Source: Actinopolyspora mzabensis
GTDB taxonomy: Bacteria; Actinomycetota; Actinomycetes; Mycobacteriales; Pseudonocardiaceae
Direction: 5' to 3'
Assembly: GCF_900101095.1 (NCBI RefSeq)
Contig: NZ_FNFM01000004.1
Span: 372,001 to 436,000 of the forward strand
DNA length: 64,000 nucleotides
The notes under the pieces: model-generated
The model's input: only the letters and a program-made list of their open reading frames with translations
What the model was told of the DNA's origin: nothing
The model's database searches: none
Made by a program: the position numbers and the translations under genes
Part shown: positions 1 through 64,000 of the stretch, piece by piece
Layout of the letters: the number at the start of each line of letters is the position of its first letter
Position numbering within the stretch: the stretch's first letter is position 1

Positions 1-165
1 TATCGGGCCACCATGACGACTCCCTACGTGGCGGCCGAACGCGGTTACGTCGATTCGGTGATCCGGCCCTCCCTTACGCGCGCCCGAGTGTCCGACGCGT
101 TGCTGATGCTCGAGGCGAAACGGGAGGACTCCCCGCCGAAGAAGCACAGCACCATGCCGCTGTGA
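1..165 (+). CDS. acyl-CoA carboxylase carboxyltransferase (beta) subunit, C-terminal end only
   Basis: Frame 1 is open from the window edge to a TGA at 163-165 and gives 54 residues. The stretch PYVAAERGYVDSVI followed by an Arg/Ala-rich helix is the usual C-terminus of propionyl/acetyl-CoA carboxylase carboxyltransferases, which move carboxyl from carboxybiotin to acyl-CoA. It aligns clearly with the tail of the second carboxyltransferase in this window (26237-27781), which has PYYAAERGLVDDVI and also ends in a Lys-His motif. The two are therefore paralogues. This copy lies outside the polyketide cluster and is probably the housekeeping one (inference). Its start and most of the protein are outside the window. 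Confidence 0.85.
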   Translation, partial: YRATMTTPYVAAERGYVDSVIRPSLTRARVSDALLMLEAKREDSPPKKHSTMPL

Positions 166-262
166 TCCCCTGGCGACAGGGCTCACCGTCCCGGCGATTT
201 CGCGAGAAAACGAGATCCGAGGCGGACCGTCTCCCGCCGGAAACCGTGCTCTAGCGAGGAAA

Positions 263-298
263 ACCCGACGGGCGTAGGCGTCCTACTCGACGTCGGGT
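263..298. terminator. intergenic hairpin between convergent genes
   Basis: Perfect 8-bp arms, acccgacg at 263-270 and cgtcgggt at 291-298, enclose a second stem, gtagg (274-278) with cctac (282-286). The hairpin sits between the + strand carboxyltransferase stop (165) and the - strand PucR stop (365), so it can serve both. There is no U-tract, as is common in high-GC actinomycetes. Confidence 0.6.
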
Positions 299-364
299 CT
301 TCCGGAATGAGAGTGGGCGGAAGGTTCCGCCTAGCGGGGGCCTGTCACCCCGAGCGGGGAGCCT

Positions 365-1597
365 TCATTCCGCCAGCCAGTCCTCGGTGTCGCCGGAGAG
401 CATGTTCGATGCCCGCAGCACTATCTCCATGTCGAAACGGGACTCGGGGTCGTGCAGTGCTTCGCCGAACAACTCGTCCAGCTGCCGTAACCGGTAGCGG
501 ACGGTCTGCGGGTGTACCCGCAGCCGCTGGGCGATCTCGGGGGCGCCACCGCGTGTCTGCAGCCAGCTCAGCAGGGTGGCGGCCAGCCGCGTCCGCTGTT
601 TCGGACGCAGCCCGCTCAGCGGTGCCAGCCGCTGCCTGGCGAGTTCCTTGATCAGATGTTCGTCCTGCAGCAGCAGGATGCTCGACAGGTCCTCGTGACA
701 CCGGTTGATGTGCTGGTCCGGCCACACGCCGGAGCGGATCAGCCCCATCATCCGACGGCACCAGCGCAGCGACTTGCCCGCTTGGTCGAGGGCGACCGGG
801 GAACCCACCACCACCCGCCACCCGGCCAGTTCGGTATCCCATTCGATCTCGTCCGGTTCACCGTGGTCACTGGGCAGCAACACGTGCGGTTCGACGCACT
901 CCAGATCGACCAGGGCGTTCCAGCGGGCCAACGGGGTGCCGGTTCCGGCGCGGGTTTCGTCGTACCGCTCCAGTGCCGCCACGGTTACCTGCCGCGGCAC
1001 CCGCCACTGCGCGGTGACGGCCGCTTCCTCGATGGTGCGCTGTGCCGGTTGTGGCTCCGAGACCAGCAACTCCAGCAGCCTCCTGCGCCTGCGGGCCAGT
1101 GTGCCCGCGGCACGGGCCTGCGCGGCCGCGTAGCCTTCCACCGCCAGGGCGGTCAGCTCGTCGATGTGGGCGAAGATCGCCTCGCCCAGCAACAGCGTGG
1201 TGCGTGGTGCAAGCCGTATCCGCTCGCCGATGCCCGCCACCCGCCGCCACGCCAGCCGTGCGCCGATCCGGTAGGCGGCCTGCAGGCTGTCCAGACTGCG
1301 ACCCTCTCGCATCTCGGCCTTGCCCAGCGCGCGATGCACCTCTGCGCAGCGTCGCAGCGGTGTGCTCGGTTCGGCGATGCGGTCGACGAACCTGGTCAGG
1401 GCTTCCTCGATACCACGACGTATCGCGTGTACGTAGTGCTGGTCCAGCGGGCGGGCGTACTCGGGGATCCGCCGTTGGATCTCGGTGAGGATCTGGGTCG
1501 CCAGACTGGGTATCTCGGGCCGCAACAGGGTGGCGAGATTGTCGGGGAGCGCGGCCCACAGTCTGGTGGACTCGGTACTGTTGGCCAGTTTCGGCAT
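365..1597 (-). CDS. PucR-type transcriptional regulator
   Basis: 410 residues. The last 60 or so carry the PucR C-terminal helix-turn-helix (VHPQTVRYRLRQLDELFG), a DNA-binding domain found in PucR, CdaR and many actinobacterial regulators. The N-terminal 130 residues are helical (PEYARPLDQHYVHAIRRGIE) and resemble the RsbRD-like sensor part of this family. The middle region is variable and gives no ligand clue. The ATG has a good ribosome-binding site, gagggagggtt, directly upstream. The gene stands alone, facing away from the cupin gene and convergent with the carboxyltransferase. Its target is unknown; such regulators often control neighbouring metabolic genes. Confidence 0.85.
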   Translation of the reverse strand: MPKLANSTESTRLWAALPDNLATLLRPEIPSLATQILTEIQRRIPEYARPLDQHYVHAIRRGIEEALTRFVDRIAEPSTPLRRCAEVHRALGKAEMREGRSLDSLQAAYRIGARLAWRRVAGIGERIRLAPRTTLLLGEAIFAHIDELTALAVEGYAAAQARAAGTLARRRRRLLELLVSEPQPAQRTIEEAAVTAQWRVPRQVTVAALERYDETRAGTGTPLARWNALVDLECVEPHVLLPSDHGEPDEIEWDTELAGWRVVVGSPVALDQAGKSLRWCRRMMGLIRSGVWPDQHINRCHEDLSSILLLQDEHLIKELARQRLAPLSGLRPKQRTRLAATLLSWLQTRGGAPEIAQRLRVHPQTVRYRLRQLDELFGEALHDPESRFDMEIVLRASNMLSGDTEDWLAE

Positions 1598-2041
1598 AAC
1601 CCTCCCTCGTGGAACGGAGGCGAGGAGAACCGGTTCGCGACTCCGGTTCTTGCTCCGTAGTTCGTGCTACTGATGAGTAATCACTCTAGTGACAGTTTCC
1701 CGGGATGCTTAATAGCCCGTTTGGGTGAGCGCGGTGTGTCATTTATTGGTAACACGTGAAAAATGGAGATATTTTGTTTTTCGTTAGGTTTTCGCGCAGT
1801 AGGTTCGAATATGCATCTGCAATTGCACGAATGTCCGCGCGGTGCCATTTCGAAGAGCGTGACTTTTCCGGTTCGTGTGGTTCGGGGTGTTCGCCGAGCC
1901 GTAGTTCCAGAGCAACCCGTAGCGTCGGGAAAGTAGGGATCCGGCCGCCCGATGTCGAGCGCGCGGAGCGAGAATTCGCGAGGGGTTCCGCCGATCGGGA
2001 ACGCGGAGGCCGAGTCGACGGAGTCGCACTAGACTCGGGGC
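1598..2041. promoter_or_regulatory. divergent intergenic region, AT-rich core
   Basis: 444 bp separate the PucR-type gene (-) from the cupin gene (+). About 1675-1860 is clearly less GC-rich than its surroundings and probably holds the promoter of the regulator. I see no convincing gene here; the short frames lack the codon bias of real genes. No clear operator was found. Confidence 0.4.
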
Positions 2042-2413
2042 ATGACTGATCATCCGGTTGACATCGCGGACAAGCTCTCCCGGGTTTCCGAGCACTGGGC
2101 GCCGAAAGTGGTGGCCCGGCTCAACGACTACGAGATCAAGGTGGTCAAGGTTCAGGGCGAGTTCGTCTGGCACACCCACGAGGACACCGACGAACTCTTC
2201 CTCGTCGTCGACGGTGAACTGACCATTCAGTTGCGGGACGGCGATGTTCGACTGCGCCCCGGGCAGTTGTACGTCGTTCCTCGCGGGGTGGAGCACTGCC
2301 CCGTGGCCGAGGGGGAGGTGCACGCGGTTCTCATGGAGCCGCGCGGAGTGGTCAACACCGGTGACGCGACGGACAGCTCACTGACGGCGTCCTACGACGA
2401 TTCGCTGGCCTGA
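2042..2413 (+). CDS. small single-domain cupin protein
   Basis: 123 residues, essentially one conserved cupin barrel. Motif 1 (VWHTHEDTDELFLVVDGEL) supplies the His-His-Glu metal ligands and motif 2 (LRPGQLYVVPRGVEHCPV) the last His. Stand-alone cupins of this size are usually metal-binding enzymes or small-molecule sensors; the substrate cannot be told. ATG start follows ctcgggg closely. A short hairpin (ccgga/tccgg near 2418-2430) lies between this gene and the convergent YdeI-like gene, so it appears to be monocistronic. Confidence 0.85.
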   Translation: MTDHPVDIADKLSRVSEHWAPKVVARLNDYEIKVVKVQGEFVWHTHEDTDELFLVVDGELTIQLRDGDVRLRPGQLYVVPRGVEHCPVAEGEVHAVLMEPRGVVNTGDATDSSLTASYDDSLA

Positions 2414-2462
2414 GCGCCGGACAGTCCGGAGCCGAGAGGAGGCGGTGGGAGCGGCCCGGTGC

Positions 2463-3038
2463 TCAGTGCAACTTGCGGTGCTCGGCCAGCATGGCTACGA
2501 AGCGGGAGATTCGGCGAGCGCGGGTGTCGGCTCGTTTGGCGTCGGCCACCCGGTGCAGGATCGCGTACCGGTTCTGGCTGTCGAGGGCGTCGAAGAACTC
2601 CCTGGCCGTCGGGTTGGCGTCCAGCTCACGCCGGAGGTCTTCGGGCACCGTGGCCGTGCGCTGCGGTTCGTAGGCCGCCTGCCACCTGCCGTCCTGCTTG
2701 GCCTTCTCGACCTCGCGTTGTCCGGGCTCGCGCATCCGCCCCGCTTCGATGAGGCGCTCCGCGTTGTCCCGGTTGATCCTCGACCACTTGCTCCGAGGTT
2801 TGCGCGGGGTGAAGCGCTGCAACCAGGAGCTGTCGTCGAAGGAGCGCTTCACGGCGTCGATCCAGCCGAAGCACAGCGCCTCGTCCAGGGCTCGCGCGTA
2901 GGAGACGGAGGTCGTCGCCGCGTTCTTCTTCGCGATGCGCAGCCACACCCCCGAGGAGTCGTCGTGGTTGTTCGCCAACCAGTTCCGCCACTCCTCGCCG
3001 GAGGCGAATTCGAGTACCGGTTCGTTCTCCGTCGTCAT
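2463..3038 (-). CDS. YdeI/OmpD-associated family protein
   Basis: 191 residues from the ATG at 3038; a longer reading frame upstream is out-of-phase noise from the next gene. The N-terminal part, EEWRNWLANNHDDSSGVWLR and the following ALCFGWIDAVKRSFDD, matches the YdeI family, and the C-terminal YdhG/YdeI tail has the pattern RRISRFVAMLAEHRKLH. Members have been linked to protection against bacteriocins and peptides in some bacteria, but the biochemical role is unclear. It lies 31 bp downstream of the DUF397 gene on the same strand and could be co-transcribed with it. Confidence 0.75.
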   Translation of the reverse strand: MTTENEPVLEFASGEEWRNWLANNHDDSSGVWLRIAKKNAATTSVSYARALDEALCFGWIDAVKRSFDDSSWLQRFTPRKPRSKWSRINRDNAERLIEAGRMREPGQREVEKAKQDGRWQAAYEPQRTATVPEDLRRELDANPTAREFFDALDSQNRYAILHRVADAKRADTRARRISRFVAMLAEHRKLH

Positions 3039-3069
3039 GCCCCGATCCAACCAGAACCGGTTCCCGCTC

Positions 3070-3420
3070 TCAGCTGTACTCCAGCGCCCCCCGCCGCACG
3101 GCGTCCAGGAAGTTGTTCCAGTGCGAGCGGTCGAAGACCAGCACGCCGCCGTGCGGATTCTTCGAGTCCCGCATCGCCACGCCGCCGGTCGGGTAGGCGA
3201 CCTCGACGCAGTTGCCGCCCTGGTCCGAGCTGCGGCTGCTCTTGCGCCAACTCTTCTCCGGAACGGTCGCCACTTCCACACAGGAACCCTGATCTCCGCT
3301 GTAGCTGCTCTTGCGCCAGCTCATCTCCTCCGGGACAGTCGCCACTTCCACGCAGGATCCCTGGTCAGCGCTGTGACTGCTCTTGATCCAGGTCAGTCGT
3401 GACTGCGAGAGCGAAATCAT
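3070..3420 (-). CDS. DUF397 protein with three tandem motif copies
   Basis: 116 residues. DUF397 proteins are usually 60 to 70 residues and contain one W-R-K-S-S...CVEVA module. Here the module occurs three times: residues 11-27, 35-51 and 58-75. The third leads into the normal DUF397 ending (RDSKNP then FDRSHWNNFLDAVRRG). Small DUF397 proteins work with the adjacent XRE regulator in WhiJ-like loci of Streptomyces, where they are thought to modulate it. The start codon overlaps the stop of the regulator as ATGA (3417-3420), so the two are translationally coupled. The repeated N-terminal modules look like recent internal duplications. Confidence 0.85.
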   Translation of the reverse strand: MISLSQSRLTWIKSSHSADQGSCVEVATVPEEMSWRKSSYSGDQGSCVEVATVPEKSWRKSSRSSDQGGNCVEVAYPTGGVAMRDSKNPHGGVLVFDRSHWNNFLDAVRRGALEYS

Positions 3421-4277
3421 GAGTACTCCTTCGCGACCGATTCGATCATTGTGGTTGAGTCGTCCGGAGACAGGGCAAGAGCACAGAGATGTTCGAAAGC
3501 CACGGTGTGCGCCTCGATTTCACCGGGTTCCTCCAAGTAGAGTGCACCTGCTCGATGTTCGACGTAGGTGACGCCCGGGTCGTCAGCCCAAGGAAAATCC
3601 AGGACCTGGAAGCGACCAATCATACCCGGATGAGCGCCGTACTCGAAAGGGATGACCTGCACGGTGATTTTTGGCCGCTTGCTCATCGAGTTCAGATGCA
3701 CGAGCTGTTCGTGCATGACCTCTCTGCTACCGACACTGCGACGTAGCACTGCCTCATCCAACACTGCCCATACACGCAGCGGCTTGTCTTCCCGAGTGAG
3801 CGATTTCTGCCTGGACATGCGGACTTCGACGTGCTGGTCTATTTGTTCCTGGTGCCGTTCCACTGTGCCCCGTTGGGAAACAGCCCTCGCGTACTCGCGT
3901 GTCTGAAGCAAACCGGGGATGAGTTGGGCCTCATAGATGCGTATCTGCGAGGCACCTTGTTCGAGACCGACGAACGGGGAGAACCAGTCGGGGAGGGCTT
4001 CGGATTCGTAACTCTCCCACCAGCCCTTCTTACGGGCGTCCCTGGCGGCTTGAAGATAGTAGGGCCAGCGGTCCTCAGGCACACCGAACAGCGGGAGCAG
4101 GATCTCCTCGAGATCGCGGACCTTGGGTGGCACGAAGGCTGTCTCAATGTGGCCGACCTTCTGGGGGCTGCAGCGCAGCTTCTTCGCCACATCCCCGCGT
4201 TCAAGCGTGGCCTCTTTGCGCAGACGCGTCAGTTCGTGGGCCAGCCATCTGCGCCACACGGTCGGGCTTGAAGCCAC
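3417..4277 (-). CDS. XRE-family regulator with DUF5753 domain (WhiJ-like)
   Basis: 286 residues from a GTG at 4277, chosen because ccggaggtcaggc precedes it; the frame opens further upstream but without a ribosome-binding site. Residues 5-65 are a helix-turn-helix (LRKEATLERGDVAKKLRCS). The rest is the DUF5753 sensor domain common to actinobacterial WhiJ-like regulators, with PGLLQTREYARAV and a tail rich in short beta strands. These proteins typically pair with a DUF397 protein and influence development or antibiotic production. The palindrome at 4395-4409 in its upstream region is a candidate own operator. Confidence 0.85.
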   Translation of the reverse strand: MASSPTVWRRWLAHELTRLRKEATLERGDVAKKLRCSPQKVGHIETAFVPPKVRDLEEILLPLFGVPEDRWPYYLQAARDARKKGWWESYESEALPDWFSPFVGLEQGASQIRIYEAQLIPGLLQTREYARAVSQRGTVERHQEQIDQHVEVRMSRQKSLTREDKPLRVWAVLDEAVLRRSVGSREVMHEQLVHLNSMSKRPKITVQVIPFEYGAHPGMIGRFQVLDFPWADDPGVTYVEHRAGALYLEEPGEIEAHTVAFEHLCALALSPDDSTTMIESVAKEYS

Positions 4278-4394
4278 GCCTGACCTCCGGTCTCTTCCGT
4301 GCCTGTCTCTTCGTCCACGACGTACGAGTGTTCGCCAACAGTATCGTTTGAACACGCAGTGTCATATCACTACACCTGATCAGGCAATAGAGAT

Positions 4395-4409
4395 ACTTAG
4401 AAGCTAAGT
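4395..4409. promoter_or_regulatory. palindrome ACTTAG-AAG-CTAAGT, candidate XRE operator
   Basis: Perfect 6-bp arms around a 3-bp centre, in the AT-rich gap (4278-4498) between the divergent XRE gene and the small + strand gene. It is well placed to control both. No other copy was seen nearby. The assignment to the XRE regulator is inference from position. Confidence 0.4.
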
Positions 4410-4498
4410 TTAGTCTATAAGTAGTGCTGGATATCACAACCCTTCTCCTTGAGAGGGAGTCCGGCACAAGGCGGAAACTTTCAGGTCAGGAGGTAGTC

Positions 4499-4810
4499 AT
4501 GAGCAACAACGAGATCCTCGCTGCGGAGCACGCACCGGCTGAGCCGATGGGAGACGAAGCCGAGTTCGCCGCGCTGGTGGAGAGCTTCGTTCGCGAGCAG
4601 GCGCCGCGCGTGTTCGCGCTGGCCGAGGAGATGGGGGGGGGGGAGCGCGGCGACGCCGAGATCTCCGCGTGAGGCCTCGCCTTGGAAGAACATGCCGAAG
4701 TGTTCGGTGTGGAGGGGCGGCTGCGGGGAAGTTTCGGCTCCGCCGAGAGCGCGTGCGAGGTGTTCGGGATGACTCGCGAGCTCCGGCTGGTCTGGTTGCC
4801 GGAACCGTGA
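4499..4810 (+). pseudogene. small conserved-looking gene interrupted by an in-frame TGA
   Basis: The ATG at 4499 follows aggaggtagtc, an excellent ribosome-binding site. Translation runs 57 residues (SNNEILAAEHAP...RGDAEISA) to a TGA at 4670-4672. The same frame then stays open with normal GC3 bias for 45 more codons (GLALEEHAEVFGVEGRLRGS ... RLVWLPEP) to a TGA at 4808-4810. The simplest reading is a 103-residue protein in which a TGG (Trp) codon became TGA. An 11-G run at 4633-4643, just before the stop, adds an in-frame Gly-Gly-Gly and is prone to slippage. The gene faces the XRE/DUF397 pair across a short promoter and may be a third member of that locus. A sequencing error at the TGA is possible. 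Confidence 0.6.
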
Positions 4811-4990
4811 GCCGATGTTGCTTCGCCGGGCGGAACGCGTCGTCGCCGCGGATTCGTGTTCGACGACGCGTTCACCGGTATTCGCCTGGGTTGGGGCAGC
4901 GGTAGGGAACCTTTCGGAAAATCGCTGTTCGGTCCACAGCGGTCGTGGCCGGGCGGTTGTCCGTTCCCTCGGCCGGAGCGCGGTGGGTAC

Positions 4991-5413
4991 TCAGTCGTGC
5001 GGCTCGACGATCGGCGTGTTCTGCGCGGCGGCCAGCCACCACCGCCCGTCCCGTTCGACCAGGGTGTACAGCGCCATCTCGGAGAACCCCGTCTCGTCGA
5101 GCGCCCGACGGCGGATGTGCGCGATCGCCACGCCGGGAGCCGGAGCGGTGACCCGCACGACCTCGAACCGCGAGGGTGGCGCCGCCTCCGCCGCCATGAG
5201 CACGCGATGCGTGTCGAGCAGTTCCTCGACGTCGTCCAGCGTCTCCCCGTAGGGAGTGCCCCAAAGCACGTCCGCCGCGAAGTCGCGGTCGTAGAGTTCG
5301 GTGTCGTAGGTGTCCAGGCCCCGCTGCAGCTGGGCGGTGAAGCGCTCCACCGCCCGCTCCGCAGCTTCCCGAACCGTCGGGTCATCCAGTCGTGGTCGGA
5401 TCTTCGTGGTCAT
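4991..5413 (-). CDS. SnoaL-like / SgcJ-EcaC family protein
   Basis: 140 residues from the ATG at 5413, which has ggaggagcagcgc upstream. It begins with two helices (VREAAERAVERFTAQLQRGL) and continues as the cone-shaped alpha+beta barrel of the NTF2/SnoaL superfamily (YDRDFAADVLWGTPYGET; YTLVERDGRWWLAAAQNTP). Members include polyketide cyclases, ketosteroid isomerase-like enzymes and small-molecule-binding proteins of unknown role. It is a single gene far from the polyketide cluster, so a link to that pathway is not supported. Confidence 0.75.
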   Translation of the reverse strand: MTTKIRPRLDDPTVREAAERAVERFTAQLQRGLDTYDTELYDRDFAADVLWGTPYGETLDDVEELLDTHRVLMAAEAAPPSRFEVVRVTAPAPGVAIAHIRRRALDETGFSEMALYTLVERDGRWWLAAAQNTPIVEPHD

Positions 5414-5505
5414 GCGCTGCTCCTCCGAACGGAATCGAACCGAGGTTAGGACCTCGACCGAACTCGAAGTCAATCTCGGAAAGCGGGGTCGCGTGAACGG
5501 TTCGG

Positions 5506-6253
5506 TCAGCGGCGGACGAGGATGGCGAGGTAGCCGTGTCCCGTTTCCTCGTGGTCCACCTCGCTCAACCGCCAGGACGAGAACTCCGACAGCCTCGTGA
5601 GCTCCTCGACGGAGCACAGCAGGTAGTCGAAGAACGGTGTCGCCCATCGTGCGTGCCGGATTCGCATCCGGAGTTGTCCCGGCAGTCTTCCTCGCGCGCG
5701 GTTGTGCCGGTGGTAGTCGAGGTGCTCGGAAGCCTCGGTGTGGTGCGGATCGAAGCCGGACGCGAGCACCCGCGTATCCGGGTTGGACACCCGGGCGAGC
5801 TCTTCGAGTACGCGAGCCGCCTGCTCACGGCCACCCGGCAGTCCGATGTTCTGGCCGAGCAGCAGGATCGTGTCGAAGGCACCGACACCGTCCGGCAGGG
5901 CGTCGGCGCACCCGACCATCGCGGCGGCACCGCGATCGCGTGCCGCGTGCACGGCGCCGGGCGAGGAGTCGACCCCCGAGCACGTCGAAACCGTAGCTGG
6001 TCAGCGGAACGGCGTGCCTGCCCACCCCGCAGCCGAGGTCGAGCACCCTGCCGGTGATCCCCGGTGCGGCACGCCGCTCGATCGCGGGCCAGTCGGCCCG
6101 GTTGGCGAAGTAGGGAGCGAGGTCGTTCACGCCGATCAGACCGTCGTCGCGCTCGACGATCTCGAAGGCCGCCCTGCCCTGGTGGTGCTGCCGAAGAGCA
6201 GCGCCGAACGCGTCACCGACCCTCGGTTTCTCATCCGCGGCGGGCATGATCAC
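5506..6253 (-). pseudogene. class I SAM-dependent methyltransferase, frameshifted
   Basis: Two overlapping frames make one methyltransferase. The N-terminal frame (GTG 6253 or ATG 6247) reads through the SAM-binding motif I, GRVLDLGCGVGRH, to SYGFDVLG. The C-terminal frame continues exactly from there as VDSSPGAVHAARDRGAAAM through DTILLLGQNIGLPG to a normal end with LAILVRR. The switch is at a run of five C on the + strand (5973-5977); removing one base restores a single protein of about 248 residues. Either the gene is inactive, the base is a sequencing error, or slippage occurs. The substrate is unknown. Confidence 0.75.
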
Positions 6254-6348
6254 GCAGCCTGCCAGGCACCGCCCTCCGACGCGAACGGATTTCCCGGCGC
6301 CGCTCGGCCGGTGCCGACCGGGGTTGCGTGCCTACATCGACCGCGCGT

Positions 6349-6951
6349 CTACAACCAGTCGTGCTCCCTTGCGTATCTCGCTGCCTCGTGTCTGGTACGG
6401 CTCTGGGTCTTCTGCATCGCGCTGGAGAGGTAGTTACGTATCGTGCCCTCCGCCAGGTGGAGCCGGGTAGCGATGTCGGCGACCGAGTAGCCCTCGCCAG
6501 TCACCCGCAACACGTCCAGCTCACGGTCGCTGAGCGGGCAGTCGTCGACGACGGCGAGTGCGGACACTTCCGGGTCGATCCAGCGCTTGCCCTCGTGCAG
6601 CGTCGCGATGACCGAGGCGATGTGCGCCGGTTCCGCGGACTTGCTGACGAAGCCCTGCACCCCGAGCTTCAGCGCTTTGCGGAGCACTCCGGGCCTGGCG
6701 TGGCGGGTCAGCATGAGAATCACCTGGTCCGATCGCTCGTGACGGATCGACGAGACGGCGCCGAGACCGTCCACACCCGGCATCTCCAGGTCGATGACGA
6801 GCACATCGGGCCGGTGATACAGCGTGGTCCGGACTGCCGCCTCGCCCTCCTCGGCTTCGGCGAGCACAGTGATCTCGCCCTCGAGCGGAAGCAACGACGC
6901 CAGTGCCTTGCGGAGCAGGGCCTCGTCATCGGCGAGCACCACCGTAGTCAT
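6349..6951 (-). CDS. NarL/DesR-type response regulator
   Basis: 200 residues. The receiver domain (1-120) has the acidic pair in LADDEA, phospho-acceptor Asp in VLVIDLEMPGVDG and Lys in FVSKSAEP. The C-terminal LuxR-type helix-turn-helix is LSDRELDVLRVTGEGYSVAD with LAEGTIRNYLSSAMQK. The start overlaps the kinase stop as ATGA (6948-6951), so the pair is coupled. It lies opposite an ABC exporter operon, an arrangement common in actinobacteria in which the pair senses membrane or drug stress and controls the exporter. The signal is unknown. Confidence 0.92.
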   Translation of the reverse strand: MTTVVLADDEALLRKALASLLPLEGEITVLAEAEEGEAAVRTTLYHRPDVLVIDLEMPGVDGLGAVSSIRHERSDQVILMLTRHARPGVLRKALKLGVQGFVSKSAEPAHIASVIATLHEGKRWIDPEVSALAVVDDCPLSDRELDVLRVTGEGYSVADIATRLHLAEGTIRNYLSSAMQKTQSRTRHEAARYAREHDWL

Positions 6952-8090
6952 TGATCTTCCTCCTCTCGTCTGCGCGCGGTGTCGGTGTGTGAGTGCGGCA
7001 ATGTCGCGGCGGTGACGAAACGCCCGTCCCGTTGCTCCACCCTCAGCTCGCCTCCGTGGTCGACCACTCGCTCTCGGAGGGTGGTGAGCCCGCCGAGTTC
7101 GGGCAGCGAGGTTTCCTGGACACCGTCGTTGACGATGGTGATGCCGGAATCCGAGAGCGTGATCCGAACCTGGTTCGCCTGGGCGTGTCGCAGGATGTTG
7201 GTCGTCGTCTCCCGGAGGACCTGACCGAGCAGTTCGTTGTCCCGTTCCTCGAGCTCGGCGTCCCGGTCGACGAGCACGCCGATGCCCGCGGCTTCCAGAA
7301 GGTTCTTCGCGTTCTCCAGCTCCGCGGCGAGGTTGAGTCGCCGCTGCGCGTACACGAGCTCCCTGGTCCTGGTGATGGTGTCGGTGATCAGGGCGCTGAT
7401 TTCCCGGAGCTCCCCCTCGACGCGGTCGGCGTCGGCACGCACCAGCTTCTGGGCCAGCGCGATCTTCAACTTGACCACGTGCAGGGTGTGCCCCTGAATG
7501 TCGTGCAGATCACCGGCGAACCGCACGCGTTCCCTGGCGACGGCCAGTTCCGCTTCCCGCTCGCGGGACTCCGCCAACTCCTCCAGAACGTCGTAGTACC
7601 ACTGGCCCGCGAACATGCCCGCGGTCACCACCACAGTGGTCCCCACCGGGATGAGGACGTTGGCGAACAGCACGTCGGGGACGCTCTGTTGTGACACCAG
7701 CAGCCGCGCCGCACCCGTCGCGGCGACGAAGGCGGTCAACGCCACGGCGCTCACGCCACGATACCGGGGCAGCTTCGGAGCGTAGACGGCTCCTACGATC
7801 GTGACACCGTAGAACGCCGTATCGCCGTTCATCACCAGTACTCCGGCGAGCCACACCGCCGAGGTGACGAGCAGACAGGGCAGCACGACCCGCGAGATGC
7901 CGGTCGGCGTCCATCGCGCGACGGCCACCAGTGCCGCGGCGACGCCCAGGCTCAGGACGGTGGTCTCCCACCACGTGCGGGAGTCGAGCACCACCAGCAG
8001 TGCGCCGACCGGAGCGATGGCCACGACCATCGTCGCGACGTTCAGTCTGCGCATCCGTCCCCGCGTGGTCTCGATGCGCTCGTTCGTCAT
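6948..8090 (-). CDS. DesK-type sensor histidine kinase
   Basis: 380 residues from the ATG at 8090, preceded by gaggagcac; a GTG 39 nt upstream is possible but lacks this site. The N-terminal half contains several membrane spans (VAIAPVGALLVVLD; ETTVLSLGVAAALVAVARW; GTTVVVTAGMFAG). The dimerisation helix has the phospho-acceptor His in FAGDLHDIQGHTLHV, typical of the HisKA_3 family. The ATPase domain follows with LRETTTNILRHAQANQ and GLTTLRERV. It phosphorylates the coupled regulator downstream. The membrane part has no recognisable ligand domain, which fits sensing within the bilayer. Confidence 0.92.
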   Translation of the reverse strand: MTNERIETTRGRMRRLNVATMVVAIAPVGALLVVLDSRTWWETTVLSLGVAAALVAVARWTPTGISRVVLPCLLVTSAVWLAGVLVMNGDTAFYGVTIVGAVYAPKLPRYRGVSAVALTAFVAATGAARLLVSQQSVPDVLFANVLIPVGTTVVVTAGMFAGQWYYDVLEELAESREREAELAVARERVRFAGDLHDIQGHTLHVVKLKIALAQKLVRADADRVEGELREISALITDTITRTRELVYAQRRLNLAAELENAKNLLEAAGIGVLVDRDAELEERDNELLGQVLRETTTNILRHAQANQVRITLSDSGITIVNDGVQETSLPELGGLTTLRERVVDHGGELRVEQRDGRFVTAATLPHSHTDTARRREEEDQ

Positions 8091-8257
8091 GTGCTCCTCG
8101 TCGTCGAGCCGGTCGAAAAGGTACGCCACGGGGACCGGAAGGAAGCCGATAGCGTCGGTACCGGTGGAACACGCGGCCTTCCGGGTGCCGTTCCGATGTT
8201 CCGGGATCGAACGGCTGAGTTCGTCCGAGTGTCCTCCCGGCTCGCCATGCCGGGTAG

Positions 8258-8300
8258 TGACACGGTGTCATACGTTCACTCGAAAAATGTCATGGTGAAC
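8258..8300. promoter_or_regulatory. inverted repeats between two-component and ABC operons
   Basis: The divergent region 8091-8353 carries tgacac-g-gtgtca (8258-8270) and, just beside it, gttcac (8274-8279) matched by gtgaac (8295-8300). Both lie where promoters of the two operons must be. They are candidates for the response regulator's binding site; no experiment supports this. Confidence 0.35.
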
Positions 8301-8353
8301 AGGTGACGTGATTCCACTGGTCGGTGAGTGCCGTGGTTGCTGGGATCGAAGCC

Positions 8354-9238
8354 ATGAACTCGACTCCGGTCATCGACGTGGCACGGCTGAATCTCACCTA
8401 CGGTGACCATCATGCCGTGAAGGACGTGTCCCTTCAGGTACGAAGCGGAGAGCTCTACGCCCTGCTCGGTACGAACGGGGCCGGCAAGACATCGACCCTG
8501 GAGATCGTCGAAGGCCACCGCGCCGCCACCTCGGGCACCGTACGGGTCTTCGGCCAGGACCCGCGCGATCGGCGTGCGGTGCGTCCCAGGACGGGCATCA
8601 TGCTGCAGGAGAGCGGGTTCTCCCCGGATCTGACAGTGCGGGAATCGGTCCGGTTGATCGGGAAACTCACCGGGCGTACGGACACGGTCGAACACGTCCT
8701 GGGCATTGTCGACCTCACGAGCAAGGCCGGTACCAAGGTCTCCCAGCTCTCCGGGGGCGAGAAAAGGCGACTGGATTTCGCCACCGCTGTGTACGGGGCA
8801 CCGGAGCTGATCTTCCTGGACGAACCCACCACCGGCTTGGACATCCAGTCCCGTGACGCCCTGTGGAGTTCCGTGGACAAGCTGCGTGCCGCGGGGTCGA
8901 CCATCGTGCTCACCACGCACTACCTGGAGGAGGCCCAGCAGCGCGCCGATCGCATCGGGCTCATGCACCGGGGAACCCTGCACAGGGAAGGGACCGTTTC
9001 CGAACTGACGCGGACCCTCCCTGCCGTTATCCGCTTCACCCTCACGAACACCACACCGGCCCTGCCGCTGCGGGCAACGTGTGAGAACGACGGCAGTTGC
9101 TTCATCGAGACGCATCACCTGCAGCGGGACATGTACACCCTGCTCGGGTGGGCGCAGTACCACGCGGTGGAGTTGTGCGATCTCGAAGCCGGCCCGACCA
9201 GGCTCGACGACGTCTTCCGGGCCATCGGCGACGACTGA
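8354..9238 (+). CDS. ABC exporter ATP-binding protein
   Basis: 294 residues from ATG 8354; a GTG at 8324 in the same frame is an alternative. Walker A (GTNGAGKTS) is at 39-47, the signature LSGGEKRR at 132-139, Walker B (LIFLDEP) at 152-158, and the switch His in TTHYLEEA. The helical C-terminus with LDDVFRAIG is typical of the CcmA/DrrA-like exporters. It drives the membrane partner encoded 34 bp downstream. Context with the divergent two-component system suggests induced export of a toxic compound or lipid. Confidence 0.92.
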   Translation: MNSTPVIDVARLNLTYGDHHAVKDVSLQVRSGELYALLGTNGAGKTSTLEIVEGHRAATSGTVRVFGQDPRDRRAVRPRTGIMLQESGFSPDLTVRESVRLIGKLTGRTDTVEHVLGIVDLTSKAGTKVSQLSGGEKRRLDFATAVYGAPELIFLDEPTTGLDIQSRDALWSSVDKLRAAGSTIVLTTHYLEEAQQRADRIGLMHRGTLHREGTVSELTRTLPAVIRFTLTNTTPALPLRATCENDGSCFIETHHLQRDMYTLLGWAQYHAVELCDLEAGPTRLDDVFRAIGDD

Positions 9239-9272
9239 ACCACGTTCGTGACTTCTCGGAGAAGGACTTTCC

Positions 9273-9992
9273 ATGCTTTCCATCGCCCGCAGTGAGCTGA
9301 TTCAGATTTTTCGGAACAGGCTGGTGCTGGTATCCGGTTTCGTGATGCCCGCGGCGGTCAGTGCGTTCTTCATCCGGCAGCACGAGCTCTTCGCCTCGGT
9401 GGCCAGCATCGGCTACATCGCCGCCATCGTGCTGTTCACCGTGGGGGCGTTCGGGTTCTACACCACGGCTGTGACCACCCTGGCCTCTCGCCGCCAGAAT
9501 CTTTTCCTCAAGCGGCTGCGCTCAACCGCAGCTGGTGACGCCGGAATCCTAGTCGGCTTGTTGCTGCCGCTCTCCGTCATCGCGCTGACTCAGGTGGTGG
9601 TCATCCTGACCGTGCTGGGCGCGGTCGCCGGTCTGCCGGGCAACATCGCTCTCCTGGCTACGGCCGTCCTCGCGACTGTGATCATGATGCTCGGCCTGGG
9701 GTTGGCCACGGCAGGGCTGACCAATTCCCCCGAACACGCCCAGGTGACCACGCTGCCCGTCACCCTCGGCGTCATCGGAGTGGCCAGCTGGGTGGGTATC
9801 ACCGGCACCGAGCGGTTCACCCTGCTCAAACGATTGCTACCCGGCGGGTCGGCCACCGAGCTGGTCGTCAACGCCTGGAACGGCGGCGCCGCTGTGACGG
9901 GCTCCCTGTTGCTGCTCGCACCCACCCTGGCGTGGGTCGCCATCGCCGGCGTGCTGGCTTCTCGGCTCTTCCAGTGGGAACCGCGCCGTTGA
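9273..9992 (+). CDS. ABC-2 type exporter permease
   Basis: 239 residues with about six membrane spans (LVLVSGFVMPAAVSAFF; YIAAIVLFTVGAFGFY; LLLPLSVIALTQVVVILTV; LATVIMMLGLGLATAGL; and a final span near LAWVAIAGVLASRLF). This layout is that of ABC-2/DrrB-like permeases. The ATG follows ggagaaggactttcc. It forms the transporter with the ATPase just upstream. The substrate is unknown. Confidence 0.9.
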   Translation: MLSIARSELIQIFRNRLVLVSGFVMPAAVSAFFIRQHELFASVASIGYIAAIVLFTVGAFGFYTTAVTTLASRRQNLFLKRLRSTAAGDAGILVGLLLPLSVIALTQVVVILTVLGAVAGLPGNIALLATAVLATVIMMLGLGLATAGLTNSPEHAQVTTLPVTLGVIGVASWVGITGTERFTLLKRLLPGGSATELVVNAWNGGAAVTGSLLLLAPTLAWVAIAGVLASRLFQWEPRR

Positions 9993-10259
9993 CGAGACCT
10001 GGCAACCGAACTTTCCCGGCATGACACCGATCCGTAGTGCCTCACCGGAGAGCCTCTCCAGGGGCCTGCGCCCGTGCGGGTCGGTGGGAGTCCATCCTCA
10101 TAACTCGACCCTGTTGGACTCGGGAAGGTCGGCTCGTCCAGTGTGGTTGGTCGTGCGGGCCGAAACCTGAGCTCCCGGTAGCGCAGGGATCGGTCGGTGG
10201 GATGCTCCGGACGGCGGAGATCGCCACGAACACCTGCTGGCCGGAGGAGGGGCACAACG

Positions 10260-10967
10260 ATGGTCGAGCGCGACGCGGAGGTACTCGACGACCCCGTCGG
10301 CGAGTCGTTGCGCGGGCACCACGCGCACCTCGCACGCCTGGTCGGCCGGGCGGCCACCTACACGCCGGAAGTCGCCACCTTCTGCGCGCTGCCCGCCGAG
10401 CCGGACCAGGACTCGTGGTCGGATCTGGCCGAGTTGCTCGGTCGTGGCGCACTGGCCGACATGTTCAGCTGCCCGGCGAACCCGCCGGCGGACTGGGAGC
10501 CCGTCTTCTCCCTCGAAGGTCTCCAGATGATCCTTCCCGTCGACGGACGATCCGAGGAGTACGCCGGTGTGGGGCGCGATCCGGCCGTGGTCGAGCTGGG
10601 AACCGACGACGTTCCCGAGATGCTCGACCTCACCGAACGGACCTCTCCGGGGCCGTTCCGGCCCCGAACGCGCGAACTCGGCACCTATCTGGGCATCCGC
10701 GAGAACGGCACGCTGGTAGCGATGGCGGGCGAGCGGCTCCGCCCCACGGGCTGGTCCGAGATCAGTGCCGTGTGCACCGCTCCCGAGGCTCGCGGACGAG
10801 GTCACGCCGCCAGGCTGGTGCGCGCGCTGATCGAACGTATCGAGGGCCGGGGCGAGCGCCCCTTCCTGCACGTGGCGGCTGCCAACACCGGCGCCCGCGC
10901 GCTCTACGAACGGCTCGGTTTCGTGATCCGCAACCAGGTGGCTTTTCGCGGTTTCCGGACGCCGTGA
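10260..10967 (+). CDS. GNAT family N-acetyltransferase
   Basis: 235 residues from ATG 10260 with ggaggaggggcacaacg before it; an upstream extension in the same frame lacks coding character. The C-terminal 110 residues form the GNAT fold, with acetyl-CoA binding motif A in VCTAPEARGRGHAARLVRAL and motif B in NTGARALYERLGFV. The N-terminal half is a degenerate acetyltransferase-like half, as in FR47-type proteins. The acceptor is unknown. The gene stands alone and is followed by a good hairpin. Confidence 0.88.
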   Translation: MVERDAEVLDDPVGESLRGHHAHLARLVGRAATYTPEVATFCALPAEPDQDSWSDLAELLGRGALADMFSCPANPPADWEPVFSLEGLQMILPVDGRSEEYAGVGRDPAVVELGTDDVPEMLDLTERTSPGPFRPRTRELGTYLGIRENGTLVAMAGERLRPTGWSEISAVCTAPEARGRGHAARLVRALIERIEGRGERPFLHVAAANTGARALYERLGFVIRNQVAFRGFRTP

Positions 10968-10978
10968 CGTCTTCGTGA

Positions 10979-10999
10979 ACCGGACTGGCAGCGTCCGGT
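10979..10999 (+). terminator. hairpin after the GNAT gene
   Basis: accggac (10979-10985) pairs perfectly with gtccggt (10993-10999) across a 7-nt loop, 12 bp after the GNAT stop. Confidence 0.55.
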
Positions 11000-11213
11000 C
11001 GTCGGGGGGCGGATTCCGCGAAGCGGCGTGTCACGAGCCGAACCCTGGCCGGTGAGCAGCGATCAGTTCCCTCGAGGGGGCGGTAACGACCGTGCTTCCC
11101 GGAAGCCTCATTCGCCCCGCGCAACCGCATCGGAAAAGTTGCGGTGGGGCTGGCTCACGATCATCCGAATCGTCGCCGAATTCGGTTTCCGATGTCTGGT
11201 CCGGTGTAATCCG

Positions 11214-12524
11214 TCAATAGGGACCTCTTCGCCGGATTCGGAGCTGCCCTGAAGTCCTCGTGCTACTCGGAAGGTTGTGCTTGCGTATGTACATGTCTTG
11301 ATCGGCTTCGTTTTTCAGGTCGCTGTAGGAGGTCGAGGGGTCGCGAGTGGTGGACATTCCGACGCTGGCTGTGACTCGAATGCGCCCGCCGGCTATGCTG
11401 GTCGCGGTGTTGAGCCGTTGCTCGACCCTGGCACGCAGCTTGATGGCCTCTCCCTGGTTGGTCAGATAGGCGAGCACGACGAACTCGTCTCCCCCGATGC
11501 GGGCCACGGTATCGCCCGAGCGTACGACGTTCGACAGTTCGCGAGCCGCGGCTCTCAGGATCTCGTCACCGGCGTCGTGGCCGTACTGATCGTTGACCTC
11601 CTTGAACCCGTCGAGGTCGACCAGCAGTACGAGGAGCACGCCACCCGCTTTCGACAACGTGCAGAGTTCCTGCTGGAAGCGGTCGCCGAGCAGGGAACGG
11701 TTGGCTACTTCGGTCAACGGATCGTGCAGCGCCATGCGGGTCAGCTCGGCCAGGCGTTCTTCGCTGAGCTGTGTGTCGTCGCCGATCGGCTCGTACTGGC
11801 CGACGACATAGGCAGGCAGCTCCTCGAGTCCCCGCACAAGTCCGAGCCTGCCCAGAACCCACAGGGTATGACCGTCCCGGTGTCGTAGACGAATCTCGAT
11901 CGTGCTCGTGTCGATACTTCCTTCTCGGAACTCGGTTTGCAGGGCCTCCACTCGTGCCTGATCCCCGTTGTAGATCAAATCGGTGAACGGTTGCCCCAGT
12001 AGTTCCTGCCTGCGCAGACCGACCAACTCGCAGAACTTGCCGTTGGCTTCGGACAACCGGCCCGCCAAGTCGGTCGATGCCACGCCCACCGGGGTGTTGA
12101 CCAGCGTCTGCTGCCACAGTCGTTCCGACTCCCGGCGGGCGGTGATGTCGTGAAACTGTGAGACGATCATCTCTGGGGAGCCGTCCGGAGCCCTGATCAG
12201 CGAGCTGTTGACGAGCATGAGGACGGCGCGGCCGTCGGAACGCAGTAGCCGCTTCTCCGAGGAGAAGCCGTCGATCTCCTCCCGTATGAGGCTGTTGATC
12301 GTTTCTCGTTCCATCGCGTAGTCACCCGGGTACGTGATCTCCACGGGTGACAGGTGGAGTAGCGTCTCGCGGTCGTAGCCGAGGAGATCGCACAGAGCGG
12401 GGTTTACATCCAGGTGACGGCCCGACAGGTCGACAAGCGCGATCGGACCTGCTGCCTGATTCCACAAGGCTTCCCACAGCACGTGTTCCTTCGCTCGCCA
12501 TGCCCCGAACTCCACGGTTTCCAC
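11214..12524 (-). CDS. diguanylate cyclase, PAS-PAS-GGDEF
   Basis: 436 residues. Two PAS folds come first: about 10-130 (GPIALVDLSGRHLDVNPALC, ending SQFHDITARRESE) and about 135-255 (VGVASTDLAGRLSEANGKFC). The GGDEF domain follows with an intact active site RIGGDEF. The inhibitory site RSGD lies exactly five residues before it, so product feedback is likely. There is no EAL domain, so it should only make c-di-GMP from two GTP. It lacks membrane spans and probably senses a soluble ligand or redox state. c-di-GMP controls development in Streptomyces through BldD. The start is a GTG without a clear ribosome-binding site, so the exact N-terminus is uncertain. Confidence 0.92.
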   Translation of the reverse strand: METVEFGAWRAKEHVLWEALWNQAAGPIALVDLSGRHLDVNPALCDLLGYDRETLLHLSPVEITYPGDYAMERETINSLIREEIDGFSSEKRLLRSDGRAVLMLVNSSLIRAPDGSPEMIVSQFHDITARRESERLWQQTLVNTPVGVASTDLAGRLSEANGKFCELVGLRRQELLGQPFTDLIYNGDQARVEALQTEFREGSIDTSTIEIRLRHRDGHTLWVLGRLGLVRGLEELPAYVVGQYEPIGDDTQLSEERLAELTRMALHDPLTEVANRSLLGDRFQQELCTLSKAGGVLLVLLVDLDGFKEVNDQYGHDAGDEILRAAARELSNVVRSGDTVARIGGDEFVVLAYLTNQGEAIKLRARVEQRLNTATSIAGGRIRVTASVGMSTTRDPSTSYSDLKNEADQDMYIRKHNLPSSTRTSGQLRIRRRGPY

Positions 12525-12757
12525 GTTAACCGCCGGGAGGCGGATTCACCGCTCGGAAATACCGCGTGAAGCGGGAGCGATGCTCGGTGCGCTGTAGCGG
12601 AAAACGGGTGTGGTGGCGCCACGGGACACTTGCCGGATATTCCCACGCGGGCAGCAGTCTCGGGCCCGGCCGCGCTCTCGTTCCGTCCGCCCCTGGGAAA
12701 GGTCGACAAGGACGTTCTCGGCCGTCAAACAGCGAGCATGCCCTCCGTTGCCGAGGT

Positions 12758-13153
12758 ATGGTGAAATCCGTGAGCATGCCGGAACACCCGCTGGAATCGA
12801 TCTACAACGCGCGGACCGAACTCGAAAACGCCGCGCAAGGCCAGCGCCATACCCGTCTCGAGGAGATGGACTGGACCGCTTACGGCTCGGCTCTGGTGGG
12901 AACGCTGGCTGCGATGGCCGCGTTCGCGGGCGAGTTGGTTACCCAGATCAACGAGGACGACCGCGAACGCCTCTACCGTCGAGCACTTCAGGATCACCCG
13001 CACGAGGCGCTCGACCGGGCCGTCGAGCATCTCAGCAATCTGCGACACGTACTGAATCAGGCCTCCGAACAGGCCCAGGGGTACTGGTCGGAAGTGCAAC
13101 ACATTCAGGAAACGACCACACACCCTCGGGACGAGACCGACGAATCCCGGTGA
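12758..13153 (+). CDS. small hypothetical protein
   Basis: 131 residues if the ATG at 12758 is used; GTG 12770 or ATG 12776, after the same gaggt, are alternatives. I do not recognise the family. The protein is acidic, largely helical and soluble (LESIYNARTELENAAQGQRH; HPHEALDRAVEHLSNLRHVL), with one hydrophobic stretch (GSALVGTLAAMAAFAGELV) that could be a buried helix. GC3 bias is strong throughout, supporting real coding. It is divergent from the diguanylate cyclase and convergent with the biotin carboxylase. Confidence 0.6.
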   Translation: MVKSVSMPEHPLESIYNARTELENAAQGQRHTRLEEMDWTAYGSALVGTLAAMAAFAGELVTQINEDDRERLYRRALQDHPHEALDRAVEHLSNLRHVLNQASEQAQGYWSEVQHIQETTTHPRDETDESR

Positions 13154-13256
13154 TCAGGGGCAGTCGATGATCGTTCTCGGAGGAGTTGGACTCCTGCTCG
13201 AACGGGGAGTGCGGCACGTGGCATACCGCGGGTCAGGGGCACATGCGGGCCGCTCC

Positions 13257-13283
13257 GCCGGGCACGGTCGTGACCTGCCCGGC
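13257..13283. terminator. hairpin between convergent genes
   Basis: gccgggca (13257-13264) pairs perfectly with tgcccggc (13276-13283). The hairpin lies between the stop of the small + gene and the stop of the biotin carboxylase gene, so it can act for both. Confidence 0.55.
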
Positions 13284-13397
13284 AAAGAGCCCGACGAATC
13301 CGTCGCGAGGATCCCCTGATCAAGCCTTTCCGAGCTGTTGCGCTCACCCTGAAACAGCCTCGAAACTCCTAGCGCTCGGCGGTTTCGGGCCGGTACC

Positions 13398-15173
13398 TCA
13401 GTCCTCGATCCGACAAAGCACCGACCCGGCCGAGACTCCCGTGCCGCTTTCGAGGTCGATGTTTTTGACCACGCCGCTTCGATGCGCGCTGATGGGTTGC
13501 TCCATCTTCATCGCCTCCACGACGACAACGAGCTCTCCCTCCTCGACCCGCTGGTTCTCCGCCACGGCGACCTTGACGACGGTTCCCTGCATGGGTGCGG
13601 TCAGTTCTTCTGCCGACAAGGTCGTCGAACCGCTCGTCCCCGCGACACGTCTGGGCTTCCTCGACTCCACACCGTTGTTCCGACCGGTGGTGATCAGGGA
13701 AGCGGGCAGGGAGATCTCCAAGCGCCTCCCGTCGACCTCGGCGACCACCGTCCGGCGGTGTTCGAGGGGGTCGCGCTCCGCCTCGGGCTCGGCGTCCCCC
13801 TCGTAGGCCGCGATCGTGTTGTCGAATTCCGTTTCGATCCAACGCGTGTGCACATCGAACCGAGCTCCGGAGCCGTGCGATTCCGGAGCGAAAGCTGATT
13901 CCAGGATCACCTTGCGGTGGAACGGAAGTACCGTGGCCATGCCCGTGATCCGGAACTCCTCCAGCGCGCGATTCGCCCGTTGCAGGGCCGCTTCGCGACT
14001 CGGACCCGTCACGATCAGTTTGCCCAGCAAGGAGTCCCAGGACGGGCCGATAACGCTTCCTTCCTCCACGCCGGTGTCCAGCCGCACCCCCGGCCCGGCC
14101 GGAACGGCGAACTCGTTCACCGTTCCCGGGGCCGGGAGAAAATCTCTTCCCGCGTCCTCACCGTTGATTCGGAACTCGAAGGAATGGCCGCGTGCCGGAG
14201 GGTCTTCGTAGTCCAACTCGCCACCGTCGGCTATGCGGAACATCTCACGGACGAGGTCGATCCCCGTCACTTCCTCGGTCACCGGATGTTCGACCTGTAA
14301 TCGGGTGTTGACCTCCAGAAAGGAAATGGTGCCGTCCTGACCGACAAGGAACTCGCACGTGCCCGCTCCGACGTAACCCGCCTGCCGCAGGATCGCCTTC
14401 GAAGCGCGATACAGCTCCTCGTGCTGCGCTCGGCTCAGGAAGGGCGCGGGGGCCTCCTCCACGAGTTTCTGGTGCCGACGCTGCAGTGAGCAGTCACGGG
14501 TGGAAACCACCACCACGTTGCCGTGTTCGTCCGCCAGACACTGGGTCTCCACATGTCTCGGCCGGTCCAGATAGCGTTCCACGAAGCACTCACCGCGGCC
14601 GAAAGCGGTTACGGCCTCGCGTACTGCCGAGTCGTGAAGTTCGGGAATCTCCTCCAGGCTGCGAGCCACCTTCAGCCCGCGCCCCCCGCCACCGTGGGCG
14701 GCCTTGATGGCGATCGGCAGGCCGTGTTCCTCGGCGAAGGCCACGACCTCCGCCGTGTCGGTGACCGGATCGGCCGTGCCCGCCACCAGCGGTGCTTCGA
14801 CCTGCTGTGCGATGTGACGCGCGGCCACCTTGTCCCCCAGGGCTCGGATGGCCCCGGGGGAGGGGCCGATCCAGGTAACCCCCGCGTCGATGATCCTCTC
14901 GGCGAACTCCGGACTCTCCGAGAGGAACCCGTAACCGGGGTGTACGGCATCCGCACCGGAGTCCTTGACCGCTTTGAGTACTTTGTCCATGTCGAGGTAG
15001 CTCTCGGCCGGGGAGTTGCCCCCCAACGCGTGCGCCTCCTCCGATAGCCGAACGTGCATGGCAGCACGGTCCGGTTCCGCGTAAACGGCAACACTGGCCA
15101 GTCCCGCGTCCCGACATGCACGGGCCACTCTTACAGCGATCTCGCCCCGATTGGCTATCAGTACCTTGTGCAC
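13398..15173 (-). CDS. acyl-CoA carboxylase alpha subunit (biotin carboxylase plus BCCP)
   Basis: 591 residues from a GTG at 15173, where [19 protein letters not shown] begins as in every biotin carboxylase. The carboxylase domain covers about 1-450: ATP-grasp motif [11 protein letters not shown], catalytic segment [17 protein letters not shown]. The C-terminal 75 residues are the biotin carrier domain with the biotinylated Lys in VEAMKMEQ. It carboxylates biotin using ATP and bicarbonate, feeding a carboxyltransferase to make malonyl-CoA. It is the last gene of the side operon next to the polyketide cluster. The jadomycin cluster contains a similar gene (jadJ). It probably works with the carboxyltransferase at 26237-27781 (inference). 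Confidence 0.93.
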
Positions 15174-15666
15174 CTTGATACGTCCTTCCGTGCTGGATGA
15201 CGCCGAACCGACGGACGGCGTCGGAACGACCGGCCGACTCGTACCCCGCGATGTCACGAACCCATCTCGCCGAGAAGGCGTGGGATCCGTAAGGAACTCG
15301 CATTCATCCCCGTGGTCAACCGTGTGCCGATGGGACGAAGCACGAGTTGGGAGCACGAAAAATATTCAGTTCCGTGTCGGGGTGTCGTTCAGTGGCCGCG
15401 CGTGATTGAGCGAGAGGAATTCCGCATCGTGGTGACAGGCACTCCGCCATGATCACGTCAAGGGTTCGGTACCGCACCGATCTCCGAACGGACCGCTGCC
15501 CGATGAACGCAGTCGAATCCGTCCCTCTCGTGCGGTGCGGGTGCGACGAACCGGTTCGAAGTCATCCGACGCCGTGGAATCCCCTGGAACGAAATGAGAA
15601 ACCAATTGCAAATTCGACGCAGGCGTGCCTCCGGGAGCTGGGAAACGTGCGGCGGCACCCCCGGGC
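15174..15666 (-). other. 493-bp gap without a gene
   Basis: Lies between the biotin carboxylase start and the FMN reductase stop. Open frames here lack GC3 bias on either strand. It may carry a separate promoter for the biotin carboxylase gene, but no clear -35/-10 pair or operator was found. Confidence 0.4.
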
Positions 15667-16257
15667 TCAGGCGACGTAGGGTACCTCCGTCCGCGCCCGT
15701 CGCAGCGCTTGTCCCCACCAAACCAGCTGATCCAGCAGCACCTTGGCCGCTTCCTCGCTGCCCTCGGGAGCCACCGGAACATCACCCTCCCCGAACTTGC
15801 CCCAGGGATTGTGGAAGCTGAGCATGTCCCGCACCGTTACGGCGTGCAACTCGGCGAAGATCTGCCGCAGGTGCTCGGCCGCGCGCAGGCCACCGCCCAT
15901 ACCGCCGTAAGAGATGAGCCCCACCGGCTTGGCCTTCCATTCCTGGAGGAACCAGTCGATGGTGTTCGACAGTGCCGGCGAAGTGGTGTGGTTGTACTCC
16001 GGCGTGACCACCGCGTAGGCGTCTGCGTCGGAGATCTTGGCCTGCAGCTGTCGGTGCAGCGTCTTCGTCTCCGCGTCGAGACTGTCCGCCGACGGCATGT
16101 TCAGGGGAAGCGGGTAGTCCAACAGATCGATCAGCTCGACTTCGATGCCCCCGTGTCGTTCGGCCTGTTCGACGAACCAGTTCGCCACGGTCGGCCCGAA
16201 GCGGCCATCACGCACGCTTCCGATGATGACCGCGAGCTTGGTGATGTTCTCCGTCAT
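15667..16257 (-). CDS. NAD(P)H-dependent FMN reductase
   Basis: 196 residues from the ATG at 16257, preceded by ggagaagaa. It is a flavodoxin-like fold of the NADPH-dependent FMN reductase family: phosphate-binding loop IIGSVRDGRFGPTVANW near the N-terminus, TPEYNHTTSPALSNTIDW at about 95-112 and SYGGMGGGLRAAEHLR at about 123-138. It probably supplies reduced flavin to an oxygenase, or reduces a quinone directly. Such reductases occur in several aromatic polyketide clusters. In this window, a flavin-using partner in the cluster is plausible but not shown. Confidence 0.88.
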   Translation of the reverse strand: MTENITKLAVIIGSVRDGRFGPTVANWFVEQAERHGGIEVELIDLLDYPLPLNMPSADSLDAETKTLHRQLQAKISDADAYAVVTPEYNHTTSPALSNTIDWFLQEWKAKPVGLISYGGMGGGLRAAEHLRQIFAELHAVTVRDMLSFHNPWGKFGEGDVPVAPEGSEEAAKVLLDQLVWWGQALRRARTEVPYVA

Positions 16258-16488
16258 TTCTTCTCCATCGTGAATCGACATTGTCAGTGCCTTCGCTCGT
16301 TACGAGCATGATCCGGAGGACACGCCGAGTGTCCCCAAGAAACGTCGAGTGGTGCAACGGACTTGACACAGAGTTGTACTCGTGTTTCTTCTCGGGTCCG
16401 ATTCGGTGCTCCGTCCGAAGTGTCCTCCACGGGGCGGACTCGGCGCCCGAGCACTGATCGGGCGATATTGTTCACCCGAATCGGCGAA

Positions 16489-16812
16489 CTACGCGTCGAC
16501 GAAGATAATCCTGTTCCCTTCGGGATCCTGCGCGGAGAATCGTTGTCCGTCCTTGTGGGGGACTGGTTCCGTGGGCGCCAGGTCGGCGAGCGCGCTGTGC
16601 GCCTTCGAGATGTCGACGTCTGTGAACGCCATGCTCACGGGGTGCCGCACACCGTGCGACTCGACCACCAGTTCTCCGCCGTTCCCGGTGTCGAAGACGG
16701 TGTGGTTCTCCCCCTGGTCCAGCACTTTCAGATTGAGGCGGTCCCGGTAGAAGCGGGTCATTTCGTCGACGTCGTCGCAGTCGATGACGGTGACGGTGAG
16801 GTTGCCGAACAC
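16489..16812 (-). CDS. VOC (glyoxalase/bleomycin-resistance) family protein
   Basis: 107 residues, a single VOC module with two beta-alpha-beta-beta-beta units: FGNLTVTVIDCDDVDEMTRF and DPEGNRIIFVDA at the ends. Metal-ligand type residues are only partly conserved. These proteins may be glyoxalases, dioxygenases, isomerases or binding proteins that shelter a drug. The GTG start at 16812 follows aaaggaatgaagca. It sits between the FrnE-like and FMN reductase genes in the same operon, so a role in polyketide tailoring or self-protection is possible. Confidence 0.8.
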   Translation of the reverse strand: MFGNLTVTVIDCDDVDEMTRFYRDRLNLKVLDQGENHTVFDTGNGGELVVESHGVRHPVSMAFTDVDISKAHSALADLAPTEPVPHKDGQRFSAQDPEGNRIIFVDA

Positions 16813-16983
16813 TGCTTCATTCCTTTCGTCGTGACCGTGATCCGGTCAGGTACGGACGATGTTGCCGGGCCGAGCGCTACCGGTTGCGCCGTTGCTACTC
16901 GGTCGGCGTCGTCCGGTGGTGGCTCGAGGTGCGCTTCGTCTCGTAATCCGTTTCCGCGGGACGGAGCGCGGAAAAATAAGAGA

Positions 16984-17631
16984 TCAACTCTGATTCGAGT
17001 GTTCGTCTTCCGCGGCTTCCAGGGCGGCGTCCAGGGATTCTTCCGATTGGAGCCCTGTGAGCGTTTTGCCGCCTTCGACGATGAACCGTGGTACGGCGTT
17101 GGTGTTTTCCCTCGTCCGGGCGAGTTCGTCCCGTAGTCTTGCTGCGCCTTCCTCGCTCCACGCGACCCCGGATTCGGCGGCCAGCGAGCTGAGCGTGTCC
17201 CGGTCGGCGACATTGTGGCCTTCGACGAAATAGGCGCGGAACAGGCGTTCGGTGATCGCTTCGCCCATCCCCTGCTCGGCGGCTACCGCGATGAGGCGGT
17301 GTGCCTCGAAGGTGTTGGTGAACACCGCCCGATCGAAGTGAATCGGGATCCCTTCCGCGGCGGCGAACCGGGTCAGCTGCTGCTCCTTCTGTTCCGCCTC
17401 GGATCCGAAGTCGCGCTGGTGAGCCGTCGTCAGCCACTCGCCCTGGGGGGATGCCTCGGGGGCCACTTGGAAGGGGTGGAAGGTCACCTCCAGCGAGTAC
17501 CCGGCGTTTCGTCGGCGTGCGGCGACCCTGCTGAAACGTGTGTATCCGAGGTAGGACCACACGCAGGCGATGTCGAGGACGATGCCGATCCTGTGCGGAG
17601 CGTGGGTTTTCCGTTCGGTTTTTTCCGACAT
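16984..17631 (-). CDS. DsbA-family (FrnE-like) oxidoreductase lacking CXXC
   Basis: 215 residues of the DsbA/2-hydroxychromene isomerase fold. The usual active site in FrnE-type proteins is CPWCYIG; here it reads ACVWSYLGYTRF, so the second Cys is Ser and no CXXC disulfide can form. The later family motifs are present (NTFEAHRLIAVAAEQG, cis-Pro in NAVPRFIVEGG). FrnE was first named in the frenolicin type II polyketide cluster. A thiol-disulfide role is unlikely here; glutathione-like or mycothiol conjugation, or isomerase chemistry, fit better (inference). Follows the MFS gene by 134 bp. Confidence 0.82.
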   Translation of the reverse strand: MSEKTERKTHAPHRIGIVLDIACVWSYLGYTRFSRVAARRRNAGYSLEVTFHPFQVAPEASPQGEWLTTAHQRDFGSEAEQKEQQLTRFAAAEGIPIHFDRAVFTNTFEAHRLIAVAAEQGMGEAITERLFRAYFVEGHNVADRDTLSSLAAESGVAWSEEGAARLRDELARTRENTNAVPRFIVEGGKTLTGLQSEESLDAALEAAEDEHSNQS

Positions 17632-17765
17632 GGTGGTTTCCCGCGGTCGTTTCGGTCCGGTTGCGTTGTTCTCGTTGAAGATCTGTTGTCGCAGGTCGGT
17701 TGTTTGCGGCGTGGCGGAGTCCGCTTCCCGTCCGGGAGAACTCGTGACCCCGGGGCCGTGGTGGA

Positions 17766-19286
17766 TCAGCTCGAGGTCGTGGTCTTGCTCTCGGGCTCCG
17801 CCTTCGGTTCCTGCTCCGCGGGAGCGGAACTGGAGAGGGGCTTTTCCGGCAGTATCAGTGCGACGATGACTCCGATCGCCATCACCGGCGTCAGCATCAG
17901 GAAGATGTCGCCGAAGGCGGAGGCGATCTCGGTACGGGCCGCGGTGGCTGCGGCACCGCTTTCCATGCCGTGCGCGAGTTCGGACAGTTGGGGACCGGTA
18001 CGTGCCGTCAGCAGTCCCCCCAGGATTCCGATGGCCAGTGTGGAGCCGATCTGGCGGAAGAAGGTGCTCGCCGCCGTGGCGGAACCGAGGTCGGACTTAC
18101 CGACGGCGTTTTGCAGTACGAGCACGGCAGGCTGCATGGTCAGTCCCATCCCCACGCCCATCAGTATCAGTGCCGCGGTGAACACTGCGGCGGGGGTGTT
18201 GATGTCGAGGGTTGCGAGCAGGACGGAGCCGGCCGTGGTGGCCAGGGTGCCGAGCAGTATGAACGGGCGGTAGCGTCCGAACCAGGTGATGAGCGAGCCG
18301 CCGAGCAGGTTGCTGACCAGCACGGCCGCTGTCAGTGGGAGCAGTTGCGCACCGGACATCGCCGCCGACTGGTTTTGCACCGTCTGGGCATACATTGGTG
18401 CGTAAGTGACGACGGTGAGCATGGTGGCCCCTGCGAGGAAGGAGAGCGTGATCGCACCCGCGATGGTGGGGGAGCGCAACACTCGCAGCGGCAGGATCGG
18501 ATCACTGTGACGGTTTTGCCAGGGCAGGTATGCCATCACGGCGGTACCGGCGATGATCAGTAGTACGATCCTGGATGAACCGGAAGCCAGCGCCGAGTCC
18601 TGACTCAGCGCCAACAGCAGCGCCGCACTGGCCGCTGCCAGCAGAGTCGCGCCGACGAGGTCGAGGCGGCGAGACCGCTGCACCGGAGCAACGGAACTCA
18701 GGTGGCGCATCACCAGTACCAGCGCCGGTAACGCCAGCGGCAGGTTGATCCAGAAAGCCGCACGCCACCCCAGGGTTGCCGTGAACACGCCGCCCACCAG
18801 CGGTCCGACGATGTTGGCGCCTGCCAGTATCGCCCCCTGCCGTCCGTGGAAGCGTCCGCGTATCTCCACGGGGAACAGTTCCCCGACGATCGTCGGGGTC
18901 AGCGCCATCAGACCTCCGGTGCCGATTCCCTGCAAGGCCCGGGCGGTGAGCATGACCGGCATGTTGGGCGCCACGGCCACAGCCACGGATCCGACGAGGA
19001 AAACGGTCGTGGCCAGCACGTACAGTCGCCTCTTACCGGTCAGGTCGGCCGCCTTGCCCCACAGCGGAACGGACACCGCCGTGGTCAGCAGGTAGGAGGT
19101 CACCACCCATGTCAGCAGGGAAGCGCCCCCCAGGTCGGCCAGGATCGAGGGTAGGACCGTGGCCACGACCGTGCTGTCGATCCCGGCGAGGAAAACCACC
19201 ACCATCATCCCGGAGAACGCGGCCACCGCGCCCCGCGGCGGGGCGGGCAGGGCTTCCTGCCCATCCCCTGTGCTCGTCGCTCTCAT
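17766..19286 (-). CDS. EmrB/QacA-type MFS drug exporter (14 spans)
   Basis: 506 residues from the ATG at 19286 with cgaggaggggtcgaagc upstream. About 14 membrane spans, motif C-like segments and the opening VVVFLAGIDSTVVATVLPSI with SLLTWVVTSYLLTTAV identify the proton-driven DHA2 group. The gene is divergent from a TetR regulator across two near-identical repeats. The landomycin pair lanJ/lanK has the same arrangement, with the pump giving self-resistance and the TetR protein releasing it when product accumulates. The same role is inferred here. The C-terminus is Glu/Lys-rich and soluble. Confidence 0.92.
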   Translation of the reverse strand: MRATSTGDGQEALPAPPRGAVAAFSGMMVVVFLAGIDSTVVATVLPSILADLGGASLLTWVVTSYLLTTAVSVPLWGKAADLTGKRRLYVLATTVFLVGSVAVAVAPNMPVMLTARALQGIGTGGLMALTPTIVGELFPVEIRGRFHGRQGAILAGANIVGPLVGGVFTATLGWRAAFWINLPLALPALVLVMRHLSSVAPVQRSRRLDLVGATLLAAASAALLLALSQDSALASGSSRIVLLIIAGTAVMAYLPWQNRHSDPILPLRVLRSPTIAGAITLSFLAGATMLTVVTYAPMYAQTVQNQSAAMSGAQLLPLTAAVLVSNLLGGSLITWFGRYRPFILLGTLATTAGSVLLATLDINTPAAVFTAALILMGVGMGLTMQPAVLVLQNAVGKSDLGSATAASTFFRQIGSTLAIGILGGLLTARTGPQLSELAHGMESGAAATAARTEIASAFGDIFLMLTPVMAIGVIVALILPEKPLSSSAPAEQEPKAEPESKTTTSS

Positions 19287-19316
19287 GCTTCGACCCCTCC
19301 TCGTAACGTGACCACT

Positions 19317-19376
19317 TATGCAACAGTTGTGTACTATAAACGAGCCGAGGAAAGTATGCAACAGTATTGTTCTATA
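19317..19376. promoter_or_regulatory. two 22-bp direct repeats, candidate TetR operators
   Basis: Repeat 1 at 19317-19338 and repeat 2 at 19355-19376 both begin tatgcaacagt and end ctata; they differ only in the six central bases (tgtgta versus attgtt). Each contains an AACA-n4-TGT dyad. Start-to-start spacing is 38 bp. They fill the promoter region between the MFS and TetR genes, and repeat 2 ends just before the ribosome-binding site of the TetR gene. Repression of both genes is the obvious inference. Confidence 0.7.
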
Positions 19377-19389
19377 GGCGGGAGGACGT

Positions 19390-19995
19390 GTGAACCGAAG
19401 TGATCCACGCGCCATCCGCACCCGTAATCGGGTGCTCGAGGCGACCGTGAACCTGCTGGCCGAACGTGGAGTCGAGTCCACGACGATGGATGCCGTCGCT
19501 GCAGCGGCGGGTGTCTCGCGCAGTACGCTGTACCGGCACTGGCCGGAGCGAGTCCCGTTGCTCGTCGACGCTATCGAGCACCTGGGCGCTCGACTGCGGC
19601 GTGAGGACTCCGAGGATCTCCCGGAGGACGAGTCCTTCGACGAGAAGGTGCAACGCCTGATCGGATCGCTGGGGGCGGGCCTGAGGTCCTCCGAGTGGGG
19701 GCCGATCGCCGGTAGCCTGGCCGTGGCCGCCGAATACGATCAAACCCTGGCTGCGGCTTATCGGGATTACATCGCCATCCGGAGACAGAGCGTGGTCGAC
19801 CTGCTCACCGAAGCACAGCAGGAGGGTGAGCTACCGGAATCGCTCGACCTGGAGTGGGCGGTCAGCCTCCTGGCCGGTCCGCTGTACTACCACCGGCTCG
19901 TCCTGCACCAGCCACTTCGTGAGGAGCAGGTCACCGAACACGTGCGCCGAACGCTGACCCTGATCCGTTCGAGCGAAGCGGCCACCATGTGCTGA
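19390..19995 (+). CDS. TetR-family repressor of the divergent exporter
   Basis: 201 residues from a GTG right after ggaggacgt. The N-terminal helix-turn-helix reads VLEATVNLLAERGVESTTMD then VAAAAGVSRSTLYRHWPER. The C-terminal ligand domain is helical, of the TetR_C type found near drug pumps (ESFDEKVQRLIGSLGAGL). It should bind the repeats at 19317-19376 and respond to an angucycline or its intermediate, by analogy with LanK and PgaY. It marks the downstream edge of the polyketide cluster region. Confidence 0.9.
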   Translation: MNRSDPRAIRTRNRVLEATVNLLAERGVESTTMDAVAAAAGVSRSTLYRHWPERVPLLVDAIEHLGARLRREDSEDLPEDESFDEKVQRLIGSLGAGLRSSEWGPIAGSLAVAAEYDQTLAAAYRDYIAIRRQSVVDLLTEAQQEGELPESLDLEWAVSLLAGPLYYHRLVLHQPLREEQVTEHVRRTLTLIRSSEAATMC

Positions 19996-20212
19996 GGCCT
20001 TCTGCGAGCGCGGCCGGAGGCCTCGGCCGACCACACCGCCCGGGTTTCCGATCGCCTCTCCCCGCGCCGTCCCCGCGGCAACGGAAGACGGATGGTTCCC
20101 GCGCTGTGCCCGGGAACCGGTGTGCTCGGTTATCGGGGCGCAGCCGGCACGCCGAAACGTGTTCCGGTCGAACGTGTTCGTTCGGGACTCGTCCTCCGAT
20201 GGGCTCACGAGC

Positions 20213-20269
20213 CCCGGTACTGCTCGTCACGAGACCGCCCGTCGCGCGCCCGTGACGAGCAGTACCGGG
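20213..20269. terminator. 19-bp perfect hairpin
   Basis: Left arm 20213-20231 (cccggtactgctcgtcacg) is matched exactly by 20251-20269 across a 19-nt loop. It lies 218 bp after the TetR stop and 182 bp beyond the small - strand gene's stop, so it may end transcripts from both sides. No T-tract follows. The rest of 19996-20450 contains nothing that looks like a gene. Confidence 0.5.
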
Positions 20270-20450
20270 TTCGAGCGGGACGGCCGAAATATCACGCCCC
20301 CTCGGTTCGCACGCCACTGATTCGTCGGCGGTTCATCGCTGAAACGTGACCGCGTCGGCTCTTTTCCCGCATGCCCGCAAAGCACGGAAGAACTCACGAT
20401 CGGGTTGTCGGAGGAATGCGCGTCGATGCGGCAGAACTGTGATGCCGCAC

Positions 20451-20594
20451 TCAGTCGTAACCGCGAATCACGTTCGGTTCGTCGGCCTCGGGATGTTCCG
20501 GTGGAAACCACGGGGAAGCGTTGAACTCGGGCTCCCCCGTGTCCGTGGCGACGGGAGCGCAATGCTGTTCGACCTGCTGAATGGATGTTTCCAC
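20451..20594 (-). CDS. 47-residue small protein, unknown
   Basis: The GTG at 20594 follows gaggaggtaatc, an almost perfect ribosome-binding site, which is the main reason to believe this gene. The product starts METSIQQVEQHCAPVATD and ends EPNVIRGYD; it is acidic, Pro-rich, with one Cys and no membrane segment. I do not recognise it. It lies 220 bp beyond the end of the long polyketide operon, after a hairpin, in the same direction. It could be a peptide precursor, a small regulator, or a leftover. No maturation enzyme for a peptide product is visible nearby. Confidence 0.45.
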   Translation of the reverse strand: METSIQQVEQHCAPVATDTGEPEFNASPWFPPEHPEADEPNVIRGYD

Positions 20595-20770
20595 GATTAC
20601 CTCCTCGAGTGGTTGCCCGTCTCGACGAAGTCGTCGAACCGGAGCGCCGGTTCGACGAGAGCGACGGAGAGTGGAACCGATGATTCACCGAGGGCGCATG
20701 ACGCAGGGATCGCTCTGCTCCTGCTCGGCGAAGCAGCGCACTGTCCGCCGAGTCCCTGCGCCGGTCCGGA

Positions 20771-20804
20771 GCTGCCGGGATCCGGTGCTACGGCTCCCGG
20801 CAGC
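20771..20804 (-). terminator. hairpin at the end of the polyketide operon
   Basis: gctgccggga (20771-20780) pairs perfectly with tcccggcagc (20795-20804), 10 bp in all. It begins 10 bp after the stop of the gene remnant at 20815. It is the first strong hairpin after the run of tightly spaced minus-strand genes. Confidence 0.6.
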
Positions 20805-20814
20805 CGGGCTGTGG

Positions 20815-21051
20815 TCACTTCACGGCCCTCGTGAACACCACTTCTCGGCAGCGGAGAAAATCCCGCCGGATGTACTCCATGATGATCGGCATGGCCAACG
20901 GTCGCAGCCGCGACGCGCCGAGGTACCGCCGGCCGTGCTTCAGCGGGTCGTCTCCGCACGTCCGTGTCGAGGTGTCCGTGCCGTAAGACGGTCCGAGGGT
21001 GCGCAGTGGTGTGCAACCGCTCTGGTGCGTAGCACCAGCGGCACCACCTGA
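20815..21051 (-). pseudogene. C-terminal gene remnant downstream of the methyltransferase
   Basis: After the methyltransferase stop (21052-21054) the same frame stays open to a TGA at 20815-20817. From about 20940 the codons have the high GC3 of real genes and the peptide reads DPLKHGRRYLGASRLRPLAM then EYIRRDFLRCREVVF. No start with a ribosome-binding site precedes it. It looks like the tail of a lost gene; I cannot name the family with confidence. A read-through extension of the methyltransferase is less likely. Confidence 0.4.
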
Positions 21052-21840
21052 CTAGCGGCTGCGCCGTTCCGACGCGGGCCGTTGGCCCCATGCGGAGAAC
21101 TGCAGCGTCGTCACGTCGCGTGCTTCGGGGCGATCGAGTCCGGCCAGGAACGCCTCGATGTCCTCAGCCGCGACCAGGCCGTTGTCCACCAGTGGTTGCC
21201 CCTGCAGTTCCATGCGGGCTCGCATCAACTCGTTCTCCTCACGACCCTGGCCCGGCCCGAGCGGACGCACAGTGACATCAACCGATTCCAGCCCGACCCT
21301 TGAGAGCGTCGCGGGTAGCCTGCGTGCTTGACGCCAGTCGACACCGCCCGCCATGGCGGCCTTGATGTAACCGTCGATGACCCTGCTGCCCACCGGAGTG
21401 GTCGCATCCTCGCTGGGCATGAAGTAGAAGTCCTCGGCAACCAGCCAACCGCCGGGCGACAGCCAATCCGCCGCACGGGTGAGGAGATCCACCGGGTCGT
21501 CCAACTCCGACAGCACGGCACGGATCAGCACGAGTTCGAACGACTCGGAGGCGAACTCCGCGGTGGTGATGTCGGCCTCCCGCACCGTCAGATTGGATGC
21601 TCCGGAAGTCTCCAACCGACTGGTGTCGACGTCCATGGCGAGCACCGACCCGCGTGGGGTTCGCTCTGCCAGCCAGCGGGACATGGAACCGAGCCCGGCA
21701 CCCACGTCGAGGCAACGCCAGTCCGACCCGATCGGCAGGTTCTCGATGATCCGCCGGGTGGGCGGGTCGTAATTTCGCTCCCACAACTTCCCGATTATCG
21801 TTCCGGAGTCCTGTTCCGGATGGGTCGCTCGATTGGTCAT
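21052..21840 (-). CDS. class I SAM-dependent methyltransferase
   Basis: 262 residues. SAM-binding motif I is CLDVGAGLGSMSRWLAE at about 43-59, then the acidic ribose-binding residue in VLAMDVDTSRL, and motif IV-V region FELVLIRAVLSELDDP with WLSPGGWLVAEDFYF. This is a free-standing small-molecule methyltransferase. As the last intact gene of the long operon, 31 bp after the ferredoxin gene, it probably O- or C-methylates the polyketide. The exact position is unknown. Confidence 0.88.
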   Translation of the reverse strand: MTNRATHPEQDSGTIIGKLWERNYDPPTRRIIENLPIGSDWRCLDVGAGLGSMSRWLAERTPRGSVLAMDVDTSRLETSGASNLTVREADITTAEFASESFELVLIRAVLSELDDPVDLLTRAADWLSPGGWLVAEDFYFMPSEDATTPVGSRVIDGYIKAAMAGGVDWRQARRLPATLSRVGLESVDVTVRPLGPGQGREENELMRARMELQGQPLVDNGLVAAEDIEAFLAGLDRPEARDVTTLQFSAWGQRPASERRSR

Positions 21841-21871
21841 GAAAAACTCCTCCGTCTGATCGTGCTGTCGG

Positions 21872-22084
21872 TCAGTCCTGTTCGGAGACGGTCACGCTTA
21901 TAGCCCCCGTGGGGCAACAATCCGCGATGTCCTGCAGCAATAGGACTTTTTCCTCGTTCGTGATGTTTCGCTGCGAATTCTCCGAGTATCCTTCCTCGTC
22001 GATTCTGAAGAGTTCCGGTCCCATCGCCTCGCACAGTCCGGCACCTTGGCAGAGACTCCGGTCGACTCGAGCGGTTGCACGCAT
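21872..22084 (-). CDS. P450-type small ferredoxin
   Basis: 70 residues. Cys12, Cys18 and Cys57 (in CCPTGAI; Cys56 is extra) give the C-x5-C...C-P pattern of the [3Fe-4S] or [4Fe-4S] ferredoxins that accompany actinomycete P450s. The start at 22084 is 14 bp from the P450 stop, so they are co-translated. It should pass electrons from a general ferredoxin reductase to the P450. No reductase gene is in the window. Confidence 0.93.
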   Translation of the reverse strand: MRATARVDRSLCQGAGLCEAMGPELFRIDEEGYSENSQRNITNEEKVLLLQDIADCCPTGAISVTVSEQD

Positions 22085-22098
22085 GGTTTTCCCTCCCG

Positions 22099-23334
22099 TC
22101 AGGGACGAACTGGGATCCCGGTGGAAACCGGAAGTCGAACCAGCCGTCGCATGGCCCAGTTCTCGATGTAGCCGACCTCCTCTCGTGGGATGTCACGGGC
22201 GAGATCCGGAAACCGCCGGAACAGGGCGGGTATGGCGATCTCGCCCTCCAACCGGGCCAGTGCCGCCCCCAGGCAGTTGTGCAGCCCGTGCCCGAAGCCG
22301 ACGTGGCGCGACTCGTTGCGGGTGATGTCCAACCGGTCCGGTGCGGTGAACCGGTCGGGGTCCCGGTTCGCCGACAGCAGTACCGCGATAACCGGTGCTC
22401 CCGCGGGCAGGACGGTTCCCGCCAGCTCCAGCTCCTCGGTCGTCACGCGGAACAGCGCGGTGCTGAGCGCTCCCTCGTAGCGCAGTAGCTCCTCGACCGC
22501 CGAGCTGGTGTACTCCGGCGAGGAGAGCATCAATCCGCACTGTTCCGGATGGTCCAGCAGCGCGAGTACGGCATTGCCCACGAACGCACGTACCGTGTCG
22601 CTCCCGGCCATGATCATCGCGGCTACCATGGCGACCAGTTCCTCGTGGTCCAGCCGGTCACCGTCCTCGCTGGCGTGCACCAGTGCCGAGGTCAGGTCAT
22701 CACCGGGCTCGCGACGTTTATCGGCGACGAGCTCCTCGGCGTACTCGCAGATCCGCCTGAATCCTTCGGGAACCTGATCCATGAGCCCCGGGTCGGACGG
22801 AAACGCCTGGCCGATGGCCTCGACCAGTTCACGGTGCCGTTCGATGCGGAATCCGAGGATCTCGCCCAGCACATCGGACGAGACGACACCGGCGTAATCG
22901 TCCATCACGTCGAAGGAACCACGCCGCGCGCAATCGTCCAGGGTGTTCTCGACAATGCGCTGAACGGTGTCCCGCCAATGAGCGATACGACGGGTTGTGA
23001 AGGTACTCATGGCCAGCCGCCGCAACCGGGTGTGCGCAGGCGGATCCACCACTGTGATCGCTCGTTCCAGCACGCTGCCGGAACCGCTGACCAGCCCGGC
23101 TTCGCGGAACTCGGCGTTTCCCCACGTCCCGCCCTCGGAGCTGAACCGTGGGTCCGCCAGCACCGTTCTCACGTCGTCGTAGCGTGTAACCATCCAGGTG
23201 CGGACGTTGCCCACCGGAAAATCGAACTCGTGCACCGGAGAGTTGGTGCGCAGCCACTCGAAAGTGGGGTAGGGGTTCTGGTAGTAATCCTTGGTGAACA
23301 ACTCGGCTGGTGGGAAATGTTCGATCGGCGTCAT
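22099..23334 (-). CDS. cytochrome P450
   Basis: 411 residues, normal for bacterial class I P450s. The heme loop FGHGLHNCLG places the thiolate ligand at about Cys354. The I-helix oxygen-binding segment is AMIMAGSDTVRAF, and the K-helix ExxR lies in AVEELLRYEG. The N-terminal part has PVHEFDFPVGNVRTWMVTRY. It is soluble. With the adjacent ferredoxin it probably hydroxylates, epoxidises or couples an angucycline intermediate. P450s are not part of the minimal angucycline set, so this is a tailoring step specific to this cluster. Confidence 0.94.
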   Translation of the reverse strand: MTPIEHFPPAELFTKDYYQNPYPTFEWLRTNSPVHEFDFPVGNVRTWMVTRYDDVRTVLADPRFSSEGGTWGNAEFREAGLVSGSGSVLERAITVVDPPAHTRLRRLAMSTFTTRRIAHWRDTVQRIVENTLDDCARRGSFDVMDDYAGVVSSDVLGEILGFRIERHRELVEAIGQAFPSDPGLMDQVPEGFRRICEYAEELVADKRREPGDDLTSALVHASEDGDRLDHEELVAMVAAMIMAGSDTVRAFVGNAVLALLDHPEQCGLMLSSPEYTSSAVEELLRYEGALSTALFRVTTEELELAGTVLPAGAPVIAVLLSANRDPDRFTAPDRLDITRNESRHVGFGHGLHNCLGAALARLEGEIAIPALFRRFPDLARDIPREEVGYIENWAMRRLVRLPVSTGIPVRP

Positions 23335-23423
23335 ATTTGTTCCACTCTTTCGCGTCTCGTGATGAGTTCGTCAGCGATCGCGTCCGATTGCGCTCGGACC
23401 GACGTTGCTGAGGTTGGATTTCG

Positions 23424-24290
23424 CTATTTTCGTGCGAAAGCGACGGTGCGCCGCACCAAGCACTCTTCCGCGAAGGAGATTGCACGGAGGTGGTAAGAGC
23501 GAGCCGCCCATCCCAGACTGATGTTGTGGCCCGCGTTCGGCTGCCGCTCCACCTTGACGGTGGTGGAGCGGAACAGCTCTTCCAGGGCGGTCGTGGACTC
23601 GTCCCCGTGGAGCCACCATTTCTCCTGCTCGGCGAATGTGAGGCGCACCGGAACACGTATCCTCGCCGCTATGGTCGGAAAGATGTCGGGCCAGCGCTTC
23701 GCCACGTCGATCTCACGGCAGGGGACCGGTGTCACTATCGACTCGCTGTGGCGGAAGGTACCGGGTGGGTAGAATCCGAGTTTGCCCCAGTTCAGCCACC
23801 AGCGTCTTCTGTCGTGCAGGTCGGAGATTTCATCGGGACTCACCGCGTACTGGTGTCCGCATCCCGAGACATCGACACCGAGCAGCTCTTGCTCACCACC
23901 GTTTCCGGCCACTGTGAGCACGAGCTTTCCTCCGAAGGAGTGTCCCAGCAGGAACAGACCGGCTCCGCTGGAATAACGGTCGGTGAAGTCCTTCAAACCA
24001 GCGCGTAGCGTGGCTGCCTGTTCGTCCAGTTCCTGCCCCCGCGGTAGGCGGTGAGCCGATGAGCCGTACCCCGGGCGGTCGAGCGCGAGTACAGTCCACC
24101 CCAACCTCGTTCCGGTTTCCAGAAGTGATTGCCCGGGGTACGAGTGACCGTGGAAGTACCCTGCCCGCATCCCCGCACCGTGCAGTGCGACCACGACCCC
24201 CCGGGGTTCCGTGTGAGTGGGCTCGGCCAACAAGCCGGACAGCGGAACTCCCGCCGCGTCCAGGGTGATCTCGTCGGTGGATTCGTTCAT
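23424..24290 (-). CDS. alpha/beta hydrolase
   Basis: 288 residues from the ATG at 24290, which follows caggagaacacag. Typical order: oxyanion region VVVALHGAGMRAGYFHG, nucleophile elbow GHSFGGKLVLTV (Ser), and catalytic His in NAGHNISLGW near the C-terminus. A lid-like insertion holds an aromatic-rich stretch (RRRWWLNWGKLGFYPPG). It could open a lactone or ester made by one of the oxygenases in the same operon, or release a product. Ring-cleaving oxygenation followed by hydrolysis would fit the flanking genes (inference). Confidence 0.85.
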   Translation of the reverse strand: MNESTDEITLDAAGVPLSGLLAEPTHTEPRGVVVALHGAGMRAGYFHGHSYPGQSLLETGTRLGWTVLALDRPGYGSSAHRLPRGQELDEQAATLRAGLKDFTDRYSSGAGLFLLGHSFGGKLVLTVAGNGGEQELLGVDVSGCGHQYAVSPDEISDLHDRRRWWLNWGKLGFYPPGTFRHSESIVTPVPCREIDVAKRWPDIFPTIAARIRVPVRLTFAEQEKWWLHGDESTTALEELFRSTTVKVERQPNAGHNISLGWAARSYHLRAISFAEECLVRRTVAFARK

Positions 24291-24354
24291 CTGTGTTCTC
24301 CTGCGGCGCTCCGACAGGGTGGGTATTCCCGGCTGGCGGCTCACCGGCTCTCGA

Positions 24355-25038
24355 TCACGCCGGTTCTCGATCTCCCTTTTTCCGTCCGGATATCCTTCGG
24401 AAGACCGTGCACCACAGGAATTTCGGTTCGGACACCTCGAGCGCGGCGATGTCCGGTTGCCCGGCCGCGTTTCGCGGATCCGCCAGGTAGGCGTCGCACG
24501 CCTCGTCGTCGACCCAGCCCGGGTAGTTGATGTACGTCTCGCCGTCGACGCTGATGTACGGCGTGGCACCGACGAAGCCGGGGAAGTGACGCTTCCACTC
24601 CCCGCTGCGCACCAATAAATCGGCGAGCGCATTCGCGTTGTCGTGTCCGCCGACTTGCCGTGTCGCCAGTACCACTATTCCGGGTTCCTTGTCCGAATCC
24701 GGACCGTGGATACCCGGCGCGGGAACTCCGCTGAAGCTCTCGGCTGAAACGACGCCGGGACGGTCCGCCAACGTACGGAGTTTCTCGGCCTCCGGGGATT
24801 CCAGGATGATTCGCCGGTGGTCGGCAGCACCGGACCATCCGGTCAGGATAACCACTGTTGTGTCGTCCGTACTGATGTGTACGAGTGCGGAGCGGAAACC
24901 TTCTGAATCGCTGATCGAGTCGCGGACTTCTCTCGCGGCTGTTTCGGCGAGCTCCCGGCCGGTTTCGGGATCGGTTGTCCGCAAGGTGCAGAAGGTGACG
25001 TATTCCGAGTTCGTTTCCGAGGTGCTCGTCGTGCTCAT
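24355..25038 (-). CDS. tandem ABM-domain oxygenase
   Basis: 227 residues from the ATG at 25038 after ggaggcgatg (an ATG 3 nt upstream is equally possible). Two ferredoxin-like antibiotic-biosynthesis-monooxygenase folds follow each other: about 8-95 (YVTFCTLRTTDPETGREL ... VVILTGWSGAADHRRI) and about 115-205 (GIVVLATRQVGGHDNAN ... YINYPGWVDDEACDAYL). Small ABM proteins such as ActVA-Orf6 and SnoaB are cofactor-free anthrone oxygenases. The larger GilOII/JadG/AlpJ group, as I recall it, uses this fold to cleave ring B of angucyclines. That makes ring opening or contraction a reasonable hypothesis here. Confidence 0.8.
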   Translation of the reverse strand: MSTTSTSETNSEYVTFCTLRTTDPETGRELAETAAREVRDSISDSEGFRSALVHISTDDTTVVILTGWSGAADHRRIILESPEAEKLRTLADRPGVVSAESFSGVPAPGIHGPDSDKEPGIVVLATRQVGGHDNANALADLLVRSGEWKRHFPGFVGATPYISVDGETYINYPGWVDDEACDAYLADPRNAAGQPDIAALEVSEPKFLWCTVFRRISGRKKGDREPA

Positions 25039-25059
25039 CATCGCCTCCAAACCGCTCGC

Positions 25060-25926
25060 TCAGCGGAACAGGTCGGAGTTCTCCTCCGACCACTGCCGAA
25101 ACGTGCGCGCAGGCCTTTCGAGGACCTCCTCGACGGTCGAAGTGACCCTCTCGGGCTCCTTGGTCAGTATCGCGAAGTACTCCAGCGCGCCCTCGGCGTA
25201 CGCGGCGGGCCAGCCGCTTTCGATCATATTCGTGCTGGCCGACTCGTGGGGAACATCGACCCATCGCGCTTCTCGTCCGCTCACCTCGGAGATGATCCGC
25301 AACTGTTCGATCTGACTCAGTGCCTCGGGGCCGGTTACGACGTACCGCTGTCCGGAGTGGCCTTCCTCGGTCAGCGCCCGAACCGCGACAGCTGCCAGGT
25401 CAGCCTCGTGGATCGGGCTACGAGTGGCGTTGCCGTAAGGAGAACGAACCACTCCCTCCGATCGGATCTGATGTGCCCAGCCGGTCCCGGCATTGCAGCA
25501 GAAGCCGGTAGTGCGGAGGAAGGTCCACTCCATCCCGAGGCGCTCGATCTCCCGTTCGACGAAAGCATGGCAGCGGTTGTCCACCGTTTCGATTCCGTTT
25601 TGCACACCGATCGAGGAGACGAAAACCACTTTCTCGGTGTGTTGCTTAATGCGCTTGAGCACGTCCGGGACAGTTTCCACGTCCAGGGTGAAGAAAGGCC
25701 ACATCAGGAACACGCTCGTTGCTCCTTCCAGGCAGCGATCCAGCGAATCGGGATCGCTCAGATCGCCGTGAAACACCTCCACGCCCTCTTCGAGCCTGTT
25801 GATTTTCGGGTCGTCAGGCAGTGTCAGGGCTCGCGTTTCGACGCCCTTTTCGAGAAGCTGTGAAACTGCGTGAGGTCCAACGTTTCCGGTTGCCCCGATG
25901 ACAACCACTTTCTGTTTTTCCGTCAT
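25060..25926 (-). CDS. NmrA-like NAD(P)-binding oxidoreductase
   Basis: 288 residues from the ATG at 25926; the longer frame upstream overlaps the epsilon-subunit gene out of phase. The Rossmann motif VVVIGATGNVGPHAVSQLLE opens the protein and VVFVSSIGVQNG follows at about 100. There is no YxxxK catalytic pair of classical SDRs, as in the NmrA/quinone-reductase group. Close relatives in aromatic clusters reduce quinones or shifted ketones, possibly after hydroxylation. It lies between AccE and the ABM oxygenase within the operon. Confidence 0.85.
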   Translation of the reverse strand: MTEKQKVVVIGATGNVGPHAVSQLLEKGVETRALTLPDDPKINRLEEGVEVFHGDLSDPDSLDRCLEGATSVFLMWPFFTLDVETVPDVLKRIKQHTEKVVFVSSIGVQNGIETVDNRCHAFVEREIERLGMEWTFLRTTGFCCNAGTGWAHQIRSEGVVRSPYGNATRSPIHEADLAAVAVRALTEEGHSGQRYVVTGPEALSQIEQLRIISEVSGREARWVDVPHESASTNMIESGWPAAYAEGALEYFAILTKEPERVTSTVEEVLERPARTFRQWSEENSDLFR

Positions 25927-26018
25927 GGTGTTGTCCAATCTTTTCGAGTTTGTTCCCGTGCTGGTTCGAGGTTTCGGCTGGAAAGTTTCGGAGTTTGCGG
26001 ACAATTCGTCAAGGGTTG

Positions 26019-26222
26019 TCAGCGGTTTCTTTGCCGCCAGCTTCGTCCCCCTTGGGTGACCGGTTCCGTCCAATCCGCGGAACGGTGGCTCGTTGAATCT
26101 TCCGCGATGTTTTCGACGGTGGCTTCGCAGGCGAGGAGCACCGCGGTGAGCGCGGCGATCTCGGAGGCGTTCGGTCTGCCCTTGGTTATGCTGATTCTTT
26201 CGTGCGTTGTCGATTCGTCCAT
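26019..26222 (-). CDS. acyl-CoA carboxylase epsilon subunit
   Basis: 67 residues. ISITKGRPNASEIAALTAVL is the hallmark AccE/PccE segment, and the tail WTEPVTQGGRSWRQRNR is the usual basic, Trp-containing end. These small actinobacterial proteins bridge and activate the alpha and beta subunits. The gene begins 14 bp after the carboxyltransferase stop. Its presence supports a working carboxylase assembled from cluster-borne subunits rather than a decarboxylase. Confidence 0.8.
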   Translation of the reverse strand: MDESTTHERISITKGRPNASEIAALTAVLLACEATVENIAEDSTSHRSADWTEPVTQGGRSWRQRNR

Positions 26223-26236
26223 TAGGATTACCCGGC

Positions 26237-27781
26237 TCACTGTGGCTGGTTGCCGTGCTTGCGACTCGGTAGTTCGGCGTGCTTGGCTCGCAGCATCCCC
26301 AAGGAGCGGACCAGTACCTGTCGTGTCTCCCCGGGATCGATGACGTCGTCGACGAGACCACGTTCGGCCGCGTAGTACGGGTGCATCAGATCCGCCCGGT
26401 ACTCCTTGATGCGTTGCTGCCGCACGCTCTCGGGATCGTCGGCGGCGTCGATCTCCTTGCGGAAGATGACGTTGGCGGCCCCCTCCGCGCCCATGACCGC
26501 GATCTCGTTCGTGGGCCACGACAGCGAGACATCGGATCCGATGGAGCGCGAGTCCATCACGATGTAGGCGCCACCGTAGGCCTTGCGCAGCACCAGCGAG
26601 ATCCGCGGCACCGTGGCGTTGCAGTAGGCGTAGAGCAGTTTCGCGCCGTGCCGGATGATGCCGCCGTGCTCCTGTCCCACCCCCGGGAGGAAGCCGGGGA
26701 CGTCCACCAGCGTGATGAGCGGGATGTTGAACGAGTCGCAGAACTGGACGAATCGCGCCGCCTTCTCACTGGAGTGGATGTCCAGAACCCCGGCCAGTGA
26801 CTGCGGCTGGTTCGCCACGATGCCGACCGTCTCACCCCCGAGTCGGGCGAGCGCGCATACCACGTTGTCCGCCCAGGAGGGGCTGATCTCGAAGTAGTCC
26901 GCGTCGTCGACGACCTCACCGATCACCCCGCGGACGTCGTAGGGACGGTTCCCGTCGACCGGCACCAGGTCACCCAGAGAGTCGTTGCGTCGGTCGACCG
27001 GGTCCCCCGTCGACTCGACGGGGGGCAGCTCGCGGTTGTTGGAGGGCAGCATCGACAGCAGATATCGAACCTCATCCAGGCAGGTCTCCTCGTCGTCGTA
27101 GGCGAAGTGGGCCACTCCCGAGGTGCCCGCGTGCACATCGGCGCCGCCGAGGCCGTCGTGGCTGATCTCCTCACCCGTCACGGACTGGACCACGTCGGGT
27201 CCGGTGATGAACATCTGCGAGGTGTCCCGCACCATGAACACGAAGTCGGTCAACGCCGGGGAGTACGCCGCACCACCGGCGCACGGCCCGAGCATCACGC
27301 TGATCTGCGGGATGACACCGGACGCCTTGGTGTTGCGGCTGAAGATACCGCCGTAACCGGCCAGTGCGGTGACGCCTTCCTGGATTCGCGCGCCCGCACC
27401 GTCGTTGAGGGAGACCAAAGGTGCACCGGCGGCGATGGCCCGGTCCATGAGGTTGTGGATCTTCTGTGCGTGCGCTTCCCCGAGCGCGCCACCGAAGATC
27501 CGGAAGTCGTGCGCGTAGACGAACACCGTTCGTCCGTACACCGTTCCCCAGCCGGTTACCACGCCATCGGTGTAGGGCCTGCGCTGCTCCAGACCGAACC
27601 CGCTCGCGCGGTGGCGCCGGAACTGCTCCAACTCCTGGAAGGTTCCCTCGTCCAGCAGCGAGTCGATTCGCTCCCGCGCGGTTTGCTTGCCCTTGGCGTG
27701 CTGTCGTTCGGTGGCCTTCGGATCAGGTCCCTGCTGAACCCACCGCCTGTTCTCGACGAGTTCGTCGACACATTCCCGCAT
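26237..27781 (-). CDS. acyl-CoA carboxylase carboxyltransferase (beta) subunit
   Basis: 514 residues, the normal length for AccD/PccB proteins. Two crotonase-like halves are seen: oxyanion-hole glycines in GGIFSRNTKASGVIPQIS and MLGPCAGGAAYSPAL in the first, and VDVPGFLPGVGQEHGGIIR with KAYGGAYIVMDSRS in the second. It transfers carboxyl from biotin to acetyl- or propionyl-CoA. In the operon it sits between the PPTase and AccE and should raise malonyl-CoA for chain building. The jadomycin cluster has a comparable gene (jadN). A paralogue's C-terminus is at the left edge of the window. Confidence 0.93.
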   Translation of the reverse strand: MRECVDELVENRRWVQQGPDPKATERQHAKGKQTARERIDSLLDEGTFQELEQFRRHRASGFGLEQRRPYTDGVVTGWGTVYGRTVFVYAHDFRIFGGALGEAHAQKIHNLMDRAIAAGAPLVSLNDGAGARIQEGVTALAGYGGIFSRNTKASGVIPQISVMLGPCAGGAAYSPALTDFVFMVRDTSQMFITGPDVVQSVTGEEISHDGLGGADVHAGTSGVAHFAYDDEETCLDEVRYLLSMLPSNNRELPPVESTGDPVDRRNDSLGDLVPVDGNRPYDVRGVIGEVVDDADYFEISPSWADNVVCALARLGGETVGIVANQPQSLAGVLDIHSSEKAARFVQFCDSFNIPLITLVDVPGFLPGVGQEHGGIIRHGAKLLYAYCNATVPRISLVLRKAYGGAYIVMDSRSIGSDVSLSWPTNEIAVMGAEGAANVIFRKEIDAADDPESVRQQRIKEYRADLMHPYYAAERGLVDDVIDPGETRQVLVRSLGMLRAKHAELPSRKHGNQPQ

Positions 27782-27829
27782 CGTCGCTCCTCCGTTTCGG
27801 AATTGAATCCACCCGTTACGCGTTGGAAA

Positions 27830-28606
27830 TCAGGATTTCGTGCCCACGCGGAAGTCCGTTCCGAGCAATTCGGCCGAATACGCGGAATAGAGGCAGTCGG
27901 CCGGCAACCAGCGTGCGTTGGTGGGACGGCTGACACCGTCGACCACCGCTGCCGCTGCGACGTGATTGACGTGTTCGGAGCCGCAGGCGATGTTGTCGAC
28001 CACCCACCCGGGCGGGGCGGAGGGAGCCGGACCATCGTCGGCCCTCCCCAAATAATCGGCTGCCAGGTCACGGCAGAGCCCGGTGCCGAGTCCCTTGAGG
28101 TAGGCCTCCTTGCGCGTCCACAGGCGTCCGAAGGGAAGCTGGCGCCGTGCACTCGGGTATCGCGCCAGTTCCGCTTGTTCGTCCGGGTGCAGCGCAGGGC
28201 TGCACATTTCCACTGTTTCCTCGGAGGGCAGCACCTCCACGTCTACTCCGACCGGTTCCGTTGCCACGCCGAAGAGCGCGAGACCACTGGTGTGCGACAA
28301 CGAGTAGTGCAGTGGTGTACCGACCATGACCGGCTTGCCGTGCAGCCCCCCGCAAGCGGGGCAGGAGGTCCGGCTCAGGCGAACCTCACCGGGAACGGTG
28401 TCCAGGTAGGCGGCCAGGATACGTCTCAAGGCGATATGCGCGGTGAGGTACAGGAGCCTGTCGTGTGGCCGGAGGAACGCCGAAGCGCGTTGCCGCTCGC
28501 TCTCGTCGAGCTCGCCGGTCTGCAACGGAGCCCCTGGCGGTTCGGTCCACGGCTGCCGGAGCAGCCACAGGTGCAACCATCCCGCTCCGTTTCGATGCGG
28601 ACTCAT
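27830..28606 (-). CDS. 4'-phosphopantetheinyl transferase (Sfp-type)
   Basis: 258 residues from an ATG overlapping the upstream stop as ATGA (28603-28606). Sfp signatures are present: GVDVEVLP at 120-127 supplying the Mg-binding Asp and Glu, and WTRKEAYLKGLGTGL from 163. There is also a Cys pair (SCPACGG) typical of some actinobacterial members. It moves phosphopantetheine from CoA onto Ser of carrier proteins, here probably both ACPs of the cluster. JadM of the jadomycin cluster is a precedent for a PPTase inside an angucycline cluster. Confidence 0.92.
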   Translation of the reverse strand: MSPHRNGAGWLHLWLLRQPWTEPPGAPLQTGELDESERQRASAFLRPHDRLLYLTAHIALRRILAAYLDTVPGEVRLSRTSCPACGGLHGKPVMVGTPLHYSLSHTSGLALFGVATEPVGVDVEVLPSEETVEMCSPALHPDEQAELARYPSARRQLPFGRLWTRKEAYLKGLGTGLCRDLAADYLGRADDGPAPSAPPGWVVDNIACGSEHVNHVAAAAVVDGVSRPTNARWLPADCLYSAYSAELLGTDFRVGTKS

Positions 28607-28992
28607 AATCGCCCGCCGTCCGTCCACGGCACCGAGTCGCTCACACCCTCGGGATCGCTCCTCAGCGGGTACGGATCCACGATTCGCATCGCGCACAACG
28701 CGGCCAGTTCGGTCACACTTGACGCCCGCAGGATCCGGACCGCCCCGATGTCGATGCGCAGGAGCAGCCGGATCCTCCGCTCGAGCCGGAGCGCCACTAT
28801 GGAGCCCACTCCCTGGGTGTGCAACGGCTTACTAGGATCCACACTGTGCTCGGAGGGAAGTTCCAGGGCCCTGGTCACCTCCTGGCAGAGGAATCTCTCG
28901 ATGCTTTCCACGCGTTCGTCGATGTCGGTGGCGCGCAGCGTCTCCGGATCCGTGCACGGTGCGCGATCGCGTGCTGTGCTCCTCGTGTTCAT
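28603..28992 (-). CDS. second stand-alone carrier protein
   Basis: 129 residues. Central region of about 75 residues has the carrier-domain pattern: VESIERFLCQEVTRALEL, then GVGSIVALRLERRIRLLL with candidate phosphopantetheine Ser64, then VTELAALCAM. The residue before Ser is Gly rather than the usual Asp, and the domain is more like type I PKS/NRPS carriers than like the type II ACP of this cluster. Both ends have extra disordered residues. It is coupled to the PPTase gene. A role in starter-unit supply, tailoring on a carrier, or a second short chain is possible but unproven. Confidence 0.72.
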   Translation of the reverse strand: MNTRSTARDRAPCTDPETLRATDIDERVESIERFLCQEVTRALELPSEHSVDPSKPLHTQGVGSIVALRLERRIRLLLRIDIGAVRILRASSVTELAALCAMRIVDPYPLRSDPEGVSDSVPWTDGGRL

Positions 28993-28998
28993 CGTCGA

Positions 28999-30243
28999 TC
29001 ACCCTTCCTGCCGTGTTGCCTCGTCGGATCCGCGTCCGGATACCGCGACCAGCACACCGACGACTCCGACAGCTGTGATGAGCAGCAGAGCCGGGCGGTC
29101 CTGCTCGGACACCGCCAGCACTACCGCTACCAGGGACAACATGATTACGGCCGAGAACTGCACCGCACTCTGGTACATGGCAACCGCTCGTTCTCGGTCC
29201 TGCGGACGTACTCGGGAAGTGGCCCGCATGTTCAGCGCCCCGAACGAGAGCACGAAGCCGACTCCGACGAGCAGCAACGTGGGGAGCACTCCGACCGAGT
29301 AGGACTCAGCGGCGAGCGGAGTCAGGCGGAACGCGTATCCCGCTGTCGCGGCCATCGCCCCGAGGGCTATCAACGACCCGGTGCCGAATCGTTCGACCAT
29401 CCTTCCCGTGAACGGGGAGGACAACGCCAGTGGCAGGCAAGCGGGCAGAAATGCCAGCGCGACCTGCCATCTGTCCCAGTCCCAGTGATCTCGTAGTTCG
29501 AAGGTCAGTAACAACAGCGTGCTCAGATACGTCCCGTTGAGCACCGCAGCGCCGACTGACGAGCGGACCAGTGGTCCGTTGACCGTCGATGAAAGTCCGT
29601 GCCCGGGCGGTCGGATCCGAGCGGGGGCCTGTGCGGGGATCAGTCGTGCCGCGAACGGTGCCAGCACCAGGGCTGCCAGTGCCGGAACCACGAACAGCCA
29701 ACGCCAGCTCAGTGCGTTCAGCGCCGCGGACAACACCAGTCCTCCGGTGAAACCCGCGGCCCCGAACATGGAGTAGAACGAAACCGCGCGCCGCTGGTCC
29801 GGTCCTTCGGAGAAGGTCGCGTTGATGATCGCCAGCCCCACCGGTGCGGTGAGAGCGGCGCACATGCCCTTCACGATTCGGGTCAGCACGAGTACTGCCC
29901 AGCTGGTGGTCCATCCACCGATCAACGAGGCGGCGGCGAAGACGAGCAGCGCGATCAGATACACCCGGCGCCTGCCCCAGTACGCGGTCACCCGCCGTCC
30001 CAGCAGCAGGAGGGAGCCGAATCCGAGCGCGAAGCCGCTCATCACCAGCTGAACCTGCCACAGCGGCAGCTCGAAATCGTCGGCTATACCGGGAAGAGCG
30101 GGCAACACCACCGAGACTTCGAGCGCATCGATGAGCATGTTCCCGGAGAGCACGAAGAGCAGCATCCACAGCCGCGCGTCCCAGCCTCCTTTCGTGACCG
30201 ACCGAGGGGTGGGTTTGGTAACCATTTCGGTGGCACCCTCCAT
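28999..30243 (-). CDS. MFS exporter of the polyketide operon
   Basis: 414 residues with about 12 to 14 membrane spans. MFS loop motif GRRVTAYWGRRRVYLIALL lies after span 2, and MLIDALEVSVVLPALPGIAD after span 1 resembles the DHA2/EmrB type in short form. It ends six bp before the carrier protein start, so it belongs to the main operon. It probably exports the polyketide; it is one of three MFS pumps in the cluster, which hints at product toxicity or more than one exported species. Confidence 0.9.
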   Translation of the reverse strand: MEGATEMVTKPTPRSVTKGGWDARLWMLLFVLSGNMLIDALEVSVVLPALPGIADDFELPLWQVQLVMSGFALGFGSLLLLGRRVTAYWGRRRVYLIALLVFAAASLIGGWTTSWAVLVLTRIVKGMCAALTAPVGLAIINATFSEGPDQRRAVSFYSMFGAAGFTGGLVLSAALNALSWRWLFVVPALAALVLAPFAARLIPAQAPARIRPPGHGLSSTVNGPLVRSSVGAAVLNGTYLSTLLLLTFELRDHWDWDRWQVALAFLPACLPLALSSPFTGRMVERFGTGSLIALGAMAATAGYAFRLTPLAAESYSVGVLPTLLLVGVGFVLSFGALNMRATSRVRPQDRERAVAMYQSAVQFSAVIMLSLVAVVLAVSEQDRPALLLITAVGVVGVLVAVSGRGSDEATRQEG

Positions 30244-30345
30244 GCCTGTTCCTTGCGGATGTCGAGGTTGTCGGGATTCGGGAAGGGGCCGGCCGTGGTG
30301 CGAGGCCTCGGCCGGCCCGTCCGCTGCGAGACCGGCGGGGCCGAA

Positions 30346-31110
30346 TCAACCCCCCAGCAGCGTTCCCCCGCTGGCGTCGATGTAGGAGCCGGTGATCCAG
30401 CGAGCGTCGTCACTGGCGAGGAACGCCACGGCTGACGCGACATCGTCTCCCTCACCCACACGGTTGAACACCGACAGCGCTGCCATCTGCTCCACGGCCT
30501 CGGGGATGTCGAACACCTCGGTGCCGTTGTTGGTGATGCCGGGGCCCACACTGTTCACGGTGATACCGCGGCTGCCCAGGTGTTTGGCGTAGTGCAGCGT
30601 GATCTGATCGACCGCACCCTTGGTCATCGCGTACGCGACCTCCTGCGGGTTCGCGAACTTGGTGAGCCCGGAGGAGATGTTGATGATGCGACCGCCGTCG
30701 GGCATGTTCTCCAACGCGCGTTGGACGATGAAGAACGGTGCCTTGGCATTGACGGTGTAGAGCCGGTCGAACTGCTCTGAGGTGAGTTCCTCGGGAGCCA
30801 CACCACCCATCACACCGGCATTGTTGACCAGGATGTTGAGGTCGGTGCTGCCGGTACGTTCCTTCAGTCCGTGTTCCAGTGCGAGGAAGAGCTCGTGGAT
30901 GTCGCCGGTTACACCGAGTTCGGCCTGCACGGCGAACGCGCGCCCACCTTCCTTCTCGATCTCGGCCACGACCTCGTCCGCTGCCGTACGGTTGTTCGCG
31001 CAATGCACGGCCACAAGTGCGCCCTCCCGAGCCAGCAGAATCGCGGTCGCCCGACCTATTCCTCGACTGGATCCCGTTACGAGTGCGGTCTTTTCGCTGA
31101 GCTTGCCCAT
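30346..31110 (-). CDS. internal start: free SDR reductase from the fusion gene
   Basis: The Met at residue 413 of the fusion (ATG 31110) is preceded by agaggagcaccgcg, a strong ribosome-binding site inside the coding sequence. Starting here gives a complete 254-residue SDR beginning GKLSEKTALVTGSSRGIG. In the PgaM family such a second start yields free reductase that complexes with the fusion; the visible site suggests the same here. This is seen in the sequence as a signal and inferred as function. Confidence 0.7.
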   Translation of the reverse strand: MGKLSEKTALVTGSSRGIGRATAILLAREGALVAVHCANNRTAADEVVAEIEKEGGRAFAVQAELGVTGDIHELFLALEHGLKERTGSTDLNILVNNAGVMGGVAPEELTSEQFDRLYTVNAKAPFFIVQRALENMPDGGRIINISSGLTKFANPQEVAYAMTKGAVDQITLHYAKHLGSRGITVNSVGPGITNNGTEVFDIPEAVEQMAALSVFNRVGEGDDVASAVAFLASDDARWITGSYIDASGGTLLGG

Positions 31111-32346
31111 CGCGGTGCTCCTCTGCCTGGAAGGTGTCGATTCCGTGTCGCGCCGTTGTCGCGTCTCTCGGGCCGGGTAAGGGGTGTCCAGTCCGCTGAT
31201 CATGGTTGCCAGATGACGACGCGCTGTCCCCAGCTCCATGAGTTCGCCGACGACCTCGCGCAGGGCTTCGACCTCGGGCCCGCCGAGCAGCAGCTGCGCC
31301 TGTGCCTCGATGTTCGTCAGGGCACGTTTTCCGACCGGATGCCTGGTCTCGTGATAGGAGTCCAGCAGGGCTGGATCGGGGTTCCCGACGAACTGCGCCG
31401 CCAACTTCCCACCGAGATCGGCGGCGTCCTGCAGACCGAGGTTGATGGCCTGTCCACCGGTGGGCAACTGCACGTGAGCCGCGTCCCCGGCGAGCAGCAC
31501 CCGTCCCAGTCGGTAGTGGTTCACCTGGCGGTTGGCGTTGCCGAAGGCATTTACCCAAACGGGCACACCGGTGCTGATGTCCTCGCCGGTGACCCGCCAC
31601 CAGGCTTGCACCACCTCCTCGAAGTCGGGTTCCGTTCCACGGTGCTCGGGTTCGCGTCCGTACTCGTGCACCATGACGCGAGTGATTCCGTCCGGACCGC
31701 GCGAAGCGATCGCCAGTCCGTTCGGATGCCGTTCGAATCGCCGGTTGGGAATGTCGATGGCCTCGACATCGGCGCGGAGCAGTTCCTTGGTCGCCGAGCT
31801 TCCGGGGAAGTCGAAACCCGTGAGGCGTCGTACCGTGCTCCGCTCCCCGTCGCAACCGACCAGGTAGGACGGGCGGAACCGCAGCTCAGCCCCGTCGGGC
31901 CCCTTCACTTCGACATCCACGTGGTCCGAGCGATCGACGACTCCGTCGACCCGGTGGCCACGCCTTATCCTCGCGCCCATGGCGATGGCGCGGTCCTGCA
32001 GTACCGCCTCGATACGGGTCTGCGGTGCCTTCCACTGGCCCGAGTGGGGGTTTTCCGGAGCTGCGGCTGTCAGGTCGAGCGGGATGCCGCCGAAGTGGCC
32101 GGCCCCGCCCCGCGGGGGTGGGCCCAACTCTTCGAGTAACCCACGCTCGTCGAACAGCTCCATGGTGCGCGCGTGCAGTGTGGAGGCCCGCGACTCGGTA
32201 GTGGGCTCGGTTAGCTGCTCCAGAACGGTGACTCCCGTTCCGTTGGCCCGCAGTTCGCAGGCGAGGAACAGCCCGACCGGACCGGCACCGACGATCACGA
32301 CGTCCGCGTCCGACTCGTCCGTTCGCTGATTGACGTACGTGGCCAT
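30346..32346 (-). CDS. angucycline oxygenase-reductase fusion (PgaM/UrdM-like)
   Basis: 666 residues from the ATG at 32346, 4 bp after the aromatase gene. Residues 1-390 are a class A FAD hydroxylase: GAGPVG at 20-25, the DG motif in LVGCDGERSTVRRLTGFDFP, and GD motif in RVLLAGDAAHVQLPTGGQ. The usual C-terminal thioredoxin-like domain is missing. A Ser/Arg-rich linker leads to a complete SDR from residue 413 (TGSSRGIGRA, NNAG, and YAMTKG as the YxxxK site). Fusions of this kind (PgaM, UrdM) carry out the late 12b-hydroxylation/12-deoxygenation and C6 ketoreduction of angucyclines. The SDR part also has its own start. Confidence 0.93.
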   Translation of the reverse strand: MATYVNQRTDESDADVVIVGAGPVGLFLACELRANGTGVTVLEQLTEPTTESRASTLHARTMELFDERGLLEELGPPPRGGAGHFGGIPLDLTAAAPENPHSGQWKAPQTRIEAVLQDRAIAMGARIRRGHRVDGVVDRSDHVDVEVKGPDGAELRFRPSYLVGCDGERSTVRRLTGFDFPGSSATKELLRADVEAIDIPNRRFERHPNGLAIASRGPDGITRVMVHEYGREPEHRGTEPDFEEVVQAWWRVTGEDISTGVPVWVNAFGNANRQVNHYRLGRVLLAGDAAHVQLPTGGQAINLGLQDAADLGGKLAAQFVGNPDPALLDSYHETRHPVGKRALTNIEAQAQLLLGGPEVEALREVVGELMELGTARRHLATMISGLDTPYPARETRQRRDTESTPSRQRSTAMGKLSEKTALVTGSSRGIGRATAILLAREGALVAVHCANNRTAADEVVAEIEKEGGRAFAVQAELGVTGDIHELFLALEHGLKERTGSTDLNILVNNAGVMGGVAPEELTSEQFDRLYTVNAKAPFFIVQRALENMPDGGRIINISSGLTKFANPQEVAYAMTKGAVDQITLHYAKHLGSRGITVNSVGPGITNNGTEVFDIPEAVEQMAALSVFNRVGEGDDVASAVAFLASDDARWITGSYIDASGGTLLGG

Positions 32347-32350
32347 CGTT

Positions 32351-33286
32351 CTAGCGCCGTGCTTCCGCGTGTTCCTTGGCGTACCCCAGGGTCGCCCTGC
32401 TGTTCCCGCCCAGCGCGTTCCTGATGAACGTGCGTGCTTCGGTGACTCCGGCGTCATCACCGAGGATTCCGGCGATGTTGTCCGCGTTGATCACAACGGT
32501 GTGCTGTGACGTGGCGATCGTTGTGCCGTCCTCGTTCTCCTCGAGCGTCCAGCAGCCGGTGTGCACCGTCATCAGCGGCGGAACGGTCGTCTGCTTATAA
32601 GTGATCTTGTGATTCGGGAAACAGACCCGTACGGACTCGGTGGTGTGCGTCGAACCGTCCTTCGTCCTGGTGTCCATGCGCAGCAACTGCACACCGGGTG
32701 AATCCTCGGTCATGCTCACCGTGGCCACGTGGGGAAGCCGTTCCTCCCACAGTCGGGCCTCGTTGAGGAAGTCGTAGACGTCCTTTGCCGAACCGCTTAT
32801 GTCCATGCTGTCCTCGAAGGACATGTACAGGTCCTCGTTGGTGGCGAGTTCGACGTTCTCCTTCAACGAAGCCAGTTCCGAACGACTGTTGCGGTCAACG
32901 GCCTGGTCGATCCACTCCAGGTGCTCTCGATCGTCGTCGACTGCCCGGTAGTCGTGCAGCAGCCGCACCAGCGAGGAGCGCTCGCTCCGTTGTTCGATGA
33001 TCCACGTACCGCCCATCTCGGCGACCGGATGTGCCGGGGTCTCCTGCCGGAAGGAGATCGACATGTTCTCCGGGTCGAGGACGCGCTTCGAGACCCAGTT
33101 CTTCGCCGCACCGTTGGCGGTTGCCCATATCCGGATGCGTTCCTCGGTCTCACCGCGATCGGCGTAGTCGACGTACACCGAAGGAGGGAAGATCTGCGGC
33201 CAGTTCTCCACTTCCGCGATCAGCCGGTACACCTCGGCAGCCGGGGCATCGACGGTGATCTCGTGCTCGACTTCGCGTTTGGTCAT
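32351..33286 (-). CDS. didomain aromatase/cyclase (PgaL/JadD type)
   Basis: 311 residues made of two SRPBCC (Bet v1-like) domains. The first starts REVEHEITVDAPAAEVYRLI with VENWPQIFPPSV; the second starts at about 157 with MDISGSAKDVYDFLNEARLW. Didomain ARO/CYCs close and aromatise the first ring (C9-reduced chains) of decaketides. It lies 27 bp after the ketoreductase, exactly as in known angucycline clusters. Confidence 0.94.
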   Translation of the reverse strand: MTKREVEHEITVDAPAAEVYRLIAEVENWPQIFPPSVYVDYADRGETEERIRIWATANGAAKNWVSKRVLDPENMSISFRQETPAHPVAEMGGTWIIEQRSERSSLVRLLHDYRAVDDDREHLEWIDQAVDRNSRSELASLKENVELATNEDLYMSFEDSMDISGSAKDVYDFLNEARLWEERLPHVATVSMTEDSPGVQLLRMDTRTKDGSTHTTESVRVCFPNHKITYKQTTVPPLMTVHTGCWTLEENEDGTTIATSQHTVVINADNIAGILGDDAGVTEARTFIRNALGGNSRATLGYAKEHAEARR

Positions 33287-33313
33287 GGTGGTAGTCCTCT
33301 CCTGCGGATGAGA

Positions 33314-34099
33314 TCAGAAGTTGCCGAGAGCGCCGCAGACGTTGAGCGCTTGTGCCGTGATGGAAGCCGCGGTGTCGGTAACCAGGTATCCGACCAGCCC
33401 GGCGACCTCGTCAGGGGTCGAGTACCGGCCGAGTGGAATCTTGGCCTGGAACTGGGACAGGACCTGTTCCTCGGTGGTGTCGTACGCGGCCGCGTAACCC
33501 TGCCGCACTCGCTCGGCCATCGGGGTCTCCACGTACCCGGGGCAGACCGCGTTCACCGTGATGCCCGTCTGGGCGAGTTCCTTGCCCAGCGCTTTGGTCA
33601 GCCCGACCACACCGTGTTTGGAGGCCGAGTAGGGAGCGCCCAGAACCACGCCCTGCTTGCCCGCCGTGGAGGCGATGTTGACGATCCGCCCCCAGCTCTT
33701 GTGCCGCATGCCGCCGGTGTTGAGCACCTCACGAGTCATCCGGAACACACTGTTCAGGTTGGTCTCGACGACGTCGAACCACAGCTCGTCGGCGATATCC
33801 GCCGTCACCCCACCGCCGGAACGCCCGGCGTTGTTGACCAGCACGTCGATCTCCCCGAACCGGTCCACCGCCTGCCGCACCAAGCTGTTCACGTCCTCCG
33901 CCGAGCGCACATCGCACGCGGCGCCGTCCACGTTCAGCCCCTCCTGCCGGAGTTCTTTGAGCGTCGCGGACAAGTTCTCCTGGTCGCGAGCACAGATGAA
34001 CACCTGGTGGTTCTGCCGAGCCAGCAATTTGGTCGACGAAAGGCCGATGCCGCTGGTGCCCCCGGTGACGATCGCGGTCCGTTGTTCCTGCTGTGTCAT
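33314..34099 (-). CDS. C9 ketoreductase (ActIII-like SDR)
   Basis: 261 residues. NADPH-binding TGGTSGIG at 12-19, VNNAGRSGGG at about 88-97, catalytic Ser in NIASTAGKQG and YSASK as the YxxxK pair. This is the standard type II PKS ketoreductase reducing the C9 carbonyl of the nascent chain, which fixes the first-ring folding. It is preceded by the ACP gene and followed by the aromatase. The C-terminal ALNVCGALGNF is characteristic of the ActIII group. Confidence 0.95.
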   Translation of the reverse strand: MTQQEQRTAIVTGGTSGIGLSSTKLLARQNHQVFICARDQENLSATLKELRQEGLNVDGAACDVRSAEDVNSLVRQAVDRFGEIDVLVNNAGRSGGGVTADIADELWFDVVETNLNSVFRMTREVLNTGGMRHKSWGRIVNIASTAGKQGVVLGAPYSASKHGVVGLTKALGKELAQTGITVNAVCPGYVETPMAERVRQGYAAAYDTTEEQVLSQFQAKIPLGRYSTPDEVAGLVGYLVTDTAASITAQALNVCGALGNF

Positions 34100-34185
34100 G
34101 CCTACTCCCGTGGAACGGTTGCTGCGGGGTGCCGCTGCCGCAGCCTGCGGCGGCAGCGGCTGGTGCGGGATTTGGAGTGCCGTGG

Positions 34186-34464
34186 TCAGGAGACCGGGTC
34201 TGCCTGTGCCAGCCCCAGGTCGTTGTTGACGGCTTCGACCAAAGCGCGGGGTGTCTCAGCTTCGCTGATCGCGGATTCGTCGAGTGAGATCTCGTATTCC
34301 CGCTCGATCCGCCCGCCGGTTTCGAGCAGGGCCAACGAGTCGTAGCCGAGCACCTCGAAGTCGATGTCGAGTATGTCGCCGTCGAGACTTACACCGTCGC
34401 CGCTGCCGGCTGCCTCACGAAGGATCCGCTTCAGGTCTTCGACTGTGAATTCGGTGGTCGACAT
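34186..34464 (-). CDS. type II PKS acyl carrier protein
   Basis: 92 residues from the ATG at 34464, after ttaggagattccga. The phosphopantetheine site is FEVLGYDSLALLE with Ser43. Four-helix carrier fold with the acidic helix II (TGGRIEREYEISLDE). It holds the growing decaketide for the KS pair encoded just before it. Its order between KS-beta and KR is the canonical one. Confidence 0.95.
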   Translation of the reverse strand: MSTTEFTVEDLKRILREAAGSGDGVSLDGDILDIDFEVLGYDSLALLETGGRIEREYEISLDESAISEAETPRALVEAVNNDLGLAQADPVS

Positions 34465-34506
34465 TCGGAATCTCCTAATTGTTGTGAACATTGTTGTTTC
34501 CGGACT

Positions 34507-35751
34507 TCACCGTCCGGAGGACTGGTTTGAATCCCGCAGGACCATTGCGGAGTTGAAGCCGCCGATTCCCCGGGCGATCACCAGGCAGTTACGGACACCT
34601 GCCCTCGACTCGCGCTTTTCCGACACCAGGTCGATGTCGTATTCGTCGGCGATGCGGACATTCGGCGTCGGAGGGATGACGCCGTCCCGCATCGCGAGGA
34701 AAGCAGTGGCAACGTCCAACGAGGCGGCCCCGGAACCGAGTCGCCCGGTCGTCGTCTTCGGAGCGGTTACCGGGACTCCGCGGACACCGAACACCTTGGT
34801 GAGGGCCTCGGCCTCCGCCCGGTCCAGTTCGGGCACCGCGGCCGCGTCGGCGAACACGAGGTCGATCTCGGCAGGATCCGCGTCCGCGTTACGGAGTGCC
34901 TGCTCGATCGCCTTCTGCAGACTGGTCGCGCTCTCCACCCCGGCTCCGGGGTCGATGGTGGCTGCGTACCCCGAGATCTCGCCGTAGACGTTCGGCGCAC
35001 GTCGCTCGTGGGCGCTGGCGAGATCCTCCATGATGACCAGCGCCCCGCCTTCGCCGGGCACGTGTCCCGCGGCTTCCGCGTCGAAGGGGAGGTACGCCCG
35101 ATTCGGGTCGCTGCTGGTGCTCAACCTCCGGCTTGTCAGCTGAGCGGTCCAACCCCACGGGCACAGCGAGGCGTCGATACCACCCGAGACGATCATCCGC
35201 GTGCCCTTGCGGATTTGGCGCCTCGCCTGGGCGATGGCGTCCAGCCCCCCGGCCTGGTCACTGACGACCACCCCGCTGGGGCCGCGCATGCCGTTGCGGA
35301 TCGAGATCTGACCGCTGTTTACCGCGTAGAACCAGGCGAAGGATTGGTACGCGCTGACGTATTGCCCTCCCTGACTCCAGAGATTTCGCAGTTCGTTCTC
35401 ACCGAACTCGAAACCACCGGACGAGCTGGCGGTCACCACCCCCATCTCGTACTCGTCGAACTCGCTCGGTTGTGTTCTCGCGTCGGCGAAAGCGCAGTCG
35501 GTACCCACCAGAGCCAGCTGCGTCATGCGATCGGTTTGCGAGATGATTCTGCTGGTGAGGTGTTCTTCCGGGACGAATCCCTTCACCTCGCCGGCGAGTC
35601 GGGAGGGATACTGCGACGGATCGAAGTGGGAAATCCGTCCTATACCGGATACACCCTCGCGGACGGATTCCCAATAGTTCCGGTTCCCGAGCCCGTTGGG
35701 TGCCGCGATTCCCAGGCCGGTCACGACGACGCTACTGTTCCTGCCGTTCAT
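34507..35751 (-). CDS. ketosynthase beta / chain length factor
   Basis: 414 residues from the ATG at 35751, which overlaps the KS-alpha stop as ATGA (35748-35751). The KS active-site Cys is replaced by Gln166 in [11 protein letters not shown], the diagnostic change of chain length factors. It partners KS-alpha and sets the chain at ten acetate units in angucycline clusters; that length is inferred from the cluster type. The C-terminus ends [11 protein letters not shown] as usual. Confidence 0.96.
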
Positions 35752-37019
35752 GCCCCACTCCTTTCCGGGCTGGTGAGCACCATGGCGCTCTGAAATCCGC
35801 CGAAGCCGCTCCCCACCGACAAGACGGCGTCGGTCGGGTGCTCGCGCGCTGCAAGCGGTACGTAATCCAGATCGCACTCCGGGTCGGACGTGTGCAGGTT
35901 GGCGGTCGGTGGAACCACGTCGTGCTCGATGGCCAACGCGGAAGCGGCCACCTCGATCGACCCGATGGCACCCAGCGAGTGGCCGACCATCGACTTGATC
36001 GAACTCACCGGGACGCGATACGCGTGCTCGCCGAGGCTGCGCTTGAAGGCGGCGGTTTCGTGCCGGTCGTTCTGCTTGGTGCCCGAGCCGTGCGCGTTGA
36101 CGTAGTCGATCCGCTCCGGTGCCATTCGCGCCTCGTCGATGGCGACCCGTATCGCCTCTGCCATCTCCCGACCGTCGGAACGCAGCCCGGTCATGTGGTA
36201 GGCGTTGCACCGGGAGGCATAGCCTGCGATCTCGGCGTAGACATGAGCACCGCGGCTCCTGGCACTTTCCAAGTCCTCCAGTACGAATACCGCGGCACCC
36301 TCGCCCAGCACGAATCCGCTGCGCGTCCCGTCGAACGGACGTGAGGCGTGCTCGGGATCCTGGTTGCGCGGGGTTGTCGCCTTGATCGCGTCGAAGCAGG
36401 CGACCGTGATCGGCGAGATGGGAGCGTCGGTCGCCCCCGCGATCATCACGTCGGCGGAGCCCTCCCGGATCAGTTCGGTGGCGTGACCGACGGCGTCGAG
36501 CCCCGACGTGCACCCGGTCGACACCACAGTGCTGGGACCCTGCGCACCCAGTGCTCCGGCGACTTCTGCGGTGAACGAGCTGGGAACGAAGTAGTTGTAC
36601 AGATGTGGGACCGCGTACTCGTGGTCGACCAGTTTCAGTCGCCCGCCATCGCTGACGGTGCGGTACTCCCAGTCCAGACCCGTGGTAGCTCCGACGGCAC
36701 TGCCGATGGTCACGCCGATGCGATACGGATCCACGTCGGAGAACGGAAGTCCGCTGTCCGCCGCCGCTTCTCGTGCCGTGACGACCGCGAACTGCGCTGC
36801 CCGATCCATGCGCCTGGTTTCCTGCGGGGTGAGCCCGGCCTGCTCCGGATCGAAGTCGACCTCGGCCGCGCACTGGGAACGGAAATCGGATGGGTCGAAG
36901 AAGCTGATGCGTCGCGTGGCCGTGCGGCCGTCGCTCAGCAGACTCCAGAAGTTCTTGGTACCCACCGCGCCCGGCGCGGTCACCCCGATTCCGGTAATCG
37001 CTACACGTCCCTCGGTCAC
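35748..37019 (-). CDS. ketosynthase alpha
   Basis: 423 residues. Active-site Cys170 in [16 protein letters not shown], His310 in [12 protein letters not shown] and His347 in [12 protein letters not shown] complete the Cys-His-His triad. It condenses malonyl units on the ACP. The start overlaps the upstream cyclase stop (37016-37019) and its stop overlaps KS-beta, so the three are made in fixed ratio. Confidence 0.97.
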
Positions 37020-37342
37020 AGCGCGCTCCAGTGGTAGAAGCGCTCGGCCATCGCGTCCTTCGGCGAGCGCCAGGTGGAAGGGTCGTAGGCGTTGATGTGG
37101 GGCTTGAGGTTCTCGCTGATGTCCACGAATCGCTGGTCGTTCTTGGCCGACTCGATCCGTTCACCGCCGTCGTCCGAGTCGAAGTCCTGCAAGTGGAAGT
37201 AAAGTCCCCTGTAGGTGAAAAGCTGGCGCCGGCGAGTTCCCATCCGGTGCGGCATGTCGCTCTCGTCGAACGCGGAGAAGAGTTCGGCGACCTCTTCCGC
37301 GGACTGTGGCTCCATCCGAGCCACGATCAACGTGCTGTGCAT
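37016..37342 (-). CDS. TcmI-like polyketide cyclase (PgaF/JadI type)
   Basis: 108 residues from the ATG at 37342, after aaggagaaacagg. It has the ferredoxin-like dimeric barrel of TcmI cyclases: opening [19 protein letters not shown], central [18 protein letters not shown], and C-terminal [15 protein letters not shown]. In angucycline clusters this enzyme directs closure of the last rings into the angular benz[a]anthracene skeleton. Position between the oxygenase and KS-alpha agrees. Confidence 0.94.
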
Positions 37343-37364
37343 CCTGTTTCTCCTTGTCCGTGAC

Positions 37365-38834
37365 TTACCTGGCTGGGCCGAACCAGCGATCCAGCGCCGT
37401 GGGCAGGTCGTGGTGACTGCCCGGAGCCGCCCAGACGACGTAGCCGTCTGGCCGGATGAGGATCGCCGTGGTGGAGGCCAGCGGACTGTCGTCCGACAAT
37501 TCGTCCGCGGTCGCGGTAACGACGTCGATGCGGTCGGACCAGCCCGAGGCTCGACTGCGGAGCACCGAGTTGTCGGTGAGGTCGAGCAGAACCCCGCGTC
37601 CCCGGTGCAGCAGTTCCGTGCTGCTGGTACGGCTACCGTTCCTCGCCAGTTCCAATCGCGGCATGCGTAACCCGAGCAGGGGATGGCTGCCGTTCCCGAC
37701 GTCGTAGCGGATGTCCAGGCCGCTGACCATCGCGGCGAAGTAGCGGCTGACCTCGTCGTACTGGACCAGTTCGGAGAAGACGTCCCGCAGCGGCTGCATC
37801 TCCGGGCCACTGAGAAACAGCAATCCCTGGGCCTGGGTGTTCATCAACAGGCGTCGTCCCACCGCGTGCCGCTCGTCGTGATAGGTGTCAAGCAGCTCGA
37901 GCGGAGCGGTACCACCGATCACGGCAGCGAGCTTCCAGCCGAGATTGACCGAGTCCTGGATGCTGGCGTTCATGCCCTGGCCCCCGGCGGGGAGGTGGAT
38001 GTGTGCCGCATCGCCGGAGAGCAGTACCCGGCCACGGCGGTACTCGGTCACCTGCCGGGTGGCGTCCCCGAACGCGCTGACCCACACCGGTTCGGCGTGA
38101 GAGATGTCGATGCCGGTCAATCTCTTCCAGGCATCGGCGACCTCGGCGAACGGAGGCGACTCGCTGCGGCGCTGCGGGGGCCTGTCGCGTTCGCAGACGA
38201 TGATCCGCGTCACTCCGCCGGGCAGCTGCCCAACCATAACCATGCCGCCGGGAAGCGATTCCCCGATCATTCGTGGTTCCAGTTCGACACCGCGCAGATC
38301 GGCCAGGAACATTTCCATCGTGGCCGCGGTTCCGGGGAAGTCGAATCCCGCTGCCTTCCGGACGGTGCTTCTACCACCGTCGCAACCGACGAGCCAGCCG
38401 GTGCGCAGAGTCTGCTCACCCTCCGGGGAACGAACCGTGACGGATACCTCGTCCCCCTCGTCCTGGAACGAGACGAGTTCGTTTCCTCGGCGAATGTCGG
38501 TCCCCAGCTCGCGCGCCCAGTCCTCGAGCACCGATTCCGTGGTGGATTGCGGGATGGTCTTGGCGGCCTGGTGGGCACCCTCGAGAACGCCGAAATCAAC
38601 CGGGATACCGCCGAAATGCCCCTGATTGCTGGTTTCGATCTCACCGAACCGTGGCAGCAGACCCCGCTGGTCGAACACTTCCATGGTTCGTGACGTGAAA
38701 CCAAGTCCACGGGATTCGCCGGTGGGATTCTCGAGTCGTTCGACGACGATGACGTCCACTCCCGCGAGACGTAGCTCACCGGCGAGCATGAGTCCGGCCG
38801 GTCCGGCGCCGACCACTATGACTGGTGCGTCCAT
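37365..38834 (-). CDS. angucycline C12 FAD monooxygenase (PgaE/UrdE/JadH type)
   Basis: 489 residues from the ATG at 38834 with gaggagaggtac upstream. GAGPAG at 9-14, NADPH/FAD DG motif in LVGCDGGRSTVRKAAGFDFP, and RVLLSGDAAHIHLPAGGQ identify the aromatic hydroxylase family. The C-terminal thioredoxin-like domain is complete (about 400-489), unlike in the fusion protein. It hydroxylates C12 and, in PgaE, also C12b of prejadomycin-type intermediates. It is the first gene of the long operon. Confidence 0.94.
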   Translation of the reverse strand: MDAPVIVVGAGPAGLMLAGELRLAGVDVIVVERLENPTGESRGLGFTSRTMEVFDQRGLLPRFGEIETSNQGHFGGIPVDFGVLEGAHQAAKTIPQSTTESVLEDWARELGTDIRRGNELVSFQDEGDEVSVTVRSPEGEQTLRTGWLVGCDGGRSTVRKAAGFDFPGTAATMEMFLADLRGVELEPRMIGESLPGGMVMVGQLPGGVTRIIVCERDRPPQRRSESPPFAEVADAWKRLTGIDISHAEPVWVSAFGDATRQVTEYRRGRVLLSGDAAHIHLPAGGQGMNASIQDSVNLGWKLAAVIGGTAPLELLDTYHDERHAVGRRLLMNTQAQGLLFLSGPEMQPLRDVFSELVQYDEVSRYFAAMVSGLDIRYDVGNGSHPLLGLRMPRLELARNGSRTSSTELLHRGRGVLLDLTDNSVLRSRASGWSDRIDVVTATADELSDDSPLASTTAILIRPDGYVVWAAPGSHHDLPTALDRWFGPAR

Positions 38835-39877
38835 GTACCTCTCCTCGTGAAGTGTTGAACAGCATGGGATCGTGGCAACGTGGATCAACCGGCTCGGTAG
38901 TCGCCGTAGGCGGTAAAGAATTGAAAAAATCAATTCGTTGCGACGCCGTGATCTGGTTTCTGCTCTGAGGGAGACCCGATTCGGCCTGCTGTCTCGTTTC
39001 GAGGTTGTTGTTTCTCGCGGATACGAAAATCTTCACCCGTTTCGCTGTCGGTGTCAATCGATCCGTCGAGGGGTGGTGCTCAATTTTCTGCAAAGACTTC
39101 GTCGATCGGTTCTCTGTTCACGGTCCAGCTTTGTTGACAACGTATGCGGGGGAGGCGCGCCGTTTGCGTGTCGCCCCGGAGGTCGATTGCCATGTTATTT
39201 CGATTTCGGCGGCGAAGCAATCCCCGGATTGTGAACGGAAGTACAATACTTTGTCAAAAACAAAAAGTGAGATTGCGTAAACTCTGTGTTCGGAAACTAA
39301 AAATCTTTGTCAGAAATCATGCCGTTGCGGTGTTTCGGGTGAACGTGCGGCTGTCGGTGTCGTGTGGTCCGCGGGGCGCCCCGCGGAGGTCCGATTCCGA
39401 GTGACTGATGCACCTGGTCCGAAGCTCTCCTCGGGGCTGGGATCCCCGGATCATCGACCTCGGGTTCGTGTCCGACCCCGGCCGGTTGGAACCGGCGATG
39501 AGCTGCAGGAGGGCGAATCGCTCGAAACGGTCGGCCAGTGGGGCGGGATCCGCATCACCCCGCGGTACCGCTCGGACCTTCGGTCGGTTCCAGCCGTGGA
39601 CGCCGCGGAGTGTTCATTTCCCGCGGTAACGCTCGACGGCGAGCCGGTTGCTGCGATCGGGCTCGTCCGGGGCCGTCGTTGGCCCGAACCGTCCCGGAGT
39701 AGTCGTGACCGCTTTCAGTCGTACCGGTACGCGAAGGAACCCGTCGTATCGTACGGTTCCGGCCGTTCGGAGGAGATCGCCGAATCCTCCCGGTCGGGGC
39801 AAGTGATCACTGTGGACTGCCGCGTCTGTGTTCGTGTGTTCGTTCCGGCCGTGTGCCGCGCAGTGGCCTTCGTCCGG
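38835..39877 (-). promoter_or_regulatory. 1.04-kb non-coding leader region of the polyketide operon
   Basis: No gene with proper codon bias is visible between the oxygenase start and the regulator stop. About 38910-39340 is much richer in A+T than the rest of the cluster. ctttgtca occurs at 39249-39256 and 39305-39312 (TGACAAAG on the operon strand), and a further ctttgttgaca at about 39129. These direct repeats are candidates for activator sites. A 12-bp palindrome, cgtaccggtacg, lies at 39720-39731 nearer the regulator's end. Confidence 0.5.
38918..38936. promoter_or_regulatory. palindrome GAATTGA-n5-TCAATTC before the polyketide operon
   Basis: Perfect 7-bp arms around aaaaa, 84 bp upstream of the first start codon of the operon (38834). 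Position and symmetry suggest a binding site for a dimeric regulator, perhaps the JadR1-like protein encoded upstream. Confidence 0.5.
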
Positions 39878-40573
39878 TCACAACGCCGCGTGTTGCTTCT
39901 TCCGCTCCGCCTCGAATTGGAAGCCGACTCCCCGGACGGTGCGGATCCAGTCGTTGGATCCCAGCTTGTTCCGCAGCGTGCTCATGTGCGTGTCGATGGT
40001 GCGGCTGACCCTGGTGCCCATGTTGTCCGCGACAGGGTCCCCCCAGATCTCGGCCATCAGTTTCTGTCGCGAAATCACGGCGCTTGGTCTGCTGGCCAGG
40101 TAGTGGAGTAGTTCGAACTCCTTCCTGGTCAGATTTACCGGCTGGTTGTCGACTCTTACCTCCCTTGTTGCGGCGTCGATCTCCAAGGGGCCTCGGACCA
40201 GGTAGGAGTTGGGGTTTCCCGTGTTCACACGTCGCATGACCGCGTCGATTCGAGCCAACAGTTCCCGGAAGCCGTACGGTTTGCTCAGGCAGTCGTCCGA
40301 ACCGGCCTGTAGTCCGAGGATCTTGTCCGATTCCGTGCTGCATCTGGTAAAAGCGATGATCGGTATATCGGAGGCCGTCCTGATGTTGCGGCAGACCTCC
40401 AGTCCGTCCATGTCCCAAAGTTCCAGGTCGAGCAGTACGAGATCCGCTTCCTGGTATGCCTCGAGCGCCTGGTTACCAGTGTGGACAGCCACCGCTTCGT
40501 GCCCGTGGTTGCGCAGGCCGTCGACTATGGATGCTGCTGCGGTTTTTTCACTCTCCGTCACAAGCAGATGCAT
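39878..40573 (-). CDS. atypical OmpR-type regulator (JadR1/LndI-like)
   Basis: 231 residues from the ATG at 40573. The receiver domain has phospho-type Asp49 (VLLDLELWDMDG) and Lys in CLSKPYGFREL, but the usual acidic pair near residue 8 is TESEK, not DD. The C-terminal winged helix reads VNLTRKEFELLHYLASRPSA with TIDTHMSTLRNKLGS and IRTVRGVGFQFE. No partner kinase is present. JadR1 and LndI, the pathway activators of jadomycin and landomycin, have this architecture, and JadR1 is known to respond to the end product rather than phosphorylation. The same role is inferred for the operon starting at 38834. Confidence 0.9.
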   Translation of the reverse strand: MHLLVTESEKTAAASIVDGLRNHGHEAVAVHTGNQALEAYQEADLVLLDLELWDMDGLEVCRNIRTASDIPIIAFTRCSTESDKILGLQAGSDDCLSKPYGFRELLARIDAVMRRVNTGNPNSYLVRGPLEIDAATREVRVDNQPVNLTRKEFELLHYLASRPSAVISRQKLMAEIWGDPVADNMGTRVSRTIDTHMSTLRNKLGSNDWIRTVRGVGFQFEAERKKQHAAL

Positions 40574-41326
40574 CGTTGGCTCCCGGATTCGCGTCGTTCC
40601 TGTCTGGTTGACATCGGAGCTCTCTGCGTGTTCAAGCTGTTGCCCCTCAGTGGGACCAGCATACAAACCATCTATGCGGTTTTCAATGAAAAACCGGTCT
40701 CCCGGTATTTTTGCTCGCTGTGGTGGACCCCGCTGCTCAGGAAGGAGTAGCGGAATTCGCCTCACTCCGTATCGCGTGTGGTGCTGCGGTCCGTTCGGTG
40801 TCGTCGGGACCGAGCCCATGGCTGTCCGCGCACGTGCTGCTGCCAGTCTCGGAACTCGGGCCGGAATCCGTGTTGCCGCCGATGCGTTCGCCGCTTTCTC
40901 CTGCAGCCACTACGAGTGCCGCGCTTGCCCCGCCGCCCACGTGCCTCCGGGCGGCATGCCGCGGTTCCCCGTGGTTGAAATTGGTGCGGAGCCTCGTCGC
41001 TTGGATCGAACGAGGCCTTCAGCGGGACACGGATCGGCGAGCGCGATCTTCGGCGCGCTGCGTGCTGACCTCAGCGCAGCCTTTTCCCGAGCGCCCGGCA
41101 CGCGGTCGAAACCTCGGTACGCCCCTCCGGGCGCGGCAAGCTCGTGGAAATCTCGAGTACCGTCCCGCGTCGTTCACCGGACCGATCGGCGGAATTTCCG
41201 AGTGGTGCACCGGAACGACGTTGCCGGCGTCGGTCGGTCACTCGCACCGAATCGATCGCTCCCGCAGCTCCGGCTCGTATCCGGGACGCAACATGCCCGG
41301 TCGAGGTTTTCGTGCTCGGACCGGCG
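40574..41326. other. 750-bp region upstream of the regulator, no gene
   Basis: Open frames here show poor codon bias. The part nearest the regulator (40640-40740) is AT-rich and holds the palindrome at 40677-40696. The remainder shows nothing I can interpret. Confidence 0.4.
40677..40696. promoter_or_regulatory. palindrome CGGTTTT-n6-AAAACCG before the regulator gene
   Basis: Perfect 7-bp arms around caatga, about 104 bp upstream of the regulator start (40573). It may serve autoregulation, known for JadR1-type proteins. The sequence differs from the palindrome at 38918, so one protein may not bind both. Confidence 0.4.
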
Positions 41327-41353
41327 GGTGTCCGGGCAACCCATCCGGACACC
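41327..41353 (-). terminator. hairpin after the MFS gene
   Basis: ggtgtccgg (41327-41335) pairs perfectly with ccggacacc (41345-41353), starting 5 bp after the MFS stop. Confidence 0.6.
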
Positions 41354-41357
41354 GTGC

Positions 41358-42731
41358 TCACTTCGAGTGTTCTCCGTGCCGCGCCGTTCTGGTCGAGCTG
41401 TCGGAGCGCATCGTCAGCATCGCCGCGCAGAAAACGGCAGCAAGAACCGAGAGACCACCACCGATCAGCAGTGGTGAGCGGGCGTCCAAGTGCTCGGCGG
41501 TCCAGCCCGCCAGGGTACTCCCGAGCGGAGTACCTCCTAGTAGTAAAAGCATGTACAACGCCATCACTCGACCGCGTAGCGCGGAATCGACCGAAAGCTG
41601 GATGGTGTTGTTCGCCGTCAGGATGAACGTCATCTGCGCCGCCCCGACGGCGATCAGCGCTGCTCCGAACGTCCCCGCGTCCGGTGCCAGCGCAGCCAGT
41701 ATTTCCAACAATCCGAAGGCCAGGGCACTGCCCACCAACAGACGTAGTCGTGGCCCGCTTCGGCCACTGCGCCAAGCGGCCAGTGCGGCCCCGCTCAGCG
41801 TTCCGATGGCAAGCATGGTGTGCAGCAGTCCGAAACCGTCCGAACCGAGCAGGAACACTTTTTCGGCCATCACCGCCAGTGAGGTGTTGAACGTTGTTCC
41901 GAACGTGCCGATACAGCAGACCAGCAGTAGCACCAGCATCAGTTCGCTGCGATGACGTACGTAGCGAATCCCCTCGACGAGCTGTCCGCGTTTTCGGGAG
42001 CCGTCGCTGTCGCTGCGAATCCCGTCTTTGTCCATAGTAGCCAGCGTCGCGACGACCGCTACGAGGCTGAGCGCATTGAGCAGGAACAACCATCCCGTTC
42101 CGATGAGGGTGATGAGGTATCCGGCGATGGCAGGGCCCACCACCCGGCAGGAGTTCACGATCATGGAATTCAGGGCGACAGCGTTTCCGACCTGCTCCTG
42201 TCCGACCATCTCCATCACGAATGACTGCCGCACCGGCATCTCCAGGGCTCCGCAGCAACCGAGCCCGAAGCACAGTACGTAGACCTGCCAGAGTTGGACG
42301 AGCTCGGCCAGATCCAGTGTGCCCAGCACCAGTGCGCAGCCGCCGATCCCGTACTGCAACGACATCAGCAGTCGTCGTTTGTCGAGCCGGTCGGCCAGCA
42401 CTCCCGCCCACAGCGTCAGCAGCGGCATCGGCAGGAACTGCAGAGCCACTGCCACGCCGAGTGCCACCGGACTGCCGCCGGAGATCTCCAGCACCAGCCA
42501 GTCCTGGGCGATACGTTGGATCCACGTCCCGAGCAGGGAGACGACCTGTCCTCCTGCGTAGAGTCGGAAGTTCCCGACCCGCAGTGAGGCGAACATCGCC
42601 CACGAGCGTTCTCGCCGCTCCCCGCCCACCCCGTCGTGGGGTTGCGCTCGCTCCTGCTTCCCACGCGCCGGAACGTTGGTCACTTCCTTGGACAATTTTC
42701 CGCCCCGAGTGCCTCTTGTGTCGCTCCCCAT
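41358..42731 (-). CDS. MFS exporter (MFS_3/enterobactin-exporter-like)
   Basis: 457 residues, 12 membrane spans preceded by about 45 hydrophilic residues. Span 1 follows FRLYAGGQVVSLLGTWIQ, and the loop motif GVLADRLDKRRLL sits between spans 2 and 3, as in the MFS_3 group to which EntS and macrolide pumps belong. The start ATG at 42731 is preceded only by a weak ggggcg; an internal ATG (AMFASLRVG) near residue 46 is possible. It is the second candidate angucycline exporter and lies 44 bp after the questin-oxidase-like gene. Confidence 0.88.
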   Translation of the reverse strand: MGSDTRGTRGGKLSKEVTNVPARGKQERAQPHDGVGGERRERSWAMFASLRVGNFRLYAGGQVVSLLGTWIQRIAQDWLVLEISGGSPVALGVAVALQFLPMPLLTLWAGVLADRLDKRRLLMSLQYGIGGCALVLGTLDLAELVQLWQVYVLCFGLGCCGALEMPVRQSFVMEMVGQEQVGNAVALNSMIVNSCRVVGPAIAGYLITLIGTGWLFLLNALSLVAVVATLATMDKDGIRSDSDGSRKRGQLVEGIRYVRHRSELMLVLLLVCCIGTFGTTFNTSLAVMAEKVFLLGSDGFGLLHTMLAIGTLSGAALAAWRSGRSGPRLRLLVGSALAFGLLEILAALAPDAGTFGAALIAVGAAQMTFILTANNTIQLSVDSALRGRVMALYMLLLLGGTPLGSTLAGWTAEHLDARSPLLIGGGLSVLAAVFCAAMLTMRSDSSTRTARHGEHSK

Positions 42732-42775
42732 CGCCCCGGCACGTGCGTGCGGGTTCGGCTCGCGGCCCGCATCCG

Positions 42776-44023
42776 TTACCGTCCGAGGACCGCGATCCGC
42801 TGTTGGGCGGCGAAGGCCGCCGCCGGGTAGCGCGGATCGGGCCGGAGGGCGTACTCACGCTGGCACGCTTCCGCGAACTTGATGACGTGCTCGTCCCCGT
42901 GCTCCATCGCGCCGACCAGCAGCTGCGGCCCGGACGGAAGGTCCATGGCGCGCGCGGTGTCCAGACTTCGACGCTCGGGTGAAGCGTCACTGGTGAAAGC
43001 CATCAACAGTGCGACGTGGACTTGCCACATGGTGGCCACCGTAGGACCGTGCTGTTCGGAGGGCAGGTACGGAAGCACCAACCTGATCGCGGCCGGTGCG
43101 GTCACGCCGTGAATGAGCGGAATGGGAAGAATTTCCGGATGGGCGAGGTAAACACCTGCGAATGTGGAGGTCATCTCGCTCAGCAACCACTGCGCACTGT
43201 TCGGCGCGATGTCGTCCAACGCATCGAAGTATCCGGGGAACTCCTCGTCGTCCTGCAGTCGAACGCGCCGCAGCCGTTCCGCGGCCATCGGAGGAGTGAT
43301 CACGCCTTCGGACTCCGGCCGAGGCAGTCTTGCCACGGCCTCTGCAGGACGGTGCTTTCCGATCAACCTGGCGTCGCCGGGTAACCCCGTGTAACGGGCC
43401 GCCCAGTACGCCAGCCCCCGGGCCAACTCGGTCAGTGCCAGATCGCTCGGTGGTTCGGCGGCGGCCACCGAGCGAGTGGCGTGGGCGGTGCGGATCAGTC
43501 CGTGAGTCAGTCCAGCCATCAGCCCGGGAAGCAAGCGGGGCCACCATCGTTCGAGCACCCGCTGCCAGGGGTCTTCGCGGAGCTCACGCCAGAAGAGTCG
43601 TTCCCAGTCCCCGGCACGGTGGAATTGTCCGAGCGCTTCCCGCCACGAGGACTCGTCGGAGGGGTCGATTTCGAACCGGGGGGCCGGAGGATCGTGGTGC
43701 GGCATCGCCTGCTTGTACCCCTCGACCCAACTCGAGACCGCCTCACCGAACCCGAGAACCGCCAGGGCTTCGGCGCCCATCGGGCCGTGGTTGGCCAGAT
43801 CCCCGTTCGTGCCGCGCTCGTAGCCGAGGCCTTCCAAACGTTGCAGTGCCTCACCGACAGCGTCGGCATACCCCTGGGTTCCCAACGGAGCCTCCTGATC
43901 CGGAACGACGATGCGCACACCTGTCCACTCTCCGAGCCGCCGTACGCGTTCCCGGCCGGTCCGCCGACCCTGCGGAAGTGTTGGAACAGAGTCCGTAAGA
44001 CTCGTTCCACGGTGTACTGCCAT
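42776..44023 (-). CDS. questin oxidase-like protein
   Basis: 415 residues if the ATG at 44023 is used; a GTG at 43918 after ggagagtggacag is a good alternative. The family signature is clear: DLANHGPMGAEALAVLGFG then WVEGYKQ, WQRVLERWWPRLLPGLMAGL, THGLIRTAHATRSV and LARGLAYWAARY, with LIHGVTAPAAIRLVLPYLP near the end. In fungi, questin oxidase (GedK) and AflY are Baeyer-Villiger-like enzymes cleaving the central ring of anthraquinones. In this setting an angucyclinone quinone ring is the natural candidate substrate. No flavin motif is visible, as in the fungal proteins. Same operon as the MFS pump downstream. Confidence 0.8.
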   Translation of the reverse strand: MAVHRGTSLTDSVPTLPQGRRTGRERVRRLGEWTGVRIVVPDQEAPLGTQGYADAVGEALQRLEGLGYERGTNGDLANHGPMGAEALAVLGFGEAVSSWVEGYKQAMPHHDPPAPRFEIDPSDESSWREALGQFHRAGDWERLFWRELREDPWQRVLERWWPRLLPGLMAGLTHGLIRTAHATRSVAAAEPPSDLALTELARGLAYWAARYTGLPGDARLIGKHRPAEAVARLPRPESEGVITPPMAAERLRRVRLQDDEEFPGYFDALDDIAPNSAQWLLSEMTSTFAGVYLAHPEILPIPLIHGVTAPAAIRLVLPYLPSEQHGPTVATMWQVHVALLMAFTSDASPERRSLDTARAMDLPSGPQLLVGAMEHGDEHVIKFAEACQREYALRPDPRYPAAAFAAQQRIAVLGR

Positions 44024-44447
44024 CAGCGTCACAACCGCTGTGGGGAAGCTCAACACCGATTTCCTCAAGAATTCGTCAATTCGGTGAAGCGCAGCGGTGG
44101 GAAGGTGGAACGGGAGCAGGAGAAGCTCGACAGCGCAGGTGCTCCGGAAGTCATTGTGGAACCCGTGCAGCTCGGCACGCCCGATCGGCTCGGAACTCCG
44201 ATGCGCAGTGGTCAACTACAGAAAAGTACCGCACGGTTGGATTAATTTCTGCGCGTGAGCTATCCTGATCAGCGGAGAACGTTTCCCGAAGGCGTCGGGG
44301 TGTCGATCCGTTCAGAGAGTCCGGGGTCAAGCAGGAGCGTGCGGCACGAACGAGGGAAGCGCTCCCGCACGCGGAAGTCGAGGTGATGGCCGCCCGTGGT
44401 TACGAAGGGGCACCCGTTTTCGCGATCCTCGAACGCGCCGGAGCCAT
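44024..44447. other. non-coding region
   Basis: 424 bp without a credible gene between the questin-oxidase-like start and the mobile-element remnant. A short AT-rich patch at 44225-44265 may contain a promoter. The region probably marks the right edge of the polyketide cluster. Confidence 0.4.
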
Positions 44448-44472
44448 GAAGGGGACCAGATATATCCCCTTC
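44448..44472. repeat. inverted repeat at the end of the tnpB remnant
   Basis: gaagggga (44448-44455) and tccccttc (44465-44472) form an 8-bp stem. It lies just past the 3' end of the tnpB remnant, where IS200/IS605-type elements carry terminal hairpins. It may be the surviving right end. Confidence 0.4.
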
Positions 44473-44475
44473 CGT

Positions 44476-45040
44476 TCAGGAAACGTGTAAACGTTCCCGA
44501 GCCGTCGCCTTGCGGCGCGGCGTCGGCCCCGGCCCGCTGGGGCGGGGTCTTCCCGCGGCGATACCCGTGGCCAGCGGGGCTGCTCTTGGGTGGGTTTCCA
44601 GCCGACTCGTTTCCGTCGCACCGCAACTCGGGGAGGACGTGCTGCCCCCAGCCTCGGGCGGTCCGGCCATGCGGCGGGCCAGGCGCCGGTTGCGCACCAT
44701 CCCCGACACGTTGAGGTCTTCGACCACCACGGTGTCGAACTGGCGCACCAGTCGGGTGGAGAGCTGGTGCAGCCCGTCGCGGCGCGCGTGGGAGATCCGC
44801 GTGTGCAGCTTGGCGATGCGGACTTGGGCGGTGTGCCACCGGTTCGACGGCTTCCGGCCGGTGCGCTTGTCCGCCAGGGGCGGCGGGCGGCCTGGCGCAG
44901 TAACCGGCGTAGTTCTCGCTGTTGCCGGTCGAGATGTCTCGGGTGGGCGATGGTCTGGCCGGTGGACAGCACGGCCGGGGATTTCACTCCGAGGTGCAAG
45001 CACAGTGTGCCGCCCCGCTCGTTGCCGGGGCGGCAGACCA
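44476..45040 (-). pseudogene. tnpB remnant of an IS200/IS605-family element
   Basis: Pieces of TnpB are found in two frames. The upstream piece (from about 45010) reads LHLGVKSPAVLSTGQTIAHP, the RuvC-I region, but with His where the catalytic Asp (DLGVKS) belongs. The frame changes near 44880 and continues as KPSNRWHTAQVRIAKLHTRI to VVVEDLNVSGMVRNRRLARR, holding the RuvC-II Glu, and then breaks down again. The N-terminal half is missing and the remnant stops a few bases from the 3' end of tRNA-Pro. No transposase tnpA is present. The gene is dead. Confidence 0.8.
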
Positions 45041-45046
45041 TTCCCG

Positions 45047-45123
45047 TGGTCGGGACGGCGGGATTCGAACCCACGACCCCCTGACCCCCAGTCAGGTGCG
45101 CTACCAAGCTGCGCCACGTCCCG
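45047..45123 (-). tRNA. tRNA-Pro (GGG), CCA encoded
   Basis: 77 nt. Acceptor stem cgggacg/cgtcccg, D-arm gcgc...gcgc, anticodon stem cctga/tcagg with loop ctggggg giving anticodon GGG, T-arm gtggg-ttcgaat-cccgc, discriminator A and an encoded CCA. It reads proline codon CCC. All stems pair fully. Confidence 0.95.
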
Positions 45124-45242
45124 CTCTTCTGTTGAACAGTGATCAGCTTACACCACCTTCCACGGTCCGGAGCACGGGGGTGGCCGTTACGTTCACTCGC
45201 CGGTGGCGAGCGATTCGCGCCAGGGGGGCTATCGTCGAGGCG

Positions 45243-45632
45243 ATGGGCAAGCACCGTCCCAACCCCCTGCAGTGGGTCTGGTACACGTTCGGTGGCAGGC
45301 TGCCCGCTCACCTGGCCGAATGGGTACTGCACGACGTGACCTGCCGTACCTGGGTGCTTCGTCACCTTCTCCGCGCTCTGACGCAGCTCGCCCCGTTCTG
45401 CGTGGTGGTGCTGCTGTTGTTGCCGGGCCCGCTCTACATCCGGTGGTCCTCGGTGGCCCTGGGGCTGCTGGTGGGATTGTTCTACTCGGTCAGTGCCATG
45501 GGCGAGAGCTGTGAACACCGCGTGATCAAACACGGCTATCCCCCGGGGATCGGGCGTGAGACCCGCGCGATGTACCGCGAGGTGCGCAGGACCACCCGCG
45601 GCGAGTCGCGCAGGCGCGGACCATCCGAATGA
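45243..45632 (+). CDS. DUF5313 family membrane protein
   Basis: 129 residues from the ATG at 45243. It begins KHRPNPLQWVWYTFGGRLP, the recognisable opening of DUF5313, has two adjacent membrane spans (LAPFCVVVLLLLPGPLYI and VALGLLVGLFYSVSAMG), and ends in a basic tail (REVRRTTRGESRRRG). The function of this actinobacterial family is unknown. It stands alone next to tRNA-Pro on the opposite strand. Confidence 0.8.
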   Translation: MGKHRPNPLQWVWYTFGGRLPAHLAEWVLHDVTCRTWVLRHLLRALTQLAPFCVVVLLLLPGPLYIRWSSVALGLLVGLFYSVSAMGESCEHRVIKHGYPPGIGRETRAMYREVRRTTRGESRRRGPSE

Positions 45633-45806
45633 GCCCACCCGAATGAGCCCCCCCCCGAACGAACTCAGCCGAATGAGCCGCTTCCCGAGTTCGGGCCGTT
45701 CGCGCGCTTCGGTATTGCCCCGGCCCCGGTTCGCCCATAGGTTCGAGACCACGCTGGCCCGAAAGACGGTCCGGTGGCATCAACGGCGGAGCTGACAGGA
45801 GTGACG

Positions 45807-47129
45807 ATGAACGCCGAAGCCGGCTTCGACCCGGGCGGAGAGCACGCACGTTTGGCGCGGCGGCGTGCGGCGGTGATGCCGTCCTGGCTGTCGACCATGT
45901 ACTCCGAGCCGATCGACATCGAGAGCGGATCCGGCAGGCACGTCTGGGACGCCGAGGGGAACCGCTACCTCGACTTCTTCGGCGGCATCCTCACGACCAT
46001 GACCGGTCACGCCGTACCCGAGGTGACCAAGGCCGTGGCCGAGCAGGCGGGCAGGATCCTGCACTCCTCCACGCTGTACCTGAACCGGCCGATGGTGGAC
46101 CTGGCGGAACGGATCGCCGAGTTGTCGGGCCTGGACGACCCCCGGGTCTTCTTCACCACCAGCGGCACCGAGGCCAACGACACCGCCCTGCTGCTGGCCA
46201 CCGGCTATCGGGCCTCCAACCAGATCCTGGCCCTGCGCAACAGCTACCACGGTCGTTCGTTCGCCTCGCTGGCGGTGACCGGCAACCGGAGCTGGTCGCC
46301 GAGCAGCCTCTCACCGGTGCAGACCAGCTACGTCCACGGCACCCGGAGGCGCGGCACCATGCTGGAGGGGTTGAGCGACGGGGAGTTCACCGAGGCCTGC
46401 GTGCGCGATCTGGAGGACACCCTCGATCAGCTGCACGGCAACGTGGCGTGTCTGATCGCCGAACCGATTCAGGGCGTCGGCGGGTTCGCCGCGCCCCCGG
46501 ACGGCCTGTTCGCGCGGTTCAGGGAAGTGCTGGACCGGCACGGCATCCTGTGGATCAGCGACGAGGTGCAGACCGGCTGGGGACGTACCGGCGAGCACTT
46601 CTGGGGCTGGCAGGCGCACGCCGACAACGGCGCGCCGGACGTGGTCACCTTCGCCAAGGGCATCGGCAACGGTCTTCCGATAGCCGGTGTGGTGGCCCGA
46701 GGTGAGGTCATGGACAGCGTCGCCGCGAACTCGATCTCCACGTTCGGCGGCAGTCCGCTGACAGCCGCCGGTGCGCTGGCGAACCTCGACTACCACCAGC
46801 GCCACGATCTCCGGGAGAACGCGCGTCGGGTCGGTGCGGTGCTGCGCGACGAACTGCGGGCCGCCGAATCCCTGAACTCGGTTGCCGAGATCCGCGGCAA
46901 GGGGCTGATGCTCGGTGTGGAACTGGTGCGAGCGGACGGAAACCCCGCCGCCGAGGTGGCCGCCGCCGTCACCGAGCGGGCCCGGGAGCGCGGGGTGCTG
47001 ATCGGTAAAGGGGGACTGGAGGGAAACGTGCTGCGTATCGCCCCGCCGTTGAGCGTCACCGAGGAGGAGGCGACCGAAGGAGCTCGGGCGCTGGTCGAGG
47101 CATTGCGCGCCGCGACGCCCGCCGTGTGA
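45807..47129 (+). CDS. class III PLP-dependent aminotransferase
   Basis: 440 residues from ATG 45807, which has caggagtgacg upstream; 11 codons further upstream are open but lack a site. PLP-binding motifs: SGTEANDTALLLATGY, ISDEVQTGWGRTG (Asp stacking the cofactor), and the Schiff-base Lys in VTFAKGIGNGLPIAG. It belongs to the GabT/alanine-glyoxylate aminotransferase 2 group and converts an omega- or beta-amino donor to an aldehyde or keto acid. The donor cannot be told. The gene is monocistronic. Confidence 0.9.
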   Translation: MNAEAGFDPGGEHARLARRRAAVMPSWLSTMYSEPIDIESGSGRHVWDAEGNRYLDFFGGILTTMTGHAVPEVTKAVAEQAGRILHSSTLYLNRPMVDLAERIAELSGLDDPRVFFTTSGTEANDTALLLATGYRASNQILALRNSYHGRSFASLAVTGNRSWSPSSLSPVQTSYVHGTRRRGTMLEGLSDGEFTEACVRDLEDTLDQLHGNVACLIAEPIQGVGGFAAPPDGLFARFREVLDRHGILWISDEVQTGWGRTGEHFWGWQAHADNGAPDVVTFAKGIGNGLPIAGVVARGEVMDSVAANSISTFGGSPLTAAGALANLDYHQRHDLRENARRVGAVLRDELRAAESLNSVAEIRGKGLMLGVELVRADGNPAAEVAAAVTERARERGVLIGKGGLEGNVLRIAPPLSVTEEEATEGARALVEALRAATPAV

Positions 47130-47332
47130 CGCTCGACCGGGCGTCGTAGTGGCCACGGCCGCGCTCCCGCTTTGCCGGGCGCTAGGCTGGTGGCCGGTAA
47201 GGCGGTTCGCTCCGGCGGGACCGTCCCCAACCCCGTGACGCCCGGGGCCACGGCCCGTGCCGGGTTTCCGGTCGAAATACGGCCACGATCGGTGACCCCG
47301 ACGTGGACAGGACCGAACGAGAAGGCCATTCG

Positions 47333-47992
47333 TTGACACGATCCCAGCAGACCGGCTCCGGCGATCTCGCCGCACCGGCATCCCGCAGCAGTTCGTTGCT
47401 GTCCGAGTACCGCACTTTCGTGAACCGGGCGGTACGCGAACCCGCCACCGTCGGTGCCGTCCTGCCCAGCTCTCCCGTGCTGGCCAGGGAGATGGCAGCT
47501 GTCGTGCCCAGCATCGAACAGCCGGTCGTCGTCGAGCTGGGCCCCGGCACCGGCGCGCTCAGCGGTGCCATCGCCGAGCGCGTCCCCGCGGGGGGACGCC
47601 ACGTCGCCGTCGAGGTCGACCCCGGTATGTGTGAACACCTGCGCACCGAGGCACCCTGGTTGGAGGTCGTACAGGGGGACGCGATGCGACTGGGCGAGTT
47701 GCTCGCCGAGAACGGGATCGAGTCGGCGGACGCCGTCGTCAGCGGGCTGCCCTGGTCACTGTTCGCGCCCGAATCGCAGCGCCGGATCCTGCGCGAGATC
47801 GGTTCCGTACTCGCACCCGGCGGCGGATTCACCACCATCGCCTACGCGCACGCGCTCGGCATGTCGGGTGCCCGGCGATTCCGTGACCGGTTGGGAGCGG
47901 CGTTCGACGAGGTGATCACCTCGCGTACCGTCTGGCGCAACGTGCCACCCGCCCGCGTCTACGTCTGCCGCAGGCCCGTGGCGCCTCGCTGA
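47333..47992 (+). CDS. PmtA-like phospholipid/rRNA-type methyltransferase
   Basis: 219 residues from a TTG at 47333, chosen because gagaagg lies 7 nt before it; a GTG at 47303 would add ten residues. SAM motif I is VVVELGPGTGALSGAIAER, followed by HVAVEVDPGMCEHLR and a post-I region VVQGDAMRLGELL. VVSGLPWSLF resembles the N/D-PPY-like motif of PmtA and KsgA. The N-terminal helix RTFVNRAVREPATVGAVLPS is typical of phosphatidylethanolamine N-methyltransferase-like proteins. The true lipid or other substrate is not known. Confidence 0.8.
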   Translation: MTRSQQTGSGDLAAPASRSSSLLSEYRTFVNRAVREPATVGAVLPSSPVLAREMAAVVPSIEQPVVVELGPGTGALSGAIAERVPAGGRHVAVEVDPGMCEHLRTEAPWLEVVQGDAMRLGELLAENGIESADAVVSGLPWSLFAPESQRRILREIGSVLAPGGGFTTIAYAHALGMSGARRFRDRLGAAFDEVITSRTVWRNVPPARVYVCRRPVAPR

Positions 47993-48031
47993 GCTTCGGG
48001 CTGAGCTTCCGGTCGGCAGGGCGGGGAACAC

Positions 48032-49567
48032 TCACATCTTCCGGATCCGGGGCCACAGCTCGGACCAGCTAAGCCGGGGCTCGGTGTAGAGGGTGACGGC
48101 GACGCCGCGCGCGATGTTGACCACGTTGTGCTCGCTTCGCACGGTGTCCAGCTGCCGCCGCTCGCCGAAGTGGGGCGCCAGCGGATGCTCGCTGCCGACG
48201 TAGAGCATCGCGCGCGCCGAGTCGGGCGGGGCTCCGAAGAACCAGTACCCGCGGTGCGGGCTGTGGACCCGGGGTAACCCGAGTTCCCGCCCGTGCACGT
48301 CCAGCGCCGCCGCCATCGGGTAGTTCGCCGCGACCACGACGGTGTCCTCGCGCAGCCCTGCGGGCAGCTCGCGGTAGGCGCTCGCGGTGGTTCGTGCCAG
48401 CGCTCGCCATCCCGTCTCGTACATTCTGCTGTAGCTGGGCAGCTCGGGGTGGGCGGCCAACAGCGGCAGGGGATAGATGGGTAGCAGCGCGATCGGCAGC
48501 AACGCCGACAGCGGGTATACCACCCACGGGACCCAACGGGCCCTGTTGTGCCCGCGCAGTTCGCGGCGGTGCCGCAGCCCCACCGCCCCCGCGGCGAACA
48601 GCAGCCCGAACGTTCCCGCCGGATAGTTCGGTCTGCCACTGGCCGCGAGGAAGAACAGCACCAGGCCCAGTACCGTCCAGCCCAGGAACCGGTACTCGGC
48701 GAGTTCGGGAGCTCGCAGCAGTTGCCACAGCCCGTAGCAGCACAGCACGGCGCCCACCGCGATCCCGGAGTAGAGCAGCGCGTTCGGCACGAACAGCAGG
48801 CGCCGTGTCTCACCAGCCACCACCGCCCCCATGTCCAGGGCGGGCCAGCCGTTCCGGTGCTGCCACAGCAGGGTCGGAAGGGAGGTGGCCAGTACTGTTC
48901 CGGCGCCGAGCCACAACGCGGGACGGCGCAGCATCCGGCGGGGGCCGACGGCGGAAACGGCCAGCAGCACCGCCAAGCACAGCAGGATCACCTGGAACTT
49001 GGTCTGCACTCCGACCACGACGACTGCTGTCGCGCTCCAGATCAGCCGGTCCCTGCGAAACCCGGCGTGGTGCCACCTGCTCCAGCGGACCAGCAACCAC
49101 AGGATCAGGCCCCACTCCAGTGGTGCCAGCGTGGCCGCCGCCAGCCAGTGACCGCTCAGCAGCAGCCACGGCGAGATCGCGTAGGCAGCGGCCGCCAGGG
49201 TCTGCGCCCGGTGATCCCCGCCGAGGTCCCGGGCGATCAGGGCGGTTAGCACGATTCCGCCCGCGGTCACCAGGGCTGGGACGAGCCGCAGCACGAGCAA
49301 GGAGTCCGAAGCCAGCACGTCGGCCCACCGCGCCAGCAACGGGACCAGCGGTTGCTGGTCCATATAGCCCCAGTCCAGGTAGTGCTTGCCCGCGGCCAGG
49401 AAGTACAACTCGTCCGAGAGATAGCCGTAGCGAGGGCTGAGCAGCAGCAACAGGGCGCTGACGGCTCCCGCGAGCAGCAGTACCGGCACGCGTGCGAACG
49501 AGGTGGCCCTCATCGCCCCACACGTGCTCGGGTTGCGCTGCTCGGCTGTGGACAGGGACGCGGACAC
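48032..49567 (-). CDS. GT39-family membrane glycosyltransferase
   Basis: 511 residues with about 11 membrane spans. The first loop carries the DE acidic pair (YGYLSDELYFLAAGKHYLDW) and YMDQQPLVPLLARW, characteristic of PMT/ArnT-like GT-C enzymes, which use polyprenyl-phosphate sugars. A soluble C-terminal region (about 400-500) lies outside the membrane. It probably adds a sugar to a cell-wall or secreted acceptor. GTG start at 49567. It faces the TetR gene across 180 bp. Confidence 0.88.
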   Translation of the reverse strand: MSASLSTAEQRNPSTCGAMRATSFARVPVLLLAGAVSALLLLLSPRYGYLSDELYFLAAGKHYLDWGYMDQQPLVPLLARWADVLASDSLLVLRLVPALVTAGGIVLTALIARDLGGDHRAQTLAAAAYAISPWLLLSGHWLAAATLAPLEWGLILWLLVRWSRWHHAGFRRDRLIWSATAVVVVGVQTKFQVILLCLAVLLAVSAVGPRRMLRRPALWLGAGTVLATSLPTLLWQHRNGWPALDMGAVVAGETRRLLFVPNALLYSGIAVGAVLCCYGLWQLLRAPELAEYRFLGWTVLGLVLFFLAASGRPNYPAGTFGLLFAAGAVGLRHRRELRGHNRARWVPWVVYPLSALLPIALLPIYPLPLLAAHPELPSYSRMYETGWRALARTTASAYRELPAGLREDTVVVAANYPMAAALDVHGRELGLPRVHSPHRGYWFFGAPPDSARAMLYVGSEHPLAPHFGERRQLDTVRSEHNVVNIARGVAVTLYTEPRLSWSELWPRIRKM

Positions 49568-49747
49568 CGAAGCTCCTCCAAGTGGACTCGACCACGATCA
49601 GCTTAGGGCCCTCCTCGGCCGTGCGGGAGCACGTGCCCGAGTCCGGTCGGTCCCGGGAAAAGGCCTGTCCGCGAGCGGTGCGGGAGTCCTCGCCGGGCGG
49701 GGCGTCCGCCCCCTGATTTCCGGCGAACTCGCGCGTGCGCCCGGATA

Positions 49748-50377
49748 ATGTCGCTGATGACCGGCGGGAATCGGACGAGTGGCAGGGAGCGTGGTTCCGG
49801 GCGCAGGGCGGAGCTGTTGGCCATGGCGGCTCGGATGTTCGCGACTCGCGGTGTCGCGGCCACCACGATGCGTGAGATCGCCGACGAGGCAGGGATACTG
49901 CCCGGCAGTCTCTACCACCATTTCGATTCGAAGGAGGCGATGGTCGACGAGATCCTGCGGGAGTACCTGAACGCGCAGCTGGAGCGGTTCCGACGAGTGG
50001 TCGACGCCGGTCACGACCCGCACACCACGGTGGGCGAGCTGATTCACGAGGCGTTCGCGGCGTTGCATCGCCATCGGTGGGCGATGGCCGTCCTGCACAA
50101 CGAGGCCGGGTACCTGGCGGGATTCGACCGGTTCGGCTACATCGACACCGCGAACCGCGACTTCGAACGCATCTGGGTACGTGTGCTGCGGCAGGGGCAG
50201 CGGATGGGGGTGTTTCGCGCCGAGCTCAGTCCCCGGTTGGCGCACCGGTTCATTCGGGATTCCGTCTCCGCCGCCGTGCGCTGGTACAACCCCAGTGGTC
50301 GCATGAGCGTCCAAGGGATCGCGGAGCAGTACACCCGCATTTTCCGCGACGGCATGGTGGTTCCCGAGCGGGGCTGA
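49748..50377 (+). CDS. TetR-family regulator
   Basis: 209 residues. N-terminal helix-turn-helix LLAMAARMFATRGVAATTMR then IADEAGILPGSLYHHFDSKE. The C-terminal domain (RWAMAVLHNEAGYLAGFDRF) is of the KstR2/TetR_C_33-like type often tied to lipid or sterol degradation, though no such genes adjoin it. ATG 49748 or 49757 are both possible; neither has a strong site. It may control the divergent membrane glycosyltransferase. Confidence 0.87.
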   Translation: MSLMTGGNRTSGRERGSGRRAELLAMAARMFATRGVAATTMREIADEAGILPGSLYHHFDSKEAMVDEILREYLNAQLERFRRVVDAGHDPHTTVGELIHEAFAALHRHRWAMAVLHNEAGYLAGFDRFGYIDTANRDFERIWVRVLRQGQRMGVFRAELSPRLAHRFIRDSVSAAVRWYNPSGRMSVQGIAEQYTRIFRDGMVVPERG

Positions 50378-51036
50378 CCCGCGAGCGACGGGCACGAGGT
50401 GGCGTTGCATTCCACGAGTCGTGCAGCGCGCGAACACCTCGGCTTCCCAGCCGGGGGAGTCGCCCGAGCGTCGTGTGCGGGGTTGTAGCTGCCGCCCGGT
50501 AGTGGGAAAGTCACCGTTGGGTATGGCGGAAATCACATTCCTTTTTTCGGACGACTAGCGAGAAATCGTGCTGCCGATCAGGTGTCTCGCGGAATGGGCG
50601 CCCGCCGTTTCGAATGCACGAGCGGAAACGGGTTCGTGCGCCACCTGCTCCGCAGCCGCTCGCGTTTTCGGAGGCACGGCACGAACGGCACGAGCCGAGC
50701 CGTTCGTGCCGTGCCTGCCCACCTCGCTCGACCGTCGCCCCGTGGGGAGCCCCGCGCGGCGAGCAGGTCGCGGTGGTTTTCGCTCTCGCGTGCGGTATTC
50801 GCTCCTGTCACTGCGGTTTTCGTTTCCGTGCTGGCTCGCGGTTCCCCGGTCCCGCGCGGAACGGAGTTTCCCGGAAAACGGAATGCGACGACTGCCGAGT
50901 TCGTTGTGCCACGAGTATGCTGCGGACGGGTTGCGGCTTGATCGCCGGACGCGGCTCACGGTACGAACAGCGGCGGTGGACGAGTCACCCATTCCGCGAT
51001 GGGGACTTCCTCGCACGGTGAAAGGGAACTGGTCAA
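50378..51036. other. 659-bp gap between TetR and korA
   Basis: No credible gene. The region contains the 18-bp hairpin described separately and, further right, a moderately AT-rich stretch (50765-50930) that may hold the korA promoter. Confidence 0.45.
50672..50716. repeat. 18-bp perfect inverted repeat
   Basis: aggcacggcacgaacggc (50672-50689) is matched exactly by 50699-50716 with a 9-nt loop. It lies 295 bp after the TetR stop and 320 bp before korA. It could be a terminator, but the distance and lack of a T-tract leave this open. Confidence 0.55.
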
Positions 51037-52949
51037 GTGGTGGCGACGAACGGGCAACAACCCGCTGAGCGAACGGGATCCGGGGCTGACGAACAGCAGC
51101 CGGACACGCAGCGCAAGGTGAACCGCGTCGTGATCCGGTTTGCCGGGGATTCCGGTGACGGTATGCAGTTGACCGGCGACCGTTTCACCTCGGAGGCCGC
51201 CGCGTTCGGCAACGACCTGGCGACCCTGCCGAACTACCCGGCCGAGATCCGGGCGCCCGCGGGAACCCTGCCCGGAGTGTCGAGTTTTCAGTTGCACTTC
51301 GCCGACTACGACATTCTTACCCCGGGTGACCGGCCGGACGTGCTGGTGGCGATGAACCCGGCCGCGCTCAAGGCCAATCTCGGCGATCTTCCGCACGGCG
51401 CGACCGTGGTGGTCAACACCGACGAGTTCACCAAGCGGAATCTGAAGAAGGTGGGCTACGAGCAGTCTCCGCTGGAGTCGGGCGAGTTGGATCGGTTCAC
51501 GCTGCACCGGGTGGCGATGAGCGAGCTGACCAAGGGTGCGGTGGCCGAGACGGGGCTTACCCGCAAGGAGGCGGAGCGCTGCAAGAACATGTTCGCGCTC
51601 GGGCTGCTGTCGTGGATGTATCACCGCCCCACCGAGAACACCGAGCGCTTCCTGCGTGAGAAGTTCTCCGGCAAACCCCAGGTGGCCGAGGCGAATCTGC
51701 TCGCGTTCCGGGCGGGGTGGAACTACGGTGAGACCACCGAGTCGTTCGCGGTGAGCTACGAGGTCGAGCCGGCCAGCCTGCCCGAGGGGACCTACCGGCA
51801 GGTCACCGGCAACCTGGCGCTGTCCTACGGTCTCGTGGCGGCCGGGCGGCGCAGCGAACTCCCGGTGTTTCTGGGCAGCTATCCCATCACGCCCGCCTCG
51901 GACGTGCTGCACGAGATGGCCAAGCACAAGAACTTCGGTGTGACGACGTTCCAGGCCGAGGACGAGATCGCGGGCGTGGGTGCCGCGCTGGGGGCGGCCT
52001 TCGGTGGTTCGCTCGGCGTGACCACCACTTCCGGGCCGGGACTGGCGCTGAAGTCGGAGACGATCGGGCTGGCGGTGGCCCTGGAGCTGCCGATGCTGAT
52101 CTGCGACATCCAGCGCGGCGGCCCCTCGACCGGGCTGCCCACCAAGACCGAGCAGGCCGATCTGCTGCAGGCGCTGTACGGCCGCAACGGCGAGTCCCCG
52201 GTGCCGGTGCTGGCGCCGCGGTCACCGGCCGACTGCTTCGACATCGCCATCGACGCCGCACGGATCGCGTTGACCTACCGAACCCCCGTGCTGCTGCTGT
52301 CGGACGGAGCTACGGCCAACGGCTCCGAACCCTGGATGATCCCCGACGTGGAGCAGCTTCCCGACCTGCGGGTCGATTTCGCCACCGAGGCCAACGCCGC
52401 CGACGGCTCCGAGGAGTTCTGGCCGTATCTGCGCGATCCGGAAACCCTCGCCCGACAGTGGGCGATCCCCGGTACGGCCGGTCTGGAGCACCGCGTCGGC
52501 GGGTTGGAGAAGCTGGACGGCAAGGGCAGCATCTCCTACGATCCGGACAATCACGACGCGATGGTGCGGCTGCGGCAACGCAGGATCGACGGCATCGAGG
52601 TGGACGACGTCGAGGTGGATGATCCCGGCGGGCAGGCGCGGGTGCTGGTGCTGGGATGGGGTTCCTCCTACGGGCCCATCGGTGCGGCCTGCCGCAGGCT
52701 GCGGGCGCGTGGCATGTCGATCGCGCAGACCCATCTGCGCCATCTCAACCCCATGCCGGGCAACCTCGGCGAGATACTTCGGAGCTACGAGCGCCTCGTG
52801 GTTCCGGAGATGAACATGGGGCAGTTGGCGATGCTGCTGCGATCGCGGTACCTGGTGGACGCTCAGTCCTACACCAAAGTGGCGGGCTTGCCATTCCAGG
52901 CCGAGGAGTTGGAAACCGTGCTGTCCGATGTGGTTCGAGGAGCCGAGCT

Positions 52950-52953
<4 letters not shown>
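51037..52953 (+). CDS. korA: 2-oxoglutarate:ferredoxin oxidoreductase subunit alpha
   Basis: 638 residues, the fused gamma-alpha form usual in actinobacteria. The gamma domain comes first (VIRFAGDSGDGMQLTGDRF), then the alpha domain from about 255 with GSYPITPASDVLHEMAKHKN and QAEDEIAGVGAALGAAFGGS. VTTTSGPGLALKSETIGLAV and ICDIQRGGPSTGLPTKTEQ are typical. With KorB it converts 2-oxoglutarate and CoA to succinyl-CoA, reducing ferredoxin. GTG start. Its stop overlaps the KorB start. Confidence 0.95.
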
Positions 52954-54011
<1,058 letters not shown>

Positions 54012-54023
54012 GGTAGACACGAT

Positions 54024-54053
54024 ACCCGCCTTGACGGATCCGTCGGGGCGGGT
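54024..54053 (+). terminator. terminator after korB
   Basis: acccgcc (54024-54030) pairs with ggcgggt (54047-54053), with an inner stem gacgga/tccgtc (54033-54044), 13 bp past the korB stop. Confidence 0.65.
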
Positions 54054-54101
54054 CACCGGTTACCGTCATCTCCGCACGAGTGCCCGTCGCGGGGGAGGAC
54101 G

Positions 54102-54842
54102 ATGATCGGCTCGGAAACGGCAGGCACTGTCCAGCGGCCGGCGAGCGACATGCCGCCGGTGTTGATGTATCACTCCGTGCAGGAGTACACGACTGACCCC
54201 TATCGAGTGACAGTTCGTCCCGAGCGTTTCCTGCGGCAGCTGCGTTGGCTCCGCCTGCGCGGCTGGACCGGGGTAGGGGTGGGCCAGCTGCTCCGTGCGT
54301 ACCGGCAGGGACGTGCGCGTGGGCTCATCGGGCTCACCTTCGACGACGGCTACGCGGACTTCGACACCACCGTGGTGGGCGCACTGCGTGAACACGGCTT
54401 CACCGCCACCGTGTTCGTACTCGCCCGCCGGATCGACGGCCACAACGCGTGGGACGGTGACGGTCCACGCAAGCCGCTGATGAGTGCCGAGCAGATCCAC
54501 CGCGCCGCCGAACTGGGGATGGAGATCGGCTCACACGGGCTGCTGCACCGCCCGCTGTCCACCCTCTCCCGCGTCGAGATGGCCGAGGAGGTGCACCGCA
54601 GCCGTTCCGAGCTCACGGAGTTGCTGCGTCAGCCGGTCGAGGGGTTCTGTTATCCCTACGGCGACCTCGACCGGAACACTCTACGCGAGGTCCACGAGGC
54701 CGGTTACGCCTACGCCTGCGCCGTTCGGCCGGGCTCGCTCGCCTGTGGACTCGCCATTCCACGAATTCACGTGGGTGACCGTGACAACGGACTGCGACTC
54801 GAGGCCAAGCGGTGGCGCGCCCGGCTACGACCGAGCCGTTGA
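54102..54842 (+). CDS. polysaccharide deacetylase family protein
   Basis: 246 residues; ATG follows gggggaggacg. NodB-type motifs: VLMYHSV near the start, LTFDDGYADF with the catalytic Asp and metal Asp at about 78-87, and IGSHGLLHRPLS with the two metal His. CYPYGDLDRNTL is motif 3. It should remove N- or O-acetyl groups from a glycan. There is no signal peptide in the first 20 residues, which suggests cytoplasmic action or an unusual start. It opens the polysaccharide operon. Confidence 0.9.
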   Translation: MIGSETAGTVQRPASDMPPVLMYHSVQEYTTDPYRVTVRPERFLRQLRWLRLRGWTGVGVGQLLRAYRQGRARGLIGLTFDDGYADFDTTVVGALREHGFTATVFVLARRIDGHNAWDGDGPRKPLMSAEQIHRAAELGMEIGSHGLLHRPLSTLSRVEMAEEVHRSRSELTELLRQPVEGFCYPYGDLDRNTLREVHEAGYAYACAVRPGSLACGLAIPRIHVGDRDNGLRLEAKRWRARLRPSR

Positions 54843-55004
54843 CGGCGAGCCCGGTGCGGCGTCCCGTCGAGTGTTGAGGAGTAACCCCTCCTGCCGGGTG
54901 GGTAGACGCTTTTCCCCACTGCGGAGGAGGAACCCGGGGGCATGCCGATGGCATGGTCGAACGCATCGGCAGTGATACGGCACCGTCGATCCTGGGGAGG
55001 AATC

Positions 55005-56372
55005 GTGGGGGAACTTCCGCTCTCGCTGGCGGTCAACGGCCGGGAGTACGAATTCAATGATCGGTTGGTGACTCATTCGCCGCTCGGTGGCGGCGAAGAC
55101 GGGCCCGCCGCTTCCACCCCCGCCAGAGTGGCGGTGGTGGGATTGGGGTACGTCGGGCTGCCGACGGTCGTGGAGTTCCACTCCAAACGGATCGACGTGA
55201 TCGGAGTGGACACGAGCAGCGAGCGGCTACGCAGCATCCTGGACGGCGACGTGGAGTTGGCCGAATCCGACCGGGAAGAGCTGCGACGCGCGCTCGGCAC
55301 GGAAGGAATCCGACTCACCTCCGACAGCGGAGCCATCGCCGAAGCGGAGGCGATAGTCATATGCGTCCCCACGCCGGTGCGTGAGGACGGAACTCCCGAA
55401 CTGGCCGCGCTGCGGGCCGCCTGTACCGAAGTGGCATCGCAGGCCCGGCCGGGCCAAACCCTGATCCTGACCTCGACGACTTACGTGGGCACCACGCGGG
55501 AGCTGCTGGTCGAACCCCTGCGACGTCGTGAGTTGTTGCCTGGCCGGGATGTCTACGTGGCATTCAGCGCCGAACGGATCGATCCGGGGAATCCGGACCA
55601 CCGGCAGCAGGACACGCCGCGTGTGGTGGGCGGGGTCACCAAGAACTGCTCGGCACGCGCGGCGGACGTGATCAACCAGGTGACCGACTCGGTGTTCCTG
55701 GTCAGTTCCCCGGAAGCCGCGGAACTGACCAAGTTGTACGAGAACATATTCCGCGCGGTCACGCTCGCCCTCGCGAACGAGTTCGCCGAGGTTTGCCGGA
55801 ACCTCGAGCTGGATCCCATCGAGGTCACCCTGGCGGCGGGTACCAAGCCCTACGGGTTTCTGGGTGGGTTTCCCGGCCCCGGAGTGGGGGGACACTGCAT
55901 TCCCTGCGACCCCTACTACCTGCTGTGGCAGTTGCGCTCCCAGGGGGTGTCCGCTCCGCTGCTGGAGCAGGTTATGCGCGTGATCCGGGACCGGCCGCAA
56001 CAGGTGGTGACGCGGGTCGCCGAACTGCTCGCCGAGTCAGGGCTCACCCCGGGCGGGGCACGCGTTCTGCTGGTCGGGGTCAGCTACAAGGCCGGGGTGG
56101 CCGACTTGCGGGAGTCGCCCGCACTGTCCATTCTGTCCGGGCTCGCGGAGTTGGGGGCCGAGATCGGTTACTACGATCCGCTGGTTCCGCGAGTTCGGCT
56201 CTCCGAGAGCACCGAGCTGGTCAGCGAGATCAGTCCCGCCGAGGGGTCGTGGGATCTGGTGCTGGTGCACACGCCCCATCCGGAGTTCGACTACCGCTGG
56301 GTCGGTCGCTTCCCGCTGGTGCTCGACGCCACCTACCGGTTCGATCACGCCCCGCATCGCAGGCTCGTGTGA
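55005..56372 (+). CDS. nucleotide-sugar 6-dehydrogenase (UDP-Glc/UDP-ManNAc type)
   Basis: 455 residues from a GTG at 55005 with ggggaggaatc before it. After about 38 extra N-terminal residues, the NAD motif VAVVGLGYVGLPTVVEF starts, STTYVGTTRELL and AFSAERIDPGN follow, and the catalytic Cys lies in GGHCIPCDPYYLL. It oxidises the C6 alcohol of a UDP-sugar to a uronic acid by two steps. The GGHCIPCDPYYL form is nearer to UDP-N-acetylhexosamine dehydrogenases than UDP-glucose ones. It makes an acidic sugar for the polysaccharide. Confidence 0.92.
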   Translation: MGELPLSLAVNGREYEFNDRLVTHSPLGGGEDGPAASTPARVAVVGLGYVGLPTVVEFHSKRIDVIGVDTSSERLRSILDGDVELAESDREELRRALGTEGIRLTSDSGAIAEAEAIVICVPTPVREDGTPELAALRAACTEVASQARPGQTLILTSTTYVGTTRELLVEPLRRRELLPGRDVYVAFSAERIDPGNPDHRQQDTPRVVGGVTKNCSARAADVINQVTDSVFLVSSPEAAELTKLYENIFRAVTLALANEFAEVCRNLELDPIEVTLAAGTKPYGFLGGFPGPGVGGHCIPCDPYYLLWQLRSQGVSAPLLEQVMRVIRDRPQQVVTRVAELLAESGLTPGGARVLLVGVSYKAGVADLRESPALSILSGLAELGAEIGYYDPLVPRVRLSESTELVSEISPAEGSWDLVLVHTPHPEFDYRWVGRFPLVLDATYRFDHAPHRRLV

Positions 56373-56383
56373 GGAGGTGTGCC

Positions 56384-57739
56384 GTGCCCGCTTCCCGAGA
56401 CACACCGTCGCCCGCCGCGGGGGTCTTCGACACCGCCACGCCCGTGGTGGTGCTCAAACTGGACGACAATCCGCTGCACCACGGCGGTCTGGGGGTCGTC
56501 CGTGGTCTGGGCAGGCTGGGGGTGCCGGTTTACGGGGTCTGTGAGGACCCGCTGGTGCCCACCGCCCACTCCCGTTACCTGCACGGTCACTGGCGATGGC
56601 GAGCCGGGGAGGGCACCGAGCTCGACGTCGTGGACGGGTTGGCACGGATCGTCGAACGGCTCGGACGGCCCACGGTTGTGTTGCCGACCGACGACGCCGG
56701 GGCCATCCTGCTGGCCGAACACGCGGCCGAACTGCACCCGTGGTTGTTGTTCCCCCGTCCCCCCACCGACCTGCCGCGGAAACTGGCGGGCAAGGATTCG
56801 CTGTACCGACTCTGCCGGGAGCACGGAGTTCCCGCCCCCAGAACCGAGACGGTCACCACCTGGCCGAGGGCCCGTGCCTTCGCGGCCTCGGTCGGTTATC
56901 CACTGGTCGCGAAGCTGGCCACTCCCTGGCGTCGCGCCGGTCACCGCATTCCCAGCACGAGCGTGGTGCGCACCCCGAATCAGCTCGGGGAGCTGCATCG
57001 CGCCGCCGGCCAGCCGATCGTGTTGCAGGAGTTCCTGCCCCACGCGACGACGCCGGGACGGGGCCAGGACTGGTTCCTCCACGGTTATCTGGGTGACGAT
57101 CCGGCACAGAGTCCGGTGTGTATCGGGGTCAAGGAACGCTCGTATCCGGCCGCGGCGGGATTGACCAGCTTCGGTCGCTGGGTGACCAACCACGAGCTCG
57201 GGCAACAAGCCGTCGAACTGCTGCGCCGTACCGGTTTTCGCGGCCTCGTGGACATGGACTGGCGTTGGGATCCCAGGGACGGCCACTACAAACTGCTCGA
57301 CTGCAACCCCAGGCTGGGCGCCCAATTCCGACTTTTCAGCGACCGGGCCGGGTTGGATCTCGCGGTGACGGCCTACCTGGACCTGACCGGACAGCGTGTT
57401 CCGCACATAGCGCACGGTCCCGACCGTCGTTTCGTGGTGGAGAACTACGACCCACTGGCGGCGTTCGGGGGGTGGCGCGGTGGCCGCCTCGGTCTCCGAG
57501 AGTGGATCAGCTCGCTGCGCGGCACCGAGGAAACCGCCTGGTTCGCACGGGACGACCTCGCTCCGTTCGGGCTGATGTGTCTGCGGATGGGGTGGCGAGC
57601 GCTCTCGCGCCGGATTCCGGTCTCGCGTCGGCCGCAACGAGCGCGCGCACCCGAGTTCCATTTCGGACGAGCGGGCTCCCGGCGGGGCTCGCCCATCGTG
57701 AACCAGCCGAACGAGTCGAATACTTCAGTTCCGAGTTGA
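56384..57739 (+). CDS. ATP-grasp ligase
   Basis: 451 residues from a GTG at 56384 with gaggaggtgtgcc. The ATP-grasp fold is seen in VGYPLVAKLATPW (ATP-binding Lys), QEFLPHATT, and Mg-binding DCNPRLGAQFRLFS. N-terminal pre-ATP region is GGLGVVRGLGRLGVPVYGV. This is the carboxylate-amine ligase group with known members in polysaccharide and peptide loci. It may attach an amino acid or amine to a uronic-acid sugar made by the preceding dehydrogenase (inference). Confidence 0.85.
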   Translation: MPASRDTPSPAAGVFDTATPVVVLKLDDNPLHHGGLGVVRGLGRLGVPVYGVCEDPLVPTAHSRYLHGHWRWRAGEGTELDVVDGLARIVERLGRPTVVLPTDDAGAILLAEHAAELHPWLLFPRPPTDLPRKLAGKDSLYRLCREHGVPAPRTETVTTWPRARAFAASVGYPLVAKLATPWRRAGHRIPSTSVVRTPNQLGELHRAAGQPIVLQEFLPHATTPGRGQDWFLHGYLGDDPAQSPVCIGVKERSYPAAAGLTSFGRWVTNHELGQQAVELLRRTGFRGLVDMDWRWDPRDGHYKLLDCNPRLGAQFRLFSDRAGLDLAVTAYLDLTGQRVPHIAHGPDRRFVVENYDPLAAFGGWRGGRLGLREWISSLRGTEETAWFARDDLAPFGLMCLRMGWRALSRRIPVSRRPQRARAPEFHFGRAGSRRGSPIVNQPNESNTSVPS

Positions 57740-57751
57740 GGGGGTCCAGCG

Positions 57752-58981
57752 ATGAACGAAACAGTCGACGTCGCCATTGTCGGAGCCGGTCCCTACGGCC
57801 TGTCGTTGGCGGCCCACCTGCGAGCCGCCGGAGTGAGCCACAGACAGTTCGGAGTTCCGCTCAACCTCTGGCGTACCGCCATGCCTCGGGGGATGTACCT
57901 CAAGTCGCAGGGATTCGCCTCCAACCTCTCCGATCCCCACGCCAGCCACACACTCGAGAAGTTCTGCCGCGAGACCGGACGGGCCTACGCCGACATCGGA
58001 ATACCGGTTTCGCTGGAGACCTTTCTGGAATACGGTGCTTGGTTCGAGCGCAACCACGCACCCGAGGTGGAACAGGTGCTGGTCGAGGACGTCCGTCGCG
58101 CCGGGGATCACTACGAACTGGAACTGACCGACGGTAGGAGCGCCACCGCCCGAAACGTCGTGATAGCCACCGGTGTCGAGCACTTCACCCGGGTCCCGGA
58201 CGTGCTCGCCCAGCTACCGGCCCATCTGGCCTCGCACAGCAGTGCTCACGTGGATCTCGGGGTGTTCCGCGATCGCGAGGTGGCCGTTGTCGGCTCCGGA
58301 CAGTCCGCCCTGGAGACCGCCGCGCTGTTGCGGGAAGCCGGTGCTTCGGTCCGGATCATCGCCCGAGCCAGTGACATCGTGTGGAACGGTCTACCCCCCA
58401 CCGAGGACAAATCGCTGCGCCGCAGACTCCGTGAACCCGAGGCGGGACTGGGATCGGGCTGGGCGACCTGGTTCTATTCCGAACATCCCGACCTGTTCCG
58501 CAGACTACCGGTGAGCACCCGAGTGCGGCTGGCCCGTACCGCGATGGGGCCCGCCGGTGCCTGGTGGTTGCGGGAACGCGTGGACGGGCGCATCCCGATG
58601 CTGCTGGACCGCCAGTTGGACTGGGCCGATCCCACCGGGGACCGGTTGAGGTTGGGGCTGCGTCGAGGCGCCGAGACCACCACGCTCACCCTGGATCACA
58701 TCATCAGCGCCACCGGTTATCGACCCGATCTCGGGCGGTTGCCCTTCATCAGCCCTGAGCTGCGCGGCAGGGTGGGGACGCTGGACCGCGCGCCGCGGGT
58801 GGATCCCGGATACCAGTCCACGGTACCGGGGCTGTACTTCATCGGACCAGCCGTCACTCCGACGTTCGGTCCGGTGATGCGCTTCGTCTACGGTGCCGAC
58901 CACGCTGCTCGCGCCGTCACCAGCCGGATCTCACCCGCCAGGGAACGCCGCGCGTTCGCCCTGCCGGGGGTGGGTAGATGA
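57752..58981 (+). CDS. FAD/NAD(P)-binding oxidoreductase
   Basis: 409 residues. FAD motif VAIVGAGPYGLSLAAHLRAA at 7-26, NADPH motif VAVVGSGQSALETAALLRE at about 175-193, and ATGYRPDLGRLPF near the end. The architecture is that of SidA/PvdA N-hydroxylases and flavin monooxygenases. Such a gene inside a polysaccharide operon is unusual. It might oxidise an amine or sugar carried by the glycan; the substrate is unknown. Its stop overlaps the next start (58978-58981). Confidence 0.85.
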   Translation: MNETVDVAIVGAGPYGLSLAAHLRAAGVSHRQFGVPLNLWRTAMPRGMYLKSQGFASNLSDPHASHTLEKFCRETGRAYADIGIPVSLETFLEYGAWFERNHAPEVEQVLVEDVRRAGDHYELELTDGRSATARNVVIATGVEHFTRVPDVLAQLPAHLASHSSAHVDLGVFRDREVAVVGSGQSALETAALLREAGASVRIIARASDIVWNGLPPTEDKSLRRRLREPEAGLGSGWATWFYSEHPDLFRRLPVSTRVRLARTAMGPAGAWWLRERVDGRIPMLLDRQLDWADPTGDRLRLGLRRGAETTTLTLDHIISATGYRPDLGRLPFISPELRGRVGTLDRAPRVDPGYQSTVPGLYFIGPAVTPTFGPVMRFVYGADHAARAVTSRISPARERRAFALPGVGR

Positions 58982-60450
58982 ATTGGCAACCGGTGCGCGA
59001 TCGGCACCGGGCGGTGCCCGCGCCACGAGCGGCGGGGCCGGGGGAGACGCGGCGCCCCGGTGAGTCGGAGGAACTCACCGGGGCCCCCGGATCCCACGTG
59101 CCGCTGCCCGCGAGCTGGACGCTCTCGTTGCTTCCACGACTGTTTCCGACGGTCGATCTGCTCGTGCTCGGCACGGTGGCACTCGCGCTGCGACTGCCGG
59201 GTCCCGCGGCGTTGCTCTACGTGCCCGCGGTGCTGCTGGCGCTGGCCGTTCGCGGGACGCAACGTCTCCCGCTGCGCAGCAGGATTTCCGACGACGTCGG
59301 AACCCTCGTGACCGCCGCCGCTCTGCCGCTGTTGGTGTTGTTCACCTGGTTGCCGGTATCTCGTGTGCTGCTGCTGGGAGCCTGCTCCGCCGCGGCGCTG
59401 CTGCTCGGCAGGTTCGTGACCCTGTTCGCGCTGCGCGCTGCCCGTAACCGGGGGAGGCTGCTCGAACCGGTGGTGATCGTCGGACGTAACGAGGCCGCGG
59501 CTGAGCTGGCCCGCGCCATGACGCGCCGCCGTGAGCTCGGGCTGCGGTTCGTCGGGTTTCTCGATCACCCCGGCACGGGTGAGGCGGTGGGACGGGAGGT
59601 GCTGGCCCGTCCTGAGGAGCTGGCCGAGGTCGTTCGGTGCTACCGAGTCACTCGGGTGGTGGTGTGCTGCACCGACGAGATGATCCCCGAGATCACCGGT
59701 GTGGTGCGCCGGTGCCGGAGCTCGGCGCTGGACATCTGCGTGCTTCCCAGGACGCCCGGGCTTGGGTTGGCCGCCTCAGGGGCGTCGCTGGACGAGGTGT
59801 GGGGGATACCGCTGCTGCCACTCCGCCGCGGCGCACACGCCCTCGGTGGGAGTTTCGCCAAACGAACCCTCGATCTGCTGCTCGCCCCCGTGCTGCTGCT
59901 GGCGACGCTGCCGGCACTGCTGCTGCTGGGCATCGCCGTGCGTTGCCGGAACCCAGCGGCGTTCTTCCGGCAGGAACGGATCACCGCGGCCGGAGCCCTG
60001 ACCCGCGTGACCAAGCTCCGCACCGTCCACGCGACCGGTCATACGGGGTGGACGCCGACACCCGCGCAGTGCGGAAAGCTGGGTGGCTGGCTGCGCGGCA
60101 ATCACCTCGACGAGTTACCACAGCTCTGGAACGTACTACGGGGTGGCATGTCCCTGGTCGGGCCACGTCCCGAACGGCCGTACTACGCGGTGCGCTTCGC
60201 GGCGGCGATACCGAGCTACTCCGACCGACACCGCGTCCCAGGAGGGCTCACCGGCTGGGCACAGGTGCACGGGCTGCACGGTGACACCTCGATCGTCGAG
60301 CGGGCCCGTTTCGACAACCAGTACATCGAGTACTGGTCACCCTGGCTGGACCTGGTGATTCTCGTGCGCACGGCCCAAGCCGTGCTCACGGGACTCGGCG
60401 GGTCGCGCCGCAACCGGCAGAGGGGGCAACAGTGCGAGTCCTACACGTGA
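58978..60450 (+). CDS. polyprenyl glycosylphosphotransferase (WbaP/CpsE-like)
   Basis: 490 residues. Four membrane spans in the first 170 residues, a nucleotide-binding-like middle region (PVVIVGRNEAAAELARAM), then a re-entrant hydrophobic span and the catalytic C-terminal domain: KLRTVHATGH, LRGNHLDELPQLWNVLRGGM and SLVGPRPERPYY. It transfers the first sugar-1-phosphate to undecaprenyl phosphate and so starts each repeat unit. ATGA overlap with the previous gene and a 19-nt overlap with the next. Confidence 0.93.
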   Translation: MNWQPVRDRHRAVPAPRAAGPGETRRPGESEELTGAPGSHVPLPASWTLSLLPRLFPTVDLLVLGTVALALRLPGPAALLYVPAVLLALAVRGTQRLPLRSRISDDVGTLVTAAALPLLVLFTWLPVSRVLLLGACSAAALLLGRFVTLFALRAARNRGRLLEPVVIVGRNEAAAELARAMTRRRELGLRFVGFLDHPGTGEAVGREVLARPEELAEVVRCYRVTRVVVCCTDEMIPEITGVVRRCRSSALDICVLPRTPGLGLAASGASLDEVWGIPLLPLRRGAHALGGSFAKRTLDLLLAPVLLLATLPALLLLGIAVRCRNPAAFFRQERITAAGALTRVTKLRTVHATGHTGWTPTPAQCGKLGGWLRGNHLDELPQLWNVLRGGMSLVGPRPERPYYAVRFAAAIPSYSDRHRVPGGLTGWAQVHGLHGDTSIVERARFDNQYIEYWSPWLDLVILVRTAQAVLTGLGGSRRNRQRGQQCESYT

Positions 60451-61583
60451 TCACCGGACTGGGAATCGGCGGAGCCGAGCTGCAGCTTTACGAGCTGGTA
60501 CGCCGTAGCAGACACGAGTGCGAGGTCGTGACGCTGTACAACGCGGGCGAGGTCGCGAACATGATCTCCGGGGCCGGGATTCCGGTACACGATCTCGGCA
60601 TGACCAGCAACACCGAGCTGAGCGCGTTGTTCCGGCTTCGTGCCCTGATGCGCTCCGGCGGGTTCGACGCCGTGCACACGCATCTCTACCGTTCCTGCGT
60701 CTACGGCCGCATAGCGGCGCGACTCGCGGGCGTTCCCGCGGTCGTTGCCAGCGAGCACTCCATCGGCGAGACCCACCTCGAGCGCAGACGCATGAGTGCG
60801 GGTGTGCGGCTGCTCTACCTGGGCAGCGATCTGTTCTCCGACACCACCATCGCGGTCTCGGACACCGTGTCCGCCCGGCTGCGCCGGTGGGGGCTGCCCG
60901 CGCGCAAGCTGCGTGTCATCCCCAACGGTGTCGACTTCGACCGGGTTGCCTTCGATCCGGATGCCCGCGCACGAACCAGGAACGAACTCGGGCTAGCCGA
61001 GCGGCACCGGGTGGTCGGAGTGCTCGGCAGGCTCGACCCGAACAAACGGTTCGACCTGCTCATAGAGTCCGCCACCCCGCTGTTGGACGAGGAGACCAGG
61101 CTGTTGCTGGTGGGCGACGGTCCGGACCGGCAACGGCTGGAGGAACTCGCGGAAGCCAACGGGGTATCCGACAAGGTGATCTTCGCGGGCAAGCGAAGCG
61201 ACGTGGCGTCCGTGCTGTCCGCGCTGGACCTCTTCGTCGCCTGCTCCAAGCAGGAGACGTTCGGGTTGTCAGTACTCGAGGCCCTGGCCAACGGGCTGGT
61301 GGTGCTCTACACCACCTGCCCGGCCCTGGACGGGGTCAGTACCGACCGTGCGATCGAGGTGGCTGGCGAGGTCGAGGAACTGCGGTCCGCGTTGCTTGCG
61401 GAGCTGTCAGCCGCTCGCCCCCGCACCCAGGTGCCCGAGTTGCGGGAGTTGTACGGGATGGACGCCGTCACCGAGCGGATCGACCAGCTCTACGACGATC
61501 TGCTGAGCGGACGCCGTGACGGACGACGTGTTCGACAGCAGGGGGCCGTCGAGGACCCGGCGAGCTCGGGGGTGAATCCATGA
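60432..61583 (+). CDS. GT4-family glycosyltransferase
   Basis: 383 residues from a GTG. GT-B fold: N-terminal VLHVITGLGIGGAELQLYEL with the typical glycine loop, and C-terminal VVGVLGRLDPNKRFDLLIES, the E-x7-E acid pair region in SKQETFGLSVLEALANG, which binds the nucleotide sugar. It adds a sugar to the lipid-linked precursor. Overlaps both neighbours. Confidence 0.92.
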   Translation: MRVLHVITGLGIGGAELQLYELVRRSRHECEVVTLYNAGEVANMISGAGIPVHDLGMTSNTELSALFRLRALMRSGGFDAVHTHLYRSCVYGRIAARLAGVPAVVASEHSIGETHLERRRMSAGVRLLYLGSDLFSDTTIAVSDTVSARLRRWGLPARKLRVIPNGVDFDRVAFDPDARARTRNELGLAERHRVVGVLGRLDPNKRFDLLIESATPLLDEETRLLLVGDGPDRQRLEELAEANGVSDKVIFAGKRSDVASVLSALDLFVACSKQETFGLSVLEALANGLVVLYTTCPALDGVSTDRAIEVAGEVEELRSALLAELSAARPRTQVPELRELYGMDAVTERIDQLYDDLLSGRRDGRRVRQQGAVEDPASSGVNP

Positions 61584-62584
61584 GGGCACTCGTCACCGGG
61601 GCCGCGGGGTTCGTGGGGTCACACCTGGTTCGGTATCTGCTCGCGGGGGGCCACACGGTCGTAGCGCTGGACGACGGCAGCACCGGAGACTGGGCCAATC
61701 TGTCCGGGATGGCCGATCACGAACGCCTGTACCCCGTGCCGGGCAGCATTGTGGACAGGGAGATCGTGGAGCGGGCCACGGCCGGTTGTGACGTGGTGTT
61801 CCACCTGGCTGCCGCGGTCGGGGCCTTCGTCATCCGCGACCGTACGCTGGAAAGCCTGCTCACCAACATCCACGGCACCCACCGCGTGCTGGAGGCGGCC
61901 CACCGGAACGCCAGCCGGGTGCTGATCGCCTCCACCAGCGAGATCTACGGGAAGAACGACAAGATCGGCCTCACCGAGGACGACGACAGGGTCCTCGGTT
62001 CGCCGCTGAAGTCGCGGTGGTCCTATTCGGAGGCCAAGGCCGTCGACGAGAGCATGACAAGGTCCCTGGTGGACGAACAGGGGTTGTGGGCAGTCATCGT
62101 GCGCCTGTTCAACACCGTCGGGCCCGGACAGAGCGGCCGCTACGGCATGGTGCTGCCCCGATTCGTGTCGATGGCGCTTCGTGGCCATCCGCTCACGGTT
62201 TTCGGGAGCGGGGAGCAGATTCGCTGTTTCTGCCATGTGGACGACGTGGTTCCCGCGCTGGTCTCGCTGGTGCACAGTGACTCGGCACGCGGACGTGCGG
62301 TCAATCTCGGCAGTACCGAACAGGTCTCTATCGAGGAACTCGCGCACCGGGTGATAGCCACCACCGGCTCGCCGAGCGACATCGTGCACAGCCCCTACGA
62401 GGCCGTGTACGGCTCCGGGTACGAGGACATGCTGCGGCGTGTGCCCGACTGTTCGTTGGCGCGGGAGCTGGTCGGTTTCCGGCCCGCCCACGATCTGGAT
62501 TCGATCATCAGATCGGTCGTCGACGAGCACACCCGCGCCGGGGAGGGCGTCATAGCCAGGTCGGGTCGTGGTGACACCGGCTGA
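61580..62584 (+). CDS. NAD-dependent sugar epimerase/dehydratase
   Basis: 334 residues, extended SDR. VTGAAGFVGSHLVRYLLAGG at 5-24, VFHLAAAVGAFVIRD at about 72-86, STSEIYGKND (Ser) and YSEAKAVDE (Tyr-x3-Lys). The ending PDCSLARELVGFRPAHDLD is common to the UDP-glucuronate decarboxylase/epimerase group. It interconverts NDP-sugars for this polysaccharide. The ATGA overlap with the GT4 gene couples them. Confidence 0.92.
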   Translation: MRALVTGAAGFVGSHLVRYLLAGGHTVVALDDGSTGDWANLSGMADHERLYPVPGSIVDREIVERATAGCDVVFHLAAAVGAFVIRDRTLESLLTNIHGTHRVLEAAHRNASRVLIASTSEIYGKNDKIGLTEDDDRVLGSPLKSRWSYSEAKAVDESMTRSLVDEQGLWAVIVRLFNTVGPGQSGRYGMVLPRFVSMALRGHPLTVFGSGEQIRCFCHVDDVVPALVSLVHSDSARGRAVNLGSTEQVSIEELAHRVIATTGSPSDIVHSPYEAVYGSGYEDMLRRVPDCSLARELVGFRPAHDLDSIIRSVVDEHTRAGEGVIARSGRGDTG

Positions 62585-62605
62585 CTCGCGGTTGGGGGAG
62601 TGCTC

Positions 62606-63754
62606 ATGCGTGGGAAGGCCGGAACCCGGCGGTTCGCCGTGCTCGGAGCCAGGGTGCGGCGCATCGCCCTCGTGGGAGGTGTGGCGGTGCTGTGCCTGGT
62701 GTTGCTGCTGGTTGTGCTTTCGGTGCGACGGGAACCGACACCGCGCCCCACCGCCGGCTCCGGTGAGGTGGTCGCCGCCCTGCCGTTCTGGAACTTCCAG
62801 GGCGGGACCTCGGAGGTCATGCGGCACACCGCAGGGTTCACCGAGGTCTCACCCTGGATGTACGGGCTCGACCCCCAGGGCAACGTGGTCAGCCAGATTC
62901 CCTCGGACCGAGCAGGCCGGACCCGTGAGGCCTTGAGCTCCCTGCGGAAAACCGAACTGCGGTTCACCCCCAGCGTGGCGAACATGACCCACGGTGCCTG
63001 GTCCTACGACTCGGTGGCCCCGATCCTGCACGATCCCCAGCGGAGGCGGCAGCATGTGCGGGAGATCGTCGACCTGGTGCTTTCCAACGACTACGCGGGT
63101 ATCGACATCGACTACGAGGATCTCGAGGCCGAGGACCGCGACGAGTTCAGTGTGCTGGTCCGGGAATTGGCGGAGGCGCTGCACTCCCACGACCGAACAC
63201 TGTCGGTTGCGGTGTTCGCCAAGGCCAGCAGGCGCGGTTACGACGAACGCAACGTCGCGCAGGACTACGCGGCCATCGGTCGCGCCGCGGACCAGGTGCG
63301 GCTGATGGGGTACGACCGGCACTGGTCGACCTCGCAGCCCGGACCGGTGGCGCCGATCGACTGGATAAGAGACGTGCTCGACTACGCACGCGGCACCATA
63401 CCGCCCGAGAAGATCGTGCTGGGGATACCGCTCTACGGATACGACTGGTCCCAGGGCAAGGGGCAGCCGGTGACCTGGGGCGAGGCCACTCGAATCGCGC
63501 GGCGGCACGACGAGCGGATCCGATTCGACGAGGAGAGCCGTACCCCGTGGTTCCGCTACACCGACACGGACGGGACGCGGCACGAGGTGTGGTTCGAGAA
63601 CGCGGCCAGCTCGCACGCCAAGTTCGAAGTGGCGGACCGGTCCGGCATCGGTGGCGTCTACCTGTGGATGTACGGCCCGGCCGATCCCGCCACTTGGCCG
63701 CGACTGCGTCAGGCCTTTCCCGTGGCCCGGCGTTCCGCTCGGGCACGCCGATGA
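62606..63754 (+). CDS. membrane-anchored GH18-family glycoside hydrolase
   Basis: 382 residues from the ATG at 62606 (gggggag 6 nt upstream); a GTG at 62600 is possible. A membrane anchor lies at about 20-42 (IALVGGVAVLCLVLLLVVLS), so the enzyme is extracytoplasmic. The GH18 barrel follows, with catalytic motif YAGIDIDYEDLE (the DxxDxDxE pattern: G-I-D-I-D-Y-E) and substrate residues in YDRHWS and LWMYGP. It probably trims or remodels a GlcNAc-containing polysaccharide made by this operon, as in spore germination-type chitinases (YaaH-like). Confidence 0.9.
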   Translation: MRGKAGTRRFAVLGARVRRIALVGGVAVLCLVLLLVVLSVRREPTPRPTAGSGEVVAALPFWNFQGGTSEVMRHTAGFTEVSPWMYGLDPQGNVVSQIPSDRAGRTREALSSLRKTELRFTPSVANMTHGAWSYDSVAPILHDPQRRRQHVREIVDLVLSNDYAGIDIDYEDLEAEDRDEFSVLVRELAEALHSHDRTLSVAVFAKASRRGYDERNVAQDYAAIGRAADQVRLMGYDRHWSTSQPGPVAPIDWIRDVLDYARGTIPPEKIVLGIPLYGYDWSQGKGQPVTWGEATRIARRHDERIRFDEESRTPWFRYTDTDGTRHEVWFENAASSHAKFEVADRSGIGGVYLWMYGPADPATWPRLRQAFPVARRSARARR

Positions 63755-63796
63755 CGTCCGTCCACGAGGTGGTTCGGGTGTGGAGGAGGTGGTCAG

Positions 63797-64000
63797 GTGA
63801 TTCCGTGGTGGCTTGTGGCCGTGCTGATTTTCGGGGCGAATTTCGTGCTCTGGGGCAGTATGGGGCTGCTTCGGAGGATCAGCACGAGCTGCGCCGCGTT
63901 TTACGATCGCGTGACACGCCGGATCCGAACACCGTTCTCGCTCCGCGGCTCCGGTTGCTTTCCCGGTGACACGGACGTCGGACGGACCCGGGGTGCAGGT
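63797..64000 (+). CDS. membrane protein, N-terminal part (cut by window end)
   Basis: GTG at 63797 follows ggaggaggtggtcag. The frame is open to the window end (68 codons). It begins IPWWLVAVLIFGANFVLWGS, one membrane span, then a basic stretch LLRRISTSCAAFYDRVTRRI. The likely rest is a membrane-bound glycosyltransferase of the same operon, but what is visible cannot prove that. Confidence 0.6.
   Translation, partial: MIPWWLVAVLIFGANFVLWGSMGLLRRISTSCAAFYDRVTRRIRTPFSLRGSGCFPGDTDVGRTRGAG

Follow-up and report, generated by a model that had tools for sequence, protein, structure and literature searches.

Which class of product is encoded by the type II polyketide synthase (PKS) locus of Actinopolyspora mzabensis, and how far does this locus extend? 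Across the window, i.e., the whole 64,000-nucleotide stretch analysed (positions 372,001 to 436,000 of contig NZ_FNFM01000004.1), sequence analysis identified an intact minimal type II PKS, a ketoreductase, two cyclases, PgaE- and PgaM-type oxygenases, carboxylase subunits, a phosphopantetheinyl transferase (PPTase), exporters, and an OmpR-type regulator (Table 1), which very probably form a biosynthetic cluster of ~30 kb for an angucyclinone, a sugar-free angucycline. The PgaE-type oxygenase, the PgaM-type oxygenase-reductase, and the 11 genes that follow run along the minus strand from 38,834 to 21,052, with intergenic gaps of -4 to 102 nt from oxygenase to methyltransferase and all genes on that strand. 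The gene order, strand, and coordinates proposed in an earlier sequence-only reading (oxygenase, cyclase, KS-alpha, KS-beta, ACP, KR, ARO/CYC, oxygenase-reductase) were borne out, and the key residues it named in KS-alpha (Cys170, His310, His347), KS-beta (Gln166), and the ACP (Ser43) are exact. Its description of ten further genes on the same strand with short gaps or overlaps holds for strand and spacing; the number is 11 rather than 10, since the gene for the acyl-CoA carboxylase epsilon subunit had been overlooked. A single transcript over ~18 kb is plausible from this layout and could end at the inverted repeat downstream, while a promoter and terminator consensus scan of the cluster returned sites no more numerous than in shuffled sequence.

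Table 1 Features of the cluster and its edges (coordinates in the window).
Feature	Position	Strand	Basis
Acyl-CoA carboxylase alpha subunit (biotin carboxylase + carrier)	13398-15173	-	PF02786, PF00364; 69% in G019 cluster
NADPH-dependent FMN reductase	15667-16257	-	PF03358 E=1.8e-39; 70% in G019 cluster
Glyoxalase-fold protein	16489-16812	-	PF00903; 72% in G019 cluster
DsbA-like (GreD/FrnE-like) protein, probable member	16984-17631	-	PF01323 E=2e-23
Inverted repeat, candidate terminator	20771-20804	.	~250 nt beyond last stop codon
SAM methyltransferase	21052-21840	-	PF08241 E=5.4e-14
Ferredoxin	21872-22084	-	PF13459 E=1.9e-10
Cytochrome P450	22099-23334	-	PF00067 E=2.2e-27
Alpha/beta hydrolase	23424-24290	-	PF12697 E=7.5e-11
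Two-domain ABM-type oxygenase	24355-25038	-	PF03992 residues 21-74; ActVA-Orf6 match residues 116-201
NmrA-like NAD(P)-dependent reductase	25060-25926	-	PF05368 E=4.6e-21
Acyl-CoA carboxylase epsilon subunit	26019-26222	-	PF13822 E=8.6e-9
Acyl-CoA carboxyltransferase beta subunit	26237-27781	-	PF01039 E=2.4e-197
Sfp-like PPTase	27830-28576	-	PF01648 E=1.2e-11
ACP2, stand-alone carrier protein	28603-28992	-	PF00550 22.1 bits vs cut-off 20.8; Ser64 in GVGS
MFS exporter	28999-30243	-	PF07690 E=2.7e-40
Oxygenase-reductase, PgaM/UrdM type (fused FAD oxygenase + SDR)	30346-32346	-	PF01494 + adh_short
Aromatase/cyclase (ARO/CYC)	32351-33286	-	PF10604, 2 cyclase-fold stretches, E=4.1e-23
Polyketide ketoreductase (KR)	33314-34099	-	PF00106 E=8.5e-64
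Type II ACP	34186-34464	-	PF00550 E=3.6e-9; S43
KS-beta (chain length factor)	34507-35751	-	Q166 present
KS-alpha	35748-37019	-	C170/H310/H347 present
Polyketide cyclase	37016-37342	-	PF04673 E=3.9e-42
FAD oxygenase, PgaE/UrdE type	37365-38834	-	PF01494; PDB 2qa1 PgaE E=5.6e-251
OmpR-type regulator	39878-40573	-	PF00486, PF00072
Second MFS transporter	41358-42683	-	PF05977; homologue, 69%, inside G019 cluster
Questin-oxidase-like protein, membership unsure	42776-43918	-	PF14027 E=1.2e-10

The span first assigned to the cluster (20,815-40,573) proved too short: homologues of the biotin carboxylase, FMN reductase, glyoxalase-like, and second MFS genes lie inside the cluster of a same-genus genome (G019; L134, L135), so that, judged by this relative, the true extent is ~13.4-42.7 kb of the window. 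These four outlying genes are positioned differently in G019, some of them occupying other places in its cluster. Nearly all genes are common to the two clusters, including that for a second carrier protein (ACP2) and the FMN reductase, with 53-86% identity across shared genes, whereas G019 lacks the questin-oxidase-like gene and has a SnoaL-like gene and another MFS gene. The DsbA-like protein has homologues (43-47%) in angucycline loci L141, L207, L218, L221, and L060, and none was found in the G019 pieces. The order carboxylase-NmrA-ABM-methyltransferase is shared with Streptomyces clusters L209 and L221, the methyltransferase homologue and ABM oxygenase of L209 being in one shared open frame. 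By position, the OmpR-type regulator is presumably JadR1/LanI-like. The proteins of the cluster are acidic (D+E 12.7%, K+R 9.5%), a composition that would suit a halophilic genus such as Actinopolyspora.

Both signature oxygenases and the ketosynthase support the angucycline-type assignment made in the sequence-only reading. Beside the PgaE match, the PgaM-type protein matches reductase and oxygenase chains in the PDB (4osp, E=2.3e-131; 2qa2 CabE, E=1.8e-110; 2qa1, E=2e-109), the KR is 69-79% identical to those of loci scored as angucycline type, and we take the PF04673 cyclase to be of PgaF/JadI type. KS phylogeny had been put forward as the test of this assignment, with grouping among spore pigments or anthracyclines as the adverse outcome; in a KS-alpha tree that took in no named anthracycline reference, the query falls within a 36-locus clade (SH-aLRT 98; 32 loci with at least 4 of 5 angucycline markers, 4 loci with 2-3), separate from a spore-pigment-like clade, so the adverse outcome did not arise. 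One angucycline-type locus, L211, is not placed in the clade and has a long branch, as does L075; the KS-alpha of L211 is truncated where the locus ends, and since those of L075 and L211 are split or cut, both long-branch rows are probably KS-beta.

Based on these families, the minimal PKS would build a decaketide from malonyl-CoA, the in-cluster carboxylase helping with supply, and the KR, aromatase, and cyclase would fold the chain into UWM6/prejadomycin. Oxygenation of the C ring to the quinone would then fall to the PgaE-type enzyme, and the PgaM-type enzyme would dehydrate or hydroxylate and reduce C6. The aglycone would next be tailored by the ABM oxygenase, perhaps assisted by the FMN reductase, together with the P450 and its ferredoxin partner, the NmrA-like reductase, and the methyltransferase, and would leave the cell through the MFS pumps. 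Comparable gene sets are known. In the available portion of its description (PMC8487521), the rubiginone cluster rub of Streptomyces sp. CB02414 has the same order (oxygenase-cyclase-KS-alpha-KS-beta-ACP-KR-aromatase-hydroxylase) and likewise an ABM monooxygenase, a P450 with ferredoxin, an alpha/beta hydrolase, acyl-CoA carboxylase subunits, and no glycosyltransferase among its gene-table rows, but differs in its two P450s, several methyltransferases, and acyltransferase. Gaudimycin (pga) and grecocycline (gre) clusters, in the sections available (PMC4943663), share the PgaE- and PgaM-type enzymes, and in gre the exporter, PPTase, and carboxylase genes are ordered relative to one another as they are here, and GreD is DsbA-like; in contrast to the present cluster, deoxysugar and glycosyltransferase genes are included and GreE is located elsewhere.

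An alternative reading of the product is an atypical, ring-cleaved angucycline, in which the ABM oxygenase and FMN reductase open ring B, as AlpJ/JadG/GilOII do, or epoxidise and open ring C, as LugOIII/LugOV do; we regard it as tentative and less likely than not. Ring-B cleavage in jadomycin, kinamycin, and gilvocarcin biosynthesis involves, according to the excerpt available (PMC11181247), a bidomain ABM-type oxygenase with a helper flavin reductase, and genes for both kinds of protein are present here; the ABM protein is bidomain like AlpJ, whose monomer reportedly resembles dimeric anthrone oxygenases. An FMN reductase gene is present both here and in the G019 cluster, and 9kdp, a 245-residue "anthrone monooxygenase", matches the ABM protein across residues 14-194 (E=1.5e-5). 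On the other side, the chain 5f9p ("anthrone oxidase-like protein"), which we take to be AlpJ, is a remote match (E=7e-4) given by a six-row profile only, with no match up to E=1 in a single-sequence search. For ring C, the passages available on lugdunomycin (lug, PMC10728087) describe LugOI and LugOII as of PgaE and PgaM type alongside ABM enzymes, as here, and require a C6 ketoreductase half, which the present PgaM-type protein has; however, lug uses two ABM enzymes acting sequentially, against one ABM gene in our cluster (family profiles at E<=0.01, or E<=0.001 in the flanks), and ring-B cleavage does not require C6 reduction. An assignment of the enzyme to AlpJ or Lug type was tried and not made; Micromonospora rosaria, a possible fluostatin reference, gave no match at E<=0.001.

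Opening of the quinone ring of the angucyclinone by the questin-oxidase-like protein at the cluster edge is unlikely. Its gene shares a strand with the second MFS gene and begins 92 nt away on its upstream side, matches PF14027, keeps the NHGPM motif and the His/Asp positions in all four aligned homologues, and is missing from the nine other same-genus genomes searched, yet G019 has the cluster without it, none of 41 scanned loci (each up to ~21 kb) contains a match, and the homologues in G033 and G054 are on different contigs from their KS-alpha genes.

Family profiles of the called genes at 13,398-43,918 returned no glycosyltransferase, nucleotidyltransferase, or hexose-dehydratase match, in agreement with the original view that the cluster is without sugar genes; the broad Epimerase family PF01370 does pick up the NmrA-like protein (E=5.7e-7), for which NmrA is the best-scoring family. 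Outside this region, the window encodes a PMT_2-type mannosyltransferase-like protein (48,032-49,567) and, at 59-62 kb on the plus strand, has glycosyltransferase genes in a polysaccharide-type block. A glycosylated angucycline whose sugar pathway is encoded outside the cluster is improbable to a high degree. An EryCIII-like glycosyltransferase (L139:6259-7464), encoded ~125 kb before the window begins, could add a sugar, and in several Streptomyces clusters (G610, G439, G366, G076) an NDP-hexose 2,3-dehydratase gene lies within ~20 kb of ACP2; yet a PF03559 profile search of the whole genome yielded no such dehydratase, and the EryCIII-like gene has as neighbours an LPMO gene and genes judged by eye to be mutase-like. 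The same search was positive in 13 of 17 other genomes used as comparison, the positives all coming from separately chosen genomes, and in 0 of 14 control genomes. Cross-talk with a glycosyltransferase elsewhere in the genome is considered in the available text on lugdunomycin (PMC10728087). A spore pigment or anthracycline cluster, which would also contain type II PKS genes, can scarcely be entertained, as the PgaE- and PgaM-type enzymes, the PF04673 cyclase, and the ketoreductase are all present and the KS-alpha placement, albeit without a named anthracycline reference, largely contradicts it. Sugar-free angucyclines such as the rubiginones, WS-5995, and oviedomycin are already known, and the cluster thus adds a further case to a known class.

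Within this angucyclinone cluster, ACP2 is encoded directly before the PPTase gene and is type-I-like, its closest solved chains being ACPs of type I PKSs. The ACP2-PPTase pair is present in 24 of 26 loci in a neighbourhood comparison. Of the 27 Streptomyces genomes in which ACP2 matched strongly (E<=1.5e-18, a threshold chosen after the list was known), at least 24 hold an angucycline-like KS-alpha, these counts being lower bounds as each genome was scored on its best 9 or best 4 candidates, depending on the search; three genomes with weaker, short-frame matches (G444, G363, G401) have such a KS-alpha as well. The neighbourhoods of 20 of the 27, plus S. mashuensis (G001), were examined, and 19 of the 20 hold angucycline PKS genes, L222 having none within 20 kb. 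"Stand-alone" is judged here by the neighbourhood of the examined loci; open frames of homologues sometimes reach 600-850 codons because GC-rich frames stay open. Ser64 is invariant in all 15 aligned sequences, and the homologues of L018/L143 and L211, outside the alignment, have Thr in its place (GLDT). Many angucycline loci gave no ACP2 match, so the class as a whole does not depend on this protein.

Mantel correlations computed on uneven gene sets initially pointed to ACP2 co-evolving preferentially with the PPTase (r=0.83 over 23 loci, against 0.47 for KS-alpha over 21 and 0.27 for KR over 22). This idea was dropped when, for the 15 loci with all ten genes, ACP2 proved to correlate with all genes of the cluster (r=0.65-0.90; PPTase 0.82, KR 0.90), which shows co-inheritance with the cluster only. 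In the open-licence PMC literature searched, we recognised no description of a second carrier protein in angucycline clusters. The rub gene table (PMC8487521) has one ACP and the text available does not mention a PPTase or phosphopantetheinyl group, and in the available gre text (PMC4943663) "acyl carrier protein" occurs twice, both times for GreA3. The accessions printed there for PgaJ (AAK57531) and PgaI (AAK57534) leave room for two pga proteins between them, one of which may be an ACP2 homologue. ACP2 is probably phosphopantetheinylated by the adjoining PPTase, and our guess is that an acyl group is tethered to it, either for priming or for an acyl step late in the pathway. We advance, as a speculative proposal with somewhat less than even prospects, that ACP2 represents a second, dedicated carrier of type I PKS descent that has gone unrecognised in a sizeable minority of angucycline pathways (of 118 Streptomyces genomes with an angucycline-like KS-alpha, at least 24 have it), and that it forms with the PPTase a conserved module (usually exporter-ACP2-PPTase-carboxylase) for an acyl-carrying step, either priming or a late acyl/redox step on a tethered intermediate, which is absent from current angucycline schemes.

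Coming from outside Streptomyces and having a counterpart in the same genus for comparison, this complete, very probably sugar-free angucyclinone cluster represents a defined target for genome mining, and the conservation of the ACP2-PPTase pair raises the question of why many angucycline clusters retain a second carrier protein.

The cluster reported by the sequence-only reading is real, and its description as an angucycline-type type II polyketide synthase (PKS) cluster without sugar genes is sound. The key residues named in that reading are all present exactly (KS-alpha C170/H310/H347, KS-beta Q166, ACP S43). Within the run from 38834 to 21052, intergenic gaps range from -4 to 102 nt; the regulator and the PgaE-type oxygenase are 1043 nt apart. 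An inverted repeat (20771-20804) lies past the run end, and a strong 26-nt inverted repeat (20213-20269; 88% complementary, 5-nt loop) separates the TetR gene from the end of the operon; in a consensus scan, promoters and terminators were no more frequent than in shuffled sequence. Separately, positions 51037-62584 carry a 2-oxoacid:ferredoxin oxidoreductase pair and then, on the plus strand, a block of polysaccharide type with UDP-sugar dehydrogenase, sugar transferase, GT4 and epimerase genes.

Genes of the cluster in order of the minus strand, from gene calling and family scans
Feature	Position	Strand	Genes
OmpR regulator	40573-39878	minus	
Run start	38834	minus	PgaE-type oxygenase, PF04673 cyclase, KS-alpha, KS-beta, ACP
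Run, after ACP		minus	ketoreductase, aromatase/cyclase, PgaM-type fused oxygenase-reductase, MFS exporter, ACP2, PPTase
Run, after PPTase		minus	carboxyltransferase, carboxylase epsilon, NmrA-type reductase, two-domain ABM oxygenase
Run end, after ABM oxygenase	21052	minus	alpha/beta hydrolase, P450, ferredoxin, methyltransferase

Among solved structures, the window oxygenase matches PgaE (E=5.6e-251), and the oxygenase-reductase matches 4osp and 6ypz through its reductase half and CabE/PgaE through its oxygenase half. Among 80 loci retained from a KS-alpha search, nine of the ten best (L009-L018, all except L013) show the window's order of cyclase, KS-alpha, KS-beta, ACP, KR and aromatase. 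In a maximum likelihood KS-alpha tree of 102 rows, the window falls within a 36-row clade (SH-aLRT 98). Of five angucycline markers, 32 rows of this clade carry four or more, and the other 4 rows carry two or three. A grouping with spore pigments, for which the sequence-only reading had proposed a check, was not recovered: the window KS-alpha sits apart from a 14-row, mainly Streptomycetaceae clade that, by gene content, looks like spore-pigment clusters. Its nearest rows by path are a same-genus genome (G019, 86% identity) and Streptomyces cellulosae, with Saccharomonospora sp. CUA-673 next in branching. Of the loci with an angucycline-type score, one (L211) lies outside the 36-row clade, most likely because its tree row is KS-beta. 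Another same-genus genome, G015, carries two different angucycline-type clusters (L137, L138), with no ACP2 detected in either within the 19 kb examined.

G019 carries the cluster as well (L134, L135), and its version includes a biotin carboxylase, an FMN reductase, a glyoxalase-like protein and a second MFS gene, some at other positions; their window counterparts occupy 13398-16812 and 41358-42683. Homologues of a DsbA-like gene (16984-17631) occur in L141, L207, L218, L221 and L060, and none was found in the G019 pieces. From this gene content and these homologues we estimate a cluster length of about 30 kb, so that the span first proposed, 20815..40573, lies within the cluster but, judged by G019, is too short. 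At the cluster edge, 92 nt upstream of the second MFS gene, a questin-oxidase-like gene (PF14027, 42776-43918; NHGPM motif conserved) was found in 1 of 10 genomes of the genus, our own included, and in neither G019 nor the 8 other same-genus genomes searched.

The reported absence of sugar genes held: no called gene of 13398-43918 matches glycosyltransferase, nucleotidyltransferase or hexose-dehydratase families, and the NmrA-like protein has a further match, to the broad Epimerase family (E=5.7e-7). NDP-hexose 2,3-dehydratase (PF03559), typical of deoxysugar pathways, was not found in the genome, with the same search positive in 13 of 17 other genomes and 0 of 14 built-in controls. An EryCIII-like glycosyltransferase lies elsewhere in the genome (G000:C6:246258-247463). 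Angucyclines without sugar are already known (rubiginones, WS-5995, oviedomycin); the predicted product thus belongs to a class that is not itself novel.

The ABM protein comprises PF03992 (residues 21-74) and an ActVA-Orf6 match (116-201), with a 9kdp match spanning residues 14-194. It matches 5f9p, which we take to be AlpJ, by profile only (E=7e-4), and appears only remotely akin to that enzyme. The order carboxylase-NmrA-ABM-methyltransferase is common to the window, L209 and L221. ABM and methyltransferase homologues occupy a single open frame in L209 (4122-5588; 488 residues from the chosen start), possibly a natural fusion, with a sequencing error as the alternative, and this shared frame suggests that the two proteins may work together. 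AlpJ-family enzymes are reported to cleave ring B (PMC11181247), and LugOIII/LugOV to take part in ring-C cleavage (PMC10728087). The window P450 and ferredoxin are reminiscent of the rubiginone (rub) cluster, whose P450s hydroxylate ring A (PMC8487521).

ACP2 (28603-28992), a stand-alone carrier protein, reaches 22.1 bits with the PP-binding profile, against a cut-off of 20.8, and the solved chains closest to it are ACPs of type I PKSs (LovB, PpsC; E=6.6e-5 and weaker). Among the matches listed for 297 family genomes, strong stand-alone ones (E<1e-48) occur only in our genome (twice) and G019; the remainder have E>=4.5e-19 and lie nearly all in long frames. About 120 kb before the window, G000:C6:248873-251700 (L139:8874-11700; 248.9-251.7 kb) retains an OmpR regulator and an ACP2, both intact (71% and 52% to the window copies), beside a PPTase broken by frame changes and stops and an FMN reductase fragment, and is apparently what remains of a related, second angucycline-type cluster. 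In Streptomyces, at least 27 of 392 genomes have an ACP2 match (E<=1.5e-18), and 24 of these 27 fall among the 118 genomes positive for KS-alpha at E<=1e-205 (hypergeometric P=6.4e-11, uncorrected for relatedness). Many angucycline loci (e.g., L010, L012, L014, L016, L060) gave no ACP2 match in the stretches examined. A second copy, with GxDS in place of GxGS, lies 3.7-3.9 kb away in 6 of 20 Streptomyces neighbourhoods (L205, L206, L208, L210, L214, L215).

In 24 of 26 loci examined, our relic counted, ACP2 and a PPTase match share a strand and are no more than 190 nt apart; the exceptions, L143 and L211, both carry Thr for the ACP2 serine, and Ser64 is invariant in the 15 aligned proteins, an alignment without these two. 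The nearby PPTase suggests that ACP2 is modified. We found no description of ACP2 in open papers, and this conserved second carrier protein is the most interesting thread of the cluster.
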